Source: a virus
IMG/VR virus record: IMGVR_UViG_3300000226_000003
Coordinates: 1 to 40,272 of that record
DNA length: 40,272 nucleotides
Reading direction: 5' to 3' (one strand)
The translations under genes were made by a program, and so were the position numbers. The notes under the pieces were generated by a model. It did not search any database. It worked only from the letters and a program-made list of their open reading frames with translations, and was not told where the DNA came from. Positions 1-40,272 of the stretch are shown one piece after another (positions within the stretch are counted from its first letter, which is position 1; every line of letters begins with the position of its first letter).

Positions 1-792
1 TCAGGCGGTTTCGACCCTATTCACAAAGGGCATATCGCACTATTTGAATCAGCAAAAGCACTAGGAGATACACTTATAGTAGCGTTAAACAGTGATAAGT
101 GGCTTCAGCGTAAAAAAGGCAGGTCTTTTATGTTGTTTGAAGAACGCCGTCTTATTACACGCAATTTACGTATGGTTGATGAAGTTTTCTCGTTTAATGA
201 TAATGACAATACTGCTATAGACGCATTAAAGAAAGTTAAAAGGCATTTCCCTGACGACACTATTGTATTTGCCAATGGTGGAGATCGTGGTAAAAACAAT
301 GTTCCAGAGCAAGAAGTAGAAGGTGTAGAGTTCGTGTTTAGTGTTGGTGGTAATGATAAAAAGAATTCCTCAAGTGACTTAATAAAGAATTATAAATTTG
401 GTATGGCGTATGAAGATTTTGGTTATTATAACATATTATACAATGACACAACATGTCGTGTAAAAGAAGTACATATTGATCCATACGAATCCATGCAAAT
501 GGAACGACATTTAAAGAAAAGCGAATTTTGGTTTGTTGCTAAAGGTGATTGCGAGGTAGAATATGCTTGGCCAGATAATATTGATAAATTAAAACATCGA
601 TCACTCACAAAGTATATGCATTTTTATGTTCCAGCAGGACAATTTCACCGTTTATACAATGAAACAAAGCAACCTTGTAAAATATTAGTAATGGAATACA
701 GTCCTACAGCAGACGTTAGATTTGATGATGACTGCGAACCAATTGAAACCTATCGTAACCCTATCCCTATTACTAGTACAGCATTTTTATGA
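1..792 (+). CDS. Nucleotidyltransferase-cupin fusion protein (5' end cut by window)
   Basis: The reading frame is open from base 1, so the true start lies outside the window. The first visible residues contain GGFDPIHKGH, the HxGH-type signature of the cytidylyltransferase superfamily (glycerol-3-phosphate or ADP-heptose synthase type), which joins a nucleotide to a phosphorylated alcohol or sugar. From about residue 125 of the visible part a cupin domain follows, with the spaced His/Glu pattern of type II mannose-6-phosphate isomerases (MERHLKKSEFWFV, then VPAGQFHRLYN). This suggests activation and isomerisation of a sugar, perhaps for decorating capsid, DNA or host surface. A late promoter for the next gene starts 4 bases after its stop. 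The domain assignments are good; the substrate is unknown. Confidence 0.8.
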   Translation, partial: SGGFDPIHKGHIALFESAKALGDTLIVALNSDKWLQRKKGRSFMLFEERRLITRNLRMVDEVFSFNDNDNTAIDALKKVKRHFPDDTIVFANGGDRGKNNVPEQEVEGVEFVFSVGGNDKKNSSSDLIKNYKFGMAYEDFGYYNILYNDTTCRVKEVHIDPYESMQMERHLKKSEFWFVAKGDCEVEYAWPDNIDKLKHRSLTKYMHFYVPAGQFHRLYNETKQPCKILVMEYSPTADVRFDDDCEPIETYRNPIPITSTAFL

Positions 793-795
793 AAC

Positions 796-801
796 TAAAT
801 A
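796..801 (+). promoter_or_regulatory. T4-type late promoter box TAAATA
   Basis: TAAATA is followed by 4 bases and then the ATG at 806. There is no Shine-Dalgarno sequence between them, so the predicted transcript is nearly leaderless. Confidence 0.6.
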
Positions 802-805
802 GTGT

Positions 806-1099
806 ATGCGTTGGACACAAGAAACAAGAGAAGAACGAGCAAAGAGATTGAGCCAATGGCATAAATGGTTTGCTTGGCGCCCTGTCCGTGTATGGAAATT
901 AAATCCAAGAAAATCTCACAGAACACATAAAGAAATGCAGATGTTAGAACATTCTAATCAAGTTATATGGTTAGAGCGTATTATGCGAAAGTTTGAAGAT
1001 GATACTAGAATTTACGCAAGTTCACAAGAAGAAGTAACAATGATACAACTAGCAGACCCATTAATTAGACATAGAATAATTATTCGAGAGGATGATTGA
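806..1099 (+). CDS. Hypothetical protein, 97 aa
   Basis: Not recognised. The N-terminal half is rich in Arg, Lys and Trp (MRWTQETREERAKRLSQWHK, then two more W residues) and looks able to bind nucleic acid or a membrane surface. The C-terminal half is more acidic and probably helical. The start is set by the TAAATA box at 796. Its stop codon overlaps the ATG of the next gene (TGATG), so the two are probably translationally coupled. Confidence 0.7.
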   Translation: MRWTQETREERAKRLSQWHKWFAWRPVRVWKLNPRKSHRTHKEMQMLEHSNQVIWLERIMRKFEDDTRIYASSQEEVTMIQLADPLIRHRIIIREDD

Positions 1100-1302
1100 T
1101 GCCAACATATGAATATAAATGTGATAATGAAAATTGCGAACATACTTTAGAAATAACACAATCCATTAAGGATGAACCATTGGAATTTTGCCCAAATTGT
1201 GGTGAAAACACATTTAAAAGAGTACCCTCGTTATCAGCATTTATTTTAAAAGGAGATGGTTGGTATAAAAACACCACTAAACCTTCAGATAAAGACTCGT
1301 AA
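1099..1302 (+). CDS. FmdB-type zinc ribbon protein
   Basis: The 67-residue protein begins MPTYEYKC, the hallmark of the FmdB/CxxC_CxxC_SSSS family of small putative regulatory zinc ribbons. Two cysteine pairs are visible (C8 and C13 in CDNENC, then CPNC), a usual tetracysteine zinc site. The C-terminus is FILKGDGWYKN, also typical of the family. The ATG at 1099 overlaps the stop of the upstream gene and gives the family's standard N-terminus, so the TTG three bases earlier is not used. The family's molecular role is not established. Confidence 0.85.
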   Translation: MPTYEYKCDNENCEHTLEITQSIKDEPLEFCPNCGENTFKRVPSLSAFILKGDGWYKNTTKPSDKDS

Positions 1303-1310
1303 ATACGAGT
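1295..1310 (+). promoter_or_regulatory. Late promoter TAAATA (1300-1305) embedded in a perfect hairpin
   Basis: ACTCGT (1295-1300) and ACGAGT (1305-1310) form a perfect 6-bp inverted repeat around AAAT. The TAAATA box overlaps the loop, and the ATG at 1311 follows directly. Late transcripts would start at about the ATG; read-through transcripts would carry the hairpin. Confidence 0.6.
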
Positions 1311-1958
1311 ATGGTTACCTTAGAAGAAAATTCTTTGGCAACACTACTCACAAGTCACTCAACAATGAAAAAAGATAGAATCATATTAACAGATGTAGAT
1401 GGTGTCTTGCTAGACTGGGAATTCGCGTTTCATACGTGGATGGAAGAACATGGTCACACGGCAGGAAACGGACATAAACTAGTTTATAGCGTAGCAAAGC
1501 GTTTTAGTATAACTGGTAACAATGCTAAAAAATTAGTAGAATTTTTTAATGAGAGTGCTTCAATAGGCTTCCTCCCCCCATTGCGTGATGCTATGTATTA
1601 CGTAAAAAAACTACATGAGCAACATGGTTACGCATTTCACGCAATCACGTCATTAAGTTTGAATAGACACGCGATACGTTTAAGAGAACAAAATTTGTCT
1701 AAACTGTTTGGTGACACAGCATTTGAAAAAGTAGTTTGTTTAGATACTGGCGTTGATAAAGATGACGCATTAGAACCTTATAGAGATTCAGGATGTTGGT
1801 GGGTAGAAGACAAAATGAAAAATGTAGATACTGGCGAAAAAATGGGGTTACGCGGTATACTAATGGAACATGGACATAATATGGATTATGAAGGCCCTGC
1901 TTTAGTTGCTAAAAATTGGAAGGATATTTACAACTATATTACTAATCCTTCATCGTAA
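1311..1958 (+). CDS. HAD-superfamily hydrolase
   Basis: The motif LTDVDGVLLDW near residues 26-36 is HAD motif I (DxDGxxxDW, nucleophile Asp plus general acid Asp). A later ITSLS supplies the motif II Thr/Ser, and VEDK near residue 165 resembles the acidic motif IV. The layout suits a small phosphatase acting on a phosphorylated metabolite or nucleotide. The ATG at 1311 is chosen because it lies exactly 5 bases after TAAATA, like many genes here; an internal ATG at 1365 just before motif I is the alternative. Its 3' end overlaps the convergent Fe-S carrier gene by 17 bases. Confidence 0.8.
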   Translation: MVTLEENSLATLLTSHSTMKKDRIILTDVDGVLLDWEFAFHTWMEEHGHTAGNGHKLVYSVAKRFSITGNNAKKLVEFFNESASIGFLPPLRDAMYYVKKLHEQHGYAFHAITSLSLNRHAIRLREQNLSKLFGDTAFEKVVCLDTGVDKDDALEPYRDSGCWWVEDKMKNVDTGEKMGLRGILMEHGHNMDYEGPALVAKNWKDIYNYITNPSS

Positions 1959-2271
1959 AGGATTCACCACATCCACAAGATGTAGTATCTGGGATCATAA
2001 CCTTAAATGCTGGCATAAAATCACCAGTATAATCAATTGTTGCGCCAGTCATATGTGTAATTGTAAATTTATCTATAAGGAATTGTTTGCTTTCTCCTAA
2101 TTCGAAAGTAATATCACCATCTTCTAACTCTGTAGAATTTTCCCATTTGCCAATCAACCCCGAGCATCCGCCGCCATCAAGTAAATAGCGGACGTAAGGC
2201 ACGTCATTCTTAGTAGCAATTGTTAATAACTGCTTTTTTGCTGTTTCAGTTAGTGTTATATTGTATTCCAT
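1942..2271 (-). CDS. A-type iron-sulfur cluster carrier (HesB/IscA/ErpA family)
   Basis: At 109 aa it has the normal family length. The three cluster-binding cysteines are in place: C36 in GGGCSG and C99/C101 in TSCGCGESF near the C-terminus. A-type carriers deliver Fe-S clusters to target enzymes. The ATG at 2271 is preceded by a GAGAGAG ribosome site; the TTG at 2283 is less likely. It overlaps the end of the upstream glycosyltransferase-like gene by 26 bases, implying an operon. A second, divergent family member lies at 29713-30102. Fe-S carriers are known auxiliary genes in marine phages. Confidence 0.9.
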   Translation of the reverse strand: MEYNITLTETAKKQLLTIATKNDVPYVRYLLDGGGCSGLIGKWENSTELEDGDITFELGESKQFLIDKFTITHMTGATIDYTGDFMPAFKVMIPDTTSCGCGESFTMKD

Positions 2272-3163
2272 ATTCTCTCTCAAAAGTTTTCTTTAACCAA
2301 TCATAATTGTCGGAAGTATTTCTGTATTCTTCTATCCAATTATTACATATTGTAGCACATTTTATGCCGTATGTCACTCCTTCTATACAGTATTTACCAT
2401 TTTTTTGCTCCTCGCCCACAGTTGCCCAATGATTTAATCTTTCTTCAGTTTCTTTCAAATTTGAATTTAAATTTAATAAACGAAATGTAAGCCTATTTCC
2501 CATCCTGAATCCAGTTTTCCAAGCATCATACGGAGAGGAATTAAAAAAGTCTACACTAGCAATTGCATTCGGTCGAATTCCTTCGCATTTGAATGAATCT
2601 GCCTCGATTGATTTTATCGACTCTTTACTGTCTATATCGTTTATATAATTATATGGTATATTAAAATTAGTATCACACTTCCAATTGTATAGACTATCAG
2701 ATTTAAATGCTAAACCGATTGGGCTATGAGTGCCAATTTCTCCATTAACAGGATTTATAGAATTCCAAGTAATGCAATGTCTTGCTTTAACATAATCGTA
2801 ATTAAGTTCGTTGTGATCTAATGATGCTATACTTTGCAACCATTCTTGCGGTGGTTTAAAGTTAAAATCCTTACATATCATTGAATCTCCCTCTACAATA
2901 AAATAAAAAGGAGTTTCTGCTAATTCTCTGCAAGCATTATACGCATTGAGTATTCCTTTAACCCCATTTACACGTTTAGCACTAGGCACACGCTTTTTTA
3001 ATAATTCATAATGTTTATCAGCAGCTTTTTCATTATAACTCATAAACACTACGTCTAAATGTGGTTCTGGTATAGGTTTTACATCAGATAAATCAGAATT
3101 ATATTCAATAAACTTATTAACAGTTTCTAAGTCAATATATTGTTTGGTTAAATCTAACTTCAT
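2246..3163 (-). CDS. Glycosyltransferase-like (GT-A type) phage protein
   Basis: The segment DVVFMSYNEK (about residues 45-54) starts a nucleotide-sugar-binding-like beta strand. It is followed by RVNGVKGILNAYNACRELA and FYFIVEGDSM, the last resembling the D-x-D region of GT-A folds. This suggests transfer of a sugar, but key residues are not classical, so the assignment is by pattern only. The ATG at 3163 is selected because the minus-strand TAAATA box (3174-3169) sits exactly 5 bases upstream; the in-frame ATG at 3184 lies upstream of the promoter. It is transcribed away from the gene at 3203. Confidence 0.6.
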   Translation of the reverse strand: MKLDLTKQYIDLETVNKFIEYNSDLSDVKPIPEPHLDVVFMSYNEKAADKHYELLKKRVPSAKRVNGVKGILNAYNACRELAETPFYFIVEGDSMICKDFNFKPPQEWLQSIASLDHNELNYDYVKARHCITWNSINPVNGEIGTHSPIGLAFKSDSLYNWKCDTNFNIPYNYINDIDSKESIKSIEADSFKCEGIRPNAIASVDFFNSSPYDAWKTGFRMGNRLTFRLLNLNSNLKETEERLNHWATVGEEQKNGKYCIEGVTYGIKCATICNNWIEEYRNTSDNYDWLKKTFEREYGIQYNTN

Positions 3164-3168
3164 ACTGA

Positions 3169-3181
3169 TATTTAATAAATA
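3169..3181. promoter_or_regulatory. Back-to-back divergent late promoters
   Basis: TATTTA-A-TAAATA: the minus-strand box (3174-3169) serves the gene starting at 3163 (5-base spacer). The plus-strand box (3176-3181) serves the gene starting at 3203, which has a GGAAG site before its ATG. Only one base separates the two boxes. Confidence 0.6.
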
Positions 3182-3202
3182 CATATAAACGGAAGCACTA
3201 TT

Positions 3203-4189
3203 ATGAGCACGATGAAAAGTTTTATAACAACATTAGATCTGGTTATGCAGGATAAAGTTGAGCCTGAAACAGTAGTAGAAGAGGATGAGATAGAAGAAAC
3301 TCTTACTATTAATGAAGATGGTGAAATTGTAGATGAAAATTTGTTAACTGATAAACTTAAAGCTGCTGAATCAGCGGTTTTGAGCGCGACGGACATCATT
3401 ATGGGTGGCAAATATGATGAAAGTGTAGAACAAGAGTGGAAAGCCTTTGATGATCTATATGAAAATATTAAACAAACAAATAAACTCAAAGTTATGTCTG
3501 GCCAACAATTAGACGAGGCATTTACCAGGCAACATTTTGAATTATTTGCTGGTATGTTAAAAAATATTAGTGATGATGGTGCTCGTAATGATTACGCGGG
3601 TCGTTTAGTAGCAATGTTTGAGAAGGATAATCCTCGTTTTAATAAAGAACAGTTCCTACAAGCCGCAGGTATTGATACTGCTGATGAGAAAACAGAACTT
3701 GTATATGATGAAACTGGGAAGGTACATCAAATTAGACCATCTGAAGTAGATGCTTTCTTACAAGGGCATCCTGGCCGTGGTTTGGCCGAAGGAGCAGTCA
3801 ATGAAATTTGGGCACCAAGTAAAGAAATAGATGATATGGAATTCCCCACTACAGGTGTAAAGGACGGTTGGAAGAAAGGAGATAGTGAAGAATTAGTTTC
3901 ATCAGATTGGGGCTCATCAGATTGGACTGTTGCAATGGAAGCAATGTGGGATTCACTTCTTAGACAGCATGATGGCAAAGTAACTCCTGAAACAATGGAG
4001 GCGGCCGCTGAAGAAGTTATTATGGCGCATGGTGAACAAATGGGTTATGATGAAGGTTCATTTGGTGAAGGTGTTTCACAAGTTATTTCTATGTTTTTAA
4101 ATAGACAAGATGGTATAAAAGATTCGAATATGATCGGCCTAGCAAATGATACTCATAGATATGCTGGCAAAACAAAATATATGAAATAA
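3203..4189 (+). CDS. Acidic phage protein, possible structural protein
   Basis: Not recognised. The 328-aa product is strongly acidic, with an E/D-rich stretch at residues 19-50. Later parts are mixed alpha/beta with few hydrophobic runs, so it is soluble. Near the middle it reads DDMEFPTTGVKDGWKK and then SSDWGSSDW, a short internal duplication. The ATG at 3203 has a GGAAG site upstream; a second in-frame ATG follows three codons later. Late promoter control suggests a virion or assembly role. Confidence 0.7.
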   Translation: MSTMKSFITTLDLVMQDKVEPETVVEEDEIEETLTINEDGEIVDENLLTDKLKAAESAVLSATDIIMGGKYDESVEQEWKAFDDLYENIKQTNKLKVMSGQQLDEAFTRQHFELFAGMLKNISDDGARNDYAGRLVAMFEKDNPRFNKEQFLQAAGIDTADEKTELVYDETGKVHQIRPSEVDAFLQGHPGRGLAEGAVNEIWAPSKEIDDMEFPTTGVKDGWKKGDSEELVSSDWGSSDWTVAMEAMWDSLLRQHDGKVTPETMEAAAEEVIMAHGEQMGYDEGSFGEGVSQVISMFLNRQDGIKDSNMIGLANDTHRYAGKTKYMK

Positions 4190-4214
4190 AAACATTAATT
4201 AAGGGAGATAGTTA

Positions 4215-4487
4215 ATGGCTGGACACTTAAAAAATGCCGCAATCGCGGCAAATCGTAAATGTAATTTTTCTTATTACTGCTATCACGCATGGATAGCAAG
4301 TAGAGCAGGTGCTTTATTGGGTTATTTGTCAATCATGTCATTTGTTCATGCTTTTTTCCCATTCATATATGCTAAATTTGGATTAGCAAAATTAATTGTC
4401 CGTAATACTAACAATATACGCAGATCTATCCCAGATTGGGAAGGTTGGAAAGAGTTAGACAACTGGAATGACGAGAAATACAAATAA
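4215..4487 (+). CDS. Small membrane protein (DUF6356-like)
   Basis: A 90-aa protein with one or two hydrophobic segments (about residues 22-57) containing HAFFPFIYAKFG. This resembles a small family of membrane proteins with a conserved HAxFPF motif (DUF6356-like, from memory). The C-terminus is charged and Trp-rich (IPDWEGWKELDNW). GGGAGA lies 8 bases before the ATG. No late box is visible directly upstream, so it may be co-transcribed with the preceding gene. Function unknown. Confidence 0.65.
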   Translation: MAGHLKNAAIAANRKCNFSYYCYHAWIASRAGALLGYLSIMSFVHAFFPFIYAKFGLAKLIVRNTNNIRRSIPDWEGWKELDNWNDEKYK

Positions 4488-4488
4488 C

Positions 4489-4517
4489 TTGACATTTTAC
4501 CCAAATTGTTATACAAT
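4489..4517 (+). promoter_or_regulatory. Sigma70-like promoter, leaderless
   Basis: TTGACA (4489-4494), a 17-base spacer and TACAAT (4512-4517). The ATG at 4524 lies only 6 bases after the -10 box, so transcription should start at or next to the start codon. Confidence 0.65.
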
Positions 4518-4523
4518 TATAAC

Positions 4524-4994
4524 ATGACTAAAAAATATATTTACCTTGCTGGCCCGATAGCGCAATGCAATTATCAGGAAGCAAACGATTGGCGTGGTTA
4601 TGTTCGTGACAAATTACATACAAACATAATTGGAATTTCCCCACTACGTTGTGAGCCTATGGAAGGCGAAACATACGGCCCAGGTAACGACCCGCGTTAC
4701 AATTCCCCTGGAGCAATAGCGGCTAAGAATTGGTATGACACAGAAAAGTGTGATTTAATTCTTGCGTATATGCCACGTGAATTAAATGAACGCAGGCCAT
4801 CTTATGGTACAACTATTGAAATTGGTTGGGCCATTGGTTTGAAAAAACCTATTATACTGGTCACAGATGACGCATACTTGACAGAGCATCCTTTAATTAG
4901 AGCAAATGTAAATTGGGTGTTTGAAGATTTTGAAAATGCTATAGATGTTATACATGGATTATTTGACGATTACGTAGGCAATGGATATAACTGA
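4524..4994 (+). CDS. Nucleoside 2-deoxyribosyltransferase-like protein
   Basis: The N-terminus KYIYLAGPI, the central KCDLILAYMP and the segment GTTIEIGWA with a likely catalytic Glu match the nucleoside 2-deoxyribosyltransferase fold, which swaps bases on deoxynucleosides or cleaves (deoxy)nucleotide monophosphates. At 156 aa the length fits. In a phage it would belong to nucleotide salvage or DNA-base management. The start at 4524 is fixed by the promoter spacing; the upstream in-frame ATG at 4506 lies inside the promoter. It overlaps the next gene by 14 bases. Confidence 0.8.
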   Translation: MTKKYIYLAGPIAQCNYQEANDWRGYVRDKLHTNIIGISPLRCEPMEGETYGPGNDPRYNSPGAIAAKNWYDTEKCDLILAYMPRELNERRPSYGTTIEIGWAIGLKKPIILVTDDAYLTEHPLIRANVNWVFEDFENAIDVIHGLFDDYVGNGYN

Positions 4995-5187
4995 AATACA
5001 TTGTGTAGATAATGGGCAAATTGCTCCAGCAGATATATTGCATAAAAATGATAGAATGTTGGAAGTTGCTATTGTAGGCACCAACACCCCCATAAAATTA
5101 TTTAAAAAAACTCCTGATGCAAAAGTATATTATGGTAGATATGCTGGCCTAGAGTTTACTTCTACAGGCGAACCACCTAAAACGTAG
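4981..5187 (+). CDS. Hypothetical protein, 68 aa
   Basis: Not recognised. A short soluble protein, probably all beta. It overlaps the end of the deoxyribosyltransferase-like gene by 14 bases and so is likely translated from the same message. Confidence 0.6.
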   Translation: MDITEIHCVDNGQIAPADILHKNDRMLEVAIVGTNTPIKLFKKTPDAKVYYGRYAGLEFTSTGEPPKT

Positions 5188-5210
5188 AGTTCTTGCAAGT
5201 AGTATTATTG

Positions 5211-5226
5211 GTATTTAACTAAATAC
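5211..5226 (+). promoter_or_regulatory. Late promoter TAAATA (5220-5225) in a 7-bp inverted repeat
   Basis: GTATTTA-AC-TAAATAC is a perfect inverted repeat whose right arm is the late promoter box. The leader to the ATG at 5263 is about 30 bases and contains TGGAG, though that is rather far from the start codon. Confidence 0.5.
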
Positions 5227-5262
5227 TGGTAGATATTACTTTAATGGAGCACACCACGTTTA

Positions 5263-6036
5263 ATGAACGATTTTTACGATTTCGCTACACTTCTAATTGA
5301 TAAAGAAAAGATTGAAAAAGTAATTCAGCGAAAGGCTTCTATAATTCAAAGAGCATTTGAAGAAAAACACAAATCTCCAGAAAGAATTATAAGCCTTGAA
5401 TTTCACAGTATACTAGTAGATTTTGCCTTGCAAGGGTTAGATGTGAGCTATATCTCTGAAAATGAAAAACTTATCAAATATGTAGATAGTTTGTGTAAAG
5501 AATTTGATGTTAAAATTAAAAACCACAATATGCCATTAGATGCATTTTGTGTTAAATATCATATAAGTAAAGATGATCATCCACCATATGATGCTGTATT
5601 AGCATTAGATCAATATTTTACATATGCAACTAGTGAAGATGAGCAAAGAACTAACTTGCATAATGCTTTATCTTTATTACATTCAGACGGTATTCTATTA
5701 ACATCCTTGATGGATTATAAAAATATTAAATTTAATAATAAAATGTTTACTGAACCATTTTATATAAGCACTGGTGGAGTAGAACATATTCTAGTGTCTT
5801 ACAGAAAATGGAATCAAGAGGACAGAAAAAAATGGATGCATTATTCATATGCTATTAACCAAACAGATAAAACAATGATAGCATTTGAACCACAAGAACG
5901 ACAAGCAATGTTTTTTAAACAATTGGCATATCATACTGCTACCGCAGGTTGGACTAATTTCACAGTTCATAAGAAACTGTTATATAAACCGATATATAGT
6001 AATAGCGGACAATATATTATATCAGTAACACAATAG
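5263..6036 (+). CDS. Methyltransferase-like phage protein
   Basis: The central part (about residues 105-155) reads PPYDAVLALDQYFTYATS, then a helix and SDGILLTSLMDYKN. This is the layout of strands 4 and 5 of a class I SAM-dependent methyltransferase. The glycine-rich motif I is not obvious; the expected place (RIISLEFHSILVDFALQGLDV) lacks GxGxG. It may therefore be a degenerate or non-catalytic fold member. It is followed 8 bases later by the fibre-like gene. Confidence 0.5.
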   Translation: MNDFYDFATLLIDKEKIEKVIQRKASIIQRAFEEKHKSPERIISLEFHSILVDFALQGLDVSYISENEKLIKYVDSLCKEFDVKIKNHNMPLDAFCVKYHISKDDHPPYDAVLALDQYFTYATSEDEQRTNLHNALSLLHSDGILLTSLMDYKNIKFNNKMFTEPFYISTGGVEHILVSYRKWNQEDRKKWMHYSYAINQTDKTMIAFEPQERQAMFFKQLAYHTATAGWTNFTVHKKLLYKPIYSNSGQYIISVTQ

Positions 6037-6044
6037 GAAAAAAT

Positions 6045-6935
6045 ATGGCCATTGCAACATTTGAAACATTATTATCACCAAGTTCTATTAGAATAGAGCA
6101 TGTTAATTTTGACACTAATGATTTAAGTGGTGATTATATAGATGGTGGTACAATAACACATTTTTCTAGTACTGGTATTAAAGATGACGCAACTAATCTT
6201 GTATTACATATTGATGATAATGGTTTAAGTGTCGAAAGTCTTACTAGTAATGATATAGAAGTTACCAATATTACAGTTAGTGGTACAATGACCGTAGAAA
6301 ATCTTAAATATAATTTTACACAAGAAGAAATAGTAGATAGTATCCACTTAGGTAAGCAAGGGTTAATTCATATGGGACATGATACAGTGTTATCTCGTAG
6401 TGAATTAGGTTCAGGTGTTGCATATAGTAATTTAAGAACAGTAGGACATTTAGAGAAGTTAATAGTAATTGGCAATCTAGATGCAGGTTACAGTTTACAC
6501 GTTAACTCGTTATCTAATCGAGTTGGTATTAATACTTCTGAACCCGTTGCCGCATTACACATACAGAATGATAGTGGTGCTGAATTAGTAGTTGATGGTG
6601 TTGGAGACAAAAGTTATATAGGTACTGCTCGAAATACTGATTTGGTATTTGGTACTAATATGCTTGGAAGTGAAAAAGCAGTACACATGACAGTATGTAC
6701 TAATGGTAATGTTGGTATAGGTACTCGTGAGCCCACTGCTACATTAGAAGTACATGGTGATATTAAGTTTGACGGTGTTGCAATGTCTTCAGGCTATGCT
6801 ACACCAAAACCAGGCTGGCATAACAAAAGTGAGATTATTTGGAATCAAGAGCCAGCAATTGGCCAGCCAATTGGTTGGGTCTGTATAGAGTCAGGCGACC
6901 CAGGATCATGGGCATTGTTTGGTCTAATCGAATAG
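6045..6935 (+). CDS. Tail fibre / virion appendage-like protein
   Basis: The 296-aa protein is beta-rich with repeated segments of the form N-x-V-G-I-x-T-x-E-P-x-A-x-L-x-(I/V), seen at RVGINTSEPVAALHI and NVGIGTREPTATLEV. This repeat is typical of phage tail fibres and of intramolecularly processed fibre/adhesin stalks. The C-terminus (GWVCIESGDPGSWALFGLIE) looks like a small trimer cap domain. TAGGAAAAAAT precedes the ATG. A role in the virion surface or host recognition is likely. Confidence 0.75.
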   Translation: MAIATFETLLSPSSIRIEHVNFDTNDLSGDYIDGGTITHFSSTGIKDDATNLVLHIDDNGLSVESLTSNDIEVTNITVSGTMTVENLKYNFTQEEIVDSIHLGKQGLIHMGHDTVLSRSELGSGVAYSNLRTVGHLEKLIVIGNLDAGYSLHVNSLSNRVGINTSEPVAALHIQNDSGAELVVDGVGDKSYIGTARNTDLVFGTNMLGSEKAVHMTVCTNGNVGIGTREPTATLEVHGDIKFDGVAMSSGYATPKPGWHNKSEIIWNQEPAIGQPIGWVCIESGDPGSWALFGLIE

Positions 6936-6957
6936 TCACTCTTTAAAATTCACTCTT

Positions 6958-6986
6958 TTATAATAAATATAATCATAATTCGGAGG
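6958..6986 (+). promoter_or_regulatory. Late promoter TAAATA (6964-6969) with strong ribosome site
   Basis: The TAAATA box lies inside a weak inverted repeat (TTATA-ATAAA-TATAA, 6958-6972). GGAGG at 6982-6986 precedes the ATG at 6995. Unlike the leaderless genes, this one has a normal leader. Confidence 0.6.
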
Positions 6987-6994
6987 TATCGATT

Positions 6995-8068
6995 ATGAAA
7001 AAGTATTTATTAGTAATGGTACTTTGTATTATATGCTCGCCCAATATCTATGCATATGATACAAACTTTTCACTACACGGATCCCGTGCTAGTTTTCTAA
7101 TGATGGATAGTAAGTGGATGACACTTAACTATCTCCATCCAAACGCAAATAAAAATGGCATGAGAGCGGCCGCCAAAGCAAATGGCGACACCCACATTTA
7201 TCTGTATAGTCGTAATGCTGGAGACAATGGCGGCGGATTTAATTTAGGACAAATAAGTCCACAGGCAGATTGGGAAACACAACTAGATGTTCTAAACGCC
7301 TCAGGTTTAAAACCAGTTATGTGGTTAACCCCAGACGATAGCAGAGCGATTACTGTCCAATCTTTGGATGAACAAAAGGCGCATTTCAATGAAGTAGTGC
7401 GTAGGTTTGATAATAAGGTAACAGGATATGTCGCTTGTTTGGAATGCGATGAATATTGGTCTCCGGCAATGGTTAATGCGTTAGTTATACACTTAAAGTC
7501 AATTACTGATAAACCAGTTGGGGTTCATTTAACATCAGGCATTGGCGGCCACAAGGGCAAAAACGAGTATTATGCTAATGCAGATTATGTCTTCCTTCAA
7601 ACAGGATGGAATAAGACTCCCGCAGAAATTACTGCAATGGTTAAACAAGCAATGGCTGTTACAGGCAAACCTGTTGTTGCTTCTGAATATGCAACAGAAA
7701 GCAGAACAGCGGCCGCCAGAGCATTAGGTGATGCGGCGTGTCGTGCTGGTGCAATAGGCACAGGCAATGGCAGAAGTGTTACACTATGTGGATACGAAGC
7801 ACCACCGCCACCAAAGAAAAAATATGACAATTACTATTATGCAGTTGGAGCACTTGTTATAGTTGCTATAGCAACTTATGTTAATTATGATTATGATGCA
7901 ACTGGAATTGAACTTAGATTTGATGCAACAGATAATTATTCCAGGTTTGGTGTTAAAAAAACATTTCAATTAACTGAGCAGAGTTCATTTAGTCTAGAGG
8001 TAGAAAATTATGAACAAGATTACAATGATGATAACCGGCTTCTTGTTAGTTATCAGTTTAGTTGGTAA
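6995..8068 (+). CDS. Exported TIM-barrel (glycoside-hydrolase-like) protein with C-terminal membrane module
   Basis: Residues 1-20 form a Sec signal peptide ending in NIYA before YD. The body resembles a (beta/alpha)8 glycoside-hydrolase-type domain: DTHIYLYSRNAGDNGGG, then LKPVMWLTPDD, YVACLECDEYW (candidate catalytic acids) and TDKPVGVHLTSG. After a proline-rich linker (APPPPKKK) comes a hydrophobic segment (YYAVGALVIVAIATYV). A beta-rich tail follows and ends in YQFSW, a terminal aromatic as in outer-membrane strands. The protein is therefore probably sent to the periplasm or outer membrane of the infected cell. The substrate is unknown. Confidence 0.65.
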   Translation: MKKYLLVMVLCIICSPNIYAYDTNFSLHGSRASFLMMDSKWMTLNYLHPNANKNGMRAAAKANGDTHIYLYSRNAGDNGGGFNLGQISPQADWETQLDVLNASGLKPVMWLTPDDSRAITVQSLDEQKAHFNEVVRRFDNKVTGYVACLECDEYWSPAMVNALVIHLKSITDKPVGVHLTSGIGGHKGKNEYYANADYVFLQTGWNKTPAEITAMVKQAMAVTGKPVVASEYATESRTAAARALGDAACRAGAIGTGNGRSVTLCGYEAPPPPKKKYDNYYYAVGALVIVAIATYVNYDYDATGIELRFDATDNYSRFGVKKTFQLTEQSSFSLEVENYEQDYNDDNRLLVSYQFSW

Positions 8069-8080
8069 GGCACATTGTAG

Positions 8081-8109
8081 TTGACTTATTAATGTAATTA
8101 TGCTATAGT
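8081..8109 (+). promoter_or_regulatory. Sigma70-like promoter of the 8.1-10.8 kb cassette, leaderless
   Basis: TTGACT (8081-8086), a 17-base spacer and TATAGT (8104-8109). The ATG at 8116 is 6 bases after the -10 box, the same geometry as at 4524 and 34981. Confidence 0.65.
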
Positions 8110-8115
8110 AATACT

Positions 8116-8334
8116 ATGCAATATGAAATTAAATCCGGAAGAACTTTGTATATGACTAATGCAAGTTCTTCCATTCAAGCAGTTCAAAATTTTAAAGTAT
8201 CTGTTGGGAATTTACCCGTTGATTCAGTTCATTATATAGGAAATATTTCAGTATTAGATAATGTTATAAATAATTTTGAGAAGGAAAAAGAATCCTATTT
8301 CGATTACTGGACATTTAATAATGGCAAGCATTGA
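8116..8334 (+). CDS. Small protein, first gene of radical SAM/SET cassette
   Basis: Not recognised. The 72-aa protein has a Ser/Asn-rich N-terminal half (TNASSSIQAVQNF) and an acidic, aromatic C-terminal half (ESYFDYWTFNN). It overlaps the next gene by 14 bases and starts directly downstream of its promoter. Its size and position would suit a substrate or regulator of the enzymes that follow, but nothing in the sequence proves this. Confidence 0.6.
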   Translation: MQYEIKSGRTLYMTNASSSIQAVQNFKVSVGNLPVDSVHYIGNISVLDNVINNFEKEKESYFDYWTFNNGKH

Positions 8335-9376
8335 CATTAAAACTACTGTTGGCATTACACATATAGAATTACTAGACAATCCATTTGTTAAAAAATGGAC
8401 AGATCATTTCTGTAAAATGTTAGATAGTTATAGTATAAAATATACAGTTCCGCCCACTCCAGTATATGAGATTGAACCCAGATCAATTCCAGATACATTA
8501 CAAGATATACAAAATTTAAAAAATGAAATTTATTCAATTAATAATTTAATAACAGATGGAGCAAAATTCCCATTTGATCCAGAAAGAATAACTATTAATT
8601 CTATTCGTGATGATCATGATGAAGGACAGAAAATATTAAATGAAGTTCATCGTTATTTTACTACTGCTGGTAGATCGATGAATGAATTTAGAAATCAAGG
8701 CACACATACTCGAGGATTATGGTCAGATAGTTTCCCTTCAGAATTTTCATGGGATGTTTCTTATGAATCAGAATTTTTTCATTCTCATGCTTTAGTTAAT
8801 GATTACGTACATGCATTAGATAGATATCAAGCAACATCTAGAAAAAAACAAGGATATGATAAACAAGTAGTTAATCTTAGGTTTAGTTTTGATAATAAAA
8901 TAGGTGATTGTCGATTTGAAGAAGGAGCATTCCATCATATTTCATCACAGGATTATGCGTATGCTGATGATAATGAAGATCTTGATGTTTGGGTAAGTAA
9001 TGCCATATTAGGAAAAGATTATATAGAAGCATGGTATGATCAAGATGATCCTTCTCAATGGGATGTCACACCTATTAATGGGCATAGTGGATGTTTTAAA
9101 ATTAACGTATACAATCGTTGGCATTATCATAGAAGTGAAGAAGGTCGCTTGATACAACATTTAGTAAAAAGTAATGAGTTTCAAAATTGGTTAAAAGAAC
9201 ATAATGTTGAATACCATCCTTCTATGTGCGGTATGCCATTGGGTAAGGTAACACGTGGTAAAAATTTACTTAATTGGATGAAAATACCTCCACGAGATTG
9301 TCCATTATCTCCTTGGATTACAAATAATAATAATCAATGGATAAACAGATCTTTCGAGGTAATTTTAAATGTATAG
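8321..9376 (+). CDS. Novel family protein (HRYFTTA family), copy 1
   Basis: A 351-aa soluble protein of no family known to me, clearly paralogous to the protein at 26173-27132. Shared blocks are: (N/D)PFVxKW near the N-terminus, QKILNxxHRYFTTA in the middle, LGKDYI followed by DDPxxWD, and a C-terminal FQNWLKE then (S/A)MCG(M/I)PLGKV. Conserved His, Asp and Trp residues hint at an enzyme or metal site. It overlaps the gene before by 14 bases and the SET gene after by 8, so it is part of a coupled operon. Confidence 0.75.
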   Translation: MASIDIKTTVGITHIELLDNPFVKKWTDHFCKMLDSYSIKYTVPPTPVYEIEPRSIPDTLQDIQNLKNEIYSINNLITDGAKFPFDPERITINSIRDDHDEGQKILNEVHRYFTTAGRSMNEFRNQGTHTRGLWSDSFPSEFSWDVSYESEFFHSHALVNDYVHALDRYQATSRKKQGYDKQVVNLRFSFDNKIGDCRFEEGAFHHISSQDYAYADDNEDLDVWVSNAILGKDYIEAWYDQDDPSQWDVTPINGHSGCFKINVYNRWHYHRSEEGRLIQHLVKSNEFQNWLKEHNVEYHPSMCGMPLGKVTRGKNLLNWMKIPPRDCPLSPWITNNNNQWINRSFEVILNV

Positions 9377-9689
9377 ACCTTTACCAAATGGAATAACAAT
9401 AGGACAGTCCAAAATTGAAGGAATTGGTTTAATTGCAACCAGAAATTTTGATAAGGACATTGTATTGGGCATCGCTCATATTGCGAATAAGAATTTTCCA
9501 CATGGGTATATACGCACTGCATTAGGAGCTTTTTATAATCATAATAATAATCCAAATTGTAAAACAATGAATGGATTTTGGCATCAAATTCCTGTTAAGT
9601 ATCTCGTTACGATTAAAAAAATTCAACCTAATGATGAATTAACAGCAGAATATTCTTTATATGTAGTAGAGGAAGATAATTGGGAATGA
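9369..9689 (+). CDS. SET-domain protein (putative protein methyltransferase)
   Basis: A minimal 106-aa SET domain. Residues 12-33 (S-x-IEGIGLIATRNFDKD) match the N-terminal SET strands. NHNNNPNC (57-64) corresponds to the NHS/C SAM-binding motif, and DELTAEY (89-95) to the catalytic (G/D)EELTxxY motif with its Tyr. SET proteins methylate lysines with SAM; pre- and post-SET parts are absent. It lies between the novel-family gene (8-base overlap) and a radical SAM gene (ATGA overlap), suggesting shared work on one target. Confidence 0.8.
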   Translation: MYRPLPNGITIGQSKIEGIGLIATRNFDKDIVLGIAHIANKNFPHGYIRTALGAFYNHNNNPNCKTMNGFWHQIPVKYLVTIKKIQPNDELTAEYSLYVVEEDNWE

Positions 9690-10765
9690 ACATAATAGCT
9701 CTAAATAAAGAATTAAATATTGATGATTTAAATCAAACTACAGAAATAGAATTAACATTTGATAATATATGTAACTTATCTTGTAGTTATTGTGATAGTT
9801 CCAAAAGTTCATCATGGGCCCTTAATATAAATTTGAATGGTGCTTTTAATTTACAAACAAGTAATTTATATAATGAAGTTTTTGAGTTTGATGGGCGGTT
9901 AATTCAAAAAAACTTAATTAAATTTATTAGTTGGTGGCATAATAATAGTAATCAAGTAACAGTACTCAAGATAAATGGTGGTGAACCAATATTATCACAA
10001 TATTTTTGGAAATTCATTCATAATATTTCAAAATCCCCTAATCCAGAATTAAATTTAATTATTGTATCCAATTTAGTCTATGATCCTGGCCAGCTTGATA
10101 AGTTATATGATGTAAGTGATAAATTTAAATCTATACAAATAATAGCAAGTATAGATGTCAATAATGGTATTTGCGATTTTTTAAGAGCAGGCGGCGGTTA
10201 TTTAAGACAGAAAAATAATATTATGAGATCACTTGGTGCACCTATTAATTGTTTTCTTACATTGCAAAATGTTATTAGTGTATTTTCTGTTTGGTATTAT
10301 AGTTCATTTATAGAGTATAATATAGAATTAAGAAAACACAGTTCAACTTCAAGATTTGATAGTTTAGAAGCACTTTTAAATCCTAGTGAATGGTCACGCT
10401 TTGCAACGATCCCAGGCAATCTTAGACCTTTTAGTAGTATTATATTAACATCTCCGTCTTTTCAAAGTATATTAATGTTACCTACACATTTAAGAGAATA
10501 TTTGTATGAAGATATATTTACTACATATAGTTCTCTAAAAAGTGAGTTACATAAACCAGATAAAAATACCATTATTAGATGTTTAAATTATATCCAATCT
10601 GCTAAATTTCCAGATAATCTGGAATCAAATAGATTAAGTATGGAACGAGATCTTAAAAAATTTATAATCGAATATGAAAAAATAGTTCGTAATGACGATA
10701 AAGAATTCACATCAATATCTTCTATATTTCCTAAAGTATTTGTAGATTGGCTGGATACTATATAA
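9686..10765 (+). CDS. Radical SAM protein
   Basis: C29, C33 and C36 form the CxxxCxxC motif (CNLSCSYC) that binds the [4Fe-4S] cluster of radical SAM enzymes. INGGEP about residue 97 is the second signature (GGEP, SAM contact). At 359 aa it resembles SPASM/twitch-type peptide-modifying enzymes, but the C-terminal part lacks the multiple Cys of a SPASM domain. The ATG at 9686 overlaps the stop of the SET gene (ATGA); the TTG two codons earlier is not needed. It is the last gene of the cassette. Confidence 0.85.
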   Translation: MNIIALNKELNIDDLNQTTEIELTFDNICNLSCSYCDSSKSSSWALNINLNGAFNLQTSNLYNEVFEFDGRLIQKNLIKFISWWHNNSNQVTVLKINGGEPILSQYFWKFIHNISKSPNPELNLIIVSNLVYDPGQLDKLYDVSDKFKSIQIIASIDVNNGICDFLRAGGGYLRQKNNIMRSLGAPINCFLTLQNVISVFSVWYYSSFIEYNIELRKHSSTSRFDSLEALLNPSEWSRFATIPGNLRPFSSIILTSPSFQSILMLPTHLREYLYEDIFTTYSSLKSELHKPDKNTIIRCLNYIQSAKFPDNLESNRLSMERDLKKFIIEYEKIVRNDDKEFTSISSIFPKVFVDWLDTI

Positions 10766-10796
10766 TACGGTAATATATAATATATTATTTCTTTCT

Positions 10797-10802
10797 TAAA
10801 TA
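10797..10802 (+). promoter_or_regulatory. Late promoter box TAAATA
   Basis: TTAAATA upstream of the small secreted protein gene at 10888. The predicted start of transcription falls at the 5' edge of the structured element at 10805-10866. Confidence 0.5.
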
Positions 10803-10804
10803 AC

Positions 10805-10866
10805 AAACTAGGGGTGGATGGTTATGGATCACATATATAGGGTATATAATCATCGCTGACTAGTTT
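10805..10866 (+). other. Long two-stem inverted repeat (possible structured RNA leader)
   Basis: The outer stem is AAACTAG (10805-10811) with CTAGTTT (10860-10866), 7 of 7 pairs. After symmetric 5-base internal loops the inner stem is GATGGTTAT (10817-10825) with ATAATCATC (10846-10854), 9 pairs including one G-U. The apical part is 20 bases. No T-run follows, so it is not a terminator. It lies in the leader of the secreted-protein gene, whose GGAG site is outside the structure. Confidence 0.6.
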
Positions 10867-10887
10867 AGCAACTTATTGGAGAATAAT

Positions 10888-11103
10888 ATGAAGGCAATAG
10901 TAATTGCAGCTTTAATTACAGGTTTTTCAATTAGTTCAGTTTATGCGTCGGATCACGGCGATGCCGCATGGCAAGCTCATGTCGGTACAGTTGGCACTCC
11001 AGCACCATGTGAAATGGTAATGGATCGTGGTGGTCCAGTTGAAGTTTGCGGTACAATATTTCTAGGTCATGAGTTGACAAAGGAAGATTTACTAGCAAAG
11101 TAA
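10888..11103 (+). CDS. Small secreted (periplasmic) protein
   Basis: A 71-aa precursor with a signal peptide (residues 1-20, ending SSVYA before SD). The mature part is about 51 residues with two cysteines (CEMVMDRGGPVEVC) able to form a disulfide in the periplasm. TTGGAG lies upstream of the ATG at 10888, which fixes the start; the TTG at 10876 would spoil the signal peptide. The gene sits behind a late box and a long RNA hairpin. No function can be assigned. Confidence 0.75.
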   Translation: MKAIVIAALITGFSISSVYASDHGDAAWQAHVGTVGTPAPCEMVMDRGGPVEVCGTIFLGHELTKEDLLAK

Positions 11104-11158
11104 ACTATATAGCATAATTGAATCATTCGACAATAATAATTAAACGCTAAAAACACGG

Positions 11159-11183
11159 AAAGGGCCCGCTATAGGGCCCTTTT
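11159..11183. terminator. Rho-independent terminator, bidirectional
   Basis: AAAGGGCCC (11159-11167) and GGGCCCTTT (11174-11182) form a GC-rich hairpin with a 6-base loop, flanked by A's and T's. It sits between the convergent genes ending at 11103 (+) and 11215 (-). Confidence 0.85.
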
Positions 11184-11214
11184 CACTTATTAAATCCATA
11201 GACTTGGTTTTAAC

Positions 11215-11580
11215 TTACGAGTGTTTCTTTTTTTCCGAAGCACCATTTTTATGTACGTCTTTGCGTATTACTTTTTCAAGTTTTAAATATGCTAATCTTT
11301 CGTTAGGAACATATCTCCAAACTACGCCTCTATCATTTACTTTTTCAAATACTGTTTTAGTAACACCAATTGCTATAATAACTGCTTCTTCATCATCCAA
11401 TATTACAATGTCACCGGGATTAAATGCGTTACTTAATTTAAATTTTATTCCTTTTGCTAAGGATGTTGCCCAATCTTTAATCATCATTGCCATAATTATG
11501 CTTACTAGTATAGTAAGCCAAGGCATTAAAAATGTTGTAAGTTGCATACTAGTTGTTAGAGATAGTTCTTCAATATTCAT
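11215..11580 (-). CDS. Minimal MscS-like mechanosensitive channel protein
   Basis: A 121-aa protein with one hydrophobic segment (residues 13-34). A helix (KDWATSLAKGIKFKLS) and a beta domain follow: FNPGDIVIL (53-61), IIAIGVTKTVF, then YVPNERL (90-96). This order of pore helix, F-x-x-GD-x-V, T and PN is the core of the MscS channel family. The two outer helices and the C-terminal vestibule of normal MscS (about 280 aa) are missing. The ATG at 11580 has an AGGA site upstream. It might alter membrane tension responses or ion flow in the infected cell. Confidence 0.65.
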   Translation of the reverse strand: MNIEELSLTTSMQLTTFLMPWLTILVSIIMAMMIKDWATSLAKGIKFKLSNAFNPGDIVILDDEEAVIIAIGVTKTVFEKVNDRGVVWRYVPNERLAYLKLEKVIRKDVHKNGASEKKKHS

Positions 11581-11601
11581 ATACAAATTTTCCTATTTGT
11601 G

Positions 11602-11614
11602 TAAATATTATTTA
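11602..11614. promoter_or_regulatory. Overlapping face-to-face late promoters
   Basis: TAAATA-T-TATTTA. The plus box (11602-11607) is 6 bases before the ATG at 11614. The minus box (11614-11609) points to the MscS-like gene with a 28-base leader. The two would compete for the same DNA. Confidence 0.5.
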
Positions 11615-12261
11615 TGGTAAAGAAGGTAGCATTTTGTATAGGCAATGGTCAATCTCGTAAGGGGTATGATCTAGAGAAATTACGGGACGTTGGTCCATTA
11701 TATGGCTGTGGCGCAATTTGGCGTGACCATCACGTGGATAATTTAATTTGTTGTGATAAATTTAGAGCAAAAGATGCCGCAGAGCATCACGTAGAAATGC
11801 GTTCAAATTTTTATACGCGAGTAGATTATATCCCACATTTAGAGGCAGTAGGTATTAAACCACTGCCATCACTTCCTTATTTTGGATTAGAACCGCATGA
11901 ACAACCTTCAGGTTGGGATAGTGGTTTATATGCTGTACATACCGCTATACACGAAAAAGCAGATGTAATAATGTTGCTTGGTTATGACTTTTATGGTTGG
12001 GGTAAAAATCAAAGTAGAGTTAACAACATATACAAGAGAACAAAACATTATAATAAAGAGAAAAAACCACGTGATCCAATTACGTGGATTAACCAATTTC
12101 AATTGTTGTTTAAAACGCATTATACAGTAACATTTATTTTTATTAAACCTGAAAATTATCCACATCCGCCAGAGTTTGACTCGTGGAGGTATGTATTGTT
12201 TGATACGTATGAGGGATTGGATAGGTTTGCTAGTAAAAAACTAGACGATATACACAATTAA
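11614..12261 (+). CDS. Putative glycan-transfer / DUF115-like protein
   Basis: The N-terminus VAFCIGNGQSRKGYDLEKLRD, then PLYGCGAIWRD, resembles a Rossmann-like family seen in phages and in sialyltransferase-like or DUF115 proteins (GNGxS near the start). IMLLGYDFYGWG lies in the middle. It may handle a nucleotide sugar, but catalytic residues cannot be named. Late box spacing (6 bases) supports the ATG at 11614. Its stop codon shares the palindrome TTAA with the stop of the convergent gene (12258-12261). Confidence 0.5.
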   Translation: MVKKVAFCIGNGQSRKGYDLEKLRDVGPLYGCGAIWRDHHVDNLICCDKFRAKDAAEHHVEMRSNFYTRVDYIPHLEAVGIKPLPSLPYFGLEPHEQPSGWDSGLYAVHTAIHEKADVIMLLGYDFYGWGKNQSRVNNIYKRTKHYNKEKKPRDPITWINQFQLLFKTHYTVTFIFIKPENYPHPPEFDSWRYVLFDTYEGLDRFASKKLDDIHN

Positions 12262-13889
12262 AGTTGTGGTGTAGTTTCTTCTTGATCAGCAGGTATTTCG
12301 TGTTTTGCGGCCGCTTGTTCCTTATCAAGTTTTTCCCAATCAGCAAGCTCTTTAAGTAATGGACCCATTTCTACAACATTACGTATAGCGGTTTCGGCCC
12401 AGTTAGTTCTAAATCTGACCAATCTTTCTTTTGTTGTAAACCCTGGTGGGTTACCACCAACAGGGGCACCATATATAATAAGTTCGTGCATTTTAGCACC
12501 AATTTTACTGTTTATTTTTAAATTATATCCTTTAAGTGCTTTCAGTAAAGGTTCACCAAATTGTAATTCGTAATATGCTTTTTTAGCAGATGGACTTAAA
12601 ATAACCATATAAACGCCTTCTTCTCTTCTAGTGGCATGATAATTTATTGCATCCCATAGTTGTTCAATAAATTTTGCTTCTTTTGTTTCATTATCGCCCG
12701 CTAACATTGCATTTATTTGAGTTACTGCTTCACTATATGCTTGCCCAATTGGAGAATTGGTACCTTTATTAGCACCATAATTATAATTTCTAATTTCAGT
12801 AGCACTCATATTTGGACGATTTCCTGAATCTGCAAATTGCCACTTTTGCTTTTTATCGTCTGAAAATTGAACTCCTACATGGTTAAAGAATTCTTGTATT
12901 TTTTCAAATGAAGCACCACTTACTTGACCAAATTGCTCAACTGTTTGTGCTTTAAGACTGATTAAGTTCAAATATTTTATTTGTTGTCCACCATAGTAAA
13001 TTTTCAAATCTACTTTTGTAGATTTTTGATTTGATGCATCTGCTCCATCACTTGCTACTAGTATTTGTTTTTTTACTTGATCGCTGTATGCATGTTCAAT
13101 AGCTTGTTTAACTCTAGGAGAAGATAATCCATAAAGTGCCGCATCTAACCACATTTGATTCAGAACCTTTAGTCTTTCTTTAGCTACACCTAGTTTACTT
13201 AATGCGTTTCCTTCTTCTAATACGCCACCTGTCTCCACTAATGCTTTAAATACCATACCATCAGCTCTAGGTAAAGATAAGTTAAATTTTAAAGGATCCA
13301 TTGGTTTTGCATCTGTTTGTATTTCTATTTCTAAGTTTTCATTTTGAATTAGTTTTTTTGCAAGTTTTTGTGATTCTGATGCTAATTGTTCTTGACTCCA
13401 AGTCGGATTACCTTGTTCATCATGTAATTTTGTGCCTTGTTTAAAACAAACAGACATTACACAACCCATAATTGCTTCTGCTACAGATCCTATAGTCCAT
13501 TTAAGTGACCCAGTAGAATGTTCATCTTTTACTATATTGCTAATATAGATATTTTGCCACCCACCTTGGTCGTTTTGGGCGGTAAGTGCTTCTTCTCCAG
13601 AGTCTGTTTGTACTTCAAGTTTAACTTCAGCTGCTTGTGCTAAATCACCTGAGTCAAGTATTGCATTTAAGTCTCTTCTAACTCTTTTGGGATTTAGAAT
13701 TCTGCCGTGTATAATATGCGGAGGAATCTTACCACTCCATTTACCACCACCTATATTAAAATTATACGTTTGATTAGCACCAATGCCTTTAATGAGATTT
13801 TTAATGTATTGACCATCGTGTTTTTTTACTTCAGACGCCGTCATTGTTTTGACCATGTCTGCTTCAATTAAAAATTCATGATACTTCAT
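12258..13889 (-). CDS. Candidate packaged internal head protein with possible nuclease signature
   Basis: The 543-aa protein begins MKYHEFLIEA, strikingly like the T4 capsid-targeting peptide MKTYQEFIAEA. LIE before A10 fits the (L/I)xE cleavage site of the T4 gp21 prohead protease. This predicts loading into the capsid and injection with the DNA. Further in, Glu138 (SVAEAI), Asp294 (KVDLKI) and SLK at 311-313 are arranged like a PD-(D/E)xK nuclease core, a weaker inference. The start overlaps the stop of the upstream gene (TAATG), and both share a late promoter. Confidence 0.7.
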   Translation of the reverse strand: MKYHEFLIEADMVKTMTASEVKKHDGQYIKNLIKGIGANQTYNFNIGGGKWSGKIPPHIIHGRILNPKRVRRDLNAILDSGDLAQAAEVKLEVQTDSGEEALTAQNDQGGWQNIYISNIVKDEHSTGSLKWTIGSVAEAIMGCVMSVCFKQGTKLHDEQGNPTWSQEQLASESQKLAKKLIQNENLEIEIQTDAKPMDPLKFNLSLPRADGMVFKALVETGGVLEEGNALSKLGVAKERLKVLNQMWLDAALYGLSSPRVKQAIEHAYSDQVKKQILVASDGADASNQKSTKVDLKIYYGGQQIKYLNLISLKAQTVEQFGQVSGASFEKIQEFFNHVGVQFSDDKKQKWQFADSGNRPNMSATEIRNYNYGANKGTNSPIGQAYSEAVTQINAMLAGDNETKEAKFIEQLWDAINYHATRREEGVYMVILSPSAKKAYYELQFGEPLLKALKGYNLKINSKIGAKMHELIIYGAPVGGNPPGFTTKERLVRFRTNWAETAIRNVVEMGPLLKELADWEKLDKEQAAAKHEIPADQEETTPQL

Positions 13890-14197
13890 TAATTCTTTGC
13901 GCCTTGTTGTGCTTTATTCAATTTATCTTTCAAATCCTTAGCATAGTCTTTACCAGACTGTTCTAAATTAGGATCTACTTTTCCGGTAGTAATAGTTGTG
14001 CCCAATGCTTTGTTAAATTTTGTTTCATCACTTGGTTCTGCTTTATCAGGACCTTGCTCTGTATTTTGTTCTGCTTTATTCACTAGTTGTTGCCCGGCGT
14101 CACGCACTTGTTTATTCAAAGGACTAACAGCCTTAGGACGGTTATGAGAAATCGTGCCTTGTGGTGTTTCTTCTATAAGAATTTCAGAAATTTTCAT
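13889..14197 (-). CDS. Candidate small internal head protein
   Basis: The 102-aa protein begins MKISEILIEE, with LIE at residues 7-9, matching the capsid-targeting peptide plus prohead-protease site of T4 internal proteins. The rest is polar, rich in Gln, Asn, Lys and Glu and low in hydrophobics, as expected for a small packaged protein. It is the first gene of a minus-strand pair with the 543-aa protein. No enzyme motif is visible. Confidence 0.65.
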   Translation of the reverse strand: MKISEILIEETPQGTISHNRPKAVSPLNKQVRDAGQQLVNKAEQNTEQGPDKAEPSDETKFNKALGTTITTGKVDPNLEQSGKDYAKDLKDKLNKAQQGAKN

Positions 14198-14220
14198 AAT
14201 ACTACCATATTTGTTTTCTA

Positions 14221-14228
14221 TATTTATA
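14221..14228 (-). promoter_or_regulatory. Late promoter, full TATAAATA octamer (minus strand)
   Basis: On the minus strand TATAAATA is followed by a 23-base gap to the ATG at 14197. It drives the two internal-head-protein candidates. Confidence 0.7.
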
Positions 14229-14279
14229 CTATCTGTTAGTTAAAAATAGTTTTGCTATTAAGTCGGAGGGATTGTAAAC

Positions 14280-14285
14280 TAAATA
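14280..14285 (+). promoter_or_regulatory. Late promoter box TAAATA upstream of prkA
   Basis: TAAATA, then a leader with CAGGAG (14295-14300) and the ATG at 14309. It is the only late box visible before the PrkA-family gene. Confidence 0.6.
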
Positions 14286-14308
14286 TACATAACACAGGAG
14301 CGTGATAC

Positions 14309-16249
14309 ATGGTAAGCAAATTACTTAAAGAGTATTCTTCTAACTATCAAAGTAAAAAAGAGATAGAAATAACATTAGAAGAATATTTAACATTATGTAA
14401 GAAAGATCCATTGGCTTATGCTACATCTGCTGAACGCATGTTAGCAGCTATCGGAGACCCAGAACACGTCGATACTTCAGAAGATTCAAGATTGTCTCGT
14501 ATATTCTTGAATAGAACATTAAGAGTTTTCCCAGCATTTAAAGATTTTTATGGATTAGAAGATACAGTTGAACGAATTGTAGGCTTCTTTAAACACGCCG
14601 CGCAAGGATTGGAAGAACGCAAACAAATATTATATTTGCTTGGTCCAGTAGGTGGCGGCAAGAGTTCTTTAGCAGAACGACTAAAAGAACTAATGGAAAC
14701 ATATCCAATATATGTTCTTAAAGCAGGCGATACAATTAGTCCTGTGTATGAAAGTCCGTTATCATTATTTGATCCAGAAGTATATGGTGACCAACTTGAA
14801 AAAGAATATAAAGTGCCAAAACGTTATCTCACCGGCTTGTTAAGTCCGTGGGCAATTAAACGTTTGGACGAATTTGACGGAGATATTACTAAATTTTCCG
14901 TAGTTAAATTACAGCCTAGCAAATTAAAGCAAATTGCTGTAGTAAAAACAGAACCAGGTGATGAAAATAACCAAGATATAAGTGCTCTAGTAGGCAAAAC
15001 AGACATTCGCCAATTAGAATACTTTTCACAACATGATCCAGATTCATATGCATTTAGTGGTGCATTGTGTAAGGGCAACCAAGGCCTTATGGAGTTTGTA
15101 GAAATGTTTAAAGCACCAATTAAAGTGCTACATCCACTATTAACTGCTACACAAGAAGGCAACTACATGGGCACAGAAGGTATTAGTGCTATCCCATTTA
15201 GTGGCACAATTTTAGCACATAGTAATGAATCAGAATGGACATCATTTAAAAACAACAAAAATAACGAAGCGTTTTTAGATCGTGTATATGTTGTTAAAGT
15301 TCCTTATTGTTTGCGTATAGATGAGGAAATTAAGATTTATGATAAGATGCTAACATCTAGTGGATTAGCAAATCATGCGTGTGCCCCACAAACACTAGAT
15401 ATGTTAGGACAGTTTTCAATTTTAAGCAGATTACTTGAGCATGAAAACAGCAATTTGTTTTCCAAAATGCAAGTGTATAATGGTAAGAACTTAAAGGATA
15501 CGGATCCGCAAGCAAAGAGTCTACAGGAGTATAAAGATACTGCTGGAGTAGACGAAGGCATGTCAGGTTCATCGACACGTTTTGCTTTTAAGATTTTATC
15601 TCAGACATTCAACTTTGACACAGCGGAGATAGCCGCTGATCCAGTACATCTAATGTTTGTATTGGAACAAGCGATAAAACGCGAGCAATTTGGTGAGGAA
15701 AAAGAAAAAGCACTCATTTATTATATTAAAGAGTGGCTCTCGCCAAAGTATGCTGATTTTATCGGCAATGAAATACAGAAAGCATATTTAGAAAGTTATA
15801 GTGATTATGGACAAAACTTGTTTGATCGTTATATTCAATATGCTGACCATTGGATACAAGAGATAGATTTTAAGGATCCTGATACAGGCAACCTCTTTAA
15901 TCGTGACGTATTAAACGACGAACTAGAGAAAATAGAAAAGCCAGCAGGCATTGCTAACCCTAAAGACTTCCGTAGTGAAGTAGTCAACTTTGTTCTACGC
16001 GCTAAAGCAAAGAACAAAGGTAAAAATCCAAAATGGTCAAGTTACGAGAAACTACGTGAAATTATAGAGAAGAAAATGTTTGCGTCTACAGAGGAATTAC
16101 TTCCAATTATTTCCTTTGGTAATAAGCAAAATAAAGATGATCAACAAAAGCATGACGATTTTGTAGAGCGTATGGAGTCAAAAGGCTATACAGAACGTCA
16201 AGTGCGCCGCCTCGTGGAGTGGTTTATGCGGACCCAGAAGTCAAGTTAA
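14309..16249 (+). CDS. prkA: PrkA-family AAA+ serine kinase/protease-like protein
   Basis: The 646-aa length matches cellular PrkA (about 640 aa). GPVGGGKSS (112-120) is the Walker A motif, and the PrkA-type AAA+ core runs to about residue 400. Typical PrkA blocks are the arginine-finger region (NNKNNEAFLDRVYVVKVPY) and SGSSTRFAFKILSQTFN. The C-terminal segment is the PrkA kinase-like domain. Cellular PrkA (YeaG) works with YeaH and YcgB in starvation and stationary-phase responses; Bacillus PrkA has been described as a Lon-like protease. The same three genes follow one another here, with a homing gene between the first two. Confidence 0.92.
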   Translation: MVSKLLKEYSSNYQSKKEIEITLEEYLTLCKKDPLAYATSAERMLAAIGDPEHVDTSEDSRLSRIFLNRTLRVFPAFKDFYGLEDTVERIVGFFKHAAQGLEERKQILYLLGPVGGGKSSLAERLKELMETYPIYVLKAGDTISPVYESPLSLFDPEVYGDQLEKEYKVPKRYLTGLLSPWAIKRLDEFDGDITKFSVVKLQPSKLKQIAVVKTEPGDENNQDISALVGKTDIRQLEYFSQHDPDSYAFSGALCKGNQGLMEFVEMFKAPIKVLHPLLTATQEGNYMGTEGISAIPFSGTILAHSNESEWTSFKNNKNNEAFLDRVYVVKVPYCLRIDEEIKIYDKMLTSSGLANHACAPQTLDMLGQFSILSRLLEHENSNLFSKMQVYNGKNLKDTDPQAKSLQEYKDTAGVDEGMSGSSTRFAFKILSQTFNFDTAEIAADPVHLMFVLEQAIKREQFGEEKEKALIYYIKEWLSPKYADFIGNEIQKAYLESYSDYGQNLFDRYIQYADHWIQEIDFKDPDTGNLFNRDVLNDELEKIEKPAGIANPKDFRSEVVNFVLRAKAKNKGKNPKWSSYEKLREIIEKKMFASTEELLPIISFGNKQNKDDQQKHDDFVERMESKGYTERQVRRLVEWFMRTQKSS

Positions 16250-16265
16250 GTATTATAATGCGAGT

Positions 16266-16271
16266 TAAATA
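16266..16271 (+). promoter_or_regulatory. Late promoter box TAAATA of homing endonuclease
   Basis: TAAATA followed by 5 bases and the ATG at 16277, with no ribosome site between. The box gives the homing gene its own leaderless late transcript inside the prkA operon. Confidence 0.6.
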
Positions 16272-16276
16272 CTATC

Positions 16277-16798
16277 ATGCATAAACATCATATTATACCA
16301 AAACATATGGGTGGCACTGATGATTCCTCTAATATAGTTAAGCTGTCTGTGGAAGATCATTCACTTGCTCATAAAGCACTATATGAACAACACGGCCACT
16401 GGGAAGATAAACTTGCTTGGCGGGCGTTATCTGGTATTATTGCTAAAGAAGACGTTATACTTGAGCTACAACGCGAAGCAGGGCGTAGAGTAAAATCCCC
16501 TGAAGAGCGAGCAAAGTTAAGTAAAAGTTTAACGGGCAGAACAGCATCTTTAGAGCATAGGGCAAATATAAGTAAAGGCTTGAGACTCAAGCATAGCCTA
16601 CGCCCAACATCTGCTGAAACAAAAGCAAAGATGGTAAAGGCTCATACTGGATATAAACACACACCCGAAACAAAAGAAAAGCTCAGCCTAATTGCTTCAA
16701 AAAGAATACCATCAGAATCAACTAAGAAAAAAATCAGTGAATCAATGAAAGCCTATAGAAAATCGCAACGAGATGATTCATGCCCAAGCATATTATAG
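16277..16798 (+). CDS. HNH homing endonuclease with NUMOD3-type repeats
   Basis: The 173-aa protein opens with HKHHIIPKHMGGTDDSSN followed by HSLAHKALYEQHG, the classic HNH fold of free-standing phage homing nucleases. The C-terminal half has three or four short basic repeats of the NUMOD3 type (SPEERAKLSKSLTG, SAETKAKMVKAHTG, STKKKISESMK) that bind DNA. It lies between prkA and the DUF444 gene, whose start overlaps its last 19 bases. It is a mobile gene that cuts uninvaded DNA and spreads by repair. Confidence 0.88.
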   Translation: MHKHHIIPKHMGGTDDSSNIVKLSVEDHSLAHKALYEQHGHWEDKLAWRALSGIIAKEDVILELQREAGRRVKSPEERAKLSKSLTGRTASLEHRANISKGLRLKHSLRPTSAETKAKMVKAHTGYKHTPETKEKLSLIASKRIPSESTKKKISESMKAYRKSQRDDSCPSIL

Positions 16799-18165
16799 AT
16801 AGGCGGCAGAATCCTAAAGGTAAAAACTTATCTAATAGACAGAGATTCATAAAACGCTCTAAAAAGCATCTTAAAGAGAGCATGGATGAAGCCATGAAGA
16901 CTCGTTCTGTAAAGGATTTAAAGTCTGGCAGCCGTGTTCGTGTGCCTTCCAAAAGTATTAAAGAGCCACAGTTTAATTATGATCCTAAATCAGGACAGAA
17001 AGATTATATACTGCCAGGTAATCAAGAATACTTACAAGGTGATAAAATACGTAAACCATCCTCTGGGCAAGGCGGTAGCGGCGGCCAAGAAGGATCTGAT
17101 GATGCGTATGGGGAAGACGATTTTGTTTTTTCTATTAGTAGAGATGAATTTCTAGACATATTATTTGAGGATTTGGAACTACCAAACCTCAAAGAAAAGA
17201 AAAAGAAAAGTATAGAGGAGTTTACTACTCGTCGTTCTGGCTATGTTAATGAGGGTTCTCCTAATAATTTAAATCTTGAGCAAAGTATGATACGCAGTAT
17301 TGGTAGACGTATTGCTCTTAAAAAACCTAAAGGAAAACGTATAAAGGAACTTGAAAAACGATTAGAAGAACTTATAGAGGAAAGAAAACCGCTTGTTGCT
17401 ATTATAGAGAAGTATTCTTTTAATAAACAGGCAAGATGTAAAGAAGCATCTTTATTAAAAGAAATTGATGATGAGATTGTAGAGATAGAGGCAGAGATTA
17501 AAAAAATAAGAGCACGTTATAATGCTATCTCTTTTATTGACCCAATTGACTTAAAATTTAATAACTTTACTAAAGTTCCAAATCCTAAAAATGCCGCTGT
17601 TATGTTTTGTATATTGGATGTATCAATATCGATGCAAGAGCGTGAGAAAGATTTAGCAAAACGCTTCTTTATTTTATTACACTTGTTTCTTAGTATGAAG
17701 TATGATTTAGTAGAAGTAGTGTTTATACGACACCACACAACTGCTAAAGAATGCACAGAGGAAGAATTTTTTACTAGTAAAGAAAGTGGCGGTACTGTAG
17801 TATCTACTGCACTAGATTTAGCATATGATATTATTAGAAAGAGATATGATTTGGAATATTGGAATGTTTATGTAAGTCAAGCAAGTGATGGTGATAACTT
17901 TACTACTGATAATCAGCAAGTACATAATACTATGGAAACTAAATTATTACCATTAGTTCAGTTTTTTGCGTATGTTAGTATTGTAACACATCAACACCAA
18001 GTCAATAATGATATAGGTTTATCTGTAGGAAGTGGTTTAGAAAAAATATATAAAGTATTAATGGATGCTTTTGAGTATGTGCAAATACGTAGAGTGTATG
18101 AACCAAAAGATATATATCCTGTGTTTAGAAAATTCTTTGCGCCGAAAGGAGAAAATGATGAGTAA
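16780..18165 (+). CDS. yeaH: DUF444 / YeaH-YhbH family protein
   Basis: The 461-aa protein starts with IIDRRQNPKGKNLSNRQRFIKR, the typical DUF444 beginning. It has the Gly-rich acidic linker (SSGQGGSGGQEGSDDAYGEDDF), a charged coiled coil at about 190-240, and a von Willebrand A-like domain with DVSISMQEREK near residue 285. Cellular YeaH partners with PrkA (YeaG) and SpoVR (YcgB). The start lies within the 3' end of the homing gene, so the mobile gene now supplies its upstream sequence. SpoVR begins inside its last codons. Confidence 0.92.
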   Translation: MPKHIIDRRQNPKGKNLSNRQRFIKRSKKHLKESMDEAMKTRSVKDLKSGSRVRVPSKSIKEPQFNYDPKSGQKDYILPGNQEYLQGDKIRKPSSGQGGSGGQEGSDDAYGEDDFVFSISRDEFLDILFEDLELPNLKEKKKKSIEEFTTRRSGYVNEGSPNNLNLEQSMIRSIGRRIALKKPKGKRIKELEKRLEELIEERKPLVAIIEKYSFNKQARCKEASLLKEIDDEIVEIEAEIKKIRARYNAISFIDPIDLKFNNFTKVPNPKNAAVMFCILDVSISMQEREKDLAKRFFILLHLFLSMKYDLVEVVFIRHHTTAKECTEEEFFTSKESGGTVVSTALDLAYDIIRKRYDLEYWNVYVSQASDGDNFTTDNQQVHNTMETKLLPLVQFFAYVSIVTHQHQVNNDIGLSVGSGLEKIYKVLMDAFEYVQIRRVYEPKDIYPVFRKFFAPKGENDE

Positions 18166-19801
18166 ACCTTTATATGAACCAAAAAGTGACTGGAGTTTTG
18201 ATCTTATTTCTAAAATATATGATGCGTGTGAAGAAATAGCAATTAATGAACTTGGTTGTGATTGTTATATTAACCAATTAGAAGTAGTAACATTTGAACA
18301 AATGTTAGATGCTTATGCTAGTATTGGTATGCCGTTATCTTATAATCACTGGAGTAATGGTAAAGCATGGGCACATTATGAGAACCAATATAGAAAAGGT
18401 AGAACAAGTTTAGCATATGAGTTGGTTATTAATAGTAATCCTTGTATTAATTATTTGATGGAAGAAAACTCGATGACTACACAAACGTTAGTCATTGCAC
18501 ATGCCGCGTTTGGACATAATCATTTCTTTAAGAATAATTATTTGTTTAAAACATGGACAAGTGCTGACAGTATTATTGACTATCTATTATTTGCTAAAAA
18601 TTATATACAAAAGTGTGAGGAAAAGTATGGACTTGATGAAGTAGAACTTTTCTTAGATTCCCTACATGCAATACGCAATTACGGAATAAACAAATATAAA
18701 CGTCCTGACAAATTAAATGTCACCGTAGAAGCAGAGAAAGCACAAGAACGAGCAACATATTTACGTAAACAAGTAAATGAACTATGGGATACTACAGTTA
18801 TTCCAAATAAAAAAAATACAGAAGAAAAAGAACAAAGAGTTAGTATGGCAAAGCCGGAAGAAAATATAATTTACTTTTTAGAAAAACATGCTCCTAATTT
18901 AACTGATTGGCAACGCGAATTATGCCGCATAGTGCGTAAAATTGCTCAATATTTTTATCCACAAGGGCAAACAAAAGTAATGAACGAGGGATTTGCTTGT
19001 TTTGTGCATTATTACTCAATGAATAGATTGCATGAGAAAGGATTAATTACTGATGCGGCAATGTTTGAGTTTTTAAGATTACATACTAATGTATTAAATC
19101 AACCAACATTTGATAAAAAATGGTATAATGGTATGAATCCTTATTCACTAGGTTTTGCTATGTTTATGGATATTAAACGTATGTGCGAACATCCGACAGC
19201 AGAAGATAAGGAATGGTTTCCTGATATTGCTGGTGGTGATTGGAAAGAAATTATTTTAGATGCTGTTGCTAATTACAGAGATGAAAGTTTTATACTGCAA
19301 TTTCTATCACCTAAAGTAATTAGAGATTTTAGATTATTCCAACTCGGGGATAACAAGTCAGATCCACATTATAAGGTTAAAGCAATTCATAATGATAAAG
19401 GATATAAAAGTATACGCAAAGAGATGGCACGTCAGTATGATTATAATTATCGTATACCTGATATACAAGTTGTTGATTATGATCATGATGAGAAGCGTTC
19501 ATTACTATTGCATCATTATAAAGGACCAAGTCAAAGAGAGTTGTCAAAGGACACAACAATTGAAGTATTAAATTATATTGCTTACATTTGGGGTTATGAG
19601 ATACAATTAGATGTATATAGTAAGCAAGAAAAATTTATTGATGGTGAGTCAGTAGGTGATCCATTTCAGAAAGTAAATGGATATAAATCTACTTCTACTG
19701 ACGGGACATCGCCACCACCAGAAAAAGTTCCTGCAAAGAATTTTGGTTACTGGGGAATGTGTTTAACATCAGACAACTCTGAAACCATTGACAAATCATA
19801 A
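18158..19801 (+). CDS. spoVR: SpoVR / YcgB family protein
   Basis: The 547-aa protein aligns by eye with SpoVR over its whole length: SDWSFDLISKIYDACEEIA at the start, PLSYNHWSNGKAWAHYE, the histidine-rich AHAAFGHNHFFKNNYLF, NEGFACFVHYY, and NPYSLGFAMF later. AAAGGAG (18145-18151) places the start at 18158, or the ATG just before it at 18155. It overlaps the DUF444 stop. SpoVR is linked to Bacillus spore cortex formation and, in Gram-negatives, to the PrkA stress module. The last 30 residues are Pro/Ser-rich. Confidence 0.92.
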   Translation: MSKPLYEPKSDWSFDLISKIYDACEEIAINELGCDCYINQLEVVTFEQMLDAYASIGMPLSYNHWSNGKAWAHYENQYRKGRTSLAYELVINSNPCINYLMEENSMTTQTLVIAHAAFGHNHFFKNNYLFKTWTSADSIIDYLLFAKNYIQKCEEKYGLDEVELFLDSLHAIRNYGINKYKRPDKLNVTVEAEKAQERATYLRKQVNELWDTTVIPNKKNTEEKEQRVSMAKPEENIIYFLEKHAPNLTDWQRELCRIVRKIAQYFYPQGQTKVMNEGFACFVHYYSMNRLHEKGLITDAAMFEFLRLHTNVLNQPTFDKKWYNGMNPYSLGFAMFMDIKRMCEHPTAEDKEWFPDIAGGDWKEIILDAVANYRDESFILQFLSPKVIRDFRLFQLGDNKSDPHYKVKAIHNDKGYKSIRKEMARQYDYNYRIPDIQVVDYDHDEKRSLLLHHYKGPSQRELSKDTTIEVLNYIAYIWGYEIQLDVYSKQEKFIDGESVGDPFQKVNGYKSTSTDGTSPPPEKVPAKNFGYWGMCLTSDNSETIDKS

Positions 19802-19821
19802 ATTATATAGTAGAATTAACG

Positions 19822-19839
19822 TTAACTATAAATAGTTAA
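19822..19839 (+). promoter_or_regulatory. EF-G late promoter TATAAATA (19827-19834) in a 7-bp inverted repeat
   Basis: TTAACTA-TAAA-TAGTTAA is a perfect dyad centred on the full late octamer TATAAATA. GTGGAG (19847-19852) lies 7 bases before the TTG start at 19860. Confidence 0.7.
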
Positions 19840-19859
19840 ACCTTTCGTGGAGCAGAAAC

Positions 19860-21959
19860 TTGTCTTTAAACAATTATAGAAACATTGGTATCTTCGCACA
19901 TGTGGACGCGGGTAAAACTACGACTACTGAGAGGATCCTTAAGCTCACAGGAAAGATACACAAAATTGGTGAGGTACATGATGGCGCCGCAACCACAGAC
20001 TTTATGGAGCAAGAGCAAGAGCGAGGCATTACAATACAAAGTGCCGCGACTACTTGCTACTGGAAAGACCACCAATTAAACATCATCGACACCCCTGGGC
20101 ATGTAGACTTCACTATTGAAGTCTATCGTTCCCTTAAGGTGTTGGATGGTGGCGTTGGTGTATTTTGTGCAAGCGGTGGCGTAGAGCCACAATCCGAAAC
20201 TAACTGGCGTTATGCTAACGACAGCGAAGTAGCACGTATTATATACATTAACAAGATGGATAGAGTAGGTGCTGATTTTAATCGTGTTGTAGCACAAATA
20301 AGAACACGACTTGGTGCGAAGCCGTTAATTATGACATATCCAATTGGAGCGGAAGATAAATTCGTAGGTGTAGTTGATATACTTACTCAAAAGGCTTGGA
20401 TATGGTCAGATTCTACTGACCCAACTTCTTACACTATAACTGACATCCCAGATGATAAAGTACCTAGTGAGAAAATAGGTGACAAGTATACATATAAAGA
20501 AATGGCAAAACAACATTATGATATATTAGTTGAGACAGTTGTTGAGCAAGACGATGAAGTTATGATGCAATGGATAGATGATCCAGATAGCATTAGTGAA
20601 GAAGATCTTAAAATGTGTATACGTAAAGGTACTAATACTTGTGAGTTCTTTCCAACGTATTGCGGCAGTTCATTTAAAAACAAAGGCGTACAAAACATAT
20701 TAAATGCTATTGTAGATTATTTGCCCAATCCTACCGAAGTTGACCCACAACCAATAGTAGATGACACTGGTGTAGAAACAGGTGAAGTTGCTACGGTAGA
20801 TGCAGAAGGGCCGTTGCGGGCACTTGCATTTAAGATTATGGAAGACAAATATGGCGCACTAACATTTACACGCATTTATTCAGGCAACATGAAGAAAGGT
20901 GACTCCATATACAATAGTACAAATGGTAAAACAGAACGTGTTGGGCGTATATTGGAAATGCATGCCGACTCGCGTGAGGAATTGGACAGTGCATCAGCAG
21001 GTGACATTGTTGCATTGCTTGGTATGAAGTCTGTACAAACAGGCCATACATTGTGTGATAAAAAGAACCAAGCAATACTTGAACCAATGGTATTCCCAGA
21101 TCCAGTTATTAGCATAGCAATTGAACCAAAGACACAAAGTGATATGGACAAGTTAGGAACTGCTATTGGTAAAATGGTAGCAGAGGATCCTTCCTTCCAT
21201 GTAGAGACAGACCAAGAAACTGGCCAAACAATACTTAAAGGCATGGGCGAGTTGCATTTAGATGTTAAGTGCGATATACTAAAACGCACATACGGTGTGG
21301 AAGTAAGCATAGGTAAACCACAAGTAGCATATAGGGAAACAATTACTAAAACAGTCAGTGATAGGTATACCCATAAAAAGCAAACAGGTGGTGCAGGCCA
21401 GTTTGCTGATATTGAATATACTGTAGAACCTCTTGAAGCAGGAGAGGGATTCCAATTTGAAAGCAAGGTAGTTGGCGGCAATGTTCCAAGAGAGTTTTGG
21501 ACTTCTATAGAGAAGGGATTTGCAGGCTCCAGTGCAGATGGTATACTTGCAAGTTACCCAGTGCTTGATTACAAAGTAACATTAACAGATGGTTCCAGTC
21601 ACGCAGTAGATAGTAGTGCTGTGGCATTTGAGCTGGCGGCTCGCGGAGCATTTAGACAAACAATGCCCAAAGCAGGTCCGAAGTTATTAGAGCCAATTAT
21701 GAAACTAGACGTTACTTGCCCCGGAGACAAAGTAGGTGATGTTATAGGTGATATAAATAGGCGTAGAGGCATGATACACAATCAAGAAATGGCTGGCACA
21801 ACGGTTCGTATATACGCAGAAGCACCAATTGGTGAAATGTTTGGGTATATAGGAGACTTACGCAGTCAAACAAGTGGTCGTGGTCAATTTAGTATGGAAT
21901 TTAGTCATTATGCGCCGTGTCCTAATAGCATTACTGAGGTTATCTTAAAGAAAACTTAA
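19860..21959 (+). CDS. fusA: Translation elongation factor G (phage-encoded, full length)
   Basis: The 699-aa protein has every EF-G hallmark: P-loop AHVDAGKT (13-20), switch I RGITI (55-59), DTPGHVDF (77-84) and NKMD (131-134). [12 protein letters not shown] is the domain IV loop, [11 protein letters not shown] carries the His at the tip of domain IV that enters the ribosomal A site, and domain V has RRRGMI and SMEFSHY. EF-G moves tRNA and mRNA through the ribosome and helps recycle ribosomes. The start is TTG, set by a GTGGAG site. There is no sign of decay, so it is probably functional. It directly follows the PrkA trio but has its own late promoter. Confidence 0.95.
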
Positions 21960-21982
21960 AACACCATATATCTCCCTCTTAA

Positions 21983-22002
21983 ATCACTCTAAATATAGTG
22001 AT
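21983..22002 (+). promoter_or_regulatory. Late promoter TAAATA (21990-21995) in loop of a 6-bp inverted repeat
   Basis: ATCACT (21983-21988) pairs with AGTGAT (21997-22002), and the 8-base loop CTAAATAT holds the box. An ATG lies exactly 5 bases downstream (22001), in frame with a better start at 22019 that has GGAGG. Confidence 0.6.
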
Positions 22003-22018
22003 GAAATGGAGGATTTAT

Positions 22019-22222
22019 ATGATTCATTGTAAATCGTTGATTAAGACTATAAGTTGGAGATGTATCGCTACTACAGATACATTTCTTATTGCCTGGTTAA
22101 TTACTGGAGAGTATACTTTCGCAGGCGCAATAGCAGGACTAGAAGTATGTACTAAAATGGTACTCTATTACCTCCACGAGAGAGGATGGGCTAGAATCAA
22201 GTTAGCGAAAAATGGAACATAG
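22019..22222 (+). CDS. DUF2061-family small membrane protein
   Basis: The 67-aa protein begins with CKSLIKTISWRCIATTDTF, matching DUF2061 (K-x-ISWR-x-x-A-x-x-TF). Two membrane segments follow (about 14-30 and 37-55). DUF2061 members are small inner-membrane proteins of unknown role. I choose the ATG at 22019 because GGAGG lies just before it and the family starts at this point. The in-frame ATG at 22001, which fits the leaderless spacing, would add six residues. It overlaps the next gene by 11 bases. Confidence 0.75.
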   Translation: MIHCKSLIKTISWRCIATTDTFLIAWLITGEYTFAGAIAGLEVCTKMVLYYLHERGWARIKLAKNGT

Positions 22223-22814
22223 AACCTGTCACAGACGAGGATACGAACTTTTGACTCCCAACATTTGGGAATTATATGATGGAATGGAGTCAAAAGGTTT
22301 CGTAAAAAATTTTAAAAATGACGAATCGGTTCCACCGAAGTATAAAGTTGTTGGGCATCCTGATTTAGATAGAACGGTACTGCCTAAAGGTAGCGTTATA
22401 CAAATGCACACTATAGAGGACGAGTTCCCACTAGGCCTAGAAGGTCCTGAAGTACATGAGATATTGGATACCAAAGAAGAAACAATTCAAACCTTATATG
22501 AAAAAATACAAACATTGCGCGACGAATGTGGCGAAATGGATATACAAATAAAACAATTACAACATGAACTAAAACATAAAAAGCCAGGTGGTTCCATACG
22601 ATGGAAGCTTACTTATACTTGGTGTGATAATGTAACAGAAGTATATTGGGATTTTAGAACTAAGAAACAAGCTGTAGCATATATGGAAGACAACATAAAA
22701 GGTTTCTTCGGCATTAAGGTAGTTGAATCAATTAAGGATGTAAAATATGACAAATACATATATGGAACACGTGGAGTAAAACAAGATGAAACTAGCATTA
22801 CACAAAAGAAGTAA
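22212..22814 (+). CDS. Hypothetical protein with central coiled coil
   Basis: Not recognised. Of 200 aa, residues 93-122 form a heptad-rich coiled coil (EETIQTLYEKIQTLRDEC and on). The N-terminal part is polar, and the C-terminal part (about 128-185) is a small alpha/beta domain with several Trp and Tyr. It overlaps the DUF2061 gene at its start and the small basic peptide gene at its end. Confidence 0.65.
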   Translation: MEHRTCHRRGYELLTPNIWELYDGMESKGFVKNFKNDESVPPKYKVVGHPDLDRTVLPKGSVIQMHTIEDEFPLGLEGPEVHEILDTKEETIQTLYEKIQTLRDECGEMDIQIKQLQHELKHKKPGGSIRWKLTYTWCDNVTEVYWDFRTKKQAVAYMEDNIKGFFGIKVVESIKDVKYDKYIYGTRGVKQDETSITQKK

Positions 22815-22899
22815 ATATTTTGCTGTTACTAGGCGAAATAAACGTCGTGGTAAGAATCGCCTTAAGACTAAAAGTCGTAACAGTAGATCTACTACATAA
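22786..22899 (+). CDS. Very basic 37-aa peptide
   Basis: ATG at 22786 with GTGGAG 9 bases upstream; stop at 22897-22899. It begins MKLALHKRSKYFAVTRRNKR, and 15 of its 37 residues are Arg, Lys or His. Composition resembles small ribosomal proteins or DNA/RNA-binding peptides, but it matches none that I know. It overlaps the preceding gene by 29 bases in another frame, and its stop codon is part of the late box of the following gene. Confidence 0.6.
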   Translation: MKLALHKRSKYFAVTRRNKRRGKNRLKTKSRNSRSTT

Positions 22900-22902
22900 A
22901 TA
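22897..22902 (+). promoter_or_regulatory. Late promoter box TAAATA
   Basis: TAAATA overlaps the stop of the basic peptide. A 5-base spacer leads to the ATG at 22908. Confidence 0.6.
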
Positions 22903-22907
22903 TTTTA

Positions 22908-23432
22908 ATGAACGTCAAAATTAGCTTATCTGGCTTCTTTTGTAATACATGGCCAGATTGTGTTGTAGTTTGTAATGGTCATACAATATTCCAGGATAAA
23001 ATTATCAATGATAATATAATAGATTTTACTATTGATTTTTCTGCTGACAATTTATTAACAATAGGTATGACTAATAAGTTAATGGGTGAAAATAGTGTAT
23101 ATGATATTTTGTTAGATGCACATAATAATATTATCGAGGACAAGTATATTAAAGTAAATGATATACTTTTTGATGATGTTAGCGTGGATAACTTAATACA
23201 TGAATTTGTTTTTATTAAAGATTCTAATGAAAAAATATCAACATCTGGTAATATTAATTATAATGGTAGTATACATATCCCATTTCAACAACCAATTTAT
23301 GATTGGTTAATACAAGAAAAATATATTAAAAAAGAAATACAAGAAACTAATTATCAAGGTTTTGGTAGTTGGAATAATAAATTTAATTATGATGTACAGG
23401 ATTTAATTAAAAAGTTAGAAACAATTGTATGA
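22908..23432 (+). CDS. Beta-rich hypothetical protein paired with radical SAM gene
   Basis: The 174-aa protein is probably a beta sandwich in its first two thirds: alternating strands around KISLSGFFCN, NLLTIGMTNKLMG, and DKYIKVNDILFDDVSVD. The pattern (I/L)TIGMxNK ... DKxIxVxxIxxDDVxV recalls a carbohydrate-binding-like fold. The C-terminal third is polar. Its stop overlaps the ATG of the B12-type radical SAM gene (ATGA), so the two are translated together from one late promoter. Confidence 0.6.
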   Translation: MNVKISLSGFFCNTWPDCVVVCNGHTIFQDKIINDNIIDFTIDFSADNLLTIGMTNKLMGENSVYDILLDAHNNIIEDKYIKVNDILFDDVSVDNLIHEFVFIKDSNEKISTSGNINYNGSIHIPFQQPIYDWLIQEKYIKKEIQETNYQGFGSWNNKFNYDVQDLIKKLETIV

Positions 23433-24802
23433 AGATTGCACTTGTACAACTCCCCAAATATTCTATAGATAGACCCCCTATGACACTTGCTGTTTTAACC
23501 AGTGTTATTAAAAATAATTTTGATTATGATATTGAGTGCTATGATTTATCATTAAAACTTTATCAAGATATTGAAAGAGAAGATTTCTATGAGATTGAAG
23601 ACTATTTAGAACATAATATATATAAATCTTCTGTAGATATATTGACAGATAACTTTTCTATATATGCTATAGAGATAAAAAATTGTGATTTAATAGCAAT
23701 AAGTGTTTTTAGTGATGCATCATGTCGAGCATGTGAAGTGCTGTGTAAGGAATTAAAAAAGTATAATTGCAAAATTGTTATTGGTGGACAAGGTTTGGCT
23801 AACGAAAACTGGTGTAAAAATATGTCTGATGCCAAGTTAATAGATGATTATATAGTAGGGGAAGGAGAATATACATTTGTAAATTATTTAAATGGTTTAC
23901 AAGGACCTGGTATAAACAATCATAATAATGAACAAATAGATGATTTAGATTTATTGCCTATTCCTGATTATAGTTTATTAAATTTGAATGATTATAATCT
24001 TAAGGAATTATATGTTACTGGTTCTCGTGGATGTGTACGCAAATGTACTTACTGTGATGTTCCTTTTTTATGGAAAAAATATAGATATCGCTCTGGCCAA
24101 CATATTGCTAATGAGTTAATACGACATTATGAGAAAAGTGGTATTACTGGCTTCTGGTTTACTGATAGTTTGGTCAATGGCAGTCTTAAACATTTTAGAG
24201 AATTTTGCTATGCTTTAGAGAAATACTATGAAAATAATAACGTAAGATTTACTTGGAAGGGACAGTATATTTTTAGACGTATGAATCAGTTAAATGAAGA
24301 ATATTTTAGAATGATATCAGCAGCTGGTGGTAGTGAATTTTATGTAGGATTAGAAACTGGTAGTGACAAAATACGTTGGGAAATGGATAAAAAATTTACT
24401 AATGAAGATGCAACCTATCATTTAGAGATGTTTAAAAAATATAAAATAACTTGTTTATTGCTTATGATTAGTGGTTATATAACAGAAACAAATCAAGATC
24501 ATTTAGATACAATGGCTATGTTTAAAAAATGGCAGAAATTTGTTGCATCAGGAACAATTACTGGCATAGAGTTAGGCAATACGTTAAGTATACTAGAAAA
24601 TACTCCTTTAGAAGAAGAAAATTTAGAGTTTGTTATACCAGGTGACAAGCATAGTTGGCACATTAAAGATAATACATATCAAGTACGTGTTAGAAATAGG
24701 TTAGAAATAACTAAAGAAGCGATGAAGTATCATTGGCCAATTACCAATAATCGTTTTAGATTAAAAACCTTTATTGCTAAATTAGAGCAATATTATATAT
24801 AA
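23429..24802 (+). CDS. B12-binding-type radical SAM protein
   Basis: The 457-aa protein has an N-terminal cobalamin-binding-like Rossmann domain (IALVQLPK, LIAISVFSDAS, CKIVIGGQG, DYIVGEGEYTF). A radical SAM core follows with C202, C206 and C209 in GCVRKCTYCD. The typical EFYVGLETGSDKIRWEM and KYKITCLLLMISGY come next. Such enzymes methylate or rearrange unreactive carbons. The DxHxxG cobalamin motif is not evident, so B12 itself may not bind. It is coupled to the beta-rich gene upstream. Confidence 0.85.
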   Translation: MKIALVQLPKYSIDRPPMTLAVLTSVIKNNFDYDIECYDLSLKLYQDIEREDFYEIEDYLEHNIYKSSVDILTDNFSIYAIEIKNCDLIAISVFSDASCRACEVLCKELKKYNCKIVIGGQGLANENWCKNMSDAKLIDDYIVGEGEYTFVNYLNGLQGPGINNHNNEQIDDLDLLPIPDYSLLNLNDYNLKELYVTGSRGCVRKCTYCDVPFLWKKYRYRSGQHIANELIRHYEKSGITGFWFTDSLVNGSLKHFREFCYALEKYYENNNVRFTWKGQYIFRRMNQLNEEYFRMISAAGGSEFYVGLETGSDKIRWEMDKKFTNEDATYHLEMFKKYKITCLLLMISGYITETNQDHLDTMAMFKKWQKFVASGTITGIELGNTLSILENTPLEEENLEFVIPGDKHSWHIKDNTYQVRVRNRLEITKEAMKYHWPITNNRFRLKTFIAKLEQYYI

Positions 24803-24837
24803 ATATCCTTGACTTTACCTTAAGGTTAGTCTATAAT
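24798..24837 (+). promoter_or_regulatory. Tandem late (TATAAATA) and sigma70-like promoters
   Basis: TATAAATA (24798-24805) is followed directly by TTGACT (24809-24814), a 17-base spacer and TATAAT (24832-24837). Both can serve the lipoprotein gene at 24867, which has an AAAGGAGAT ribosome site. The gene is therefore probably expressed throughout infection. Confidence 0.7.
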
Positions 24838-24866
24838 AGTAGTATATCAATCAAAGGAGATATAAA

Positions 24867-25469
24867 ATGAAGAAGTTATTAATTGCCTTGGCGTTCAGTG
24901 GACTCTTAATTGGGTGTGTTGATCAGGAGGCAGAAGCCATGGAATGGGAAAGTGGTGTTAGTGTTTCTGCAGGAGACTCTAATGTATCTTTTACCCAAGA
25001 TGGTAATGAGTTTGCCGTAGGTTTTGGAGGCGCATCAGTTTATCATAGTGACTCAACTGATTTCGGCGTATCATTTGGTATGAATATTTTAGGGCCACTT
25101 TCTGGTACATTTTCATACGATTATACTAGTGACGAAGATAGTGTTGTAGGTATTGAAACACCAATTACATTACTTGGTTTAACTACGACCCCTTCAGTAG
25201 ACTGGAACATTAATGATTCAGATATTGATGGCGCATTAGAAAACACATTTAGTTTACTAGGTGGTGGTGTTCGTTCAAAATTTATGTTTGATGTAGATGA
25301 CACAGATTTTACTGGATCAGAGTTTGAAGTTAATTATACTTGGGACCTGTCAAGCAATTTCGCAGTACAACCATATGTCGAAGTACCTATGGATGATGAC
25401 TGGGGTCGTGGCGACACAGTTGCAGGTTTAAGAATTACTATGAATTGGGCCGGTAATAGTTCAGAGTAA
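24867..25469 (+). CDS. Outer-membrane-like lipoprotein / beta-barrel protein
   Basis: The 200-aa precursor begins MKKLLIALAFSGLLIGC, a lipoprotein signal with lipobox LIGC (Cys17); a signal-peptidase I site (AEA before ME) is an alternative. The mature protein shows alternating hydrophobic/polar strands with Gly, Asp and aromatics (for example FGVSFGMNILGPLSGTFSYD), like a small outer-membrane beta barrel. It ends RITMNW plus a short tail. Two promoters precede it. It may change the infected cell's surface, for instance to block second phages, but this is inference. Confidence 0.7.
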   Translation: MKKLLIALAFSGLLIGCVDQEAEAMEWESGVSVSAGDSNVSFTQDGNEFAVGFGGASVYHSDSTDFGVSFGMNILGPLSGTFSYDYTSDEDSVVGIETPITLLGLTTTPSVDWNINDSDIDGALENTFSLLGGGVRSKFMFDVDDTDFTGSEFEVNYTWDLSSNFAVQPYVEVPMDDDWGRGDTVAGLRITMNWAGNSSE

Positions 25470-25470
25470 A

Positions 25471-25476
25471 TAAATA
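25471..25476 (+). promoter_or_regulatory. Late promoter box TAAATA
   Basis: TAAATA with 5 bases to a GTG start at 25482. An ATG at 25480 is out of frame and gives no long product. Confidence 0.6.
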
Positions 25477-25481
25477 CCTAT

Positions 25482-25784
25482 GTGGCAGTCACTCGTAAAG
25501 TTAGAACTAAAGAAGAATATATTTACGAATCTCGGGATAACGGGGTTACCGTGTCTCGACGACTGCCTTTAGGTGAACAAAAAGAATATCTTATCACAGA
25601 AGAAACTGTAGATAAAGTAAATGCGTTTAAGAAGAAGAAATTTGGTTGGCTATCCCATGATGAATTAATGGATTTGGGCCGAGAGAAATATCAACAACAA
25701 GAATTGCGTGAAAAATATCCTGCGTTGAAAGAGGCATGGGAAAAATATCTTGTATTGTTAAACCTAGTTAAATCGGGTAAATAG
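25482..25784 (+). CDS. Hypothetical protein, 100 aa (GTG start)
   Basis: Not recognised. A charged, soluble, mostly helical protein (MAVTRKVRTKEEYIYESRDN at the start, Lys/Glu-rich later). The GTG at 25482 is supported by the 5-base spacing to the late box. Its stop codon TAG is contained in the late box of the next gene. Confidence 0.6.
   Translation: MAVTRKVRTKEEYIYESRDNGVTVSRRLPLGEQKEYLITEETVDKVNAFKKKKFGWLSHDELMDLGREKYQQQELREKYPALKEAWEKYLVLLNLVKSGK
25778..25783 (+). promoter_or_regulatory. Late promoter box TAAATA
   Basis: TAAATA overlaps the upstream stop codon; 5 bases follow to the ATG at 25789. Confidence 0.6.
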
Positions 25785-25788
25785 TATT

Positions 25789-26133
25789 ATGCGTTACACT
25801 GAACTAAATGAAAGCGGCTCCATACACTGGGAAGATGAGAAATTTGATGCAGATAATCCAACTGTATTAATACGCGGGTATGGTACACTAACCTATAAAA
25901 CTCTCCAACAAGCGATCGCTAGAGATTTAGCAGAGATGTCCCAGCGGGTGGCAGATGGTAGTTTAGAAGTTGTAGCAAATCACCAATTATTTGATAGTAA
26001 AAGCGCATTCAATGGCAAAGTTCAAGCATATTTAGATGTTACTAAAGAACTAGCAAAGCCAACAATCAAGCGAAAACTCACACTTCACAAGAAAAATAGT
26101 CTATTTAATACCATAAAAAATAGTGATCAATAA
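25789..26133 (+). CDS. Hypothetical protein, 114 aa, possible packaged protein
   Basis: Not recognised. The N-terminus MRYTELNESGS contains LNE before Ser and loosely resembles the capsid-targeting/processing peptides of the three other candidates in this window, so capsid entry is possible but weakly supported. The rest is a helical, charged domain (YKTLQQAIARDLAEMSQRVA) with a basic tail. The start is given by the late box spacing. Confidence 0.6.
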   Translation: MRYTELNESGSIHWEDEKFDADNPTVLIRGYGTLTYKTLQQAIARDLAEMSQRVADGSLEVVANHQLFDSKSAFNGKVQAYLDVTKELAKPTIKRKLTLHKKNSLFNTIKNSDQ

Positions 26134-26136
26134 TTC

Positions 26137-26165
26137 TTGACAATTTCTTAATATCTTAGTATAAT
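26137..26165 (+). promoter_or_regulatory. Sigma70-like promoter, leaderless
   Basis: TTGACA (26137-26142), a 17-base spacer and TATAAT (26160-26165): a consensus promoter. The ATG at 26173 is 7 bases downstream. Confidence 0.75.
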
Positions 26166-26172
26166 TAAGAAT

Positions 26173-27132
26173 ATGTCATATTTAATATTTCATAATGATA
26201 ATATTAATTTTTTTACAATACAATTGCGGGAAGATCCATTTGTTGAAAAATGGGCAAATCATCTTCAATATATTTTAGATAATTATAATTGTCGCTTATA
26301 CAAATCAAAATATCCAAGATATGAAAAATTAGAAGAAAATGAAATTAAACAACATGTAGATAATCTACACACCGCTATTAGAAATCTAAATAATTTAGGC
26401 ACTTGTTTTCCATTATTAAGAATAGATATTCCTTATATACGATTTTTAACTTTAGACTTAGATACACAGAAAATTTTAAATAAGTTACATAGATATTTTA
26501 CTACTGCTAATTGTTCTCTTAATGACATTGGTGATCAAGTAACTTATTCATATAAAGATAATAATTATTTTACAATTGATTATACCAAAAAAGAAGAATT
26601 TCGTAAACTCATACAAGACATAAATCAAATAGTACACAATTTAGATAATTCTATATTGTTGCCTAGAGTACGTGATGCAATAGACAATGATGAATTAATA
26701 GAACAAGTAACAATAATGTTTGATCTATATGGAACAAGAGAACATAGTTTATTACCTAATACATTTAAGTTTATGGATAAAGAGGATGAATCAAGTATAA
26801 TAGATAATGATGAATATGATGTGTGGATGGGAGTAGATTTGTTAGGTAAAGATTATATTACAGGATATTATAATCATGATGATCCGACAGAATGGGATAT
26901 TAAAACATTAAATTGCTATACAGGTAAGATGGAAATAATATTGGGGTCAAATACTATTCCTAAAATAATTAAAGGAGATAAGTTTCAAAATTGGTTGAAA
27001 GAATATGGTATGACATATATTCCAGCAATGTGTGGCATACCATTAGGTAAGGTAATATCTGGTAAAGATCTTCTAAACGATAAAACTTTACAACAACAGA
27101 TGTCAGTGTTTAATATTAAAATAGAGGAATAA
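26173..27132 (+). CDS. Novel family protein (HRYFTTA family), copy 2
   Basis: The 319-aa protein is a paralogue of the one at 8321-9376. It shares EDPFVEKWANH near the N-terminus, QKILNKLHRYFTTA, LGKDYI followed by HDDPTEWD, FQNWLKE and AMCGIPLGKV. It lacks about 30 residues of the longer copy. Both copies are under leaderless sigma70-like promoters, suggesting early expression. Its stop overlaps the next ATG (TAATG). No known family comes to mind. Confidence 0.75.
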   Translation: MSYLIFHNDNINFFTIQLREDPFVEKWANHLQYILDNYNCRLYKSKYPRYEKLEENEIKQHVDNLHTAIRNLNNLGTCFPLLRIDIPYIRFLTLDLDTQKILNKLHRYFTTANCSLNDIGDQVTYSYKDNNYFTIDYTKKEEFRKLIQDINQIVHNLDNSILLPRVRDAIDNDELIEQVTIMFDLYGTREHSLLPNTFKFMDKEDESSIIDNDEYDVWMGVDLLGKDYITGYYNHDDPTEWDIKTLNCYTGKMEIILGSNTIPKIIKGDKFQNWLKEYGMTYIPAMCGIPLGKVISGKDLLNDKTLQQQMSVFNIKIEE

Positions 27133-27743
27133 TGCAAATGTTTATCAGTTTCACAATTCATGGTTACGGTGGAGAAGTTGTTCTCGGTAAAATATCTAAA
27201 AAGGCGGCTGAATTTTGGCAATCTGAAGAAATGCAAGAATACTTGCATGGTTATGTTTTTAGTCCAGAATGGTTTGAAGAAGAAAACCCAAACATCAAAA
27301 TACCCAAGTATGCCCAAATAGGTGTGTGGCATGATATGGAAGATCGCGGGCACGAGTGGGGAGCGGCACAAGGCGGTGCGTATCTTACTATAAATGAAGT
27401 GAGCGATGATGCATGGGATGCTAATCATGTACGCGACATTTTTTATGGTGAATTAATGGATTATGTGAATGAACACGAAGTAGAAATTCATTCTGATGAA
27501 CAACATCCTAAACCAAAAGAATATACATTCTGTGGTGTTAACTCTGAGAAAGGTACATTTTACGACGGCACTATAGAAATTGAAGGAGACTTTGATCCTA
27601 AAAAAGTCTCTTTTGGTAGCACAGAAATCCATCAAGATACTCTTATTACACAAATTTTTTATGGTGATGAAACCATAGATAATTCTGGTGGAGGTACTGA
27701 TGGCAAAGCCATGGATTTTGAAATTATAGAGCCGTGGGAGTAA
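27132..27743 (+). CDS. Hypothetical phage protein, 203 aa
   Basis: The N-terminus FISFTIHGYGGEVVLGKISKKAAEFW looks like a conserved protein I associate with marine T4-like phages; I know no function for it. The product is acidic and Trp-rich, probably alpha/beta with a beta-rich C-terminal half. A GAGGAAT site precedes the ATG, which overlaps the stop of the novel-family gene, so the two are co-translated. Confidence 0.65.
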   Translation: MQMFISFTIHGYGGEVVLGKISKKAAEFWQSEEMQEYLHGYVFSPEWFEEENPNIKIPKYAQIGVWHDMEDRGHEWGAAQGGAYLTINEVSDDAWDANHVRDIFYGELMDYVNEHEVEIHSDEQHPKPKEYTFCGVNSEKGTFYDGTIEIEGDFDPKKVSFGSTEIHQDTLITQIFYGDETIDNSGGGTDGKAMDFEIIEPWE

Positions 27744-27746
27744 ATA
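27741..27746 (+). promoter_or_regulatory. Late promoter box TAAATA
   Basis: TAAATA overlaps the upstream stop codon. Spacer CATAT (5 bases), then the ATG at 27752. Confidence 0.6.
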
Positions 27747-27751
27747 CATAT

Positions 27752-28102
27752 ATGAGCCTTAAACTTGATCCAGTTGATTTGATGGTATACGCTGACGTTG
27801 CCGAAGCTTTTGAAGGATGGATTATTAATAATCCTGAAATAAAAGATGAGTCTACTGGTATTCGGCAGTCAAGAGTATTTGCTAAAACATATTTAAATCT
27901 TTATATTACATTTTTACAAATGCTTAGGTATGTTCCTAAAGAAGAGATGGAATATGAATCAACTACCGAGGAGGGAGTTAAACGTAAATTTGCCGCTATA
28001 GATGATATATATGTTAATTTAAAAGCATCTACAGAATTATCAGATGAAGATAAAGCACATATGGATTTAATTAAATCTAAAATAAAACCAACATTACACT
28101 AA
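27752..28102 (+). CDS. Hypothetical protein, 116 aa
   Basis: Not recognised. A helical soluble protein starting MSLKLDPVDLMVYADVAEAF. The ATG at 27752 is preferred over the in-frame GTG at 27734 because it lies 5 bases after the late box. The following gene starts 4 bases after its stop. Confidence 0.65.
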   Translation: MSLKLDPVDLMVYADVAEAFEGWIINNPEIKDESTGIRQSRVFAKTYLNLYITFLQMLRYVPKEEMEYESTTEEGVKRKFAAIDDIYVNLKASTELSDEDKAHMDLIKSKIKPTLH

Positions 28103-28106
28103 TATT

Positions 28107-28520
28107 ATGAATACAGAAATGAAAAAAGCGTTAGGAACATTAACAGATTGTCAATTAATTCATGTTGTAAGTGAAATAATGAGTTATGGTTATCCCGAAA
28201 CATATAAACTTGCCCATGAGCAAGCTCATGTTGAAGGTGATCCATGGGAAAGATGGTCACATAATTTTAGTTTAGTTGTTGATGGCGGCAATAAATTGCC
28301 AATACCTGTACGCAATGAATTAGAAGAAGCAATGGAGAAATTCCATACTGAGGACAGAATTAAACCAGGATATTTTAAAAGTATACATCGTGCTAACCGT
28401 AAGATTAGTACATCTGATACAATGTTTGGTTCCAGTGCTGGTACTATTTTAAAATGGATGGCTTGGCTATGGTTTGGTTATTTTATATTAGGGTTTATTT
28501 CTAGTTGTGGTGGTCCATAA
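28107..28520 (+). CDS. Hypothetical protein with C-terminal membrane anchor
   Basis: The 137-aa protein has a soluble, mainly helical N-terminal part with several His (YKLAHEQAHVEGDPWERW) and a hydrophobic C-terminal segment (residues 113-132, WMAWLWFGYFILGFI), so it is probably tail-anchored in the inner membrane. Its stop codon is inside the stem of the terminator at 28518-28545. Function unknown. Confidence 0.65.
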   Translation: MNTEMKKALGTLTDCQLIHVVSEIMSYGYPETYKLAHEQAHVEGDPWERWSHNFSLVVDGGNKLPIPVRNELEEAMEKFHTEDRIKPGYFKSIHRANRKISTSDTMFGSSAGTILKWMAWLWFGYFILGFISSCGGP

Positions 28521-28545
28521 ACCTCCAAAAAGGAGGTTTATTTTT
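28518..28545 (+). terminator. Rho-independent terminator
   Basis: TAAACCTCC-AAAAA-GGAGGTTTA followed by TTTTT. The 9-bp stem starts at the stop codon of the upstream gene. Confidence 0.9.
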
Positions 28546-28554
28546 GAGTCTTAA

Positions 28555-28560
28555 TAAATA
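28555..28560 (+). promoter_or_regulatory. Late promoter box TAAATA
   Basis: TAAATA, spacer ATGAC (5 bases), ATG at 28566. It restarts transcription right after the terminator. Confidence 0.6.
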
Positions 28561-28565
28561 ATGAC

Positions 28566-28757
28566 ATGAAGAGATTGTTCGATAAGTTTAAGAAAAATGA
28601 ACCGCCTCCTCAGAAAAGAAAGTTTGTAGCAGAAATTAGAGACACGTTTAATGAAAAGAAAATCTACAGAGCAAGGTGGGTATGGTATCATACAATCCTT
28701 GCCGCGGAATTGTTTTTAATTATTATTTTGTTGATTGGGATATTGATAAAAATTTAG
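28566..28757 (+). CDS. Small single-span membrane protein, 63 aa
   Basis: Charged N-terminal 40 residues (KRLFDKFKKNEPPPQKRK) followed by one hydrophobic helix (about 43-62, TILAAELFLIIILLIGILIK). The topology is probably N-in. The AdoMet decarboxylase gene follows 15 bases downstream. Function unknown. Confidence 0.65.
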   Translation: MKRLFDKFKKNEPPPQKRKFVAEIRDTFNEKKIYRARWVWYHTILAAELFLIIILLIGILIKI

Positions 28758-28772
28758 GGAACATAGTTAGGC

Positions 28773-29225
28773 GTGGCCACAACACCTATACACAAGCACT
28801 TAATTATAAGAGCAGAAGTAGCAAATCCACCCGGAAAAGACGATATTCAACGAATGATCGATTGGACTACAGAGTTAATCGATGATATAGATATGAAACT
28901 CCTCGATGGTCCTTTTTGTAAATATGTGGACATCGAAGGAAACTCCGGACTCACCGTTGTAGCAATTATAGAAACCAGTCATATTGCGATGCACGTATGG
29001 GATGAAATATCACCAGCGTTAATGCAATTGGATGTGTATACCTGTGGCCCATTTAAACCAATTTTAGTATTTGAGAAATTGCGAGATTTTGGATTAACTA
29101 AACTTGAATGGAAGTATTTGGACCGAGAAACAAAATTAAAATTAGAGCATATAGGACAATGGAACAATCCTGAAAATGATCCTTTTGAGCAATTGCCTAA
29201 TCATGCAACCCTTAACAACGGATAA
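28773..29225 (+). CDS. speD: S-adenosylmethionine decarboxylase-like protein (SpeD/SpeH family)
   Basis: ETSHIAMHVWDE (67-78) and LDVYTCG (86-92) match the AdoMet decarboxylase core. Ser69 would be cut to form the pyruvoyl group, and His74 and Cys91 are the processing and proton-donor residues; the S-to-H spacing of 5 is canonical. The product, decarboxylated SAM, supplies aminopropyl groups for spermidine. At 150 aa it is slightly longer than prokaryotic SpeH, with a polar C-terminal tail. The first possible start is the GTG at 28773, because a stop lies just upstream. speD is a known auxiliary gene of marine T4-like phages. Confidence 0.8.
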   Translation: MATTPIHKHLIIRAEVANPPGKDDIQRMIDWTTELIDDIDMKLLDGPFCKYVDIEGNSGLTVVAIIETSHIAMHVWDEISPALMQLDVYTCGPFKPILVFEKLRDFGLTKLEWKYLDRETKLKLEHIGQWNNPENDPFEQLPNHATLNNG

Positions 29226-29523
29226 AGAAAAAGAATATAAACCGACTCTAATACAATGCCCAAGGTGTACTGCGTCTGGATTTGCTATACATGACGATGA
29301 AACACATTGGAAGTGTCTTGTCTGCGGACACATTATGCCACATAAAGGAGCAAATGGAAATAATATGAGCCACTGGCCATACACTACGGAAGAATGGGAT
29401 ATGGTTTCACAAGCAAGTCATGTTCACATCAAGGATCCAGATATGGGTCCAACTCAATTAAAAGAATCAATAATTACAAATTTATACCAGCAGACTAAAG
29501 ACTGGTTATACAAGAGGTGGTAA
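29203..29523 (+). CDS. Small zinc-ribbon protein
   Basis: With the ATG at 29203 the product has 106 aa. CPRC and CLVCGH, about 20 residues apart near the N-terminus, form a four-cysteine zinc ribbon like those in DNA- or RNA-binding proteins. The rest is polar and helical. It overlaps the end of the decarboxylase gene by 23 bases; the in-frame ATG at 29176 would lengthen this overlap. Role unknown. Confidence 0.65.
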   Translation: MQPLTTDKEKEYKPTLIQCPRCTASGFAIHDDETHWKCLVCGHIMPHKGANGNNMSHWPYTTEEWDMVSQASHVHIKDPDMGPTQLKESIITNLYQQTKDWLYKRW

Positions 29524-29524
29524 T

Positions 29525-29704
29525 ATGTCAGATACCGCCGACTGGGAGGCCCTAAAGAAGAAAGCATTCGATAGGGAGTTAGCAAACGATATATGGGTAA
29601 AACTAAAAGGACACGAATTACTTGACACTTGGGATGAAGGACAAGTGCAATCAATTATAGAAAGATATTGGCACAGAGCAATAGCATATAGTGAAGGATA
29701 TTAA
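29525..29704 (+). CDS. Hypothetical 59-aa protein
   Basis: ATG at 29525, one base after the upstream stop, and TAA at 29702-29704. The protein starts MSDTADWEALKKKAFDREL, ends RAIAYSEGY, is helical and has no Cys. Its tight fit between neighbours supports it as a real gene. Function unknown. Confidence 0.55.
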   Translation: MSDTADWEALKKKAFDRELANDIWVKLKGHELLDTWDEGQVQSIIERYWHRAIAYSEGY

Positions 29705-29712
29705 ATGAGTTT

Positions 29713-30102
29713 TTGGAAAAAGTAGGATTGAAAAAGAAAAAAGTAATTCAATATAATCCAACAGGAGTTACAGTAACACCTTCAGCATTAGAAAAGATTA
29801 AAGAAATGTGTGAAGAGGCCGCAATGCCTGCCGTACGTCCATTTGTAGTAGGAGGTAGTTGTGCAGGCATGGCTCATTCAATGACATTTGCAGATACAAA
29901 AGAAAGATTAGATGTTGAAATTGCCTCACATGTTTATATAGACCCAGTGGCATATTCATTTATGAATGGTGCTACTATAGATTATGAAGATGATGGGATA
30001 CACGCAAGTTTTGTATTTCGTGATGTATTCAAAGCACAAGGTGGTAGTGGTGTTTGTGGAGGATGTGGCGCGGCCACAGGGCCAGGCTATTCACCCCATT
30101 AA
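29713..30102 (+). CDS. Divergent A-type Fe-S carrier-like protein (HesB family)
   Basis: VTVTPSALEKIKEM and VVGGSCAGM (C50) match the HesB/IscA fold, and GVCGGCGAA (C115, C118) replaces the usual C-x-C near the C-terminus, widening the spacing by one residue. FMNGATIDYEDDG is the typical middle strand. The only in-frame start before the domain is a TTG at 29713. An ATG at 29705 reads MSFWKK and stops, so a one-base loss in a T-run may have disturbed the start. Cluster binding is plausible but less certain than for the copy at 1942. Confidence 0.75.
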   Translation: MEKVGLKKKKVIQYNPTGVTVTPSALEKIKEMCEEAAMPAVRPFVVGGSCAGMAHSMTFADTKERLDVEIASHVYIDPVAYSFMNGATIDYEDDGIHASFVFRDVFKAQGGSGVCGGCGAATGPGYSPH

Positions 30103-30109
30103 ATAAATA
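30100..30109 (+). promoter_or_regulatory. Double late promoter box (TAAATAAATA)
   Basis: Two overlapping TAAATA boxes overlap the upstream stop codon. GGGAGAG (30118-30124) precedes the ATG at 30130. Confidence 0.6.
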
Positions 30110-30129
30110 CATTAACTGGGAGAGTAGTT

Positions 30130-30912
30130 ATGATTAGTGATGCAGAAGCATTCGAGTATCTTAAATTAGAACTAAAAGAAACAGTTCTATCTCATCCAAT
30201 CATTAAGAGAAACAGATATCTTTGGTGGTTTTCTCAAACCCTAGATTTAACCAAAGAAGATCTTATTATCTTAACAAAAGAGTTTTCAGTATTTTCAAAT
30301 CAATTTATAGTTGCTCAACTACACAAAACACTTAATGCTAATAGTTTGGAACAGATGCATGACGCCAAAGAAATATTAGTAAATGAATTGGGTGTACTTT
30401 TTACAAACGAAACAGTAAACGATAGCACATTTAGATTTAAGGCCGCTCATTTTGAGTGGCTCGTTCATTTTGCAAGCAAGTTAGGTTTGGAATTTAATGA
30501 TATTGGCAAACGCAAACATGGCAGTCCATCTACATTATTTTATTGTGATGAACTAATACGTTTATATGGTAATGAAGATTTTAATGTGGGTGCAGGTGCT
30601 AGTTTTGCTGTAGAGAATTGGGCCAATGCAGGATTTTGGAAACAGTTAATGGAAGGCATAGAAAATTTTAATGCGTATAATGAAGAAGATATTACATTGC
30701 CATTACAATTTTTCTCATTTCACGATAAATTAGAAGCACAACATGCACAACATACGTGGGATGAATTACGTGAATTACATGACAATGTTAAAGAATTTGA
30801 TAAAGATAAGTTTATTGCCGCTGGTATGGAAATGCTAAATGGTGTTAATGCTTTTTGGAATGGATTAGACCAAGATCGCATAGCACGTTATTGGCATTCT
30901 ACTAGAGGTTAA
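30130..30912 (+). CDS. Haem-oxygenase-like diiron protein (HDO/PqqC-like fold)
   Basis: The 260-aa all-helical protein has spaced metal-ligand-like segments: FKAAHFEWLVHFASKLGL (about 102-119), GASFAVENWANAGFWKQL, and FFSFHDKLEAQHAQHTWDEL (about 196-215). The last fits the H-x3-(D/E)-x2-H signature of haem-oxygenase-like diiron oxidases. That group makes lipids, antibiotics and cofactors by O2-dependent chemistry. Substrate unknown. It lies next to an Fe-S carrier-like gene under its own late promoter. Confidence 0.6.
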   Translation: MISDAEAFEYLKLELKETVLSHPIIKRNRYLWWFSQTLDLTKEDLIILTKEFSVFSNQFIVAQLHKTLNANSLEQMHDAKEILVNELGVLFTNETVNDSTFRFKAAHFEWLVHFASKLGLEFNDIGKRKHGSPSTLFYCDELIRLYGNEDFNVGAGASFAVENWANAGFWKQLMEGIENFNAYNEEDITLPLQFFSFHDKLEAQHAQHTWDELRELHDNVKEFDKDKFIAAGMEMLNGVNAFWNGLDQDRIARYWHSTRG

Positions 30913-30915
30913 AGA

Positions 30916-30921
30916 TAAATA
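30916..30921 (+). promoter_or_regulatory. Late promoter box TAAATA
   Basis: GATAAATA followed by 7 bases and the ATG at 30929, with no ribosome site. Confidence 0.55.
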
Positions 30922-30928
30922 ATATATT

Positions 30929-31762
30929 ATGAGACTTAAAGAACTTCAAATTAAAGAAGCCGCAACTGCTGGTGCAACAGCCAGTGGTAATATTGCCGCT
31001 GTTGTAAACCCACATGTTGCTAATCCTTCACGTAATTCAGTAGCATATACTGGCACACCTGGCGTATCAGGCAAAGGCCCTGTTAAACAAGTAAAGGGTG
31101 GCACATACAATACTGGTAAAAACGCTTTAGATGGTGATAAAATGTTAATGTCTAGCAAAGAACCACAAATGATTAGACGTCATATTAAAGAAGGCTCATT
31201 ATATGAAGAACAACTCAATGAATGGTTACCAGCACTTGCTATAGGTGCAGGCGTTGTAGCCGCAGGTGGTTGGGTTTTAAACAAATTCGGTAAGTGGATT
31301 AAAAAAGAACGAGGTAAAACTCAAGCTGCACTTGATGACAGTATAGCAAAAGCCACTGATGGATATTACGCAAAGCCAAAAGTAAAAGCTGATGAAGGAC
31401 ATATTACATTACCATCAATAGACACAGAACGTTATGCTGAACGTCCTGGACTAGAAGGTCCAATACGAGCACGTAATGGTAGGGTAGTTTACTATGATCC
31501 TAAGGAAGGCCAGTATTACGATCCAGATACAGACATATATATTTCTAATGATGACTGGAAAGCAATGAACGAAGGTCTAAAAATTGAACCGCGTGGCGAA
31601 GCAGGGAAAGCAAATGCGTTTAAAGGAATGATGGCGAATGCATCTAAAAATAAAGAAACGCGAGCAATTAATACAGAAAAATCCAAGAGACAAACTGCTC
31701 AAGCCGCTGGATATAGAGCAATTGTAGGCGGAAAAGACGTATCTCAAATAGCCAAAGGCTAA
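30929..31762 (+). CDS. Candidate packaged / processed head protein
   Basis: The 277-aa protein begins MRLKELQIKEAATAG, like T4 capsid-targeting peptides, with IKE before A11 as a prohead-protease site. Two more (L/I)xE sites lie at 86-88 (IKE) and 96-98 (LNE), just before a hydrophobic segment at 99-117 (WLPALAIGAGVVAAGG). The region between is Gly/Ala/Ser-rich and the C-terminal half is basic. This suggests processing in the prohead into several peptides and possibly membrane insertion on injection. It has its own late box. Confidence 0.65.
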   Translation: MRLKELQIKEAATAGATASGNIAAVVNPHVANPSRNSVAYTGTPGVSGKGPVKQVKGGTYNTGKNALDGDKMLMSSKEPQMIRRHIKEGSLYEEQLNEWLPALAIGAGVVAAGGWVLNKFGKWIKKERGKTQAALDDSIAKATDGYYAKPKVKADEGHITLPSIDTERYAERPGLEGPIRARNGRVVYYDPKEGQYYDPDTDIYISNDDWKAMNEGLKIEPRGEAGKANAFKGMMANASKNKETRAINTEKSKRQTAQAAGYRAIVGGKDVSQIAKG

Positions 31763-31767
31763 CTCAC

Positions 31768-31805
31768 TGATTTCATTGACTTTTTAACCCATTGATTTCA
31801 TTGAC
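31768..31805. repeat. Direct repeat TGATTTCATTGAC, two copies 25 bp apart
   Basis: Copies at 31768-31780 and 31793-31805, both followed by a T/A-rich stretch (CTTTTTAA and CTTTAAAC). They lie in the 160-base gap between the late region and the promoter at 31860-31887. Possible protein-binding sites or a replication-related element. Confidence 0.5.
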
Positions 31806-31859
31806 CTTTAAACTTTTTCACTAATCCTTTAAAATCAAGCATTTAGAGCACAAAAATGA

Positions 31860-31887
31860 GTGACAATTCTGCTTGATATGCTATAAT
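31860..31887 (+). promoter_or_regulatory. Sigma70-like promoter of the early module
   Basis: GTGACA (31860-31865), 16 bases, TATAAT (31882-31887). The leader to the ATG at 31923 is about 30 bases. This is the first promoter of the less AT-rich module. Confidence 0.55.
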
Positions 31888-31922
31888 GTATGTATAGTTA
31901 AGTAAACCCAAGTACAGAAATT

Positions 31923-32273
31923 ATGTCAAAAACTCTTACATTCGCACCCGGTTGGACCCAAACCATCAATACTTCAAATGAAGTTGATGAGCGGAATGAC
32001 CTCCTCTCATACATCTCGGACACGTACAAGGGGTTGTACGGTTTCCGTCCCCGAGGTGATACTTCCAACATGACGATCGAGGACCTGCGCGAACAAGCCG
32101 CAGGCCTCGAACGTGATGTATTGCGCGAAATGGAATACATTAAGAAGGAGTACCTCCGCGAAAAGCGTGAGAAGGTTGCCCACAAGCGGGCAGTGAAGTA
32201 TTATATGAATCTCAAACCGCGTAGCAATGTCATGGAAGTGGCAATGCTTGACGCAATGGATAAGGTAGCTTAA
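31923..32273 (+). CDS. Conserved phage hypothetical protein, 116 aa
   Basis: DTYKGLYGFRPRGD followed by a helical segment (NMTIEDLREQAAGLERDVLREMEYIKK) matches a small protein often seen in phages of many hosts; no function is known to me. The base composition is clearly richer in G and C (many CTC, CCG and CGC codons) than that of the late genes upstream, suggesting a different history for this module. The next gene begins immediately after its stop. Confidence 0.7.
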   Translation: MSKTLTFAPGWTQTINTSNEVDERNDLLSYISDTYKGLYGFRPRGDTSNMTIEDLREQAAGLERDVLREMEYIKKEYLREKREKVAHKRAVKYYMNLKPRSNVMEVAMLDAMDKVA

Positions 32274-32501
32274 ATGGAAGATTACGCAATGTTTACCAGC
32301 AAAGGTAATAACGCAGTGGCTAAGGTAGTTGCAACTGCTATTGATAATAAACATACATGGCCATGGGTACTAGCCAAACTGGATGCACTTGGCAACCGCA
32401 AGGGTACGGAAGAAGCATATGATACAGATGTCCGGGAACATGCGTTCGATGCTATGGATCAAGCAGGTGCTCTACCTGCAGGACAATCATTCTGGGGATA
32501 A
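32274..32501 (+). CDS. Conserved phage hypothetical protein, 75 aa
   Basis: Reads MFTSKGNNAVAKVVATAIDN, then W-PWVLAKLDALG and DVREHAFDAMDQAG: a compact helical protein of the kind common in phage early regions. It abuts the preceding gene with no gap. Function unknown. Confidence 0.65.
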   Translation: MEDYAMFTSKGNNAVAKVVATAIDNKHTWPWVLAKLDALGNRKGTEEAYDTDVREHAFDAMDQAGALPAGQSFWG

Positions 32502-32505
32502 CATT

Positions 32506-32628
32506 ATGAAGAACCTTGAAGCACTTCGACTTAAACGACATAACAATAGCCTTAAGGATCCTTGGATCTATGCTAGTGGTGTTGCTCTTGTAGTCTTTAT
32601 TTACTTTCTACACTATGGAGCGTTATGA
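32506..32628 (+). CDS. Single-span membrane micropeptide, 40 aa
   Basis: ATG at 32506. The first 18 residues are charged (MKNLEALRLKRHNNSLKD), followed by a hydrophobic helix (GVALVVFIYFL) close to the C-terminus. The stop overlaps the next start (ATGA). Function unknown. Confidence 0.6.
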   Translation: MKNLEALRLKRHNNSLKDPWIYASGVALVVFIYFLHYGAL

Positions 32629-32957
32629 TGTCATACGCAGAACATTTGGAAAAATACGACGACTACTCACCTAAGTTACCGATTAGTAAAGATAATCGGT
32701 ATAAGGGATACTATCTTGTACAACATAGTGAAGAAGAGCCGGATGGTGATTGCTCGAAAATTTACCATGTTGCTCGCGCATGGCCCTCTGGTGATGTTCA
32801 TATTGATTGGACTCCATATGAGTTTATGACGGATGAAGAATTCAAATTGTGGATCGAACTTAAAATGCCGGGTCGCATATCCGCTGGCCCACTTCGTACA
32901 GAAGATCTTTGGTACCTCGCAAAAGAGTATATGAACAATGATGGTATACCAGCATAA
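32625..32957 (+). CDS. Hypothetical protein, 110 aa
   Basis: Not recognised. A soluble, acidic alpha/beta protein (YYLVQHSEEEPDGD, then HVARAWPSGDVHIDW). It is coupled by a 4-base overlap to the micropeptide upstream and by a 20-base overlap to the zinc-ribbon gene downstream. Confidence 0.65.
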   Translation: MMSYAEHLEKYDDYSPKLPISKDNRYKGYYLVQHSEEEPDGDCSKIYHVARAWPSGDVHIDWTPYEFMTDEEFKLWIELKMPGRISAGPLRTEDLWYLAKEYMNNDGIPA

Positions 32958-33147
32958 ACAAGACAAAAATCTTATAGTTTGTGGTGAGTGTGCTGAAACG
33001 CATACTGCTATAGACTTGAATAATTACAACGAGAGTCCATTTAGTGAATGCTCTATATGTGGCTATGTGGATGAACAAGCACGTGAAGAATATATGTGGT
33101 GGTCTTATAAACTTGACACCGAAATGAGAGATTGGGAAGACGTATAG
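32938..33147 (+). CDS. Small zinc-ribbon protein
   Basis: The 69-aa protein has CGEC at 15-18 and CSIC at 38-41, a probable four-cysteine zinc site; the C-terminal part is acidic and Trp-rich. It overlaps the gene before by 20 bases and ends 2 bases before the DNA ligase start. It may be a regulator or a replication accessory; nothing decides this. Confidence 0.65.
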   Translation: MMVYQHKQDKNLIVCGECAETHTAIDLNNYNESPFSECSICGYVDEQAREEYMWWSYKLDTEMRDWEDV

Positions 33148-33149
33148 TA

Positions 33150-34289
33150 ATGGTTAAGATGAAAAATATTGTAAGTTTAAAGCCGCTATATAAGCGAGAT
33201 AGCAAAGGCAAAATCCGCATTTGGACTGTAGAAGTTGGCTATAACAATGAAGGCGTAGCTGGCATTCGTAGTATAAGTGGATTGGTTGATGGTGAAAAAG
33301 TCACCAGCGTTTGGAATATGAGCCGGGCCAAAAACGTAGGCAGGGCGAACGCAACAACTGCTAAAGGCCAGGCTGAGTTTGAAGCACAGGCACAATGGAC
33401 AAAGAAAGCAGACAAAGAGTACTTTGCGAAGAAAAAGGACGTTGATAGTTACGAGTTGTTCAAGCCTATGTTGGCGCACGACTTTACAAAGACGCCAGTT
33501 GTAAGTGGCTATACTCAGCCCAAACTAGATGGTATTCGTTGTGTTGTTGATAAGAACGGTATGCATACTCGCGGCGGAAAGCCTATTAATAGTTGTCCGC
33601 ATATCTGGGAGAGTGTAAAGCATATAATCAAAGACAATCCAAATATTGTATTGGACGGCGAACTTTACAACCATAAATTGAAAGCAGACTTCCAAAAGAT
33701 TATTAGTCTGGTTAGAAAAGTAAAATGCCGCCCAGAGGAGATTGCTGAAAGTGCTGAATTAGTTGAGTATCATATCTACGATATGTTTGATCGTGACAGT
33801 GAAGATATGCTTTTCACCGACCGAGCACAATGGCTTAAAGACCATATCGGAAATGTATCACGATACACTTCTGTTGTTTTGGTAAAGACTACCAAATGTA
33901 AAGACATTGCCAAGATTGATGAAATGTATGGCAAGTATACAGAGGCAGGGTTTGAAGGTCAAATGGTTAGGCAGAATAACAAATATGAATGTAAACGTAG
34001 TAAAGGTTTGCTTAAAAGAAAAGAATTCATTACCGAAGAGTTTGATGTGGTTGGCGTAGAGGAAGGACAAGGTGCATGGACAGGCTATGCTAAAAAGTTC
34101 ACTCTCAAATTGCCAGATGGTAGAACGTTTAGTAGTGGAGTTCGAGGTTCCCAGGCACAATTGAAAGCATTGCTCAAAGCAAAGCAAAAGCCAAATTGGG
34201 CAACTTGCAGATTTTTTGAATTAAGCAACGACGGCGTACCACGTTTTCCCGTAGTTATTGATTATGGGGTTGGGGTACGTGACGATTAA
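33150..34289 (+). CDS. ATP-dependent DNA ligase
   Basis: The 379-aa protein has the nucleotidyltransferase motifs in order: motif I QPKLDGIR (123-130) with the AMP-accepting Lys125, motif III VLDGELY, motif IV EGQMVR and motif V LLKRKEF, then an OB-fold C-terminus. The N-terminal 90 residues resemble a WGR-like domain seen in phage ligases. It seals nicks during phage replication, recombination and repair. The ATG at 33150 begins the domain cleanly; no promoter of its own is seen, so it is read from upstream. Confidence 0.93.
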   Translation: MVKMKNIVSLKPLYKRDSKGKIRIWTVEVGYNNEGVAGIRSISGLVDGEKVTSVWNMSRAKNVGRANATTAKGQAEFEAQAQWTKKADKEYFAKKKDVDSYELFKPMLAHDFTKTPVVSGYTQPKLDGIRCVVDKNGMHTRGGKPINSCPHIWESVKHIIKDNPNIVLDGELYNHKLKADFQKIISLVRKVKCRPEEIAESAELVEYHIYDMFDRDSEDMLFTDRAQWLKDHIGNVSRYTSVVLVKTTKCKDIAKIDEMYGKYTEAGFEGQMVRQNNKYECKRSKGLLKRKEFITEEFDVVGVEEGQGAWTGYAKKFTLKLPDGRTFSSGVRGSQAQLKALLKAKQKPNWATCRFFELSNDGVPRFPVVIDYGVGVRDD

Positions 34290-34297
34290 TAAGAATG

Positions 34298-34380
34298 CCC
34301 CCGTGGCGGAACGGCAGACGCTGTTGACTTAAAATCAATTTCCGATAGGAGTGCTGGTTCGAATCCAGCCGGGGGCACCA
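34298..34380 (+). tRNA. tRNA-Leu (anticodon UAA)
   Basis: Acceptor GCCCCCG pairs with CGGGGGC, followed by A and an encoded CCA. The anticodon loop is CTTAAAA (TAA). A long variable arm gives 83 bases (class II). It lies apart from the main tRNA array. Confidence 0.92.
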
Positions 34381-34387
34381 AATTAAT

Positions 34388-34732
34388 ATGAAAAGAATAC
34401 TAACATTATATTTCACGTATAAAGGACTCAGTGGTTTTGAGATTGACCAATACGTGCCATTTACTACTGCGGTGGTAAATGATGATTCAGAATACGAATT
34501 CACACAACAATGGCTTGCTAATATTTTGGATGCTCGCCTTAAATGTGACCAGGATATATCAAGTTTTGTTATAACTGAAACAGAAGAAACTGACGAAGAA
34601 GCCGCGAAGCAAACAGAAAACCTTGGTGTTTTTGTTGAGCACCAAAAGAAAGTAATCCCTAAACCCGAAGGTAACATTGTTACCGTAGATTTTGGAAAGA
34701 GAAATGGACCCGACGACACAAAAGATAATTGA
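34388..34732 (+). CDS. Hypothetical protein, 114 aa
   Basis: Not recognised. It starts 7 bases after the tRNA. The N-terminal half is alpha/beta with several aromatics (LTLYFTYKGLSGFEIDQYV); the C-terminal half is acidic then basic. It overlaps the SWIM protein gene by 29 bases. Confidence 0.6.
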   Translation: MKRILTLYFTYKGLSGFEIDQYVPFTTAVVNDDSEYEFTQQWLANILDARLKCDQDISSFVITETEETDEEAAKQTENLGVFVEHQKKVIPKPEGNIVTVDFGKRNGPDDTKDN

Positions 34733-34937
34733 TCATTACAGAGCCATTAGCAAAGAGATGATGGATCGTGTTGCGGCAAGTCAGGTTAAAGTAGTTCCGC
34801 CTGAATTATTTGCAACATATGAATCAGGATCAGTGCAGGGACTTATGTATAAAGTATATAAGGATTGGAAGGATAATTTAACTTGTAATTGTCCGGGTTT
34901 TGTTTACAGGAGAAAGTGCAAGCATATAAGCAGTTGA
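34704..34937 (+). CDS. Small SWIM-type zinc-finger protein
   Basis: The 77-aa protein ends in CNCPGFVYRRKCKHI, which matches the SWIM zinc finger CxCx(n)CxH. SWIM fingers bind DNA or proteins and occur in recombination and transposition factors. The N-terminal part is a simple helix-rich linker. The ATG at 34704 is chosen over an upstream TTG. In this module it may assist DNA repair or replication. Confidence 0.75.
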   Translation: MDPTTQKIIDHYRAISKEMMDRVAASQVKVVPPELFATYESGSVQGLMYKVYKDWKDNLTCNCPGFVYRRKCKHISS

Positions 34938-34945
34938 TTATATAC

Positions 34946-34974
34946 TTGACAAAATTAGTAAAATGCAGTATCAT
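34946..34974 (+). promoter_or_regulatory. Sigma70-like promoter, leaderless
   Basis: TTGACA (34946-34951), a 17-base spacer and TATCAT (34969-34974). The ATG at 34981 is 6 bases downstream. Confidence 0.65.
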
Positions 34975-34980
34975 AATAGT

Positions 34981-35136
34981 ATGAAGAACCCTCGCCGCAA
35001 GACGAGATTCGCTCGTGTTCTGTTTGAACGCGATAACCCTTACTCTCAGAAAGTTGAACGTAAGAAAACCGCTTATACTCGTCGTGCCAAGCACAATCAC
35101 GAATATAAGCAAGAACTAGGAGACTATAATGTCTGA
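34981..35136 (+). CDS. Small basic protein, 51 aa
   Basis: MKNPRRKTRFARVLFERDNP at the start, then RRAKHNHEYKQE: about one third basic residues. It resembles the short basic proteins of unknown function common in phage early regions (DUF7230-like in pattern, by memory only). It starts right at its promoter and its stop overlaps the next gene by 8 bases. RNA or DNA binding is likely. Confidence 0.65.
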   Translation: MKNPRRKTRFARVLFERDNPYSQKVERKKTAYTRRAKHNHEYKQELGDYNV

Positions 35137-35515
35137 TCAAGGATTACTCAGTAGCGTTGGAACAGTTAATGCGATGAAAAAAGCGGAGGCCTTACGTAAA
35201 CAATATCATTCAGTCTTGCCAAGCATCAAGGAAGTTGGTGAAGTAGTGCGATGGGTTGGTGATTTGTCAGCCAAAGACAAAGAGCCCTTGCATAGTGGTT
35301 CATTTCGTTGGATGTTTACTGATATTGCCACGTGGCAGAGAAAAGTAACCCCCAGTGAAAGTTATATTATGGTTGAGAGTGCTCTGGAAGAGACTCGCTT
35401 TCCAACTTGGGGTGAAGCACGTGATTATTTGACTGCTGAAGATAACTTTCACGCCAAACGTTATTATAACGCAGAGGTTGAAGTGTCGTTGATGGACGAA
35501 GACGAGGATGAATGA
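35129..35515 (+). CDS. Hypothetical protein, 128 aa
   Basis: Not recognised. Mostly helical, with an acidic tail (SLMDEDEDE). It overlaps the small basic protein by 8 bases upstream and the next small gene by 8 bases downstream, so all three are read from the promoter at 34946. Confidence 0.65.
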   Translation: MSDQGLLSSVGTVNAMKKAEALRKQYHSVLPSIKEVGEVVRWVGDLSAKDKEPLHSGSFRWMFTDIATWQRKVTPSESYIMVESALEETRFPTWGEARDYLTAEDNFHAKRYYNAEVEVSLMDEDEDE

Positions 35516-35669
35516 CTTATTTGATAAGTACGATGTAGTGGCTGATATGGTTGTTGTGTTTGGTGCTGACAAAGTGCTAGAAGCAATGGCCCATTATTTC
35601 AGTGAAAAAGAAATCGACGAGTTGCATAGTTTTATATGCGATGAGTTCAATAAGAACCTTATGGGGTAA
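35508..35669 (+). CDS. Hypothetical acidic 53-aa protein
   Basis: ATG at 35508 overlaps the end of the gene before; stop at 35667-35669. Starts MNDLFDKYDVVADMVVVFGA, helical, acidic, no membrane segment. The next gene begins 3 bases later. Function unknown. Confidence 0.6.
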   Translation: MNDLFDKYDVVADMVVVFGADKVLEAMAHYFSEKEIDELHSFICDEFNKNLMG

Positions 35670-35672
35670 GTT

Positions 35673-36182
35673 ATGATTATAACCACAAATGGTTATAACA
35701 CACAAAGTAAAAGGTTTAGAACTTTGTTAGAGGATTCCGCAGAGTTTTATGCCCAGAAGATGATGAGGTCTGACTTATGTAGAAACATACATTTGGATAT
35801 CGTCGTAACGAAGGATTTAGCGAAAAAAGAAGGAGTAACGCAGATATATGGTTATTGCCATATATCAGATTATAGATTATCTCGTCCACGTGAATTTGAA
35901 ATTGAGCTAGATGCTAAAAAGCGTGTAACGAAAATGTTGCTAACATTAGCACATGAAATGACACATTTGAAGCAGTTTGCAAGGCTACAATTGCGAAATT
36001 ATGATAATGGTAGCACAAAGTGGAAAGGTGAAACAGTTGGTCGTAAGAGGGAAAAGAAAATAGGTCATCGCCAACTTCCATGGGAAGTTGAGGCCTATAA
36101 GAAAGAGAAGGAATTATTTCTAGATTTGGTAAATAATACTGACATACTAGACGATTATATGGATGGAATTAAGAGAAATTGA
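35673..36182 (+). CDS. SprT-like zinc metalloprotease-fold protein
   Basis: The 169-aa protein contains LAHEMTHLKQF: H94, E95 and H98 form the HExxH zinc site. PWEVEAYKKEKELF near the C-terminus may hold the third ligand. This fits the SprT-like group, which degrades DNA-crosslinked proteins in cells; in phages the role is unclear, perhaps protein processing at replication forks. It overlaps the next gene by 20 bases. Confidence 0.78.
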   Translation: MIITTNGYNTQSKRFRTLLEDSAEFYAQKMMRSDLCRNIHLDIVVTKDLAKKEGVTQIYGYCHISDYRLSRPREFEIELDAKKRVTKMLLTLAHEMTHLKQFARLQLRNYDNGSTKWKGETVGRKREKKIGHRQLPWEVEAYKKEKELFLDLVNNTDILDDYMDGIKRN

Positions 36183-36414
36183 TTTAGAATATCTCTTTAT
36201 GTTAAATCGACAACAACAGGCAGAACAACTTTTTAATAAGTGGTGGTTATGCAAAATAAACGACAAATACTTTGCTGGGCAGTTTGACTATCCTAGTGGT
36301 CCATGGGGCGGTGGCGGTGGTGTAATCCACTTTAATCCAGTGCCATGGAATCCAAGTGGTCATACTTTTACGGTAATGACAGGTTGGCAAGGTCTTTGGG
36401 AAATACTCAACTAA
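36163..36414 (+). CDS. Hypothetical protein, 83 aa
   Basis: Not recognised. Trp- and Gly-rich C-terminal half (YPSGPWGGGGGVIHFNPVPW). It overlaps the SprT-like gene by 20 bases and is followed by prs after 19 bases. Confidence 0.55.
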   Translation: MELREIDLEYLFMLNRQQQAEQLFNKWWLCKINDKYFAGQFDYPSGPWGGGGGVIHFNPVPWNPSGHTFTVMTGWQGLWEILN

Positions 36415-36433
36415 TAACAAGAGACTAAAAAAA

Positions 36434-37384
36434 ATGAAACTTATTTCAGGTAACTCGAACCTGGAGTTGGCAAAACGAATATCCCAGTTTGCCGGTGTAC
36501 CGCTAGTTAAGGCAAACATAGGGAGGTTTGCCGACGGCGAGGTTAGAGCAGAAATTCACGAAAACATCAGAGGTAAAGACGCATTCGTAATACAAAGTAC
36601 TAGCACCCCAGTTAATGATAATGTAATGGAATTATTAGTTATGATTGACGCGCTCAAAAGAGCAAGTGCAAGGCGCATAACAGCAGTAATGCCATATTTT
36701 GGTTACGCGAGGCAAGACAGAAAAACAATGAGTAGAGCACCAATTAGTGCAAAACTCATGGCAGATTTAATAACAACGGCAGGCGCAGATCGTGTATTAA
36801 CACTCGATCTACACGCAGGTCAAATCCAAGGATTTTTTAATATCCCAGTAGACACTTTGATAGCACGACCTATCCTAGTCAATGATTTGCGGAAAAGAAT
36901 AGATACAGAGAATCTTGTATTTGTCAGTCCAGACGCTGGCGGTACAGAACGAGCAAGAAGTTATGCTAAGAAGTTTGATACAGAGATTGCTGTAATCGAT
37001 AAAAGACGCCCAGAACCGGGCGCAAGTGAGGTTATGAATGTTGTTGGTGACGTTAAGGATAAACAATGTATTATTGTTGACGACATCATAGACAGTGGAG
37101 GCACTCTAGCCAACGCGGCCACGGCTTTGTTGGAACAAGGTGCTATTAAAGTAAGAGCATATATTACGCACGGAGTACTGACGCCTAAGGCAGATGAAAA
37201 AATTGGTAATAGCGATTTAACTGAATTGATAGTAACAGATTCCATTAAAATTAGTAGGGAATCTAGTATAGCCCAACTCAGGTATGTAACAATTGCTCCA
37301 CTAATTGGACGAGCGATAGTAAATGTTCATAATGAAGAAAGTGTAAGTAATCTACTTATAGAGGATAATTGGGATATATTATGA
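36434..37384 (+). CDS. prs: Ribose-phosphate pyrophosphokinase (PRPP synthetase)
   Basis: The 316-aa length equals that of bacterial enzymes. ATP- and ribose-phosphate-binding segments are present: FADGE (32-36), YFGYARQDR (88-96), VLTLDLHAGQIQGFF (121-135) and the PRPP loop VDDIIDSGGT (215-224). It makes PRPP from ribose-5-phosphate and ATP for nucleotide and NAD synthesis. The catalytic motifs are intact. No partner nicotinamide gene (nadV) is in this window. Its stop overlaps the start of the lipoprotein gene (ATGA). Confidence 0.95.
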   Translation: MKLISGNSNLELAKRISQFAGVPLVKANIGRFADGEVRAEIHENIRGKDAFVIQSTSTPVNDNVMELLVMIDALKRASARRITAVMPYFGYARQDRKTMSRAPISAKLMADLITTAGADRVLTLDLHAGQIQGFFNIPVDTLIARPILVNDLRKRIDTENLVFVSPDAGGTERARSYAKKFDTEIAVIDKRRPEPGASEVMNVVGDVKDKQCIIVDDIIDSGGTLANAATALLEQGAIKVRAYITHGVLTPKADEKIGNSDLTELIVTDSIKISRESSIAQLRYVTIAPLIGRAIVNVHNEESVSNLLIEDNWDIL

Positions 37385-37848
37385 AGAAGTATCAAAAATT
37401 CCTAGCGATAGGTTTGGCGTCAATATCATTGATAGGCTGTGCCAATATGACTCGCGAAGAGTCAGGAAATATGATAGGTGCATTGCTGGGCGGCGCATTA
37501 GCATATGAACTTGCCGGAGACAGTTCAAATAAAGAAATTTGGGTTGCGACTGGTTTAATTGGTGGTGCTCTTGCAGGAGGCCATTATGCTGTATTGACGC
37601 AGAAAGGCCAACTTATGCATCAATCTGCGATTCATTCCAACTTGGAAACTGCTCAAGATAATTCAACAACGTCTTGGAACAATCCTAACAACAATGAGCA
37701 TGGCTCAGTTACCGTTAGAAATACTAACGTGAGCAATGGAACTCCTTGTAGGGAATTTACCCAAACAATTTATGTTGGTGGTAAAGCAGTCGAAGGATAT
37801 GGCACCGCTTGTAGAATGGCAGATGGGAGTTGGAAAATCATACAATAA
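37381..37848 (+). CDS. 17-kDa-surface-antigen-like lipoprotein
   Basis: The 155-aa precursor has a lipoprotein signal ending in SLIGC. A glycine-zipper segment follows (MIGALLGGALAY, then ATGLIGGALAG). The C-terminal region REFTQTIYVGGKAVEGYGTACR plus DGSWKII resembles the end of the rickettsial 17-kDa antigen family. It is translationally coupled to prs. Such a protein would sit in the outer membrane and may alter the cell surface. Its resemblance to alphaproteobacterial proteins suggests host origin. Confidence 0.8.
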   Translation: MKKYQKFLAIGLASISLIGCANMTREESGNMIGALLGGALAYELAGDSSNKEIWVATGLIGGALAGGHYAVLTQKGQLMHQSAIHSNLETAQDNSTTSWNNPNNNEHGSVTVRNTNVSNGTPCREFTQTIYVGGKAVEGYGTACRMADGSWKIIQ

Positions 37849-37856
37849 TTAACAAC

Positions 37857-37931
37857 GCACCGGTCGTCTAATGGTTAGGACATCGGCCTTTCACGCCGAC
37901 AACCGGGGTTCGATCCCCCGTCGGTGTACCA
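37857..37931 (+). tRNA. tRNA-Glu (anticodon UUC)
   Basis: Anticodon stem TCGGC / GCCGA with loop CTTTCAC (TTC). T arm GGTTCGATCC. CCA is encoded; the acceptor has two G-U pairs at its ends. Confidence 0.9.
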
Positions 37932-37947
37932 AAGAGGAAATAAAATA

Positions 37948-38217
37948 ATGGCAGATATATATCAAAAAGTAGAAAGAAGCACACAAAGTCTTGCAATGAA
38001 AATTGCTAATGCTGGTAAAGCAAGATTAAAGGGCATGGCTCGTCAATTGTATCTTGAAGGGTTCGCCAGTTTAAAAAACTGCGAAAAAGTTGCTCAGAAT
38101 GGTAATCAAGGCAGAGGATTTTATATTGCTAAAGTAGTAAACAAGGAATTTGCTGAGAAAGAAAAAGAGAACGAAAAGAAGAAGCGAAATAAGGGCAAGA
38201 AAACACAGAGCAAATAA
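37948..38217 (+). CDS. Hypothetical basic protein, 89 aa
   Basis: Starts at ATG 37948 with an AGAGGAAA site, between two tRNA genes. The N-terminal half is helical; the C-terminal third is a highly charged Lys/Glu tail (EKENEKKKRNKGKKTQ), suggesting RNA binding or a disordered tail. Function unknown. Confidence 0.65.
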   Translation: MADIYQKVERSTQSLAMKIANAGKARLKGMARQLYLEGFASLKNCEKVAQNGNQGRGFYIAKVVNKEFAEKEKENEKKKRNKGKKTQSK

Positions 38218-38220
38218 TCT

Positions 38221-38298
38221 CTCGGTGTAGGAAAGTCTGGTTAATCCGCTTCGTTTGGGACGAAGAAATCGCTGGTTCAACTCCAGCCACCGAGACCA
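38221..38298 (+). tRNA. tRNA-Pro (anticodon UGG)
   Basis: Acceptor CTCGGTG / CACCGAG, discriminator A, encoded CCA. Anticodon stem CTTCG / CGAAG, loop TTTGGGA (TGG). Confidence 0.9.
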
Positions 38299-38303
38299 TA
38301 TTG

Positions 38304-38387
38304 GGACAGGCTGAACAATGGTGAGTTCACCGGATTGTAAATCCGACGCCTCAGGCTGTGCTGGTTCGAGCCCAGCCCTGTCCACCA
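38304..38387 (+). tRNA. tRNA-Tyr (anticodon GUA)
   Basis: Acceptor GGACAGG / CCTGTCC plus ACCA. Loop TTGTAAA (GTA). The long variable arm (84 bases in total) fits a class II tRNA-Tyr. One mismatch is seen in the anticodon stem. Confidence 0.88.
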
Positions 38388-38390
38388 AAT

Positions 38391-38464
38391 TGGGACATAG
38401 TGTAACGGTAGCACTACAGATTTTGATTCTGTCAGTTGGGGTTCGAATCCCTGTGTCCCAGCCA
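38391..38464 (+). tRNA. tRNA-Gln (anticodon UUG)
   Basis: Acceptor TGGGACA / TGTCCCA, discriminator G, CCA. Anticodon stem ACAGA / TCTGT, loop TTTTGAT (TTG). Confidence 0.92.
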
Positions 38465-38465
38465 T

Positions 38466-38541
38466 GGGCCTGTAACTCAGCGGTGAGAGTGCCGGTCTTA
38501 TATGCCGGTGGTCGATGGTTCGAATCCATCCAGGCCCACCA
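38466..38541 (+). tRNA. tRNA-Ile (anticodon UAU)
   Basis: Acceptor GGGCCTG / CAGGCCC plus ACCA. Anticodon stem CCGGT / GCCGG (closing T-G), loop CTTATAT, giving TAT, which reads AUA codons, useful in an AT-rich genome. Confidence 0.85.
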
Positions 38542-38558
38542 AAATAGGTTAGTTCTGA

Positions 38559-38580
38559 TAAATAGTCCGAGGGAGGACTA
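38559..38580 (+). promoter_or_regulatory. Late promoter overlapping an RBS-sequestering hairpin (HNH gene)
   Basis: GATAAATA ends at 38564. TAGTCC (38563-38568) pairs with GGACTA (38575-38580) around GAGGGA. The ribosome site GGGAGG (38571-38576) lies partly in the stem and the ATG is at 38585. Transcription from the late box would start in the loop and so lack the 5' arm, freeing the ribosome site. Confidence 0.65.
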
Positions 38581-38584
38581 ACTA

Positions 38585-39064
38585 ATGATAGGAACATGTA
38601 AAGTTTGTAGTAAAGAGTTTAAATATTTCCCTAGTCAATCTAAAGGACAATATTGCTCAAATAAGTGCCAAGGTGCGTTAAGGGCAGAAGTTACTAAAGC
38701 GAAGTGGCGTGTCCATTACGAAGAAGGTGCTGATATAGGGAGACCGAGACAGCGTCAGATGTTAACAGAAGATCATGGGTATAATTGTAGTGTATGTAAG
38801 TTAAGTGAATGGCAAGATAAGCCTATTACATTACAAGTAGATCATATAGATGGTAATGCTGATAACAACGATAAGAAAAATTTACGACTTATATGTCCAA
38901 ATTGCCATAGCCAAACAGATACATTTGCTGGAGGTAATAGAGGACAAGGTCGTTGGAGTAAGGGTTTGAAAGACAGATACAAAGGACAATCTTTTACGCA
39001 TGGTAAGATCCGGGTCCGGCCGGGATCCTTCGGGAACAAGAATGGCTCCCTCTCCACCAAATAA
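38585..39064 (+). CDS. HNH endonuclease inserted in the tRNA array
   Basis: The 159-aa protein has an N-terminal zinc finger (CKVC at 5-8, then C24 and C28) and an HNH core: CSVCKL, LQVDHIDGNADNNDKKNL and CPNCHSQTD (zinc-stabilised H-N-H). It is a homing-type nuclease sitting between tRNA-Ile and tRNA-Thr. The last 20 codons are abruptly GC-rich and end in a tRNA-like TCCACCA. Its stop overlaps a TAAATA box (39062-39067). Expression is probably limited to late infection by the hairpin upstream. Confidence 0.85.
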   Translation: MIGTCKVCSKEFKYFPSQSKGQYCSNKCQGALRAEVTKAKWRVHYEEGADIGRPRQRQMLTEDHGYNCSVCKLSEWQDKPITLQVDHIDGNADNNDKKNLRLICPNCHSQTDTFAGGNRGQGRWSKGLKDRYKGQSFTHGKIRVRPGSFGNKNGSLSTK

Positions 39065-39067
39065 ATA
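39062..39067 (+). promoter_or_regulatory. TAAATA box before tRNA-Thr
   Basis: The box overlaps the HNH stop codon and lies 7 bases before the 5' end of tRNA-Thr, so a late transcript could start almost exactly at the tRNA. Confidence 0.4.
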
Positions 39068-39074
39068 ATATTAC

Positions 39075-39148
39075 GCCTCTATAGTTAAACGGTATAACAA
39101 TACCCTTGTAAGGTTTAGTTGTTGGTTCGATTCCATCTAGAGGCTCCA
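39075..39148 (+). tRNA. tRNA-Thr (anticodon UGU)
   Basis: Acceptor GCCTCTA / TAGAGGC, discriminator T, CCA. Loop CTTGTAA (TGT). One mismatch in the anticodon stem. Confidence 0.88.
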
Positions 39149-39157
39149 ATTTTTTAT

Positions 39158-39231
39158 GGGGGATTGGTGAAATGGGATCACGTGGCCTTTGCAAGGCTAA
39201 ATTAAGAGTTCGACTCTCTTATTCTCCACCA
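39158..39231 (+). tRNA. tRNA-Ala (anticodon UGC)
   Basis: Acceptor GGGGGAT / ATTCTCC with two G-U pairs, then ACCA. Stem TGGCC / GGCTA, loop TTTGCAA (TGC). Confidence 0.88.
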
Positions 39232-39234
39232 GAT

Positions 39235-39309
39235 GGGCCCTTAATTCAGCGGTAGAATGCTGTCTTTACATGGCAGAAGTCGGAAGTTCGAATCTTCCAG
39301 GGCCCACCA
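39235..39309 (+). tRNA. tRNA-Val (anticodon UAC)
   Basis: Acceptor GGGCCCT / AGGGCCC plus ACCA. Stem CTGTC / GGCAG, loop TTTACAT (TAC). Confidence 0.9.
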
Positions 39310-39314
39310 AATTC

Positions 39315-39390
39315 GGTCCCATGGTGTAATTGGTTAACACGCTAGCCTGTCACGCTGGTATTAGGGGTTCGAGTCCCCTTGGGACCGCCA
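39315..39390 (+). tRNA. tRNA-Asp (anticodon GUC)
   Basis: Acceptor GGTCCCA / TGGGACC, discriminator G, CCA. Stem CTAGC / GCTGG, loop CTGTCAC (GTC). Confidence 0.92.
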
Positions 39391-39394
39391 ATTT

Positions 39395-39469
39395 TCCCTA
39401 GAGCGCGCAAGGTGTGCGAGGTGACTGTTAATCACTTGTGGGTTGGTTCGATTCCAACCTAGGGAGCCA
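39395..39469 (+). tRNA. tRNA-Asn (anticodon GUU)
   Basis: Acceptor TCCCTAG / CTAGGGA, discriminator G, CCA. Stem GGTGA / TCACT, loop CTGTTAA (GTT). Confidence 0.92.
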
Positions 39470-39472
39470 AAT

Positions 39473-39546
39473 GCGGGTGTAGCTCAGCGGTAGAGCCTCT
39501 CGTTGCCAACGAGAATGTCGTCAGTTCGAATCCCACCCTCTCCGCC
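39473..39546 (+). tRNA. tRNA-Gly-like (anticodon GCC), mispaired, possibly chimeric or decayed
   Basis: D arm, anticodon stem (TCTCG / CGAGA) and loop TTGCCAA are perfect for tRNA-Gly. The acceptor 5' strand GCGGGTG meets CCTCTCC with two mismatches and two G-U pairs, and the T stem GTCAG / CCCAC has two mismatches. The 3' end CCTCTCC-G-CCA looks like that of a tRNA-Ser. Function is doubtful. Confidence 0.65.
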
Positions 39547-39547
39547 A

Positions 39548-39553
39548 TAAATA
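39548..39553 (+). promoter_or_regulatory. Late promoter box TAAATA
   Basis: One base after the last tRNA. Spacer TTGAT (5 bases), then the ATG at 39559. Confidence 0.6.
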
Positions 39554-39558
39554 TTGAT

Positions 39559-40272
39559 ATGAGTTATTCTACAATTATAAAATATATTCCTGAAGAATAT
39601 ACACAATATCTTATTCAATATCACAAAGAAAATAAACATAATTATGATATCTTTGATTGGGAAGAAGATGACCTTTTTTTACAGATGTGGGGATTAACTG
39701 AAAAAAGTAAAATATCTGGCCGTAGTAAAATATCTGGCCGTTACGGTGCTACAAATTGGCAATCCAATCATGCTATGGATGATCCACTAGCACGCTCATC
39801 AGCCGGTGTCTTATCAATTGGAAGCATCATTTGGACGTTCGTGCGGCGGATTACGTCACCAATTCCTACAAGAAAAGGTGAGGTATATGACAAATGCGAG
39901 ATTGAAATGAATCTAATAGTAAAGAAAATTTTAGATTTATTTAACGTAGAATATACTGAATTTGAAGCATTTATTAAAACTTCTTATTTACCAATTTCTT
40001 TACACGTTGATGCGAATCGTTATGAAGGGCCCACTACTTCACATAATAATTGGGATGGTAAAGTACCTTCTCAGCGTCAGGATGGAAGTGATTCAAAACA
40101 AGGAATATCTATTATAATACCACTAACATTTAATAAAGATATCCATACTATAATATTTAAAAATATCGCAGAAGATAATGATTATGTTCAAGATTTTCAA
40201 GATGTAGTTTCTGGTCTTTATGAAGAACCCAATCCCAAAGAGCACCAAGCGTTGACGCGAGCCATTGGCGGG
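39559..40272 (+). CDS. Possible 2-oxoglutarate/Fe(II) oxygenase-like protein (3' end cut by window)
   Basis: The frame is open to the last base (238 codons seen). SLHVDANRYEG contains an H-x-D pair, as in Fe(II)/2OG dioxygenases, followed by GISIIIPLTFN, like the core double-stranded beta helix. The distal His and Arg would come later or lie outside the window, so the family call is tentative. The N-terminal part has a duplicated KISGRS segment. The start is supported by the 5-base spacing to the late box; the gene directly follows the tRNA array. Confidence 0.6.
   Translation, partial: MSYSTIIKYIPEEYTQYLIQYHKENKHNYDIFDWEEDDLFLQMWGLTEKSKISGRSKISGRYGATNWQSNHAMDDPLARSSAGVLSIGSIIWTFVRRITSPIPTRKGEVYDKCEIEMNLIVKKILDLFNVEYTEFEAFIKTSYLPISLHVDANRYEGPTTSHNNWDGKVPSQRQDGSDSKQGISIIIPLTFNKDIHTIIFKNIAEDNDYVQDFQDVVSGLYEEPNPKEHQALTRAIGG
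39706..39741. repeat. 18-bp perfect tandem duplication inside a gene
   Basis: AGTAAAATATCTGGCCGT occurs twice in a row (39706-39723, 39724-39741), in frame, duplicating six residues (SKISGR) of the protein at 39559. Confidence 0.9.

Follow-up and report, generated by a model that had tools for sequence, protein, structure and literature searches.

Why should TAAATA stand at one fixed distance directly in front of start codons in a large viral genome? The question is raised by a 40,272-nt stretch of IMGVR_UViG_3300000226_000003 (the window, meaning the whole stretch of DNA analysed here), which lies whole within a 322,647-bp record (G003). The reading we favour, with a probability of roughly 85%, is that these sites are gp55-type late promoters making leaderless mRNAs. 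On this view a gp55-like sigma factor of the phage would recognise a T4-type late promoter with TAAATA as its core. For one set of genes the box would lie 20–40 nt upstream and yield an mRNA with a leader, usually carrying a Shine-Dalgarno (SD) sequence; at the other it would lie 4–6 nt, mostly exactly 5 nt (N5), before the start codon. At the latter, RNA polymerase would initiate at the first letter of the AUG or one or two bases away, and the leaderless mRNA would be translated by 5′-AUG-dependent, SD-independent initiation.

The nine N5 sites listed by an initial annotation of the window are all where it had placed them and open ORFs of 63–305 aa. On the plus strand these are 1300..1313 (start 1311, 215 aa, phrog_420 of unknown function), 16266..16279 (start 16277, 173 aa, homing-endonuclease-like), 22897..22910 (start 22908, 174 aa), 25471..25484 (GTG start 25482, 100 aa, conserved in G005), 25778..25791 (start 25789, 114 aa, conserved in G005), 27741..27754 (start 27752, 116 aa, conserved in G005 and G006), 28555..28568 (start 28566, 63 aa) and 39548..39561 (start 39559, its ORF running off the window). 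The ninth, 3161..3174 on the minus strand (start 3163, 305 aa), is conserved in the G005 and G006 orthologues, and its box at 3174 is divergent, back to back with a leadered box at 3176 on the plus strand. The boxes at 1300 and 27741 overlap the TAA stop of the ORF upstream, and that at 39548 starts 5 positions beyond the point where the final tRNA gene of an array stops. Three further plus-strand sites had also been described correctly: 796..808 with N4 (start 806, 97 aa, a predicted leaderless late gene whose N4 spacing is kept in the G005 orthologue), 11602..11616 with N6 (start 11614, 215 aa, conserved in G005) and 30916..30931 with N7 (start 30929, 277 aa). Beyond that list, the window holds two more N5-ATG sites. 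One, at 5104 on the minus strand, opens an ORF of 44 aa, opposite another on the complementary strand, and is probably spurious; the other (21990..22021, plus strand) has two in-frame ATGs, N5 (22001) and N23 (22019, behind GGAGG), and judging by these letters the N23 start would serve equally well.

The excess of TAAATA-N5 starts is confirmed as real and far above chance: 10 N5-ATG sites occur in the window, where 100 shuffles give a mean of 1.85 (sd 1.29, max 5), and there is one TAAATA-N5-GTG site besides. The hexamer on its own is not enriched in the window (65 found versus 88 expected). Among 465 combinations (15 same-composition hexamers by 31 spacings), TAAATA at N5 is an outlier with 10 ORF-opening matches, the runner-up having 4. 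The element is TAAATA and not the full TATAAATA: TATAAATA-N5-ATG has 0 matches in the window.

Other boxes in the window lie farther from their start codons. Predicted leadered late promoters on the plus strand are 3176..3205 (N21 to ATG 3203), 6964..6997 (N25 to ATG 6995, SD GGAGG), 14280..14311 (N23 to ATG 14309 of a PrkA/YeaG-like gene, SD AGGAG), 19829..19862 (N25 to TTG 19860 of the EF-G gene, SD-like TGGAG), 30104..30132 (N20 to ATG 30130, SD-like GGGAG) and 38559..38587 (N20 to ATG 38585, SD GGGAGG), together with a leadered TAAATA on the minus strand at 14197..14226 (N23 to ATG 14197). The genes at 6995, 14309, 19860 and 30130, assigned from the outset to a class with normal leaders, do have SD-like sequences and a box 20–25 nt upstream. 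The two proposed classes are borne out by a bimodal spacing, 4–6 nt or 20–40 nt from the start: at genes with motif-blind ATG starts, boxes at 4–6, 8–18 and 20–40 nt number 51, 2 and 42 in G018, 35, 6 and 34 in G014, and 34, 10 and 33 in G003. The scarcity at 8–18 nt in G018 is what one would predict if a start codon had to coincide with the 5′-end or else leave room for an SD. In T4, the textbook case of late transcription, boxes stand well upstream of SD-led starts. The same intervals hold 0, 7 and 22 boxes in T4, 0, 1 and 27 in S-PM2 and 2, 7 and 30 in Cassandra, and the first 200 kb of P-SSM2 have 3 at N4–N6 versus 29 at 20–40 nt; unlike in T4, S-PM2 and P-SSM2, the two classes are about equal in G003, G005, G006, G014 and G018, and the short class is much smaller in G010 and G019. 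The short-spaced genes had been predicted to lack an SD, and SD-like 4-mers occur in 2–14% of them versus 42–79% of leadered and 29–50% of other genes; with the box taking up −11 to −6, part of this low rate is unavoidable. For this tally and that of the Pelagibacter phage HTVC008M, the leaderless class comprises N4–N6 boxes before an in-frame ATG or GTG located between 120 nt before and 75 nt after the scored start.

The N5 spacing, which the initial annotation had suggested scanning for in related genomes, is enriched in several relatives and in HTVC008M. Gene-by-gene analysis covered seven of 20 records besides the window, plus HTVC008M; genes were called by our own codon-usage script with starts picked by coding score only, and hexamer-at-spacing enrichment used the scored ATG start alone. 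In a motif-blind ranking of signals upstream of genes, TAAATA at N5 comes first in G003 (26 observed/1.35 expected), above Shine-Dalgarno, and likewise in G005 (18/0.85), G006 (19/0.98) and G018 (33/1.33). N4 and N5 are the two highest signals in G014, N5 ranks third in HTVC008M (9/0.56), and the peak, strong in G005, G006, G014 and G018, is weak in G010 (8/1.20) and G019. Gene-anchored scans of T4, S-PM2, P-SSM2, Cassandra, Melnitz-3 and Cr30 show no N4/N5 peak; coverage was partial for P-SSM2 (200 of 252 kb), Cassandra (240 of 288), a mahaphage (400 of 635) and Cr30 (150 of 156). The predicted leaderless state is retained between reciprocal best hits, 13 pairs having it in both G003 and G006 versus 2.5 expected and 19 in G014 and G018 versus 2.2; box and distance persist in orthologues whose spacer bases have often diverged. 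Across a broader set of 34 contigs (32 identified through gp55 and two through PrkA), counts without gene anchoring give 178 N5 sites versus 92 in the reversed control, N5 being higher in 27 of 34, very unevenly. G017 (279 kb) has 0 N5 sites, and G016, a 107-kb fragment, has 12 versus 6 reversed. Counts without an ORF filter, such as the 40 and 31 N5 sites of two mahaphages versus 35 and 33 reversed, are noisy in AT-rich records, and therefore the main claims rest on gene-anchored counts. Atu_ph07 is ambiguous (15 N5, 11 N9, 9 reversed), and OC has 7 N5 versus 8 N9, with 2 in the reversed control. An explanation by alphaproteobacterial hosts, HTVC008M infecting SAR11, is not supported, phiM12, phiN3 and Cr30 having 0 N5 sites; in the first 150 kb of Cr30 the ten highest scan signals are all of the SD type.

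The late transcription machinery is represented by a gp55-like late sigma factor (phrog_234) in six of 14 records, G003 (E 1e-24), G006, G010, G012, G018 and G019; the same search gave no match in G014 despite its strong peak, and gp55 is annotated in HTVC008M. For the gp45 sliding clamp, phrog_223 matched one of the 14 records (G019, E 1.6e-9), and a T4/HTVC008M/Cr30 profile matches HTVC008M, T4, S-PM2, P-SSM2 and, weakly, G019. A single Syn9 query for the gp33 coactivator matches HTVC008M and T4 only. The G003 clade, G010, G014 and G018 gave no recognisable homologue of gp45 or, with that one query, of gp33. The available text of one T4 study places TATAAATA at −13 to −6 relative to the start site (PMC1524935). 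The sixth base after the box would therefore be +1, and N5 would put the A of the ATG there. Among 98 leadered promoters of G003, G005 and G006, 64 have A at this position (background 0.40, p 2e-7). The A frequency likewise peaks there in G010, G019, Cassandra and T4 (n = 21, not significant alone), and in Melnitz-3 the position ties for the maximum. In G014 and G018 the A preference is spread over bases 5–8 and highest at base 8, and the leadered promoters of HTVC008M (11 sites) and the cyanophages give no clear A signal. T4 geometry and, in the G003 clade, the A at the sixth base support the original proposal of a T4-type late box positioned so as to place the predicted transcription start on the start codon.

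None of the 12 N4–N7 genes of the window matches a known virion protein family (a PHROG match of any kind was obtained for four), so that here the label "late" is taken from the box and from relatives. TAAATA cores do precede virion genes in G003 and HTVC008M. The first two letters (TA) of TATAAATA are not conserved. PHROG annotation of 19 leaderless-class proteins (18 of the 43 of G003 plus one G005 orthologue) matched virion or packaging families or PAAR in nine and left seven without a match; Pfam annotation covered 10 of the 54 of G018. In HTVC008M, box-defined starts equal the GenBank starts in 13 of 13 cases inside the stretches examined, and such genes include the DNA end protector, head closure, baseplate tail tube cap, baseplate wedge, tail completion and tape measure. 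N5 start codons of this phage lie at 6280, 7562, 16007 (minus strand), 18916 (minus strand), 18943, 19456, 31132, 49760 and 75830.

Could the box be a real late promoter that boosts RNA level only, with productive translation coming mostly from longer read-through transcripts through coupling or reinitiation? An upstream same-strand gene lies within 30 nt of 22 of 43 leaderless genes in G003, 19 of 29 in G005, 14 of 26 in G006, 8 of 14 in HTVC008M, 11 of 43 in G014 and 17 of 54 in G018, so read-through mRNAs could also serve them, and the upstream gene ends inside the promoter stretch in 8 of 43 (G003) and 11 of 54 (G018). However, the nearest upstream neighbour is on the opposite strand in 26 of 54 (G018) and 19 of 43 (G014), and the near-empty 8–18 nt interval of G018 also speaks against this account, which we regard as unlikely. 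That TAAATA-N5 is instead an unusual ribosome-binding element replacing the SD, as its SD-like fixed distance to the start codon might suggest, appears very unlikely: the same hexamer also stands 20–40 nt before genes most of which have an SD as well, it matches the late box in the accessible text of T4 and cyanophage reports (PMC1524935, PMC2984593), a gp55 homologue is encoded, and leadered boxes are followed, equally far on, by a +1-like A.

The fixed spacing could also stem from copying of one cassette of promoter, start and N-terminus rather than from selection on spacing, and a similar N-terminal peptide, a motif defined after inspecting the G018 and G014 lists, is present in 20 of 54 and 18 of 43 of their leaderless genes, respectively. 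Yet spacer and flanks vary by eye between sites and often vary between orthologues, and that N-terminus is seldom found in G003 (1 of 43) or HTVC008M (0 of 14), which makes copying extremely improbable. Nor does chance in AT-rich DNA, or TAA stops overlapping starts, retain more than a negligible probability: some boxes do begin on an upstream stop, as at 1300 and 27741, but shuffles, gene-anchored scans and orthologue conservation already refute this account, the peak persists at 55–59% GC among positive genomes spanning 35–59%, and AT-rich T4 and Cassandra lack it. Late promoters driving leaderless mRNAs remain our preferred reading.

The initial annotation had further linked leaderless translation to the EF-G gene of the phage (19860..21959, plus strand; phrog_6880, E 3.7e-127), a link that is not supported: EF-G domain IV is present in only three of eight positive genomes (G003, G005 and G006), was not found in G010, G014, G018, G019 or HTVC008M, and occurs in two mahaphages without the TAAATA-N5 peak. 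Phage bS21 is encoded in all eight (G010 and G019 being weak positives). It was not found in T4, P-SSM2, S-PM2, KVP40, UB, K64-1, CBB, OC, phiM12 or Cr30, ten genomes with no clear N5 excess, six of them judged from pattern counts only, nor in the G016 fragment. Cassandra and Melnitz-3 carry bS21 without the short-spaced class, and bS21 as a sufficient cause is rejected; it is also present in the two mahaphages lacking the peak, in Atu_ph07 and in six of the 34 contigs; these contigs are mostly fragments, and absence from the others is given no weight. The association is confounded by common ancestry. HTVC008M bS21 is described, in the portion of the report available, as entering E. coli 70S, with GFP output then ~5% of control (PMC6375957). 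A coordinated switch, late mRNAs becoming leaderless by promoter placement while phage bS21 replaces the host copy on the 30S and ribosomes come to favour 5′-AUG over SD-led messages, is a tentative and rather doubtful idea.

The box shares its TAAATA core and gp55-type sigma factor with the gp55/gp33/gp45-dependent TATAAATA of T4, the cyanophage NATAAATA and CTAAATA of Aeh1, and, as with T4 and cyanophage late promoters, it serves late structural genes in relatives at the same inferred box-to-+1 distance. The jumbo T4-type phages with the closest gp55 (38–46% identical over 93%), Cassandra (Pseudomonas), UB (Escherichia), K64-1 (Klebsiella) and CBB (Pectobacterium), differ: N5 counts are 14, 6, 7 and 4 versus 12, 12, 19 and 10 reversed, no excess, Cassandra alone being gene-anchored (first 240 of 288 kb). 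Late-type promoters ATAAATA are mentioned for CBB in the text available (PMC5259590). The Thermus phage phiYS40 is reported, in the accessible part of the source, to make middle and late mRNAs mostly without leaders, with altered IF2/IF3 levels (PMC3594737); it has another host. In the present phages leaderless and leadered classes coexist with one box. The phiYS40 record has five TAAATA-N5-ATG sites versus one in the reversed control, a count of the bare pattern. Like the window's clade, the isolated T4-type phage HTVC008M has a TAAATA-N5-ATG class, gp55 and bS21, and differs as a 147-kb member of the Kyanoviridae; we found no literature report of leaderless late genes in it. Titles and abstract openings among the matches listed from CC-licensed PMC papers contain no report of leaderless T4-type or huge-phage late mRNAs.

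In a group of large phages, as well as in one or more cultured pelagiphages, the T4-type late promoter seems to have been shifted to the start codons of many genes. Such placement gives exact predictions of both start site and start codon, and it could be why gene callers trained on SD sequences may misplace starts. Late-promoter prediction was unsuccessful in a survey of pelagimyophages, as far as its available text goes (PMC7029224), and short spacing could explain such failed searches. Why many large phages carry bS21 becomes a testable question in a cultured phage. These viruses probably begin the synthesis of many late proteins differently, without a ribosome landing site.

All TAAATA late promoter boxes listed in the initial annotation were recovered at their positions in the window. 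TAAATA alone is not enriched there (65 versus 88 expected); TAAATA followed by exactly five bases and ATG (N5) occurs 10 times against a shuffle mean of 1.85 and a shuffle maximum of 5, which bears out the proposed excess of this spacing over shuffled sequence. Among these ten, the site at 21990 has a second in-frame ATG at N23, led by a Shine-Dalgarno (SD) sequence, and the site at 5104 (minus strand) opens an ORF of only 44 aa. PHROG matches were obtained for 4 of the window's 12 genes with N4-N7 spacing, and virion family matches for none of the 12. At 3161-3205, two boxes on opposite strands lie back to back, 1 nt apart, one predicted leaderless and the other leadered; at 39075-39561, a late box starts 5 positions beyond the last tRNA of a six-tRNA run, with the start codon at N5.

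The window is a viral contig of 40,272 bp. The reverse complement of G003, a 322,647-bp IMG/VR record, matches the whole window letter for letter, and G001 (100 kb, also from IMG/VR) is the same phage. Window gene content includes PrkA/YeaG-like and sporulation-protein-like (phrog_10856) genes, EF-G and 12 tRNA genes. The PrkA-like protein is 60-63% identical to those of LR745206, LR756502 and LR756504, uncultured ~640-kb phages which we take to be mahaphages. MN688132.1 (Enterobacter phage LAU1, 30,772 bp), possibly a misassigned piece of a huge phage, also starts with a PrkA/YeaG-like gene, which shares 67% identity with the one here.

Using gene calls from a coding-potential script blind to the box, we compared hexamers at each distance upstream of ATG starts in G003 and other genomes. 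TAAATA at N5 is the strongest hexamer-at-distance signal in G003 (26 versus 1.35 expected), its clade members G005 (18 versus 0.85) and G006 (19 versus 0.98), and G018 (33 versus 1.33, at 59% GC). The top two signals in G014 (55% GC) are TAAATA at N4 and N5 (17 and 16 versus ~1.2), and N5 ranks third in the cultured pelagiphage HTVC008M (9 versus 0.56). The signal is smaller in G010 (8 versus 1.20), with just 3 in G019. In this gene-anchored scan the peak is absent from T4, S-PM2 and a mahaphage, P-SSM2 has 3 instances, and Cassandra and Melnitz-3 have 2 each. An unanchored histogram of N5-opened ORFs of at least 40 aa agrees on the peak (G003 40, G018 35, G014 25, G005 25, G006 21, G010 14, HTVC008M 12, G019 7), with zero at N5 for the full TATAAATA in T4. 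TAAATA-N5 is a genome-wide and clade-wide architecture.

Box-bearing genes fall into two classes, as the initial annotation had supposed, with a gap between them. Counts of boxes at 4-6/8-18/20-40 nt from the start codon are 51/2/42 in G018, 35/6/34 in G014, 34/10/33 in G003, 25/6/27 in G006, 23/8/25 in G005, 11/6/9 in HTVC008M, 9/5/46 in G010 and 6/4/28 in G019, compared with 0/7/22 in T4, 0/1/27 in S-PM2, 3/9/29 in P-SSM2, 2/7/30 in Cassandra, 2/5/19 in Melnitz-3 and 13/35/30 in the mahaphage. Such a gap is expected if the start codon must either be the RNA 5′ end or leave room for an SD. SD-like 4-mers precede 2-14% of close-class (4-6 nt) genes, a rate partly forced by box position, 42-79% of distant-class (20-40 nt) genes and 29-50% of the remainder. 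In the first 400 kb of LR745206 (loci L244-L263), TATATA (within TTAATATATA) ends 4-5 nt before ATG in 58/498 genes and shows another hump at 18-26 nt, SDs being nearly absent (16/498), possibly a parallel leaderless architecture.

According to PMC1524935, the T4 late box TATAAATA spans -13 to -6, so that N5 spacing makes the A of ATG +1. Consistently, 64/98 distant-class promoters of G003, G005 and G006 have A as the sixth base past the box (background 0.40, p 2e-7). The A maximum falls at this position also in G010 (28/48), G019 (19/32), Cassandra (23/33) and T4 (12/21, p 0.18), and ties there in Melnitz-3 (16/22); G014 and G018 prefer A over bases 5-8, highest at base 8, and no clear A signal was found after distant boxes in HTVC008M (11 sites) or the cyanophages. 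A homologue of gp55, the T4-type late sigma factor, is present in 6/14 records searched; among isolates, its G003 version most resembles that of Pseudomonas phage Cassandra (46%), followed by those of Escherichia phage UB, K64-1 and CBB. This protein (G003:110978-111817, minus strand) has 279 aa against 185 in T4, its residues 150-240 matching T4 gp55 behind extra sequence. No gp45 or gp33 homologues were recognised in the G003 clade. Box, N5 geometry and A at the sixth base all favour the proposal of leaderless late mRNAs, which stays a prediction; as the best reading of the close class, we put it at roughly 85%.

Reciprocal best hits are predicted leaderless in both partners far more often than by chance (G003-G005, 22 versus 3.9; G003-G006, 13 versus 2.5; G014-G018, 19 versus 2.2), often with diverged spacer and flank and, in some pairs, an N4/N5 switch. 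Distant clades seldom share the state (G003-HTVC008M 0/26 pairs, G003-G018 2/89), so the predicted leaderless gene set turns over. A family scan of 19 predicted leaderless proteins (18 from G003, one from G005) gave matches that include the large terminase subunit and, weakly, the small one, head-tail adaptor, baseplate wedge proteins, tail-fibre connector, PAAR, tape-measure (weakly) and a virion structural protein; seven had no family match. In HTVC008M, whose annotation was made by others, box-defined starts equal GenBank starts in 13/13 genes within the stretches compared (a 14th lies outside them). Its close class includes DNA end protector, head closure, baseplate tail tube cap, baseplate wedge subunit and initiator, tail completion, tape measure and CsgF, the remainder being enzymes or hypothetical; major head protein, portal and protease lie outside it.

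An N-terminal pattern, ^M[RK].{1,3}[EDQNK][IFLVMY].{0,5}E, composed after inspection of the G018 and G014 gene lists, fits 20/54 predicted leaderless versus 15/726 other genes in G018, 18/43 versus 6/501 in G014, and 4/11 predicted leaderless genes in G010; no significant excess was found in G003, G005, G006, G019 or HTVC008M. T4 internal head proteins carry a capsid-targeting sequence, which the G018/G014 motif may resemble. One predicted leaderless G018 gene encodes an ADP-ribosyltransferase domain (PF18760, E 1.1e-20). The motif-rich predicted leaderless genes of G018 and G014 (loci L098-L137 and L207-L216), this one among them, encode candidate injected cargo proteins.

The suggested link between leaderless translation and the phage's EF-G was not supported: domain IV was not found in G010, G014, G018, G019 and HTVC008M, its carriers being the G003 clade and two mahaphages. 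Phage ribosomal protein bS21 was found in 8/8 leaderless-positive genomes analysed gene by gene, and ten comparison genomes lacking a bS21 match show no clear N5 excess (pattern counts were the sole basis for six of them). Cassandra, Melnitz-3, Atu_ph07 and mahaphages carry bS21 as well. According to PMC6375957, bS21 from HTVC008M is incorporated into E. coli 70S ribosomes, GFP output then being ~5% of control; its authors suggest incompatibility or missing factors, and we infer a preference for other mRNAs. Kasugamycin-induced ribosomes without S1, S2, S6, S12, S18 and S21 translate leaderless mRNAs only, according to PMC7069363. A tie between bS21 and leaderless translation is suggestive, confounded by ancestry and, on balance, improbable.

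The closest precedent we found for leaderless phage messages is phiYS40 (PMC3594737). The arrangement described here is a variant of T4-type late expression.

Follow-up and report, generated by a model that had tools for sequence, protein, structure and literature searches.

A cluster of four tightly overlapping open reading frames, all on the plus strand and with products of 72, 351, 106 and 359 amino acids, lies in a 40,272-nucleotide stretch of viral DNA (IMG/VR record IMGVR_UViG_3300000226_000003), here called the window (Table 1). The overlaps of 14, 8 and 4 bases given in the initial annotation agree exactly with the coordinates. A single ATG start per gene fits all four frames; those of the second and fourth genes lie at 8321 and 9686, and the TTG starts listed at 8276 and 9680 extend the same frames upstream. 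In order, the genes encode a small protein, a protein for which we coin the name NFP ('novel family' protein), a stand-alone SET-domain methyltransferase and a radical SAM protein. The region is identical in three other metagenome contigs, and the window matches a viral contig of 322,647 bases, which makes it a piece of a large phage.

Table 1. Features of the four-gene locus, with related loci
Feature	Position	Strand	Basis or remark
Sigma-70-like promoter, TTGACT-17-TATAGT, TG 5' of the -10 hexamer	8081-8109	+	Sequence; hexamers kept in sister phage L007
Small protein, 72 aa	8116-8334	+	Open reading frame; present in the window phage and L007
NFP, 351 aa	8321-9376	+	Diverged branch within a family common in marine phages
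SET-domain methyltransferase, stand-alone, 106 aa	9369-9689	+	Pfam PF00856, E=2.5e-8
SET GxG motif, residues 18-20	9420-9428	+	Both glycines invariant, 49 distinct phage SETs
SET NHxxxPNC motif, residues 57-64	9537-9560	+	Fixed positions 98-100% conserved, 49 phage SETs
SET ELTAxYxLY motif, residues 90-98	9636-9662	+	Fixed positions 98-100% conserved, 49 phage SETs
Radical SAM protein, 359 aa, N_Twi-like core	9686-10765	+	NF033640, E=6e-38, below its curated cut-off
Radical SAM CX3CX2C motif	9770-9793	+	Sequence
Radical SAM GGEP motif	9977-9988	+	Sequence
NFP copy 2	26173-27132	+	36-38% identical to copy 1; no SET or twitch radical SAM gene alongside
Pelagibacteraceae SET loci	L238-L292, SET at ~5001 in most		55 genomes

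The promoter ends 6 bases 5' of the ATG at 8116, so that a leaderless transcript is plausible. Promoter-like matches in the region are not enriched over shuffled sequence (28 versus 29.2). The hexamers (TTGACT/TTGACA and TATAGT) and their spacing are shared with a sister phage, L007, in which the DNA further upstream has diverged. Both this conservation and the short distance to the ATG agree with the leaderless host-type promoter proposed in the initial annotation. That the four genes are made together, as was also proposed, stands in a weaker form: the overlaps and the promoter make a single transcript likely, and co-expression would follow from it.

In L007, a 158-kb contig, the genes for the small protein, NFP and SET follow one another as in the window, and their products are 72%, 55% and 69% identical, respectively, to those of the window. 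Against L007, dN/dS is 0.52 for the small protein, 0.50 for NFP and 0.14 for SET, compared with 0.06-0.09 for three other nearby genes. Values below one imply that these three genes are real, and the ratios of about 0.5 indicate that the small and NFP proteins evolve faster than their neighbours. L007 has no radical SAM gene: the gap runs exactly from the SET stop to the radical SAM stop, and homology restarts at TAATACG, which in the window opens with the radical SAM stop codon. Such a restart points to a clean gain in the window phage or a clean loss in L007, a comparison that draws on these two phage lineages. The block of small, NFP and SET genes is carried by the same two lineages only, and is linked in both. 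Homologues of the small protein were found only in the window phage and L007, and none of the first 1800 of 2088 small open reading frames of the two phages is a remote homologue. L007 also has a tandem pair of related genes with signal-peptide-like starts (L007:5603-7760), for which the window has a single counterpart at 6995-8068.

The SET protein scores 34.7 bits against Pfam PF00856, above the curated cut-off of 22.4, and its core motifs are conserved at 95-100% overall among 49 distinct phage SETs; most motif positions are retained in SAR11 relatives too. Among solved structures its profile matches protein-lysine methyltransferases, the nearest being KMT2D/KMT2C and the viral vSET (1n3j), and these relatives favour a protein target. 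Like the window protein, vSET (chlorovirus PBCV-1 A612L, PDB 1n3j) is a small viral single-domain SET protein; both have the GxG, NH..PN and catalytic tyrosine motifs, and the profile match is almost full-length. Unlike vSET, the window protein belongs to a phage of a bacterial host, where eukaryotic histones are not available as a target, and it has a phage-specific stretch, HIANKNFPHGxIRTALGAFYNH.

A scan of viral contigs recovered SET relatives in at least 224, and the neighbourhoods were compared in 79 of the best 80 of these. The gene occurs in ten or more arrangements, mostly without the small, NFP or radical SAM genes, and no constant partner was seen across the 79 loci; by sequence reading, the contexts include DNA-ligase-, exonuclease-, ribonucleotide-reductase-, epimerase- and tail-fibre-like genes. 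An NFP-family gene lies near SET in 17 of the 79, directly adjacent only in the window phage and L007 and three genes away in two T4-like contigs (L104 and L113); it was not seen in the other 62 within the stretch examined around each. Five cultured phage species, with identities of ~31-39%, carry members of the same family (phrog_28741), hypothetical where annotated: Prochlorococcus phages P-SSM7 and P-RSM6, Pelagibacter phage Kolga, Pseudoalteromonas phage PH1 and Rhodoferax phage P26218. In contrast to the window, the records of two of these phages have neither an NFP nor a radical SAM gene annotated alongside. The P-SSM7 gene is one small gene 3' of nrdA and nrdB. Literature searches on phage SET proteins found no description. 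Separate origins of the window and L007 SETs, toward which the tree leans, were not adopted, as a common origin is not rejected (p-AU 0.40).

The radical SAM protein matches the N_Twi_rSAM profile (NF033640) with 130.9 bits, under the curated cut-off of 170, over profile positions 107-392, the N-terminal part being unmatched. The radical SAM core and C-terminal half can be aligned with that family, CX3CX2C and GGEP motifs included. Both domain calls of the initial annotation are thus upheld, the second at a score below its family cut-off, as is its description of intact active-site motifs in the two enzymes. No cysteine was found upstream of the SAM motif in the window enzyme, compared with four to seven in all other intact paralogues checked in the two phages; the sole other paralogue with none is a fragment cut by a stretch boundary. 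As judged from these residues, the window enzyme differs from N_Twi_rSAM in having no N-terminal cysteine (twitch) domain, and we infer that the domain was lost.

Genes of this kind are multiplied in the 322-kb phage, which has 16 N_Twi matches, 11 of them above cut-off; seven twitch radical SAM matches are clustered at L042:3586-14767 (~143.7-154.7 kb of the contig). Matches above cut-off also occur in five of eight other phages searched, with 6-22 matches in each; among the eight, P-SSM7 and HTVC008M gave no match and Atu_ph07 one weak match. Multiplied radical SAM genes have been described in marine T4-like phages, of which TARA_ERS488813_N000010 resembles the 322-kb phage in this respect, with 12 such genes; the passages on them mention neither SET nor NFP genes (PMC5332604). 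In a tree, the window enzyme groups, weakly supported, with paralogues of its own phage and its relatives, on a long branch with a placement support of 82/70. A protein search of 50,697 named phages with the window enzyme returned nothing. In a few T4-like contigs (L077, L096, L100 and L102) an N_Twi radical SAM gene adjoins SET; a single lineage for all SET-adjacent radical SAM proteins was not seen in the tree, which places the enzymes of these contigs in another clade than the weakly placed window enzyme.

These results bear on the initial annotation's proposal that the four genes co-occur and that SET and the radical SAM enzyme are partners on one target. A dedicated system of this kind, in which SET and then the radical SAM protein would act on one substrate, possibly NFP or the small protein, accords with the overlapping genes, the single promoter and the two intact sets of active-site motifs, and SET and N_Twi genes are also neighbours in the four contigs just named. 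However, L007 has the first three genes without the fourth, SET is found in many contexts and usually has no radical SAM neighbour, the enzymes adjacent to it in other phages are of a different clade, and the small protein is known from two phages only. The proposed co-occurrence is therefore not borne out and the partnership not supported, and we consider the dedicated system very improbable. Independent scatter of the homologues had been named beforehand as the finding that would count against the proposal; scatter of this kind was largely found for SET and N_Twi, while the small, NFP and SET genes still stand together in both phages. A four-part system is unlikely, and the adjacency of SET and N_Twi genes in the four contigs may represent a weak functional link.

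The SET gene was also found at 56 loci in bacterial genomes, 55 in Pelagibacteraceae and one in a contig of a Methylophilaceae bin (L237), and the closest cellular relatives found are the Pelagibacteraceae proteins. In 43 of the 55 an alanine-dehydrogenase-like gene immediately precedes SET, and a dimethylglycine-dehydrogenase-like gene often follows it. BurB shows that a SET-fold enzyme can act as a methionine S-methyltransferase (PMC12542666), so a small-molecule substrate is conceivable. SET would then methylate an amino acid or osmolyte in the manner of BurB and be an auxiliary metabolic gene that the phage shares with SAR11 hosts, a reading that the dehydrogenase-like neighbours and the precedent of BurB would suit. 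On the other hand, those neighbours were named by sequence reading and not by profile search, the structure profile search leads to protein-lysine methyltransferases, and none of the 60 PDB matches listed for the SET profile (A11) bears the name BurB. We consider a small-molecule substrate a lesser but appreciable possibility; it concerns the substrate only, and is compatible with an accessory operon. The SET of L237 is 79% identical to that of the window, and L237 looks like phage DNA by gene content: several of its genes are phage-like, and one of these resembles the window gene at 4215-4487. This gives a hint of a possible host of the window phage.

For NFP, the initial annotation had spoken of an undescribed family, which is confirmed: the window protein has no Pfam or PHROG match, and its only NCBIfam match is weak (E=0.078, below cut-off). 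Queried with NFP copy 1, NFP copy 2 and three T4-like relatives, a set of 50,697 named phages gave no protein match. Alignment-to-sequence comparison with 1178 open reading frames of related phages yielded full-length candidates of ~388 aa and a 290-aa branch. The window profile (A3) matches the 290-aa branch (A9) with a probability of 96.4% (E 1.2e-9), though the match is confined to residues 14-176, and the 388-aa branch (A8) matches the 290-aa branch with 94.1%; directly, the window profile and the 388-aa branch match weakly (8.7%). The 388-aa branch, which is absent from Pfam and PHROGs, was found in 551 or more contigs of marine viruses. It is followed by a conserved ~231-aa gene in 79 of 79 loci analysed and preceded by a ~149-aa gene in 71 of them, which read as glycosyltransferase-like and QueD-like, respectively. 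These comparisons indicate that NFP is a large phage-only family, not previously named.

Conserved NFP residues are N107, H110, F113, N160, H164, D211, G231-K232 and G308, and the N..H..F, N...H, D, GK and G are invariant in an alignment (A10) of 45 sequences that includes the window copies. AlphaFold2 modelled the 290-aa relative with a pLDDT of 89.6 and a pTM of 0.87 from 45 alignment rows. The model of the window protein itself, built from three sequences, is poor (pLDDT 39), so its fold is taken from that of the relative. In the model, the conserved Asn and His residues lie on two neighbouring helices, where they might bind a ligand or metal. A Foldseek search of the 290-aa model against the PDB gave nothing below E 0.001 (best 0.23), and against BFVD it gave ten uncharacterised phage proteins. 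Those sharing the predicted fold of the T4-like relative, the protein compared in place of that of the window, include A0A6J5LZ15 (Caudovirales; E 9.5e-23) and A0A2L0UZJ4 of Agrobacterium phage Atu_ph07 (E 5.5e-10). Atu_ph07, proposed as an NFP carrier from this fold search, was not retained, a sequence-profile search of that phage having found nothing. No Pfam match was obtained for the two genes that flank NFP copy 2 in the window (25789-26133 and 27132-27743).

A three-gene unit of small protein, NFP and SET is possible. The three genes are together in both phages, a high dN/dS is common to the first two, and the NFP-family genes of L104 and L113 are not far from SET; but the block is known from two lineages only, NFP copy 2 has no SET, and most SET loci show no NFP-family gene. 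On this view, methylation of NFP or the small protein by SET would tune a rapidly evolving pair that interacts with the host, and the radical SAM protein would be incidental; we regard this as unlikely. It is improbable, too, that the three genes form an undescribed phage protein-methylation module, with NFP or an NFP-bound host partner as the target of SET and the twitch-less radical SAM protein as an optional second modifier. In this reading NFP would represent a new fold family that is common in marine phages.

The locus probably represents a set of accessory genes that move independently and have been assembled into one operon in a large marine tailed phage. One leaderless promoter would drive this operon, with translation passing through the overlapping starts and stops. 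SET would be a stand-alone SAM-dependent methyltransferase, most likely acting on protein lysine, although BurB, as a SET-fold enzyme of a small molecule, keeps this from being assured. Its many contexts without a constant partner suggest that its substrate is encoded elsewhere, by phage or host. The radical SAM gene would have been added at the SET stop codon, later than the other genes or as a dispensable part, and its product would be an N_Twi enzyme that, having lost the auxiliary-cluster domain, would be limited to single-cluster radical chemistry, in a reaction presumably independent of the other operon products. The small protein and NFP would be a fast-evolving pair. The SET family is spread through marine phages and also present in SAR11 bacteria, yet its members carry only the label 'hypothetical' in those records of cultured phages that were found. 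The NFP family combines its abundance with a confident predicted fold of a relative that matches no solved structure. Each would offer a testable handle on the effects of abundant ocean phages on their hosts.

Several other genes of the window are of note. Genes for a PrkA kinase and a DUF444 (YeaH-like) protein and a third gene read as SpoVR-like are consecutive at 14309-19801, a set familiar from bacteria. The jumbo phage RsoM2USA is likewise listed with genes for PrkA and SpoVR (PMC8504454). A phage-encoded elongation factor G with the full domain set is found at 19860-21959, and a B12-binding radical SAM protein at 22908-24802, its gene overlapped on the 5' side by that of a 174-aa protein with no significant family match. 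Finally, a ribose-phosphate pyrophosphokinase gene (36434-37384) is situated amid phage tRNA genes.

Follow-up and report, generated by a model that had tools for sequence, protein, structure and literature searches.

Organization of the locus

The window analysed here, a stretch of 40,272 nucleotides (positions 1 to 40,272 of the IMG/VR record IMGVR_UViG_3300000226_000003), carries homologues of prkA, yeaH and spoVR in this order, all on the plus strand and with zero internal stops, followed by a gene for EF-G (Table 1). A sequence-only reading of the same DNA had described the three genes as full length, ordered and endowed with intact motifs, which is borne out here, but it had overlooked an HNH/NUMOD3 open reading frame lying between prkA and yeaH. 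This ORF matches the homing endonuclease family phrog_655 (E 1.8e-16) and is absent from relatives with a 97% identical PrkA, where a gap of 9 nt separates prkA from yeaH; it is a mobile guest that stands outside the PrkA-YeaH-SpoVR machine. The spoVR start retained in Table 1 is the likely one, the listed ORF of 578 residues from 18065 being probably too long. With this start spoVR overlaps yeaH by 8 nt, which suggests that both genes may be coupled.

Table 1. Features of the PrkA-YeaH-SpoVR locus and of its downstream neighbour (window positions)
Feature	Position	Strand	Basis or remark
prkA/yeaG homologue, 646 aa, AAA+ and PrkA C-terminal domain	14309..16249	+	Pfam, full length
PrkA Walker A GPVGGGKS, residues 112-119	14642..14665	+	Conserved residues
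HNH/NUMOD3 homing-endonuclease-like ORF	16277..16798	+	NUMOD3 above Pfam cut-off, HNH slightly below
yeaH/DUF444 homologue, 461 aa, C-terminal vWA domain (modelled)	16780..18165	+	Pfam and AlphaFold2 model
YeaH MIDAS D280-x-S282-x-S284	17617..17631	+	T339 at 17794-17796, D370 at 17887-17889
spoVR/ycgB homologue, 547 aa (likely start)	18158..19801	+	ATG preceded by GGAG; Pfam SpoVR and SpoVR_C
SpoVR HAAFGH, residues 118-123 numbered from 18149	18500..18517	+	Half 1 of proposed metal site
SpoVR NEGFA, residues 279-283 numbered from 18149	18983..18997	+	Conserved motif
Promoter-like TTGACA-17-TAGAAT ahead of EF-G	19788-19816		Sequence signal
TATAAATA copy ahead of EF-G	19827-19834	+	Motif match
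EF-G homologue, neighbour, not a module member	19860..21959	+	Own promoter-like signals

The window is a fragment of a T4-type jumbo phage, the features that define this class (gp23, large terminase, genome above 200 kb) being found not within the window but on a 322,647-bp contig, which encodes gp23 and the large terminase (TerL) and bears a module approximately 100% identical to that of the window. The major capsid protein of this phage has its nearest counterparts in jumbo phages of the Paride/PA5oct type (65%), and a DNA-level comparison of window positions 12000-24000 with the phage collection gave zero relatives.

Features of the three proteins

The product of prkA is matched by the Pfam AAA_PrkA domain over model positions 1-358 of 358 (E 5e-173) and by the PrkA C-terminal domain over positions 2-255 of 255 (E 2e-67), and a relative is found in the PDB under 9xip, 'Serine protein kinase' (E 1.6e-51). 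The Walker A, sensor and arginine residues are kept. Residues K118, within Walker A, and K428 correspond to K116 and K426 of E. coli YeaG, both of which are reported to be required in vivo (PMC4664914). The 5 divergent phages all carry Asp at the site of K428, so the kinase side of PrkA is not universal; even for B. anthracis PrkA, both kinase and protease activity in vitro are reported to be negligible (PMC13001217).

YeaH is matched by DUF444 over model positions 1-416 of 418 (E 4e-150). The AlphaFold2 model (pLDDT 81.6) folds the C-terminal part into a vWA domain whose MIDAS is intact; it gives a vWA structural match of Z 16.9 (rmsd 2.6 over 162), and its structural matches include the MIDAS domains of NorQD and MDN1. 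The MIDAS residues (DxSxS, T and D) are at least 97% identical among viral and bacterial rows and are also present in 5 of 5 divergent phages.

SpoVR is matched by the Pfam SpoVR family over model positions 1-404 of 407 (E 1e-155) as well as by SpoVR_C, and searches of the PDB by sequence gave no meaningful match for this protein or for YeaH. Residues H118, G122 and H123 of its HAAFGH motif are invariant, and the NEGFA motif resembles the one that supplies the third zinc ligand in M1 peptidases. SpoVR may be a degenerate gluzincin, a fold to which its structure model (pLDDT 85) points weakly: second-look structural matches run from Z 12.1 to 7 (VIA Z 12.1, rmsd 3.8 over 201 against 3o0y; Z 10.0 against LTA4 hydrolase), but Foldseek itself gave no match better than E 0.3. 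In separate phages, intein-like inserts interrupt SpoVR at or beside the conserved motifs of the proposed metal site.

Distribution, phylogeny and selection

A search for co-occurrence of the three families found PrkA, YeaH and SpoVR in the same order and on one strand in 101 of 117 distinct viral contigs, drawn from the 80 top-ranking of 121 and of 112 matches; in this sample, 14 of the remaining 16 contigs are truncated at an end. When the three proteins are joined in one tree, the window lies inside an all-viral clade of 24 rows (SH-aLRT 96). It does so as well in a tree of PrkA only (35 rows, support 92), which leaves out the Thermus phages because of the long-branch warnings raised when they are included. 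The position of the window in an all-viral clade indicates that the module is an old possession of phages. Moreover, the three proteins show concordant distances among viruses (Spearman 0.79-0.87), and dN/dS values of 0.03-0.12 between the window and loci L005, L007 and L011 indicate purifying selection. No internally broken copy of the trio was flagged once cuts at contig ends and inserts that keep the frame are set aside, as are the SpoVR starts of L054 and L055. What would speak against a working module had been named beforehand: a recent acquisition, or relatives with only decayed copies. Both are countered, since many phages carry the module whole and intact, with its genes inherited together and under purifying selection. 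We hold with high confidence that phages maintain the trio as a functional module.

The genes flanking the trio vary from lineage to lineage. An HD_4 domain (ppGpp-hydrolase-like) is found above cut-off in 10 of 21 trio phages and in 4 of 12 trio-less jumbo phages, both sets being hand-picked, and this enrichment is not persuasive; the tail sheath Pfam family, tried as a viral hallmark, was uninformative, with matches above cut-off in just 3 of 21. A literature search, mostly confined to papers outside subscription, retrieved no description of the trio as a set in phages, a weak sign of absence, and the words SpoVR, PrkA, DUF444 and sporulation do not occur in the main text of Al-Shayeb et al. 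2020 (PMC7162821).

Promoters and the neighbouring EF-G gene

The trio had also been placed under phage late promoters, a claim that has to be abandoned: the window contains no copy of the T4 late promoter motif TATAAATA upstream of prkA on the coding strand, which leaves T4 late promoter control of the trio unsupported. The window holds 5 copies of the motif, whereas shuffled sequence would be expected to hold 8.2; the one near prkA (14221) lies on the minus strand ahead of the divergent gene, and of 111 contigs 4 have an exact TATAAATA in the 150 bp that precede PrkA. As for EF-G, its placement directly downstream of the trio is correct for the window, but it does not hold as a general sign of growth control. 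Indeed, of the 78 contigs having at least 4 kb past SpoVR, only 13 show EF-G in the visible flank, and hundreds of kb separate it from the trio in LR745206 and LR756502; the adjacency is lineage-specific, and EF-G is rejected as a standing partner.

Function of the module

That many jumbo phages keep the three genes as a unit implies that the three act jointly on something important during infection. Their predicted anatomy, an AAA+ motor, a vWA/MIDAS partner and SpoVR, fits the protein-remodelling complex suggested earlier, and we consider it probable that the trio is such a machine. PrkA would form the motor, the vWA/MIDAS domain of YeaH would grip or deliver the substrate, and SpoVR would bind or process the remodelled protein; both the complex formed by the three proteins and the degenerate gluzincin fold of SpoVR are what we infer here.

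In bacteria, the operon is turned on by (p)ppGpp, RpoS/sigma-54 and starvation. After takeover of host transcription, the phage copy may supply this (p)ppGpp/RpoS-controlled host activity under phage control, so that infection could proceed in slow-growing or starved cells; a role in the infection of such hosts is proposed tentatively. As a whole, our best explanation, namely a phage-owned version of the bacterial PrkA-YeaH-SpoVR operon acting as a remodelling machine that serves starved-host infection, has a chance that we place just short of even. In R. etli, prkA, vWA and SpoVR form a single operon, prkA is the top (p)ppGpp-induced gene of the array (27-fold), and the prkA mutant is reported to have no clear stress phenotype (PMC3188799). 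In E. coli, yeaG and yeaH influence recovery from nitrogen starvation, and loss of yeaG shortens the recovery lag (PMC4664914). The direction of the effect of the trio is ambiguous, because the R. etli mutant lacks a clear stress phenotype and the E. coli one recovers sooner.

Other functions have to be weighed against a role in starved hosts. The trio could be a dedicated AAA+/vWA chaperone that acts late in infection to remodel or mature a phage head or tail protein. Thermus phage Lalka27b has its genes arranged as portal, minor head protein, vWA, SpoVR-like, PrkA, two small ORFs and TerL, two ORFs likewise lie between PrkA and TerL in TMA, in a marine clade up to 40 of 112 loci have a common upstream block including a tape-measure-like and a PAAR protein, and the MoxR AAA+ protein p618 of the archaeal virus ATV has been implicated in tail formation (PMC3893208). 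On the other hand, the neighbours in other lineages are DNA ligase, ribonucleotide reductase, MazG, RtcB and RNA ligase, a late promoter is absent ahead of the trio, the host operon has no virion role, and the virion proteins named for Ralstonia phage RsoM2USA, which cover abundant bands, include neither ORF28 nor ORF30 (PMC8504454), the SpoVR and PrkA of this phage; virion assembly is unlikely, if still a serious candidate. The machine might also extract or inactivate a host protein, for example a defence complex or a growth regulator. An AAA+/vWA set would suit the dismantling of complexes, and genes of the kind used in host takeover or nucleotide metabolism are numerous in the flanks, but no defence-linked neighbour was seen among them, and the high conservation of the trio and its closeness to the host set would favour the host's own substrate over a fast-evolving target; takeover or counter-defence appears very unlikely to us.

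Finally, the genes could be passenger DNA, acquired recently or decaying, or the contigs could be bacterial and miscalled as viral. L077 and L138 indeed fall among bacteria in the trees and some contigs may be bacterial, YeaH-only matches from isolates, which make up 22 of 77 new loci, sit at the edges of prophages and resemble host flank, and gp23 or Terminase_6N was above cut-off in just 18 of 50 records tested. Against this stand gp23 and TerL on the long contig of the window's own phage, the low dN/dS values, the all-viral clades and the lack of any flagged internal break, which leave the passenger explanation extremely improbable.

The upkeep of the trio in many jumbo phages offers a short, selectable assay for PrkA-YeaH-SpoVR function. 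It also points to the trio as a concrete candidate for the RpoS- and (p)ppGpp-dependent activity of the host on which phage multiplication in dormant cells relies.

Comparison with known systems

Replication of Paride in dormant cells requires the host relA/spoT and rpoS genes (PMC10761892). The link from this lineage to the starved-host role is indirect, because the Paride genome has no SpoVR and no PrkA above cut-off. The trio could be that part of the host starvation regulon which is portable and which Paride-type jumbo phages need for replication in non-growing cells, a three-part AAA+/vWA/pseudo-gluzincin machine whose carriers, the phage of the window among them, would no longer depend on the host alarm state, trio-less phages such as Paride borrowing the (p)ppGpp/RpoS-dependent copy of the host; in its entirety this proposal is decidedly doubtful.

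In MoxR AAA+/vWA pairs (RavA-ViaA, NorQ-NorD; ATV p618) the motor adjoins a MIDAS-vWA partner as in the trio, whereas PrkA belongs to its own AAA family rather than to MoxR, only the AAA_PrkA and PrkA profiles matching it up to E 1e-3, and we know of no SpoVR counterpart in MoxR systems. SpoVR shares with MA-clan gluzincins, such as the M1 LTA4 hydrolase, a similar NEGxA motif and paired histidines, but the HExxH active-site helix is absent from the window protein (HAAFGH) and from those of the divergent phages: Ala replaces Glu and the histidine spacing is one longer in most members, and the divergent phages have HVxGH or HATGH, without Glu and with HxxxH spacing.

Among phages, the Ralstonia jumbo phage isolate RsoM2USA (MG752970), likened here by its published annotation alone, has PrkA (ORF30) and SpoVR (ORF28) on the same strand, annotated singly, with a gap of 1.36 kb that fits a YeaH-sized ORF29, YeaH being unnamed in the annotation (PMC8504454). 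The Thermus phages phiYS40, TMA, phiLo, MN1 and Lalka contain all three families together and retain the MIDAS and Walker A residues; their trio is very divergent (approximately 22-28% identity for PrkA and SpoVR), its order is vWA-SpoVR-PrkA, in some phages it adjoins head or packaging genes (portal/terminase), and PrkA has no Lys at the site equivalent to 426. Unlike the bacterial operon, the module is phage-encoded and forms its own clades, in the window it bears an HNH insert and shows no sign of ppGpp/NtrC/RpoS control, and sometimes EF-G lies next door. The families and their order are nevertheless those of the bacterial prkA-yeaH(vWA)-spoVR operon (R. etli CH02817-02815; E. coli yeaGH and ycgB), and both catalytic residues (E. 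coli YeaG K116 and K426) are conserved in the PrkA of the window.

Organization of the trio in the window and its source phage

The near-full-length Pfam matches on the plus strand at 14309-19801 bear out the sequence-only reading of an intact PrkA-YeaH-SpoVR set in that order. The late promoter it proposed for these genes was not found for the trio in the window; EF-G, downstream, has promoter-like signals of its own. An HNH/NUMOD3 ORF overlaps the start of yeaH by 19 nt and is absent from L005 and L006, two viral loci 97% identical in PrkA with a prkA-yeaH spacing of 9 nt, which identifies it as a recent mobile guest. In L061 and L065 the same gap is widened and carries HNH signals resembling this ORF, so that the spot was invaded repeatedly.

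Features of the window and of related viral loci (L-numbers)
Feature	Position	Strand	Remarks
prkA	within 14309-19801	+	646 aa; Pfam match over nearly whole model
yeaH/DUF444	within 14309-19801	+	461 aa; Pfam match over nearly whole model
spoVR	ATG at 18158	+	547 aa; Pfam match over nearly whole model
HNH/NUMOD3 homing-endonuclease-like ORF	16277-16798		between prkA and yeaH
EF-G	starts 19860		downstream of trio
Radical-SAM protein	9680-10765		
Radical-SAM protein	23429-24802		sub-threshold B12-binding match
12 tRNA genes	34297-39543		mostly two clusters
Ribose-phosphate pyrophosphokinase-like gene	36434-37384		weaker nicotinamide phosphoribosyltransferase match
Insert-bearing SpoVR	L068:11436-13856		intein-like, in-frame
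Insert-bearing SpoVR	L071:8139-10379		intein-like, in-frame
Insert-bearing SpoVR	L241:16444-18345		intein-like, in-frame
Zeta-toxin/polynucleotide-kinase-like protein	L037:6360-7073		upstream of trio
MazG-like pyrophosphatase	L079:6633-7265		two genes before trio; starvation-linked
PstS-like phosphate-transport protein	L125:2922-3914		two genes before trio; starvation-linked

The module of this 40,272-bp virus record recurs at about 100% in L004, a 322,647-bp contig encoding a T4-type gp23 (E 6e-97) and Terminase_6N (E 8e-18). Its gp23 is closest (65%) to those of PA5oct/MIJ3/Paride-type jumbo phages (2,487 phage records matched), and together these markers indicate that the window phage is of jumbo myovirus type. 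The remaining window genes listed include two radical-SAM proteins; L010 also has such a gene, upstream of prkA.

Distribution among viruses

Scans of IMG/VR with PrkA (best 80 of 121 relatives) and SpoVR (best 80 of 112) gave 117 distinct contigs, 101 of which carry PrkA-YeaH-SpoVR in this order on the same strand, the intergenic gaps having medians of 18 and 13 nt; all three families thus co-occur in phage genomes, as the earlier reading had proposed to check. A contig end truncates 14 of the 16 exceptions; L073 continues for 6.6 kb downstream of YeaH without SpoVR, and L156 has SpoVR by itself with PrkA elsewhere on the contig. A third scan with the YeaH alignment (best 80 of 464 relatives; 77 new loci examined) yielded 51 full trios, 3 loci cut by a contig end and 22 with YeaH only; L324 proved to be the L073 contig again. 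The YeaH-only loci occupy the extreme ends of prophage contigs from isolates and resemble flanking host DNA. All 22 contigs (L300, L306, L308-L311, L313-L323, L325-L329) start inside a yeaH-like gene or a few nt ahead of it, and the Enterobacter phage LAU1 record starts with yeaGH, probably host DNA, so a prophage integration site adjoining yeaH seems likely in enterobacteria.

PrkA was matched in 16 of 50,697 phage records, namely 11 Thermus phage records, four huge metagenomic phages and LAU1. The trio is contiguous in the huge phage LR745206 and scattered across about 8.4 kb in LR756504, and in LR756502 a distance of some 245 kb separates SpoVR from PrkA-YeaH. Within a control set of 12 trio-less jumbo phages, none had SpoVR or a PrkA match over the cut-off. 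Viral origin is not proven for every IMG/VR contig, since gp23 or terminase exceeded the cut-off in only 18 of 50 records tested and L077 and L138 fall with bacteria in both the PrkA and the joined trees.

Phylogeny and selection

Window PrkA is at most 70% identical to bacterial PrkA among the best 80 matches listed. In the PrkA tree, which after thinning comprised 64 viral, 3 huge-phage and 45 bacterial rows, it lies inside a 35-row all-viral clade (SH-aLRT 92), and the starred branches force at least five changes of viral label, hence several transfers. The joined three-protein tree (46 viral, 34 bacterial, 1 huge) places it in two nested clades made up of viruses alone (20 and 24 rows, each supported at 96). 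Distances of the three proteins are correlated in viruses (0.79-0.87), as expected if the trio travels together. Against L005, L007 and L011, dN/dS was 0.03-0.06 for PrkA, 0.09-0.11 for YeaH and 0.06-0.09 for SpoVR; the values against L005 (0.055, 0.095 and 0.091) are safer because dS is near saturation with the other two. More distant L013 and L028 gave up to 0.28 with dS saturated. A recent acquisition, one refuting case named in the sequence-only reading, is contradicted by the all-viral clades and the low dN/dS.

Structural features of the three proteins

PrkA, which has a solved relative (PDB 9xip), conserves the Walker A K118, the sensor Asn and the Arg residues. E. coli K116 and K426, each required in vivo, correspond to K118 and K428; as K428 is Asp in all five divergent phages compared, the AAA+ core rather than the proposed kinase Lys is the common denominator. 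The C-terminal part of the YeaH AlphaFold2 model (pLDDT 81.6) is a vWA domain, matched with Z 16.9 and an rmsd of 2.6 across 162 residues, with Foldseek matches including MDN1-MIDAS and NorQD, and its MIDAS residues are complete in the window and in 5/5 divergent phages.

For the SpoVR model (pLDDT 85), Foldseek against the PDB gave no match better than E 0.3. A second look with VIA ranked 3o0y (Z 12.1), LTA4 hydrolase (10.0) and M1, M3, M2 and M32 peptidases highest, nearly all of which are gluzincins. Two invariant motifs, HAAFGH and NEGFA, look like the halves of a gluzincin zinc site, with the catalytic Glu of HExxH replaced by Ala; SpoVR might therefore possess a degenerate, perhaps non-proteolytic, metal site. 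In the divergent phages the first motif reads HVxGH or HATGH, with classical spacing. In-frame intein-like inserts of roughly 130-320 aa split SpoVR at three different conserved sites, HAA^CGH (L068), NEG^CATF (LR756504) and just before xGMPxxYxHW (L071/L072), with intein domain matches sub-threshold in two and none in L068. Inteins prefer functional sites, and the insert positions fit the proposed one.

Possible role of the trio

The most probable role of the trio is to remodel proteins and so to aid the infection of slow or starved hosts. In R. etli, prkA tops the (p)ppGpp-induced genes, its mutant being described there without clear phenotype (PMC3188799), and in E. coli recovery from N starvation is faster in mutants of yeaG and yeaH (PMC4664914). 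B. anthracis PrkA is an AAA+ protein with negligible kinase/protease activity in vitro (PMC13001217), and Paride, the capsid relative, depends on host relA/spoT and rpoS for replication in dormant cells (PMC10761892).

The main rival is a function in virion assembly. It agrees with the Thermus phages, where a divergent trio in the order vWA-SpoVR-PrkA lies near head/packaging genes in Lalka27b and TMA, whereas in other lineages the trio adjoins DNA ligase, ribonucleotide reductase, MazG, RtcB, RNA ligase or a PstS-like protein. In a putatively marine clade, judged so from the sample set, up to 40 of 112 loci have it after a block with tape-measure-like, PAAR and Zeta-toxin/kinase-like proteins. 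EF-G, whose placement had been taken to strengthen a link to growth control, is within reach in just 13 of the 78 contigs that show at least 4 kb. As neighbours differ among lineages, context leaves the role undecided.

MoxR AAA+ proteins paired with vWA partners act in a chaperone-like manner, and the MoxR AAA+ protein ATV p618 has been implicated in the formation of a viral tail (PMC3893208). YcgB, YeaH and YeaG are co-conserved (PMC2375023), prkA-vWA-SpoVR forms a single operon in R. etli (PMC3188799), and in Ralstonia phage RsoM2USA the space between the PrkA and SpoVR genes is of a size to fit YeaH (PMC8504454). In jumbo phages the trio is real, intact, old and common, and it represents a viral branch of an operon known from cells.
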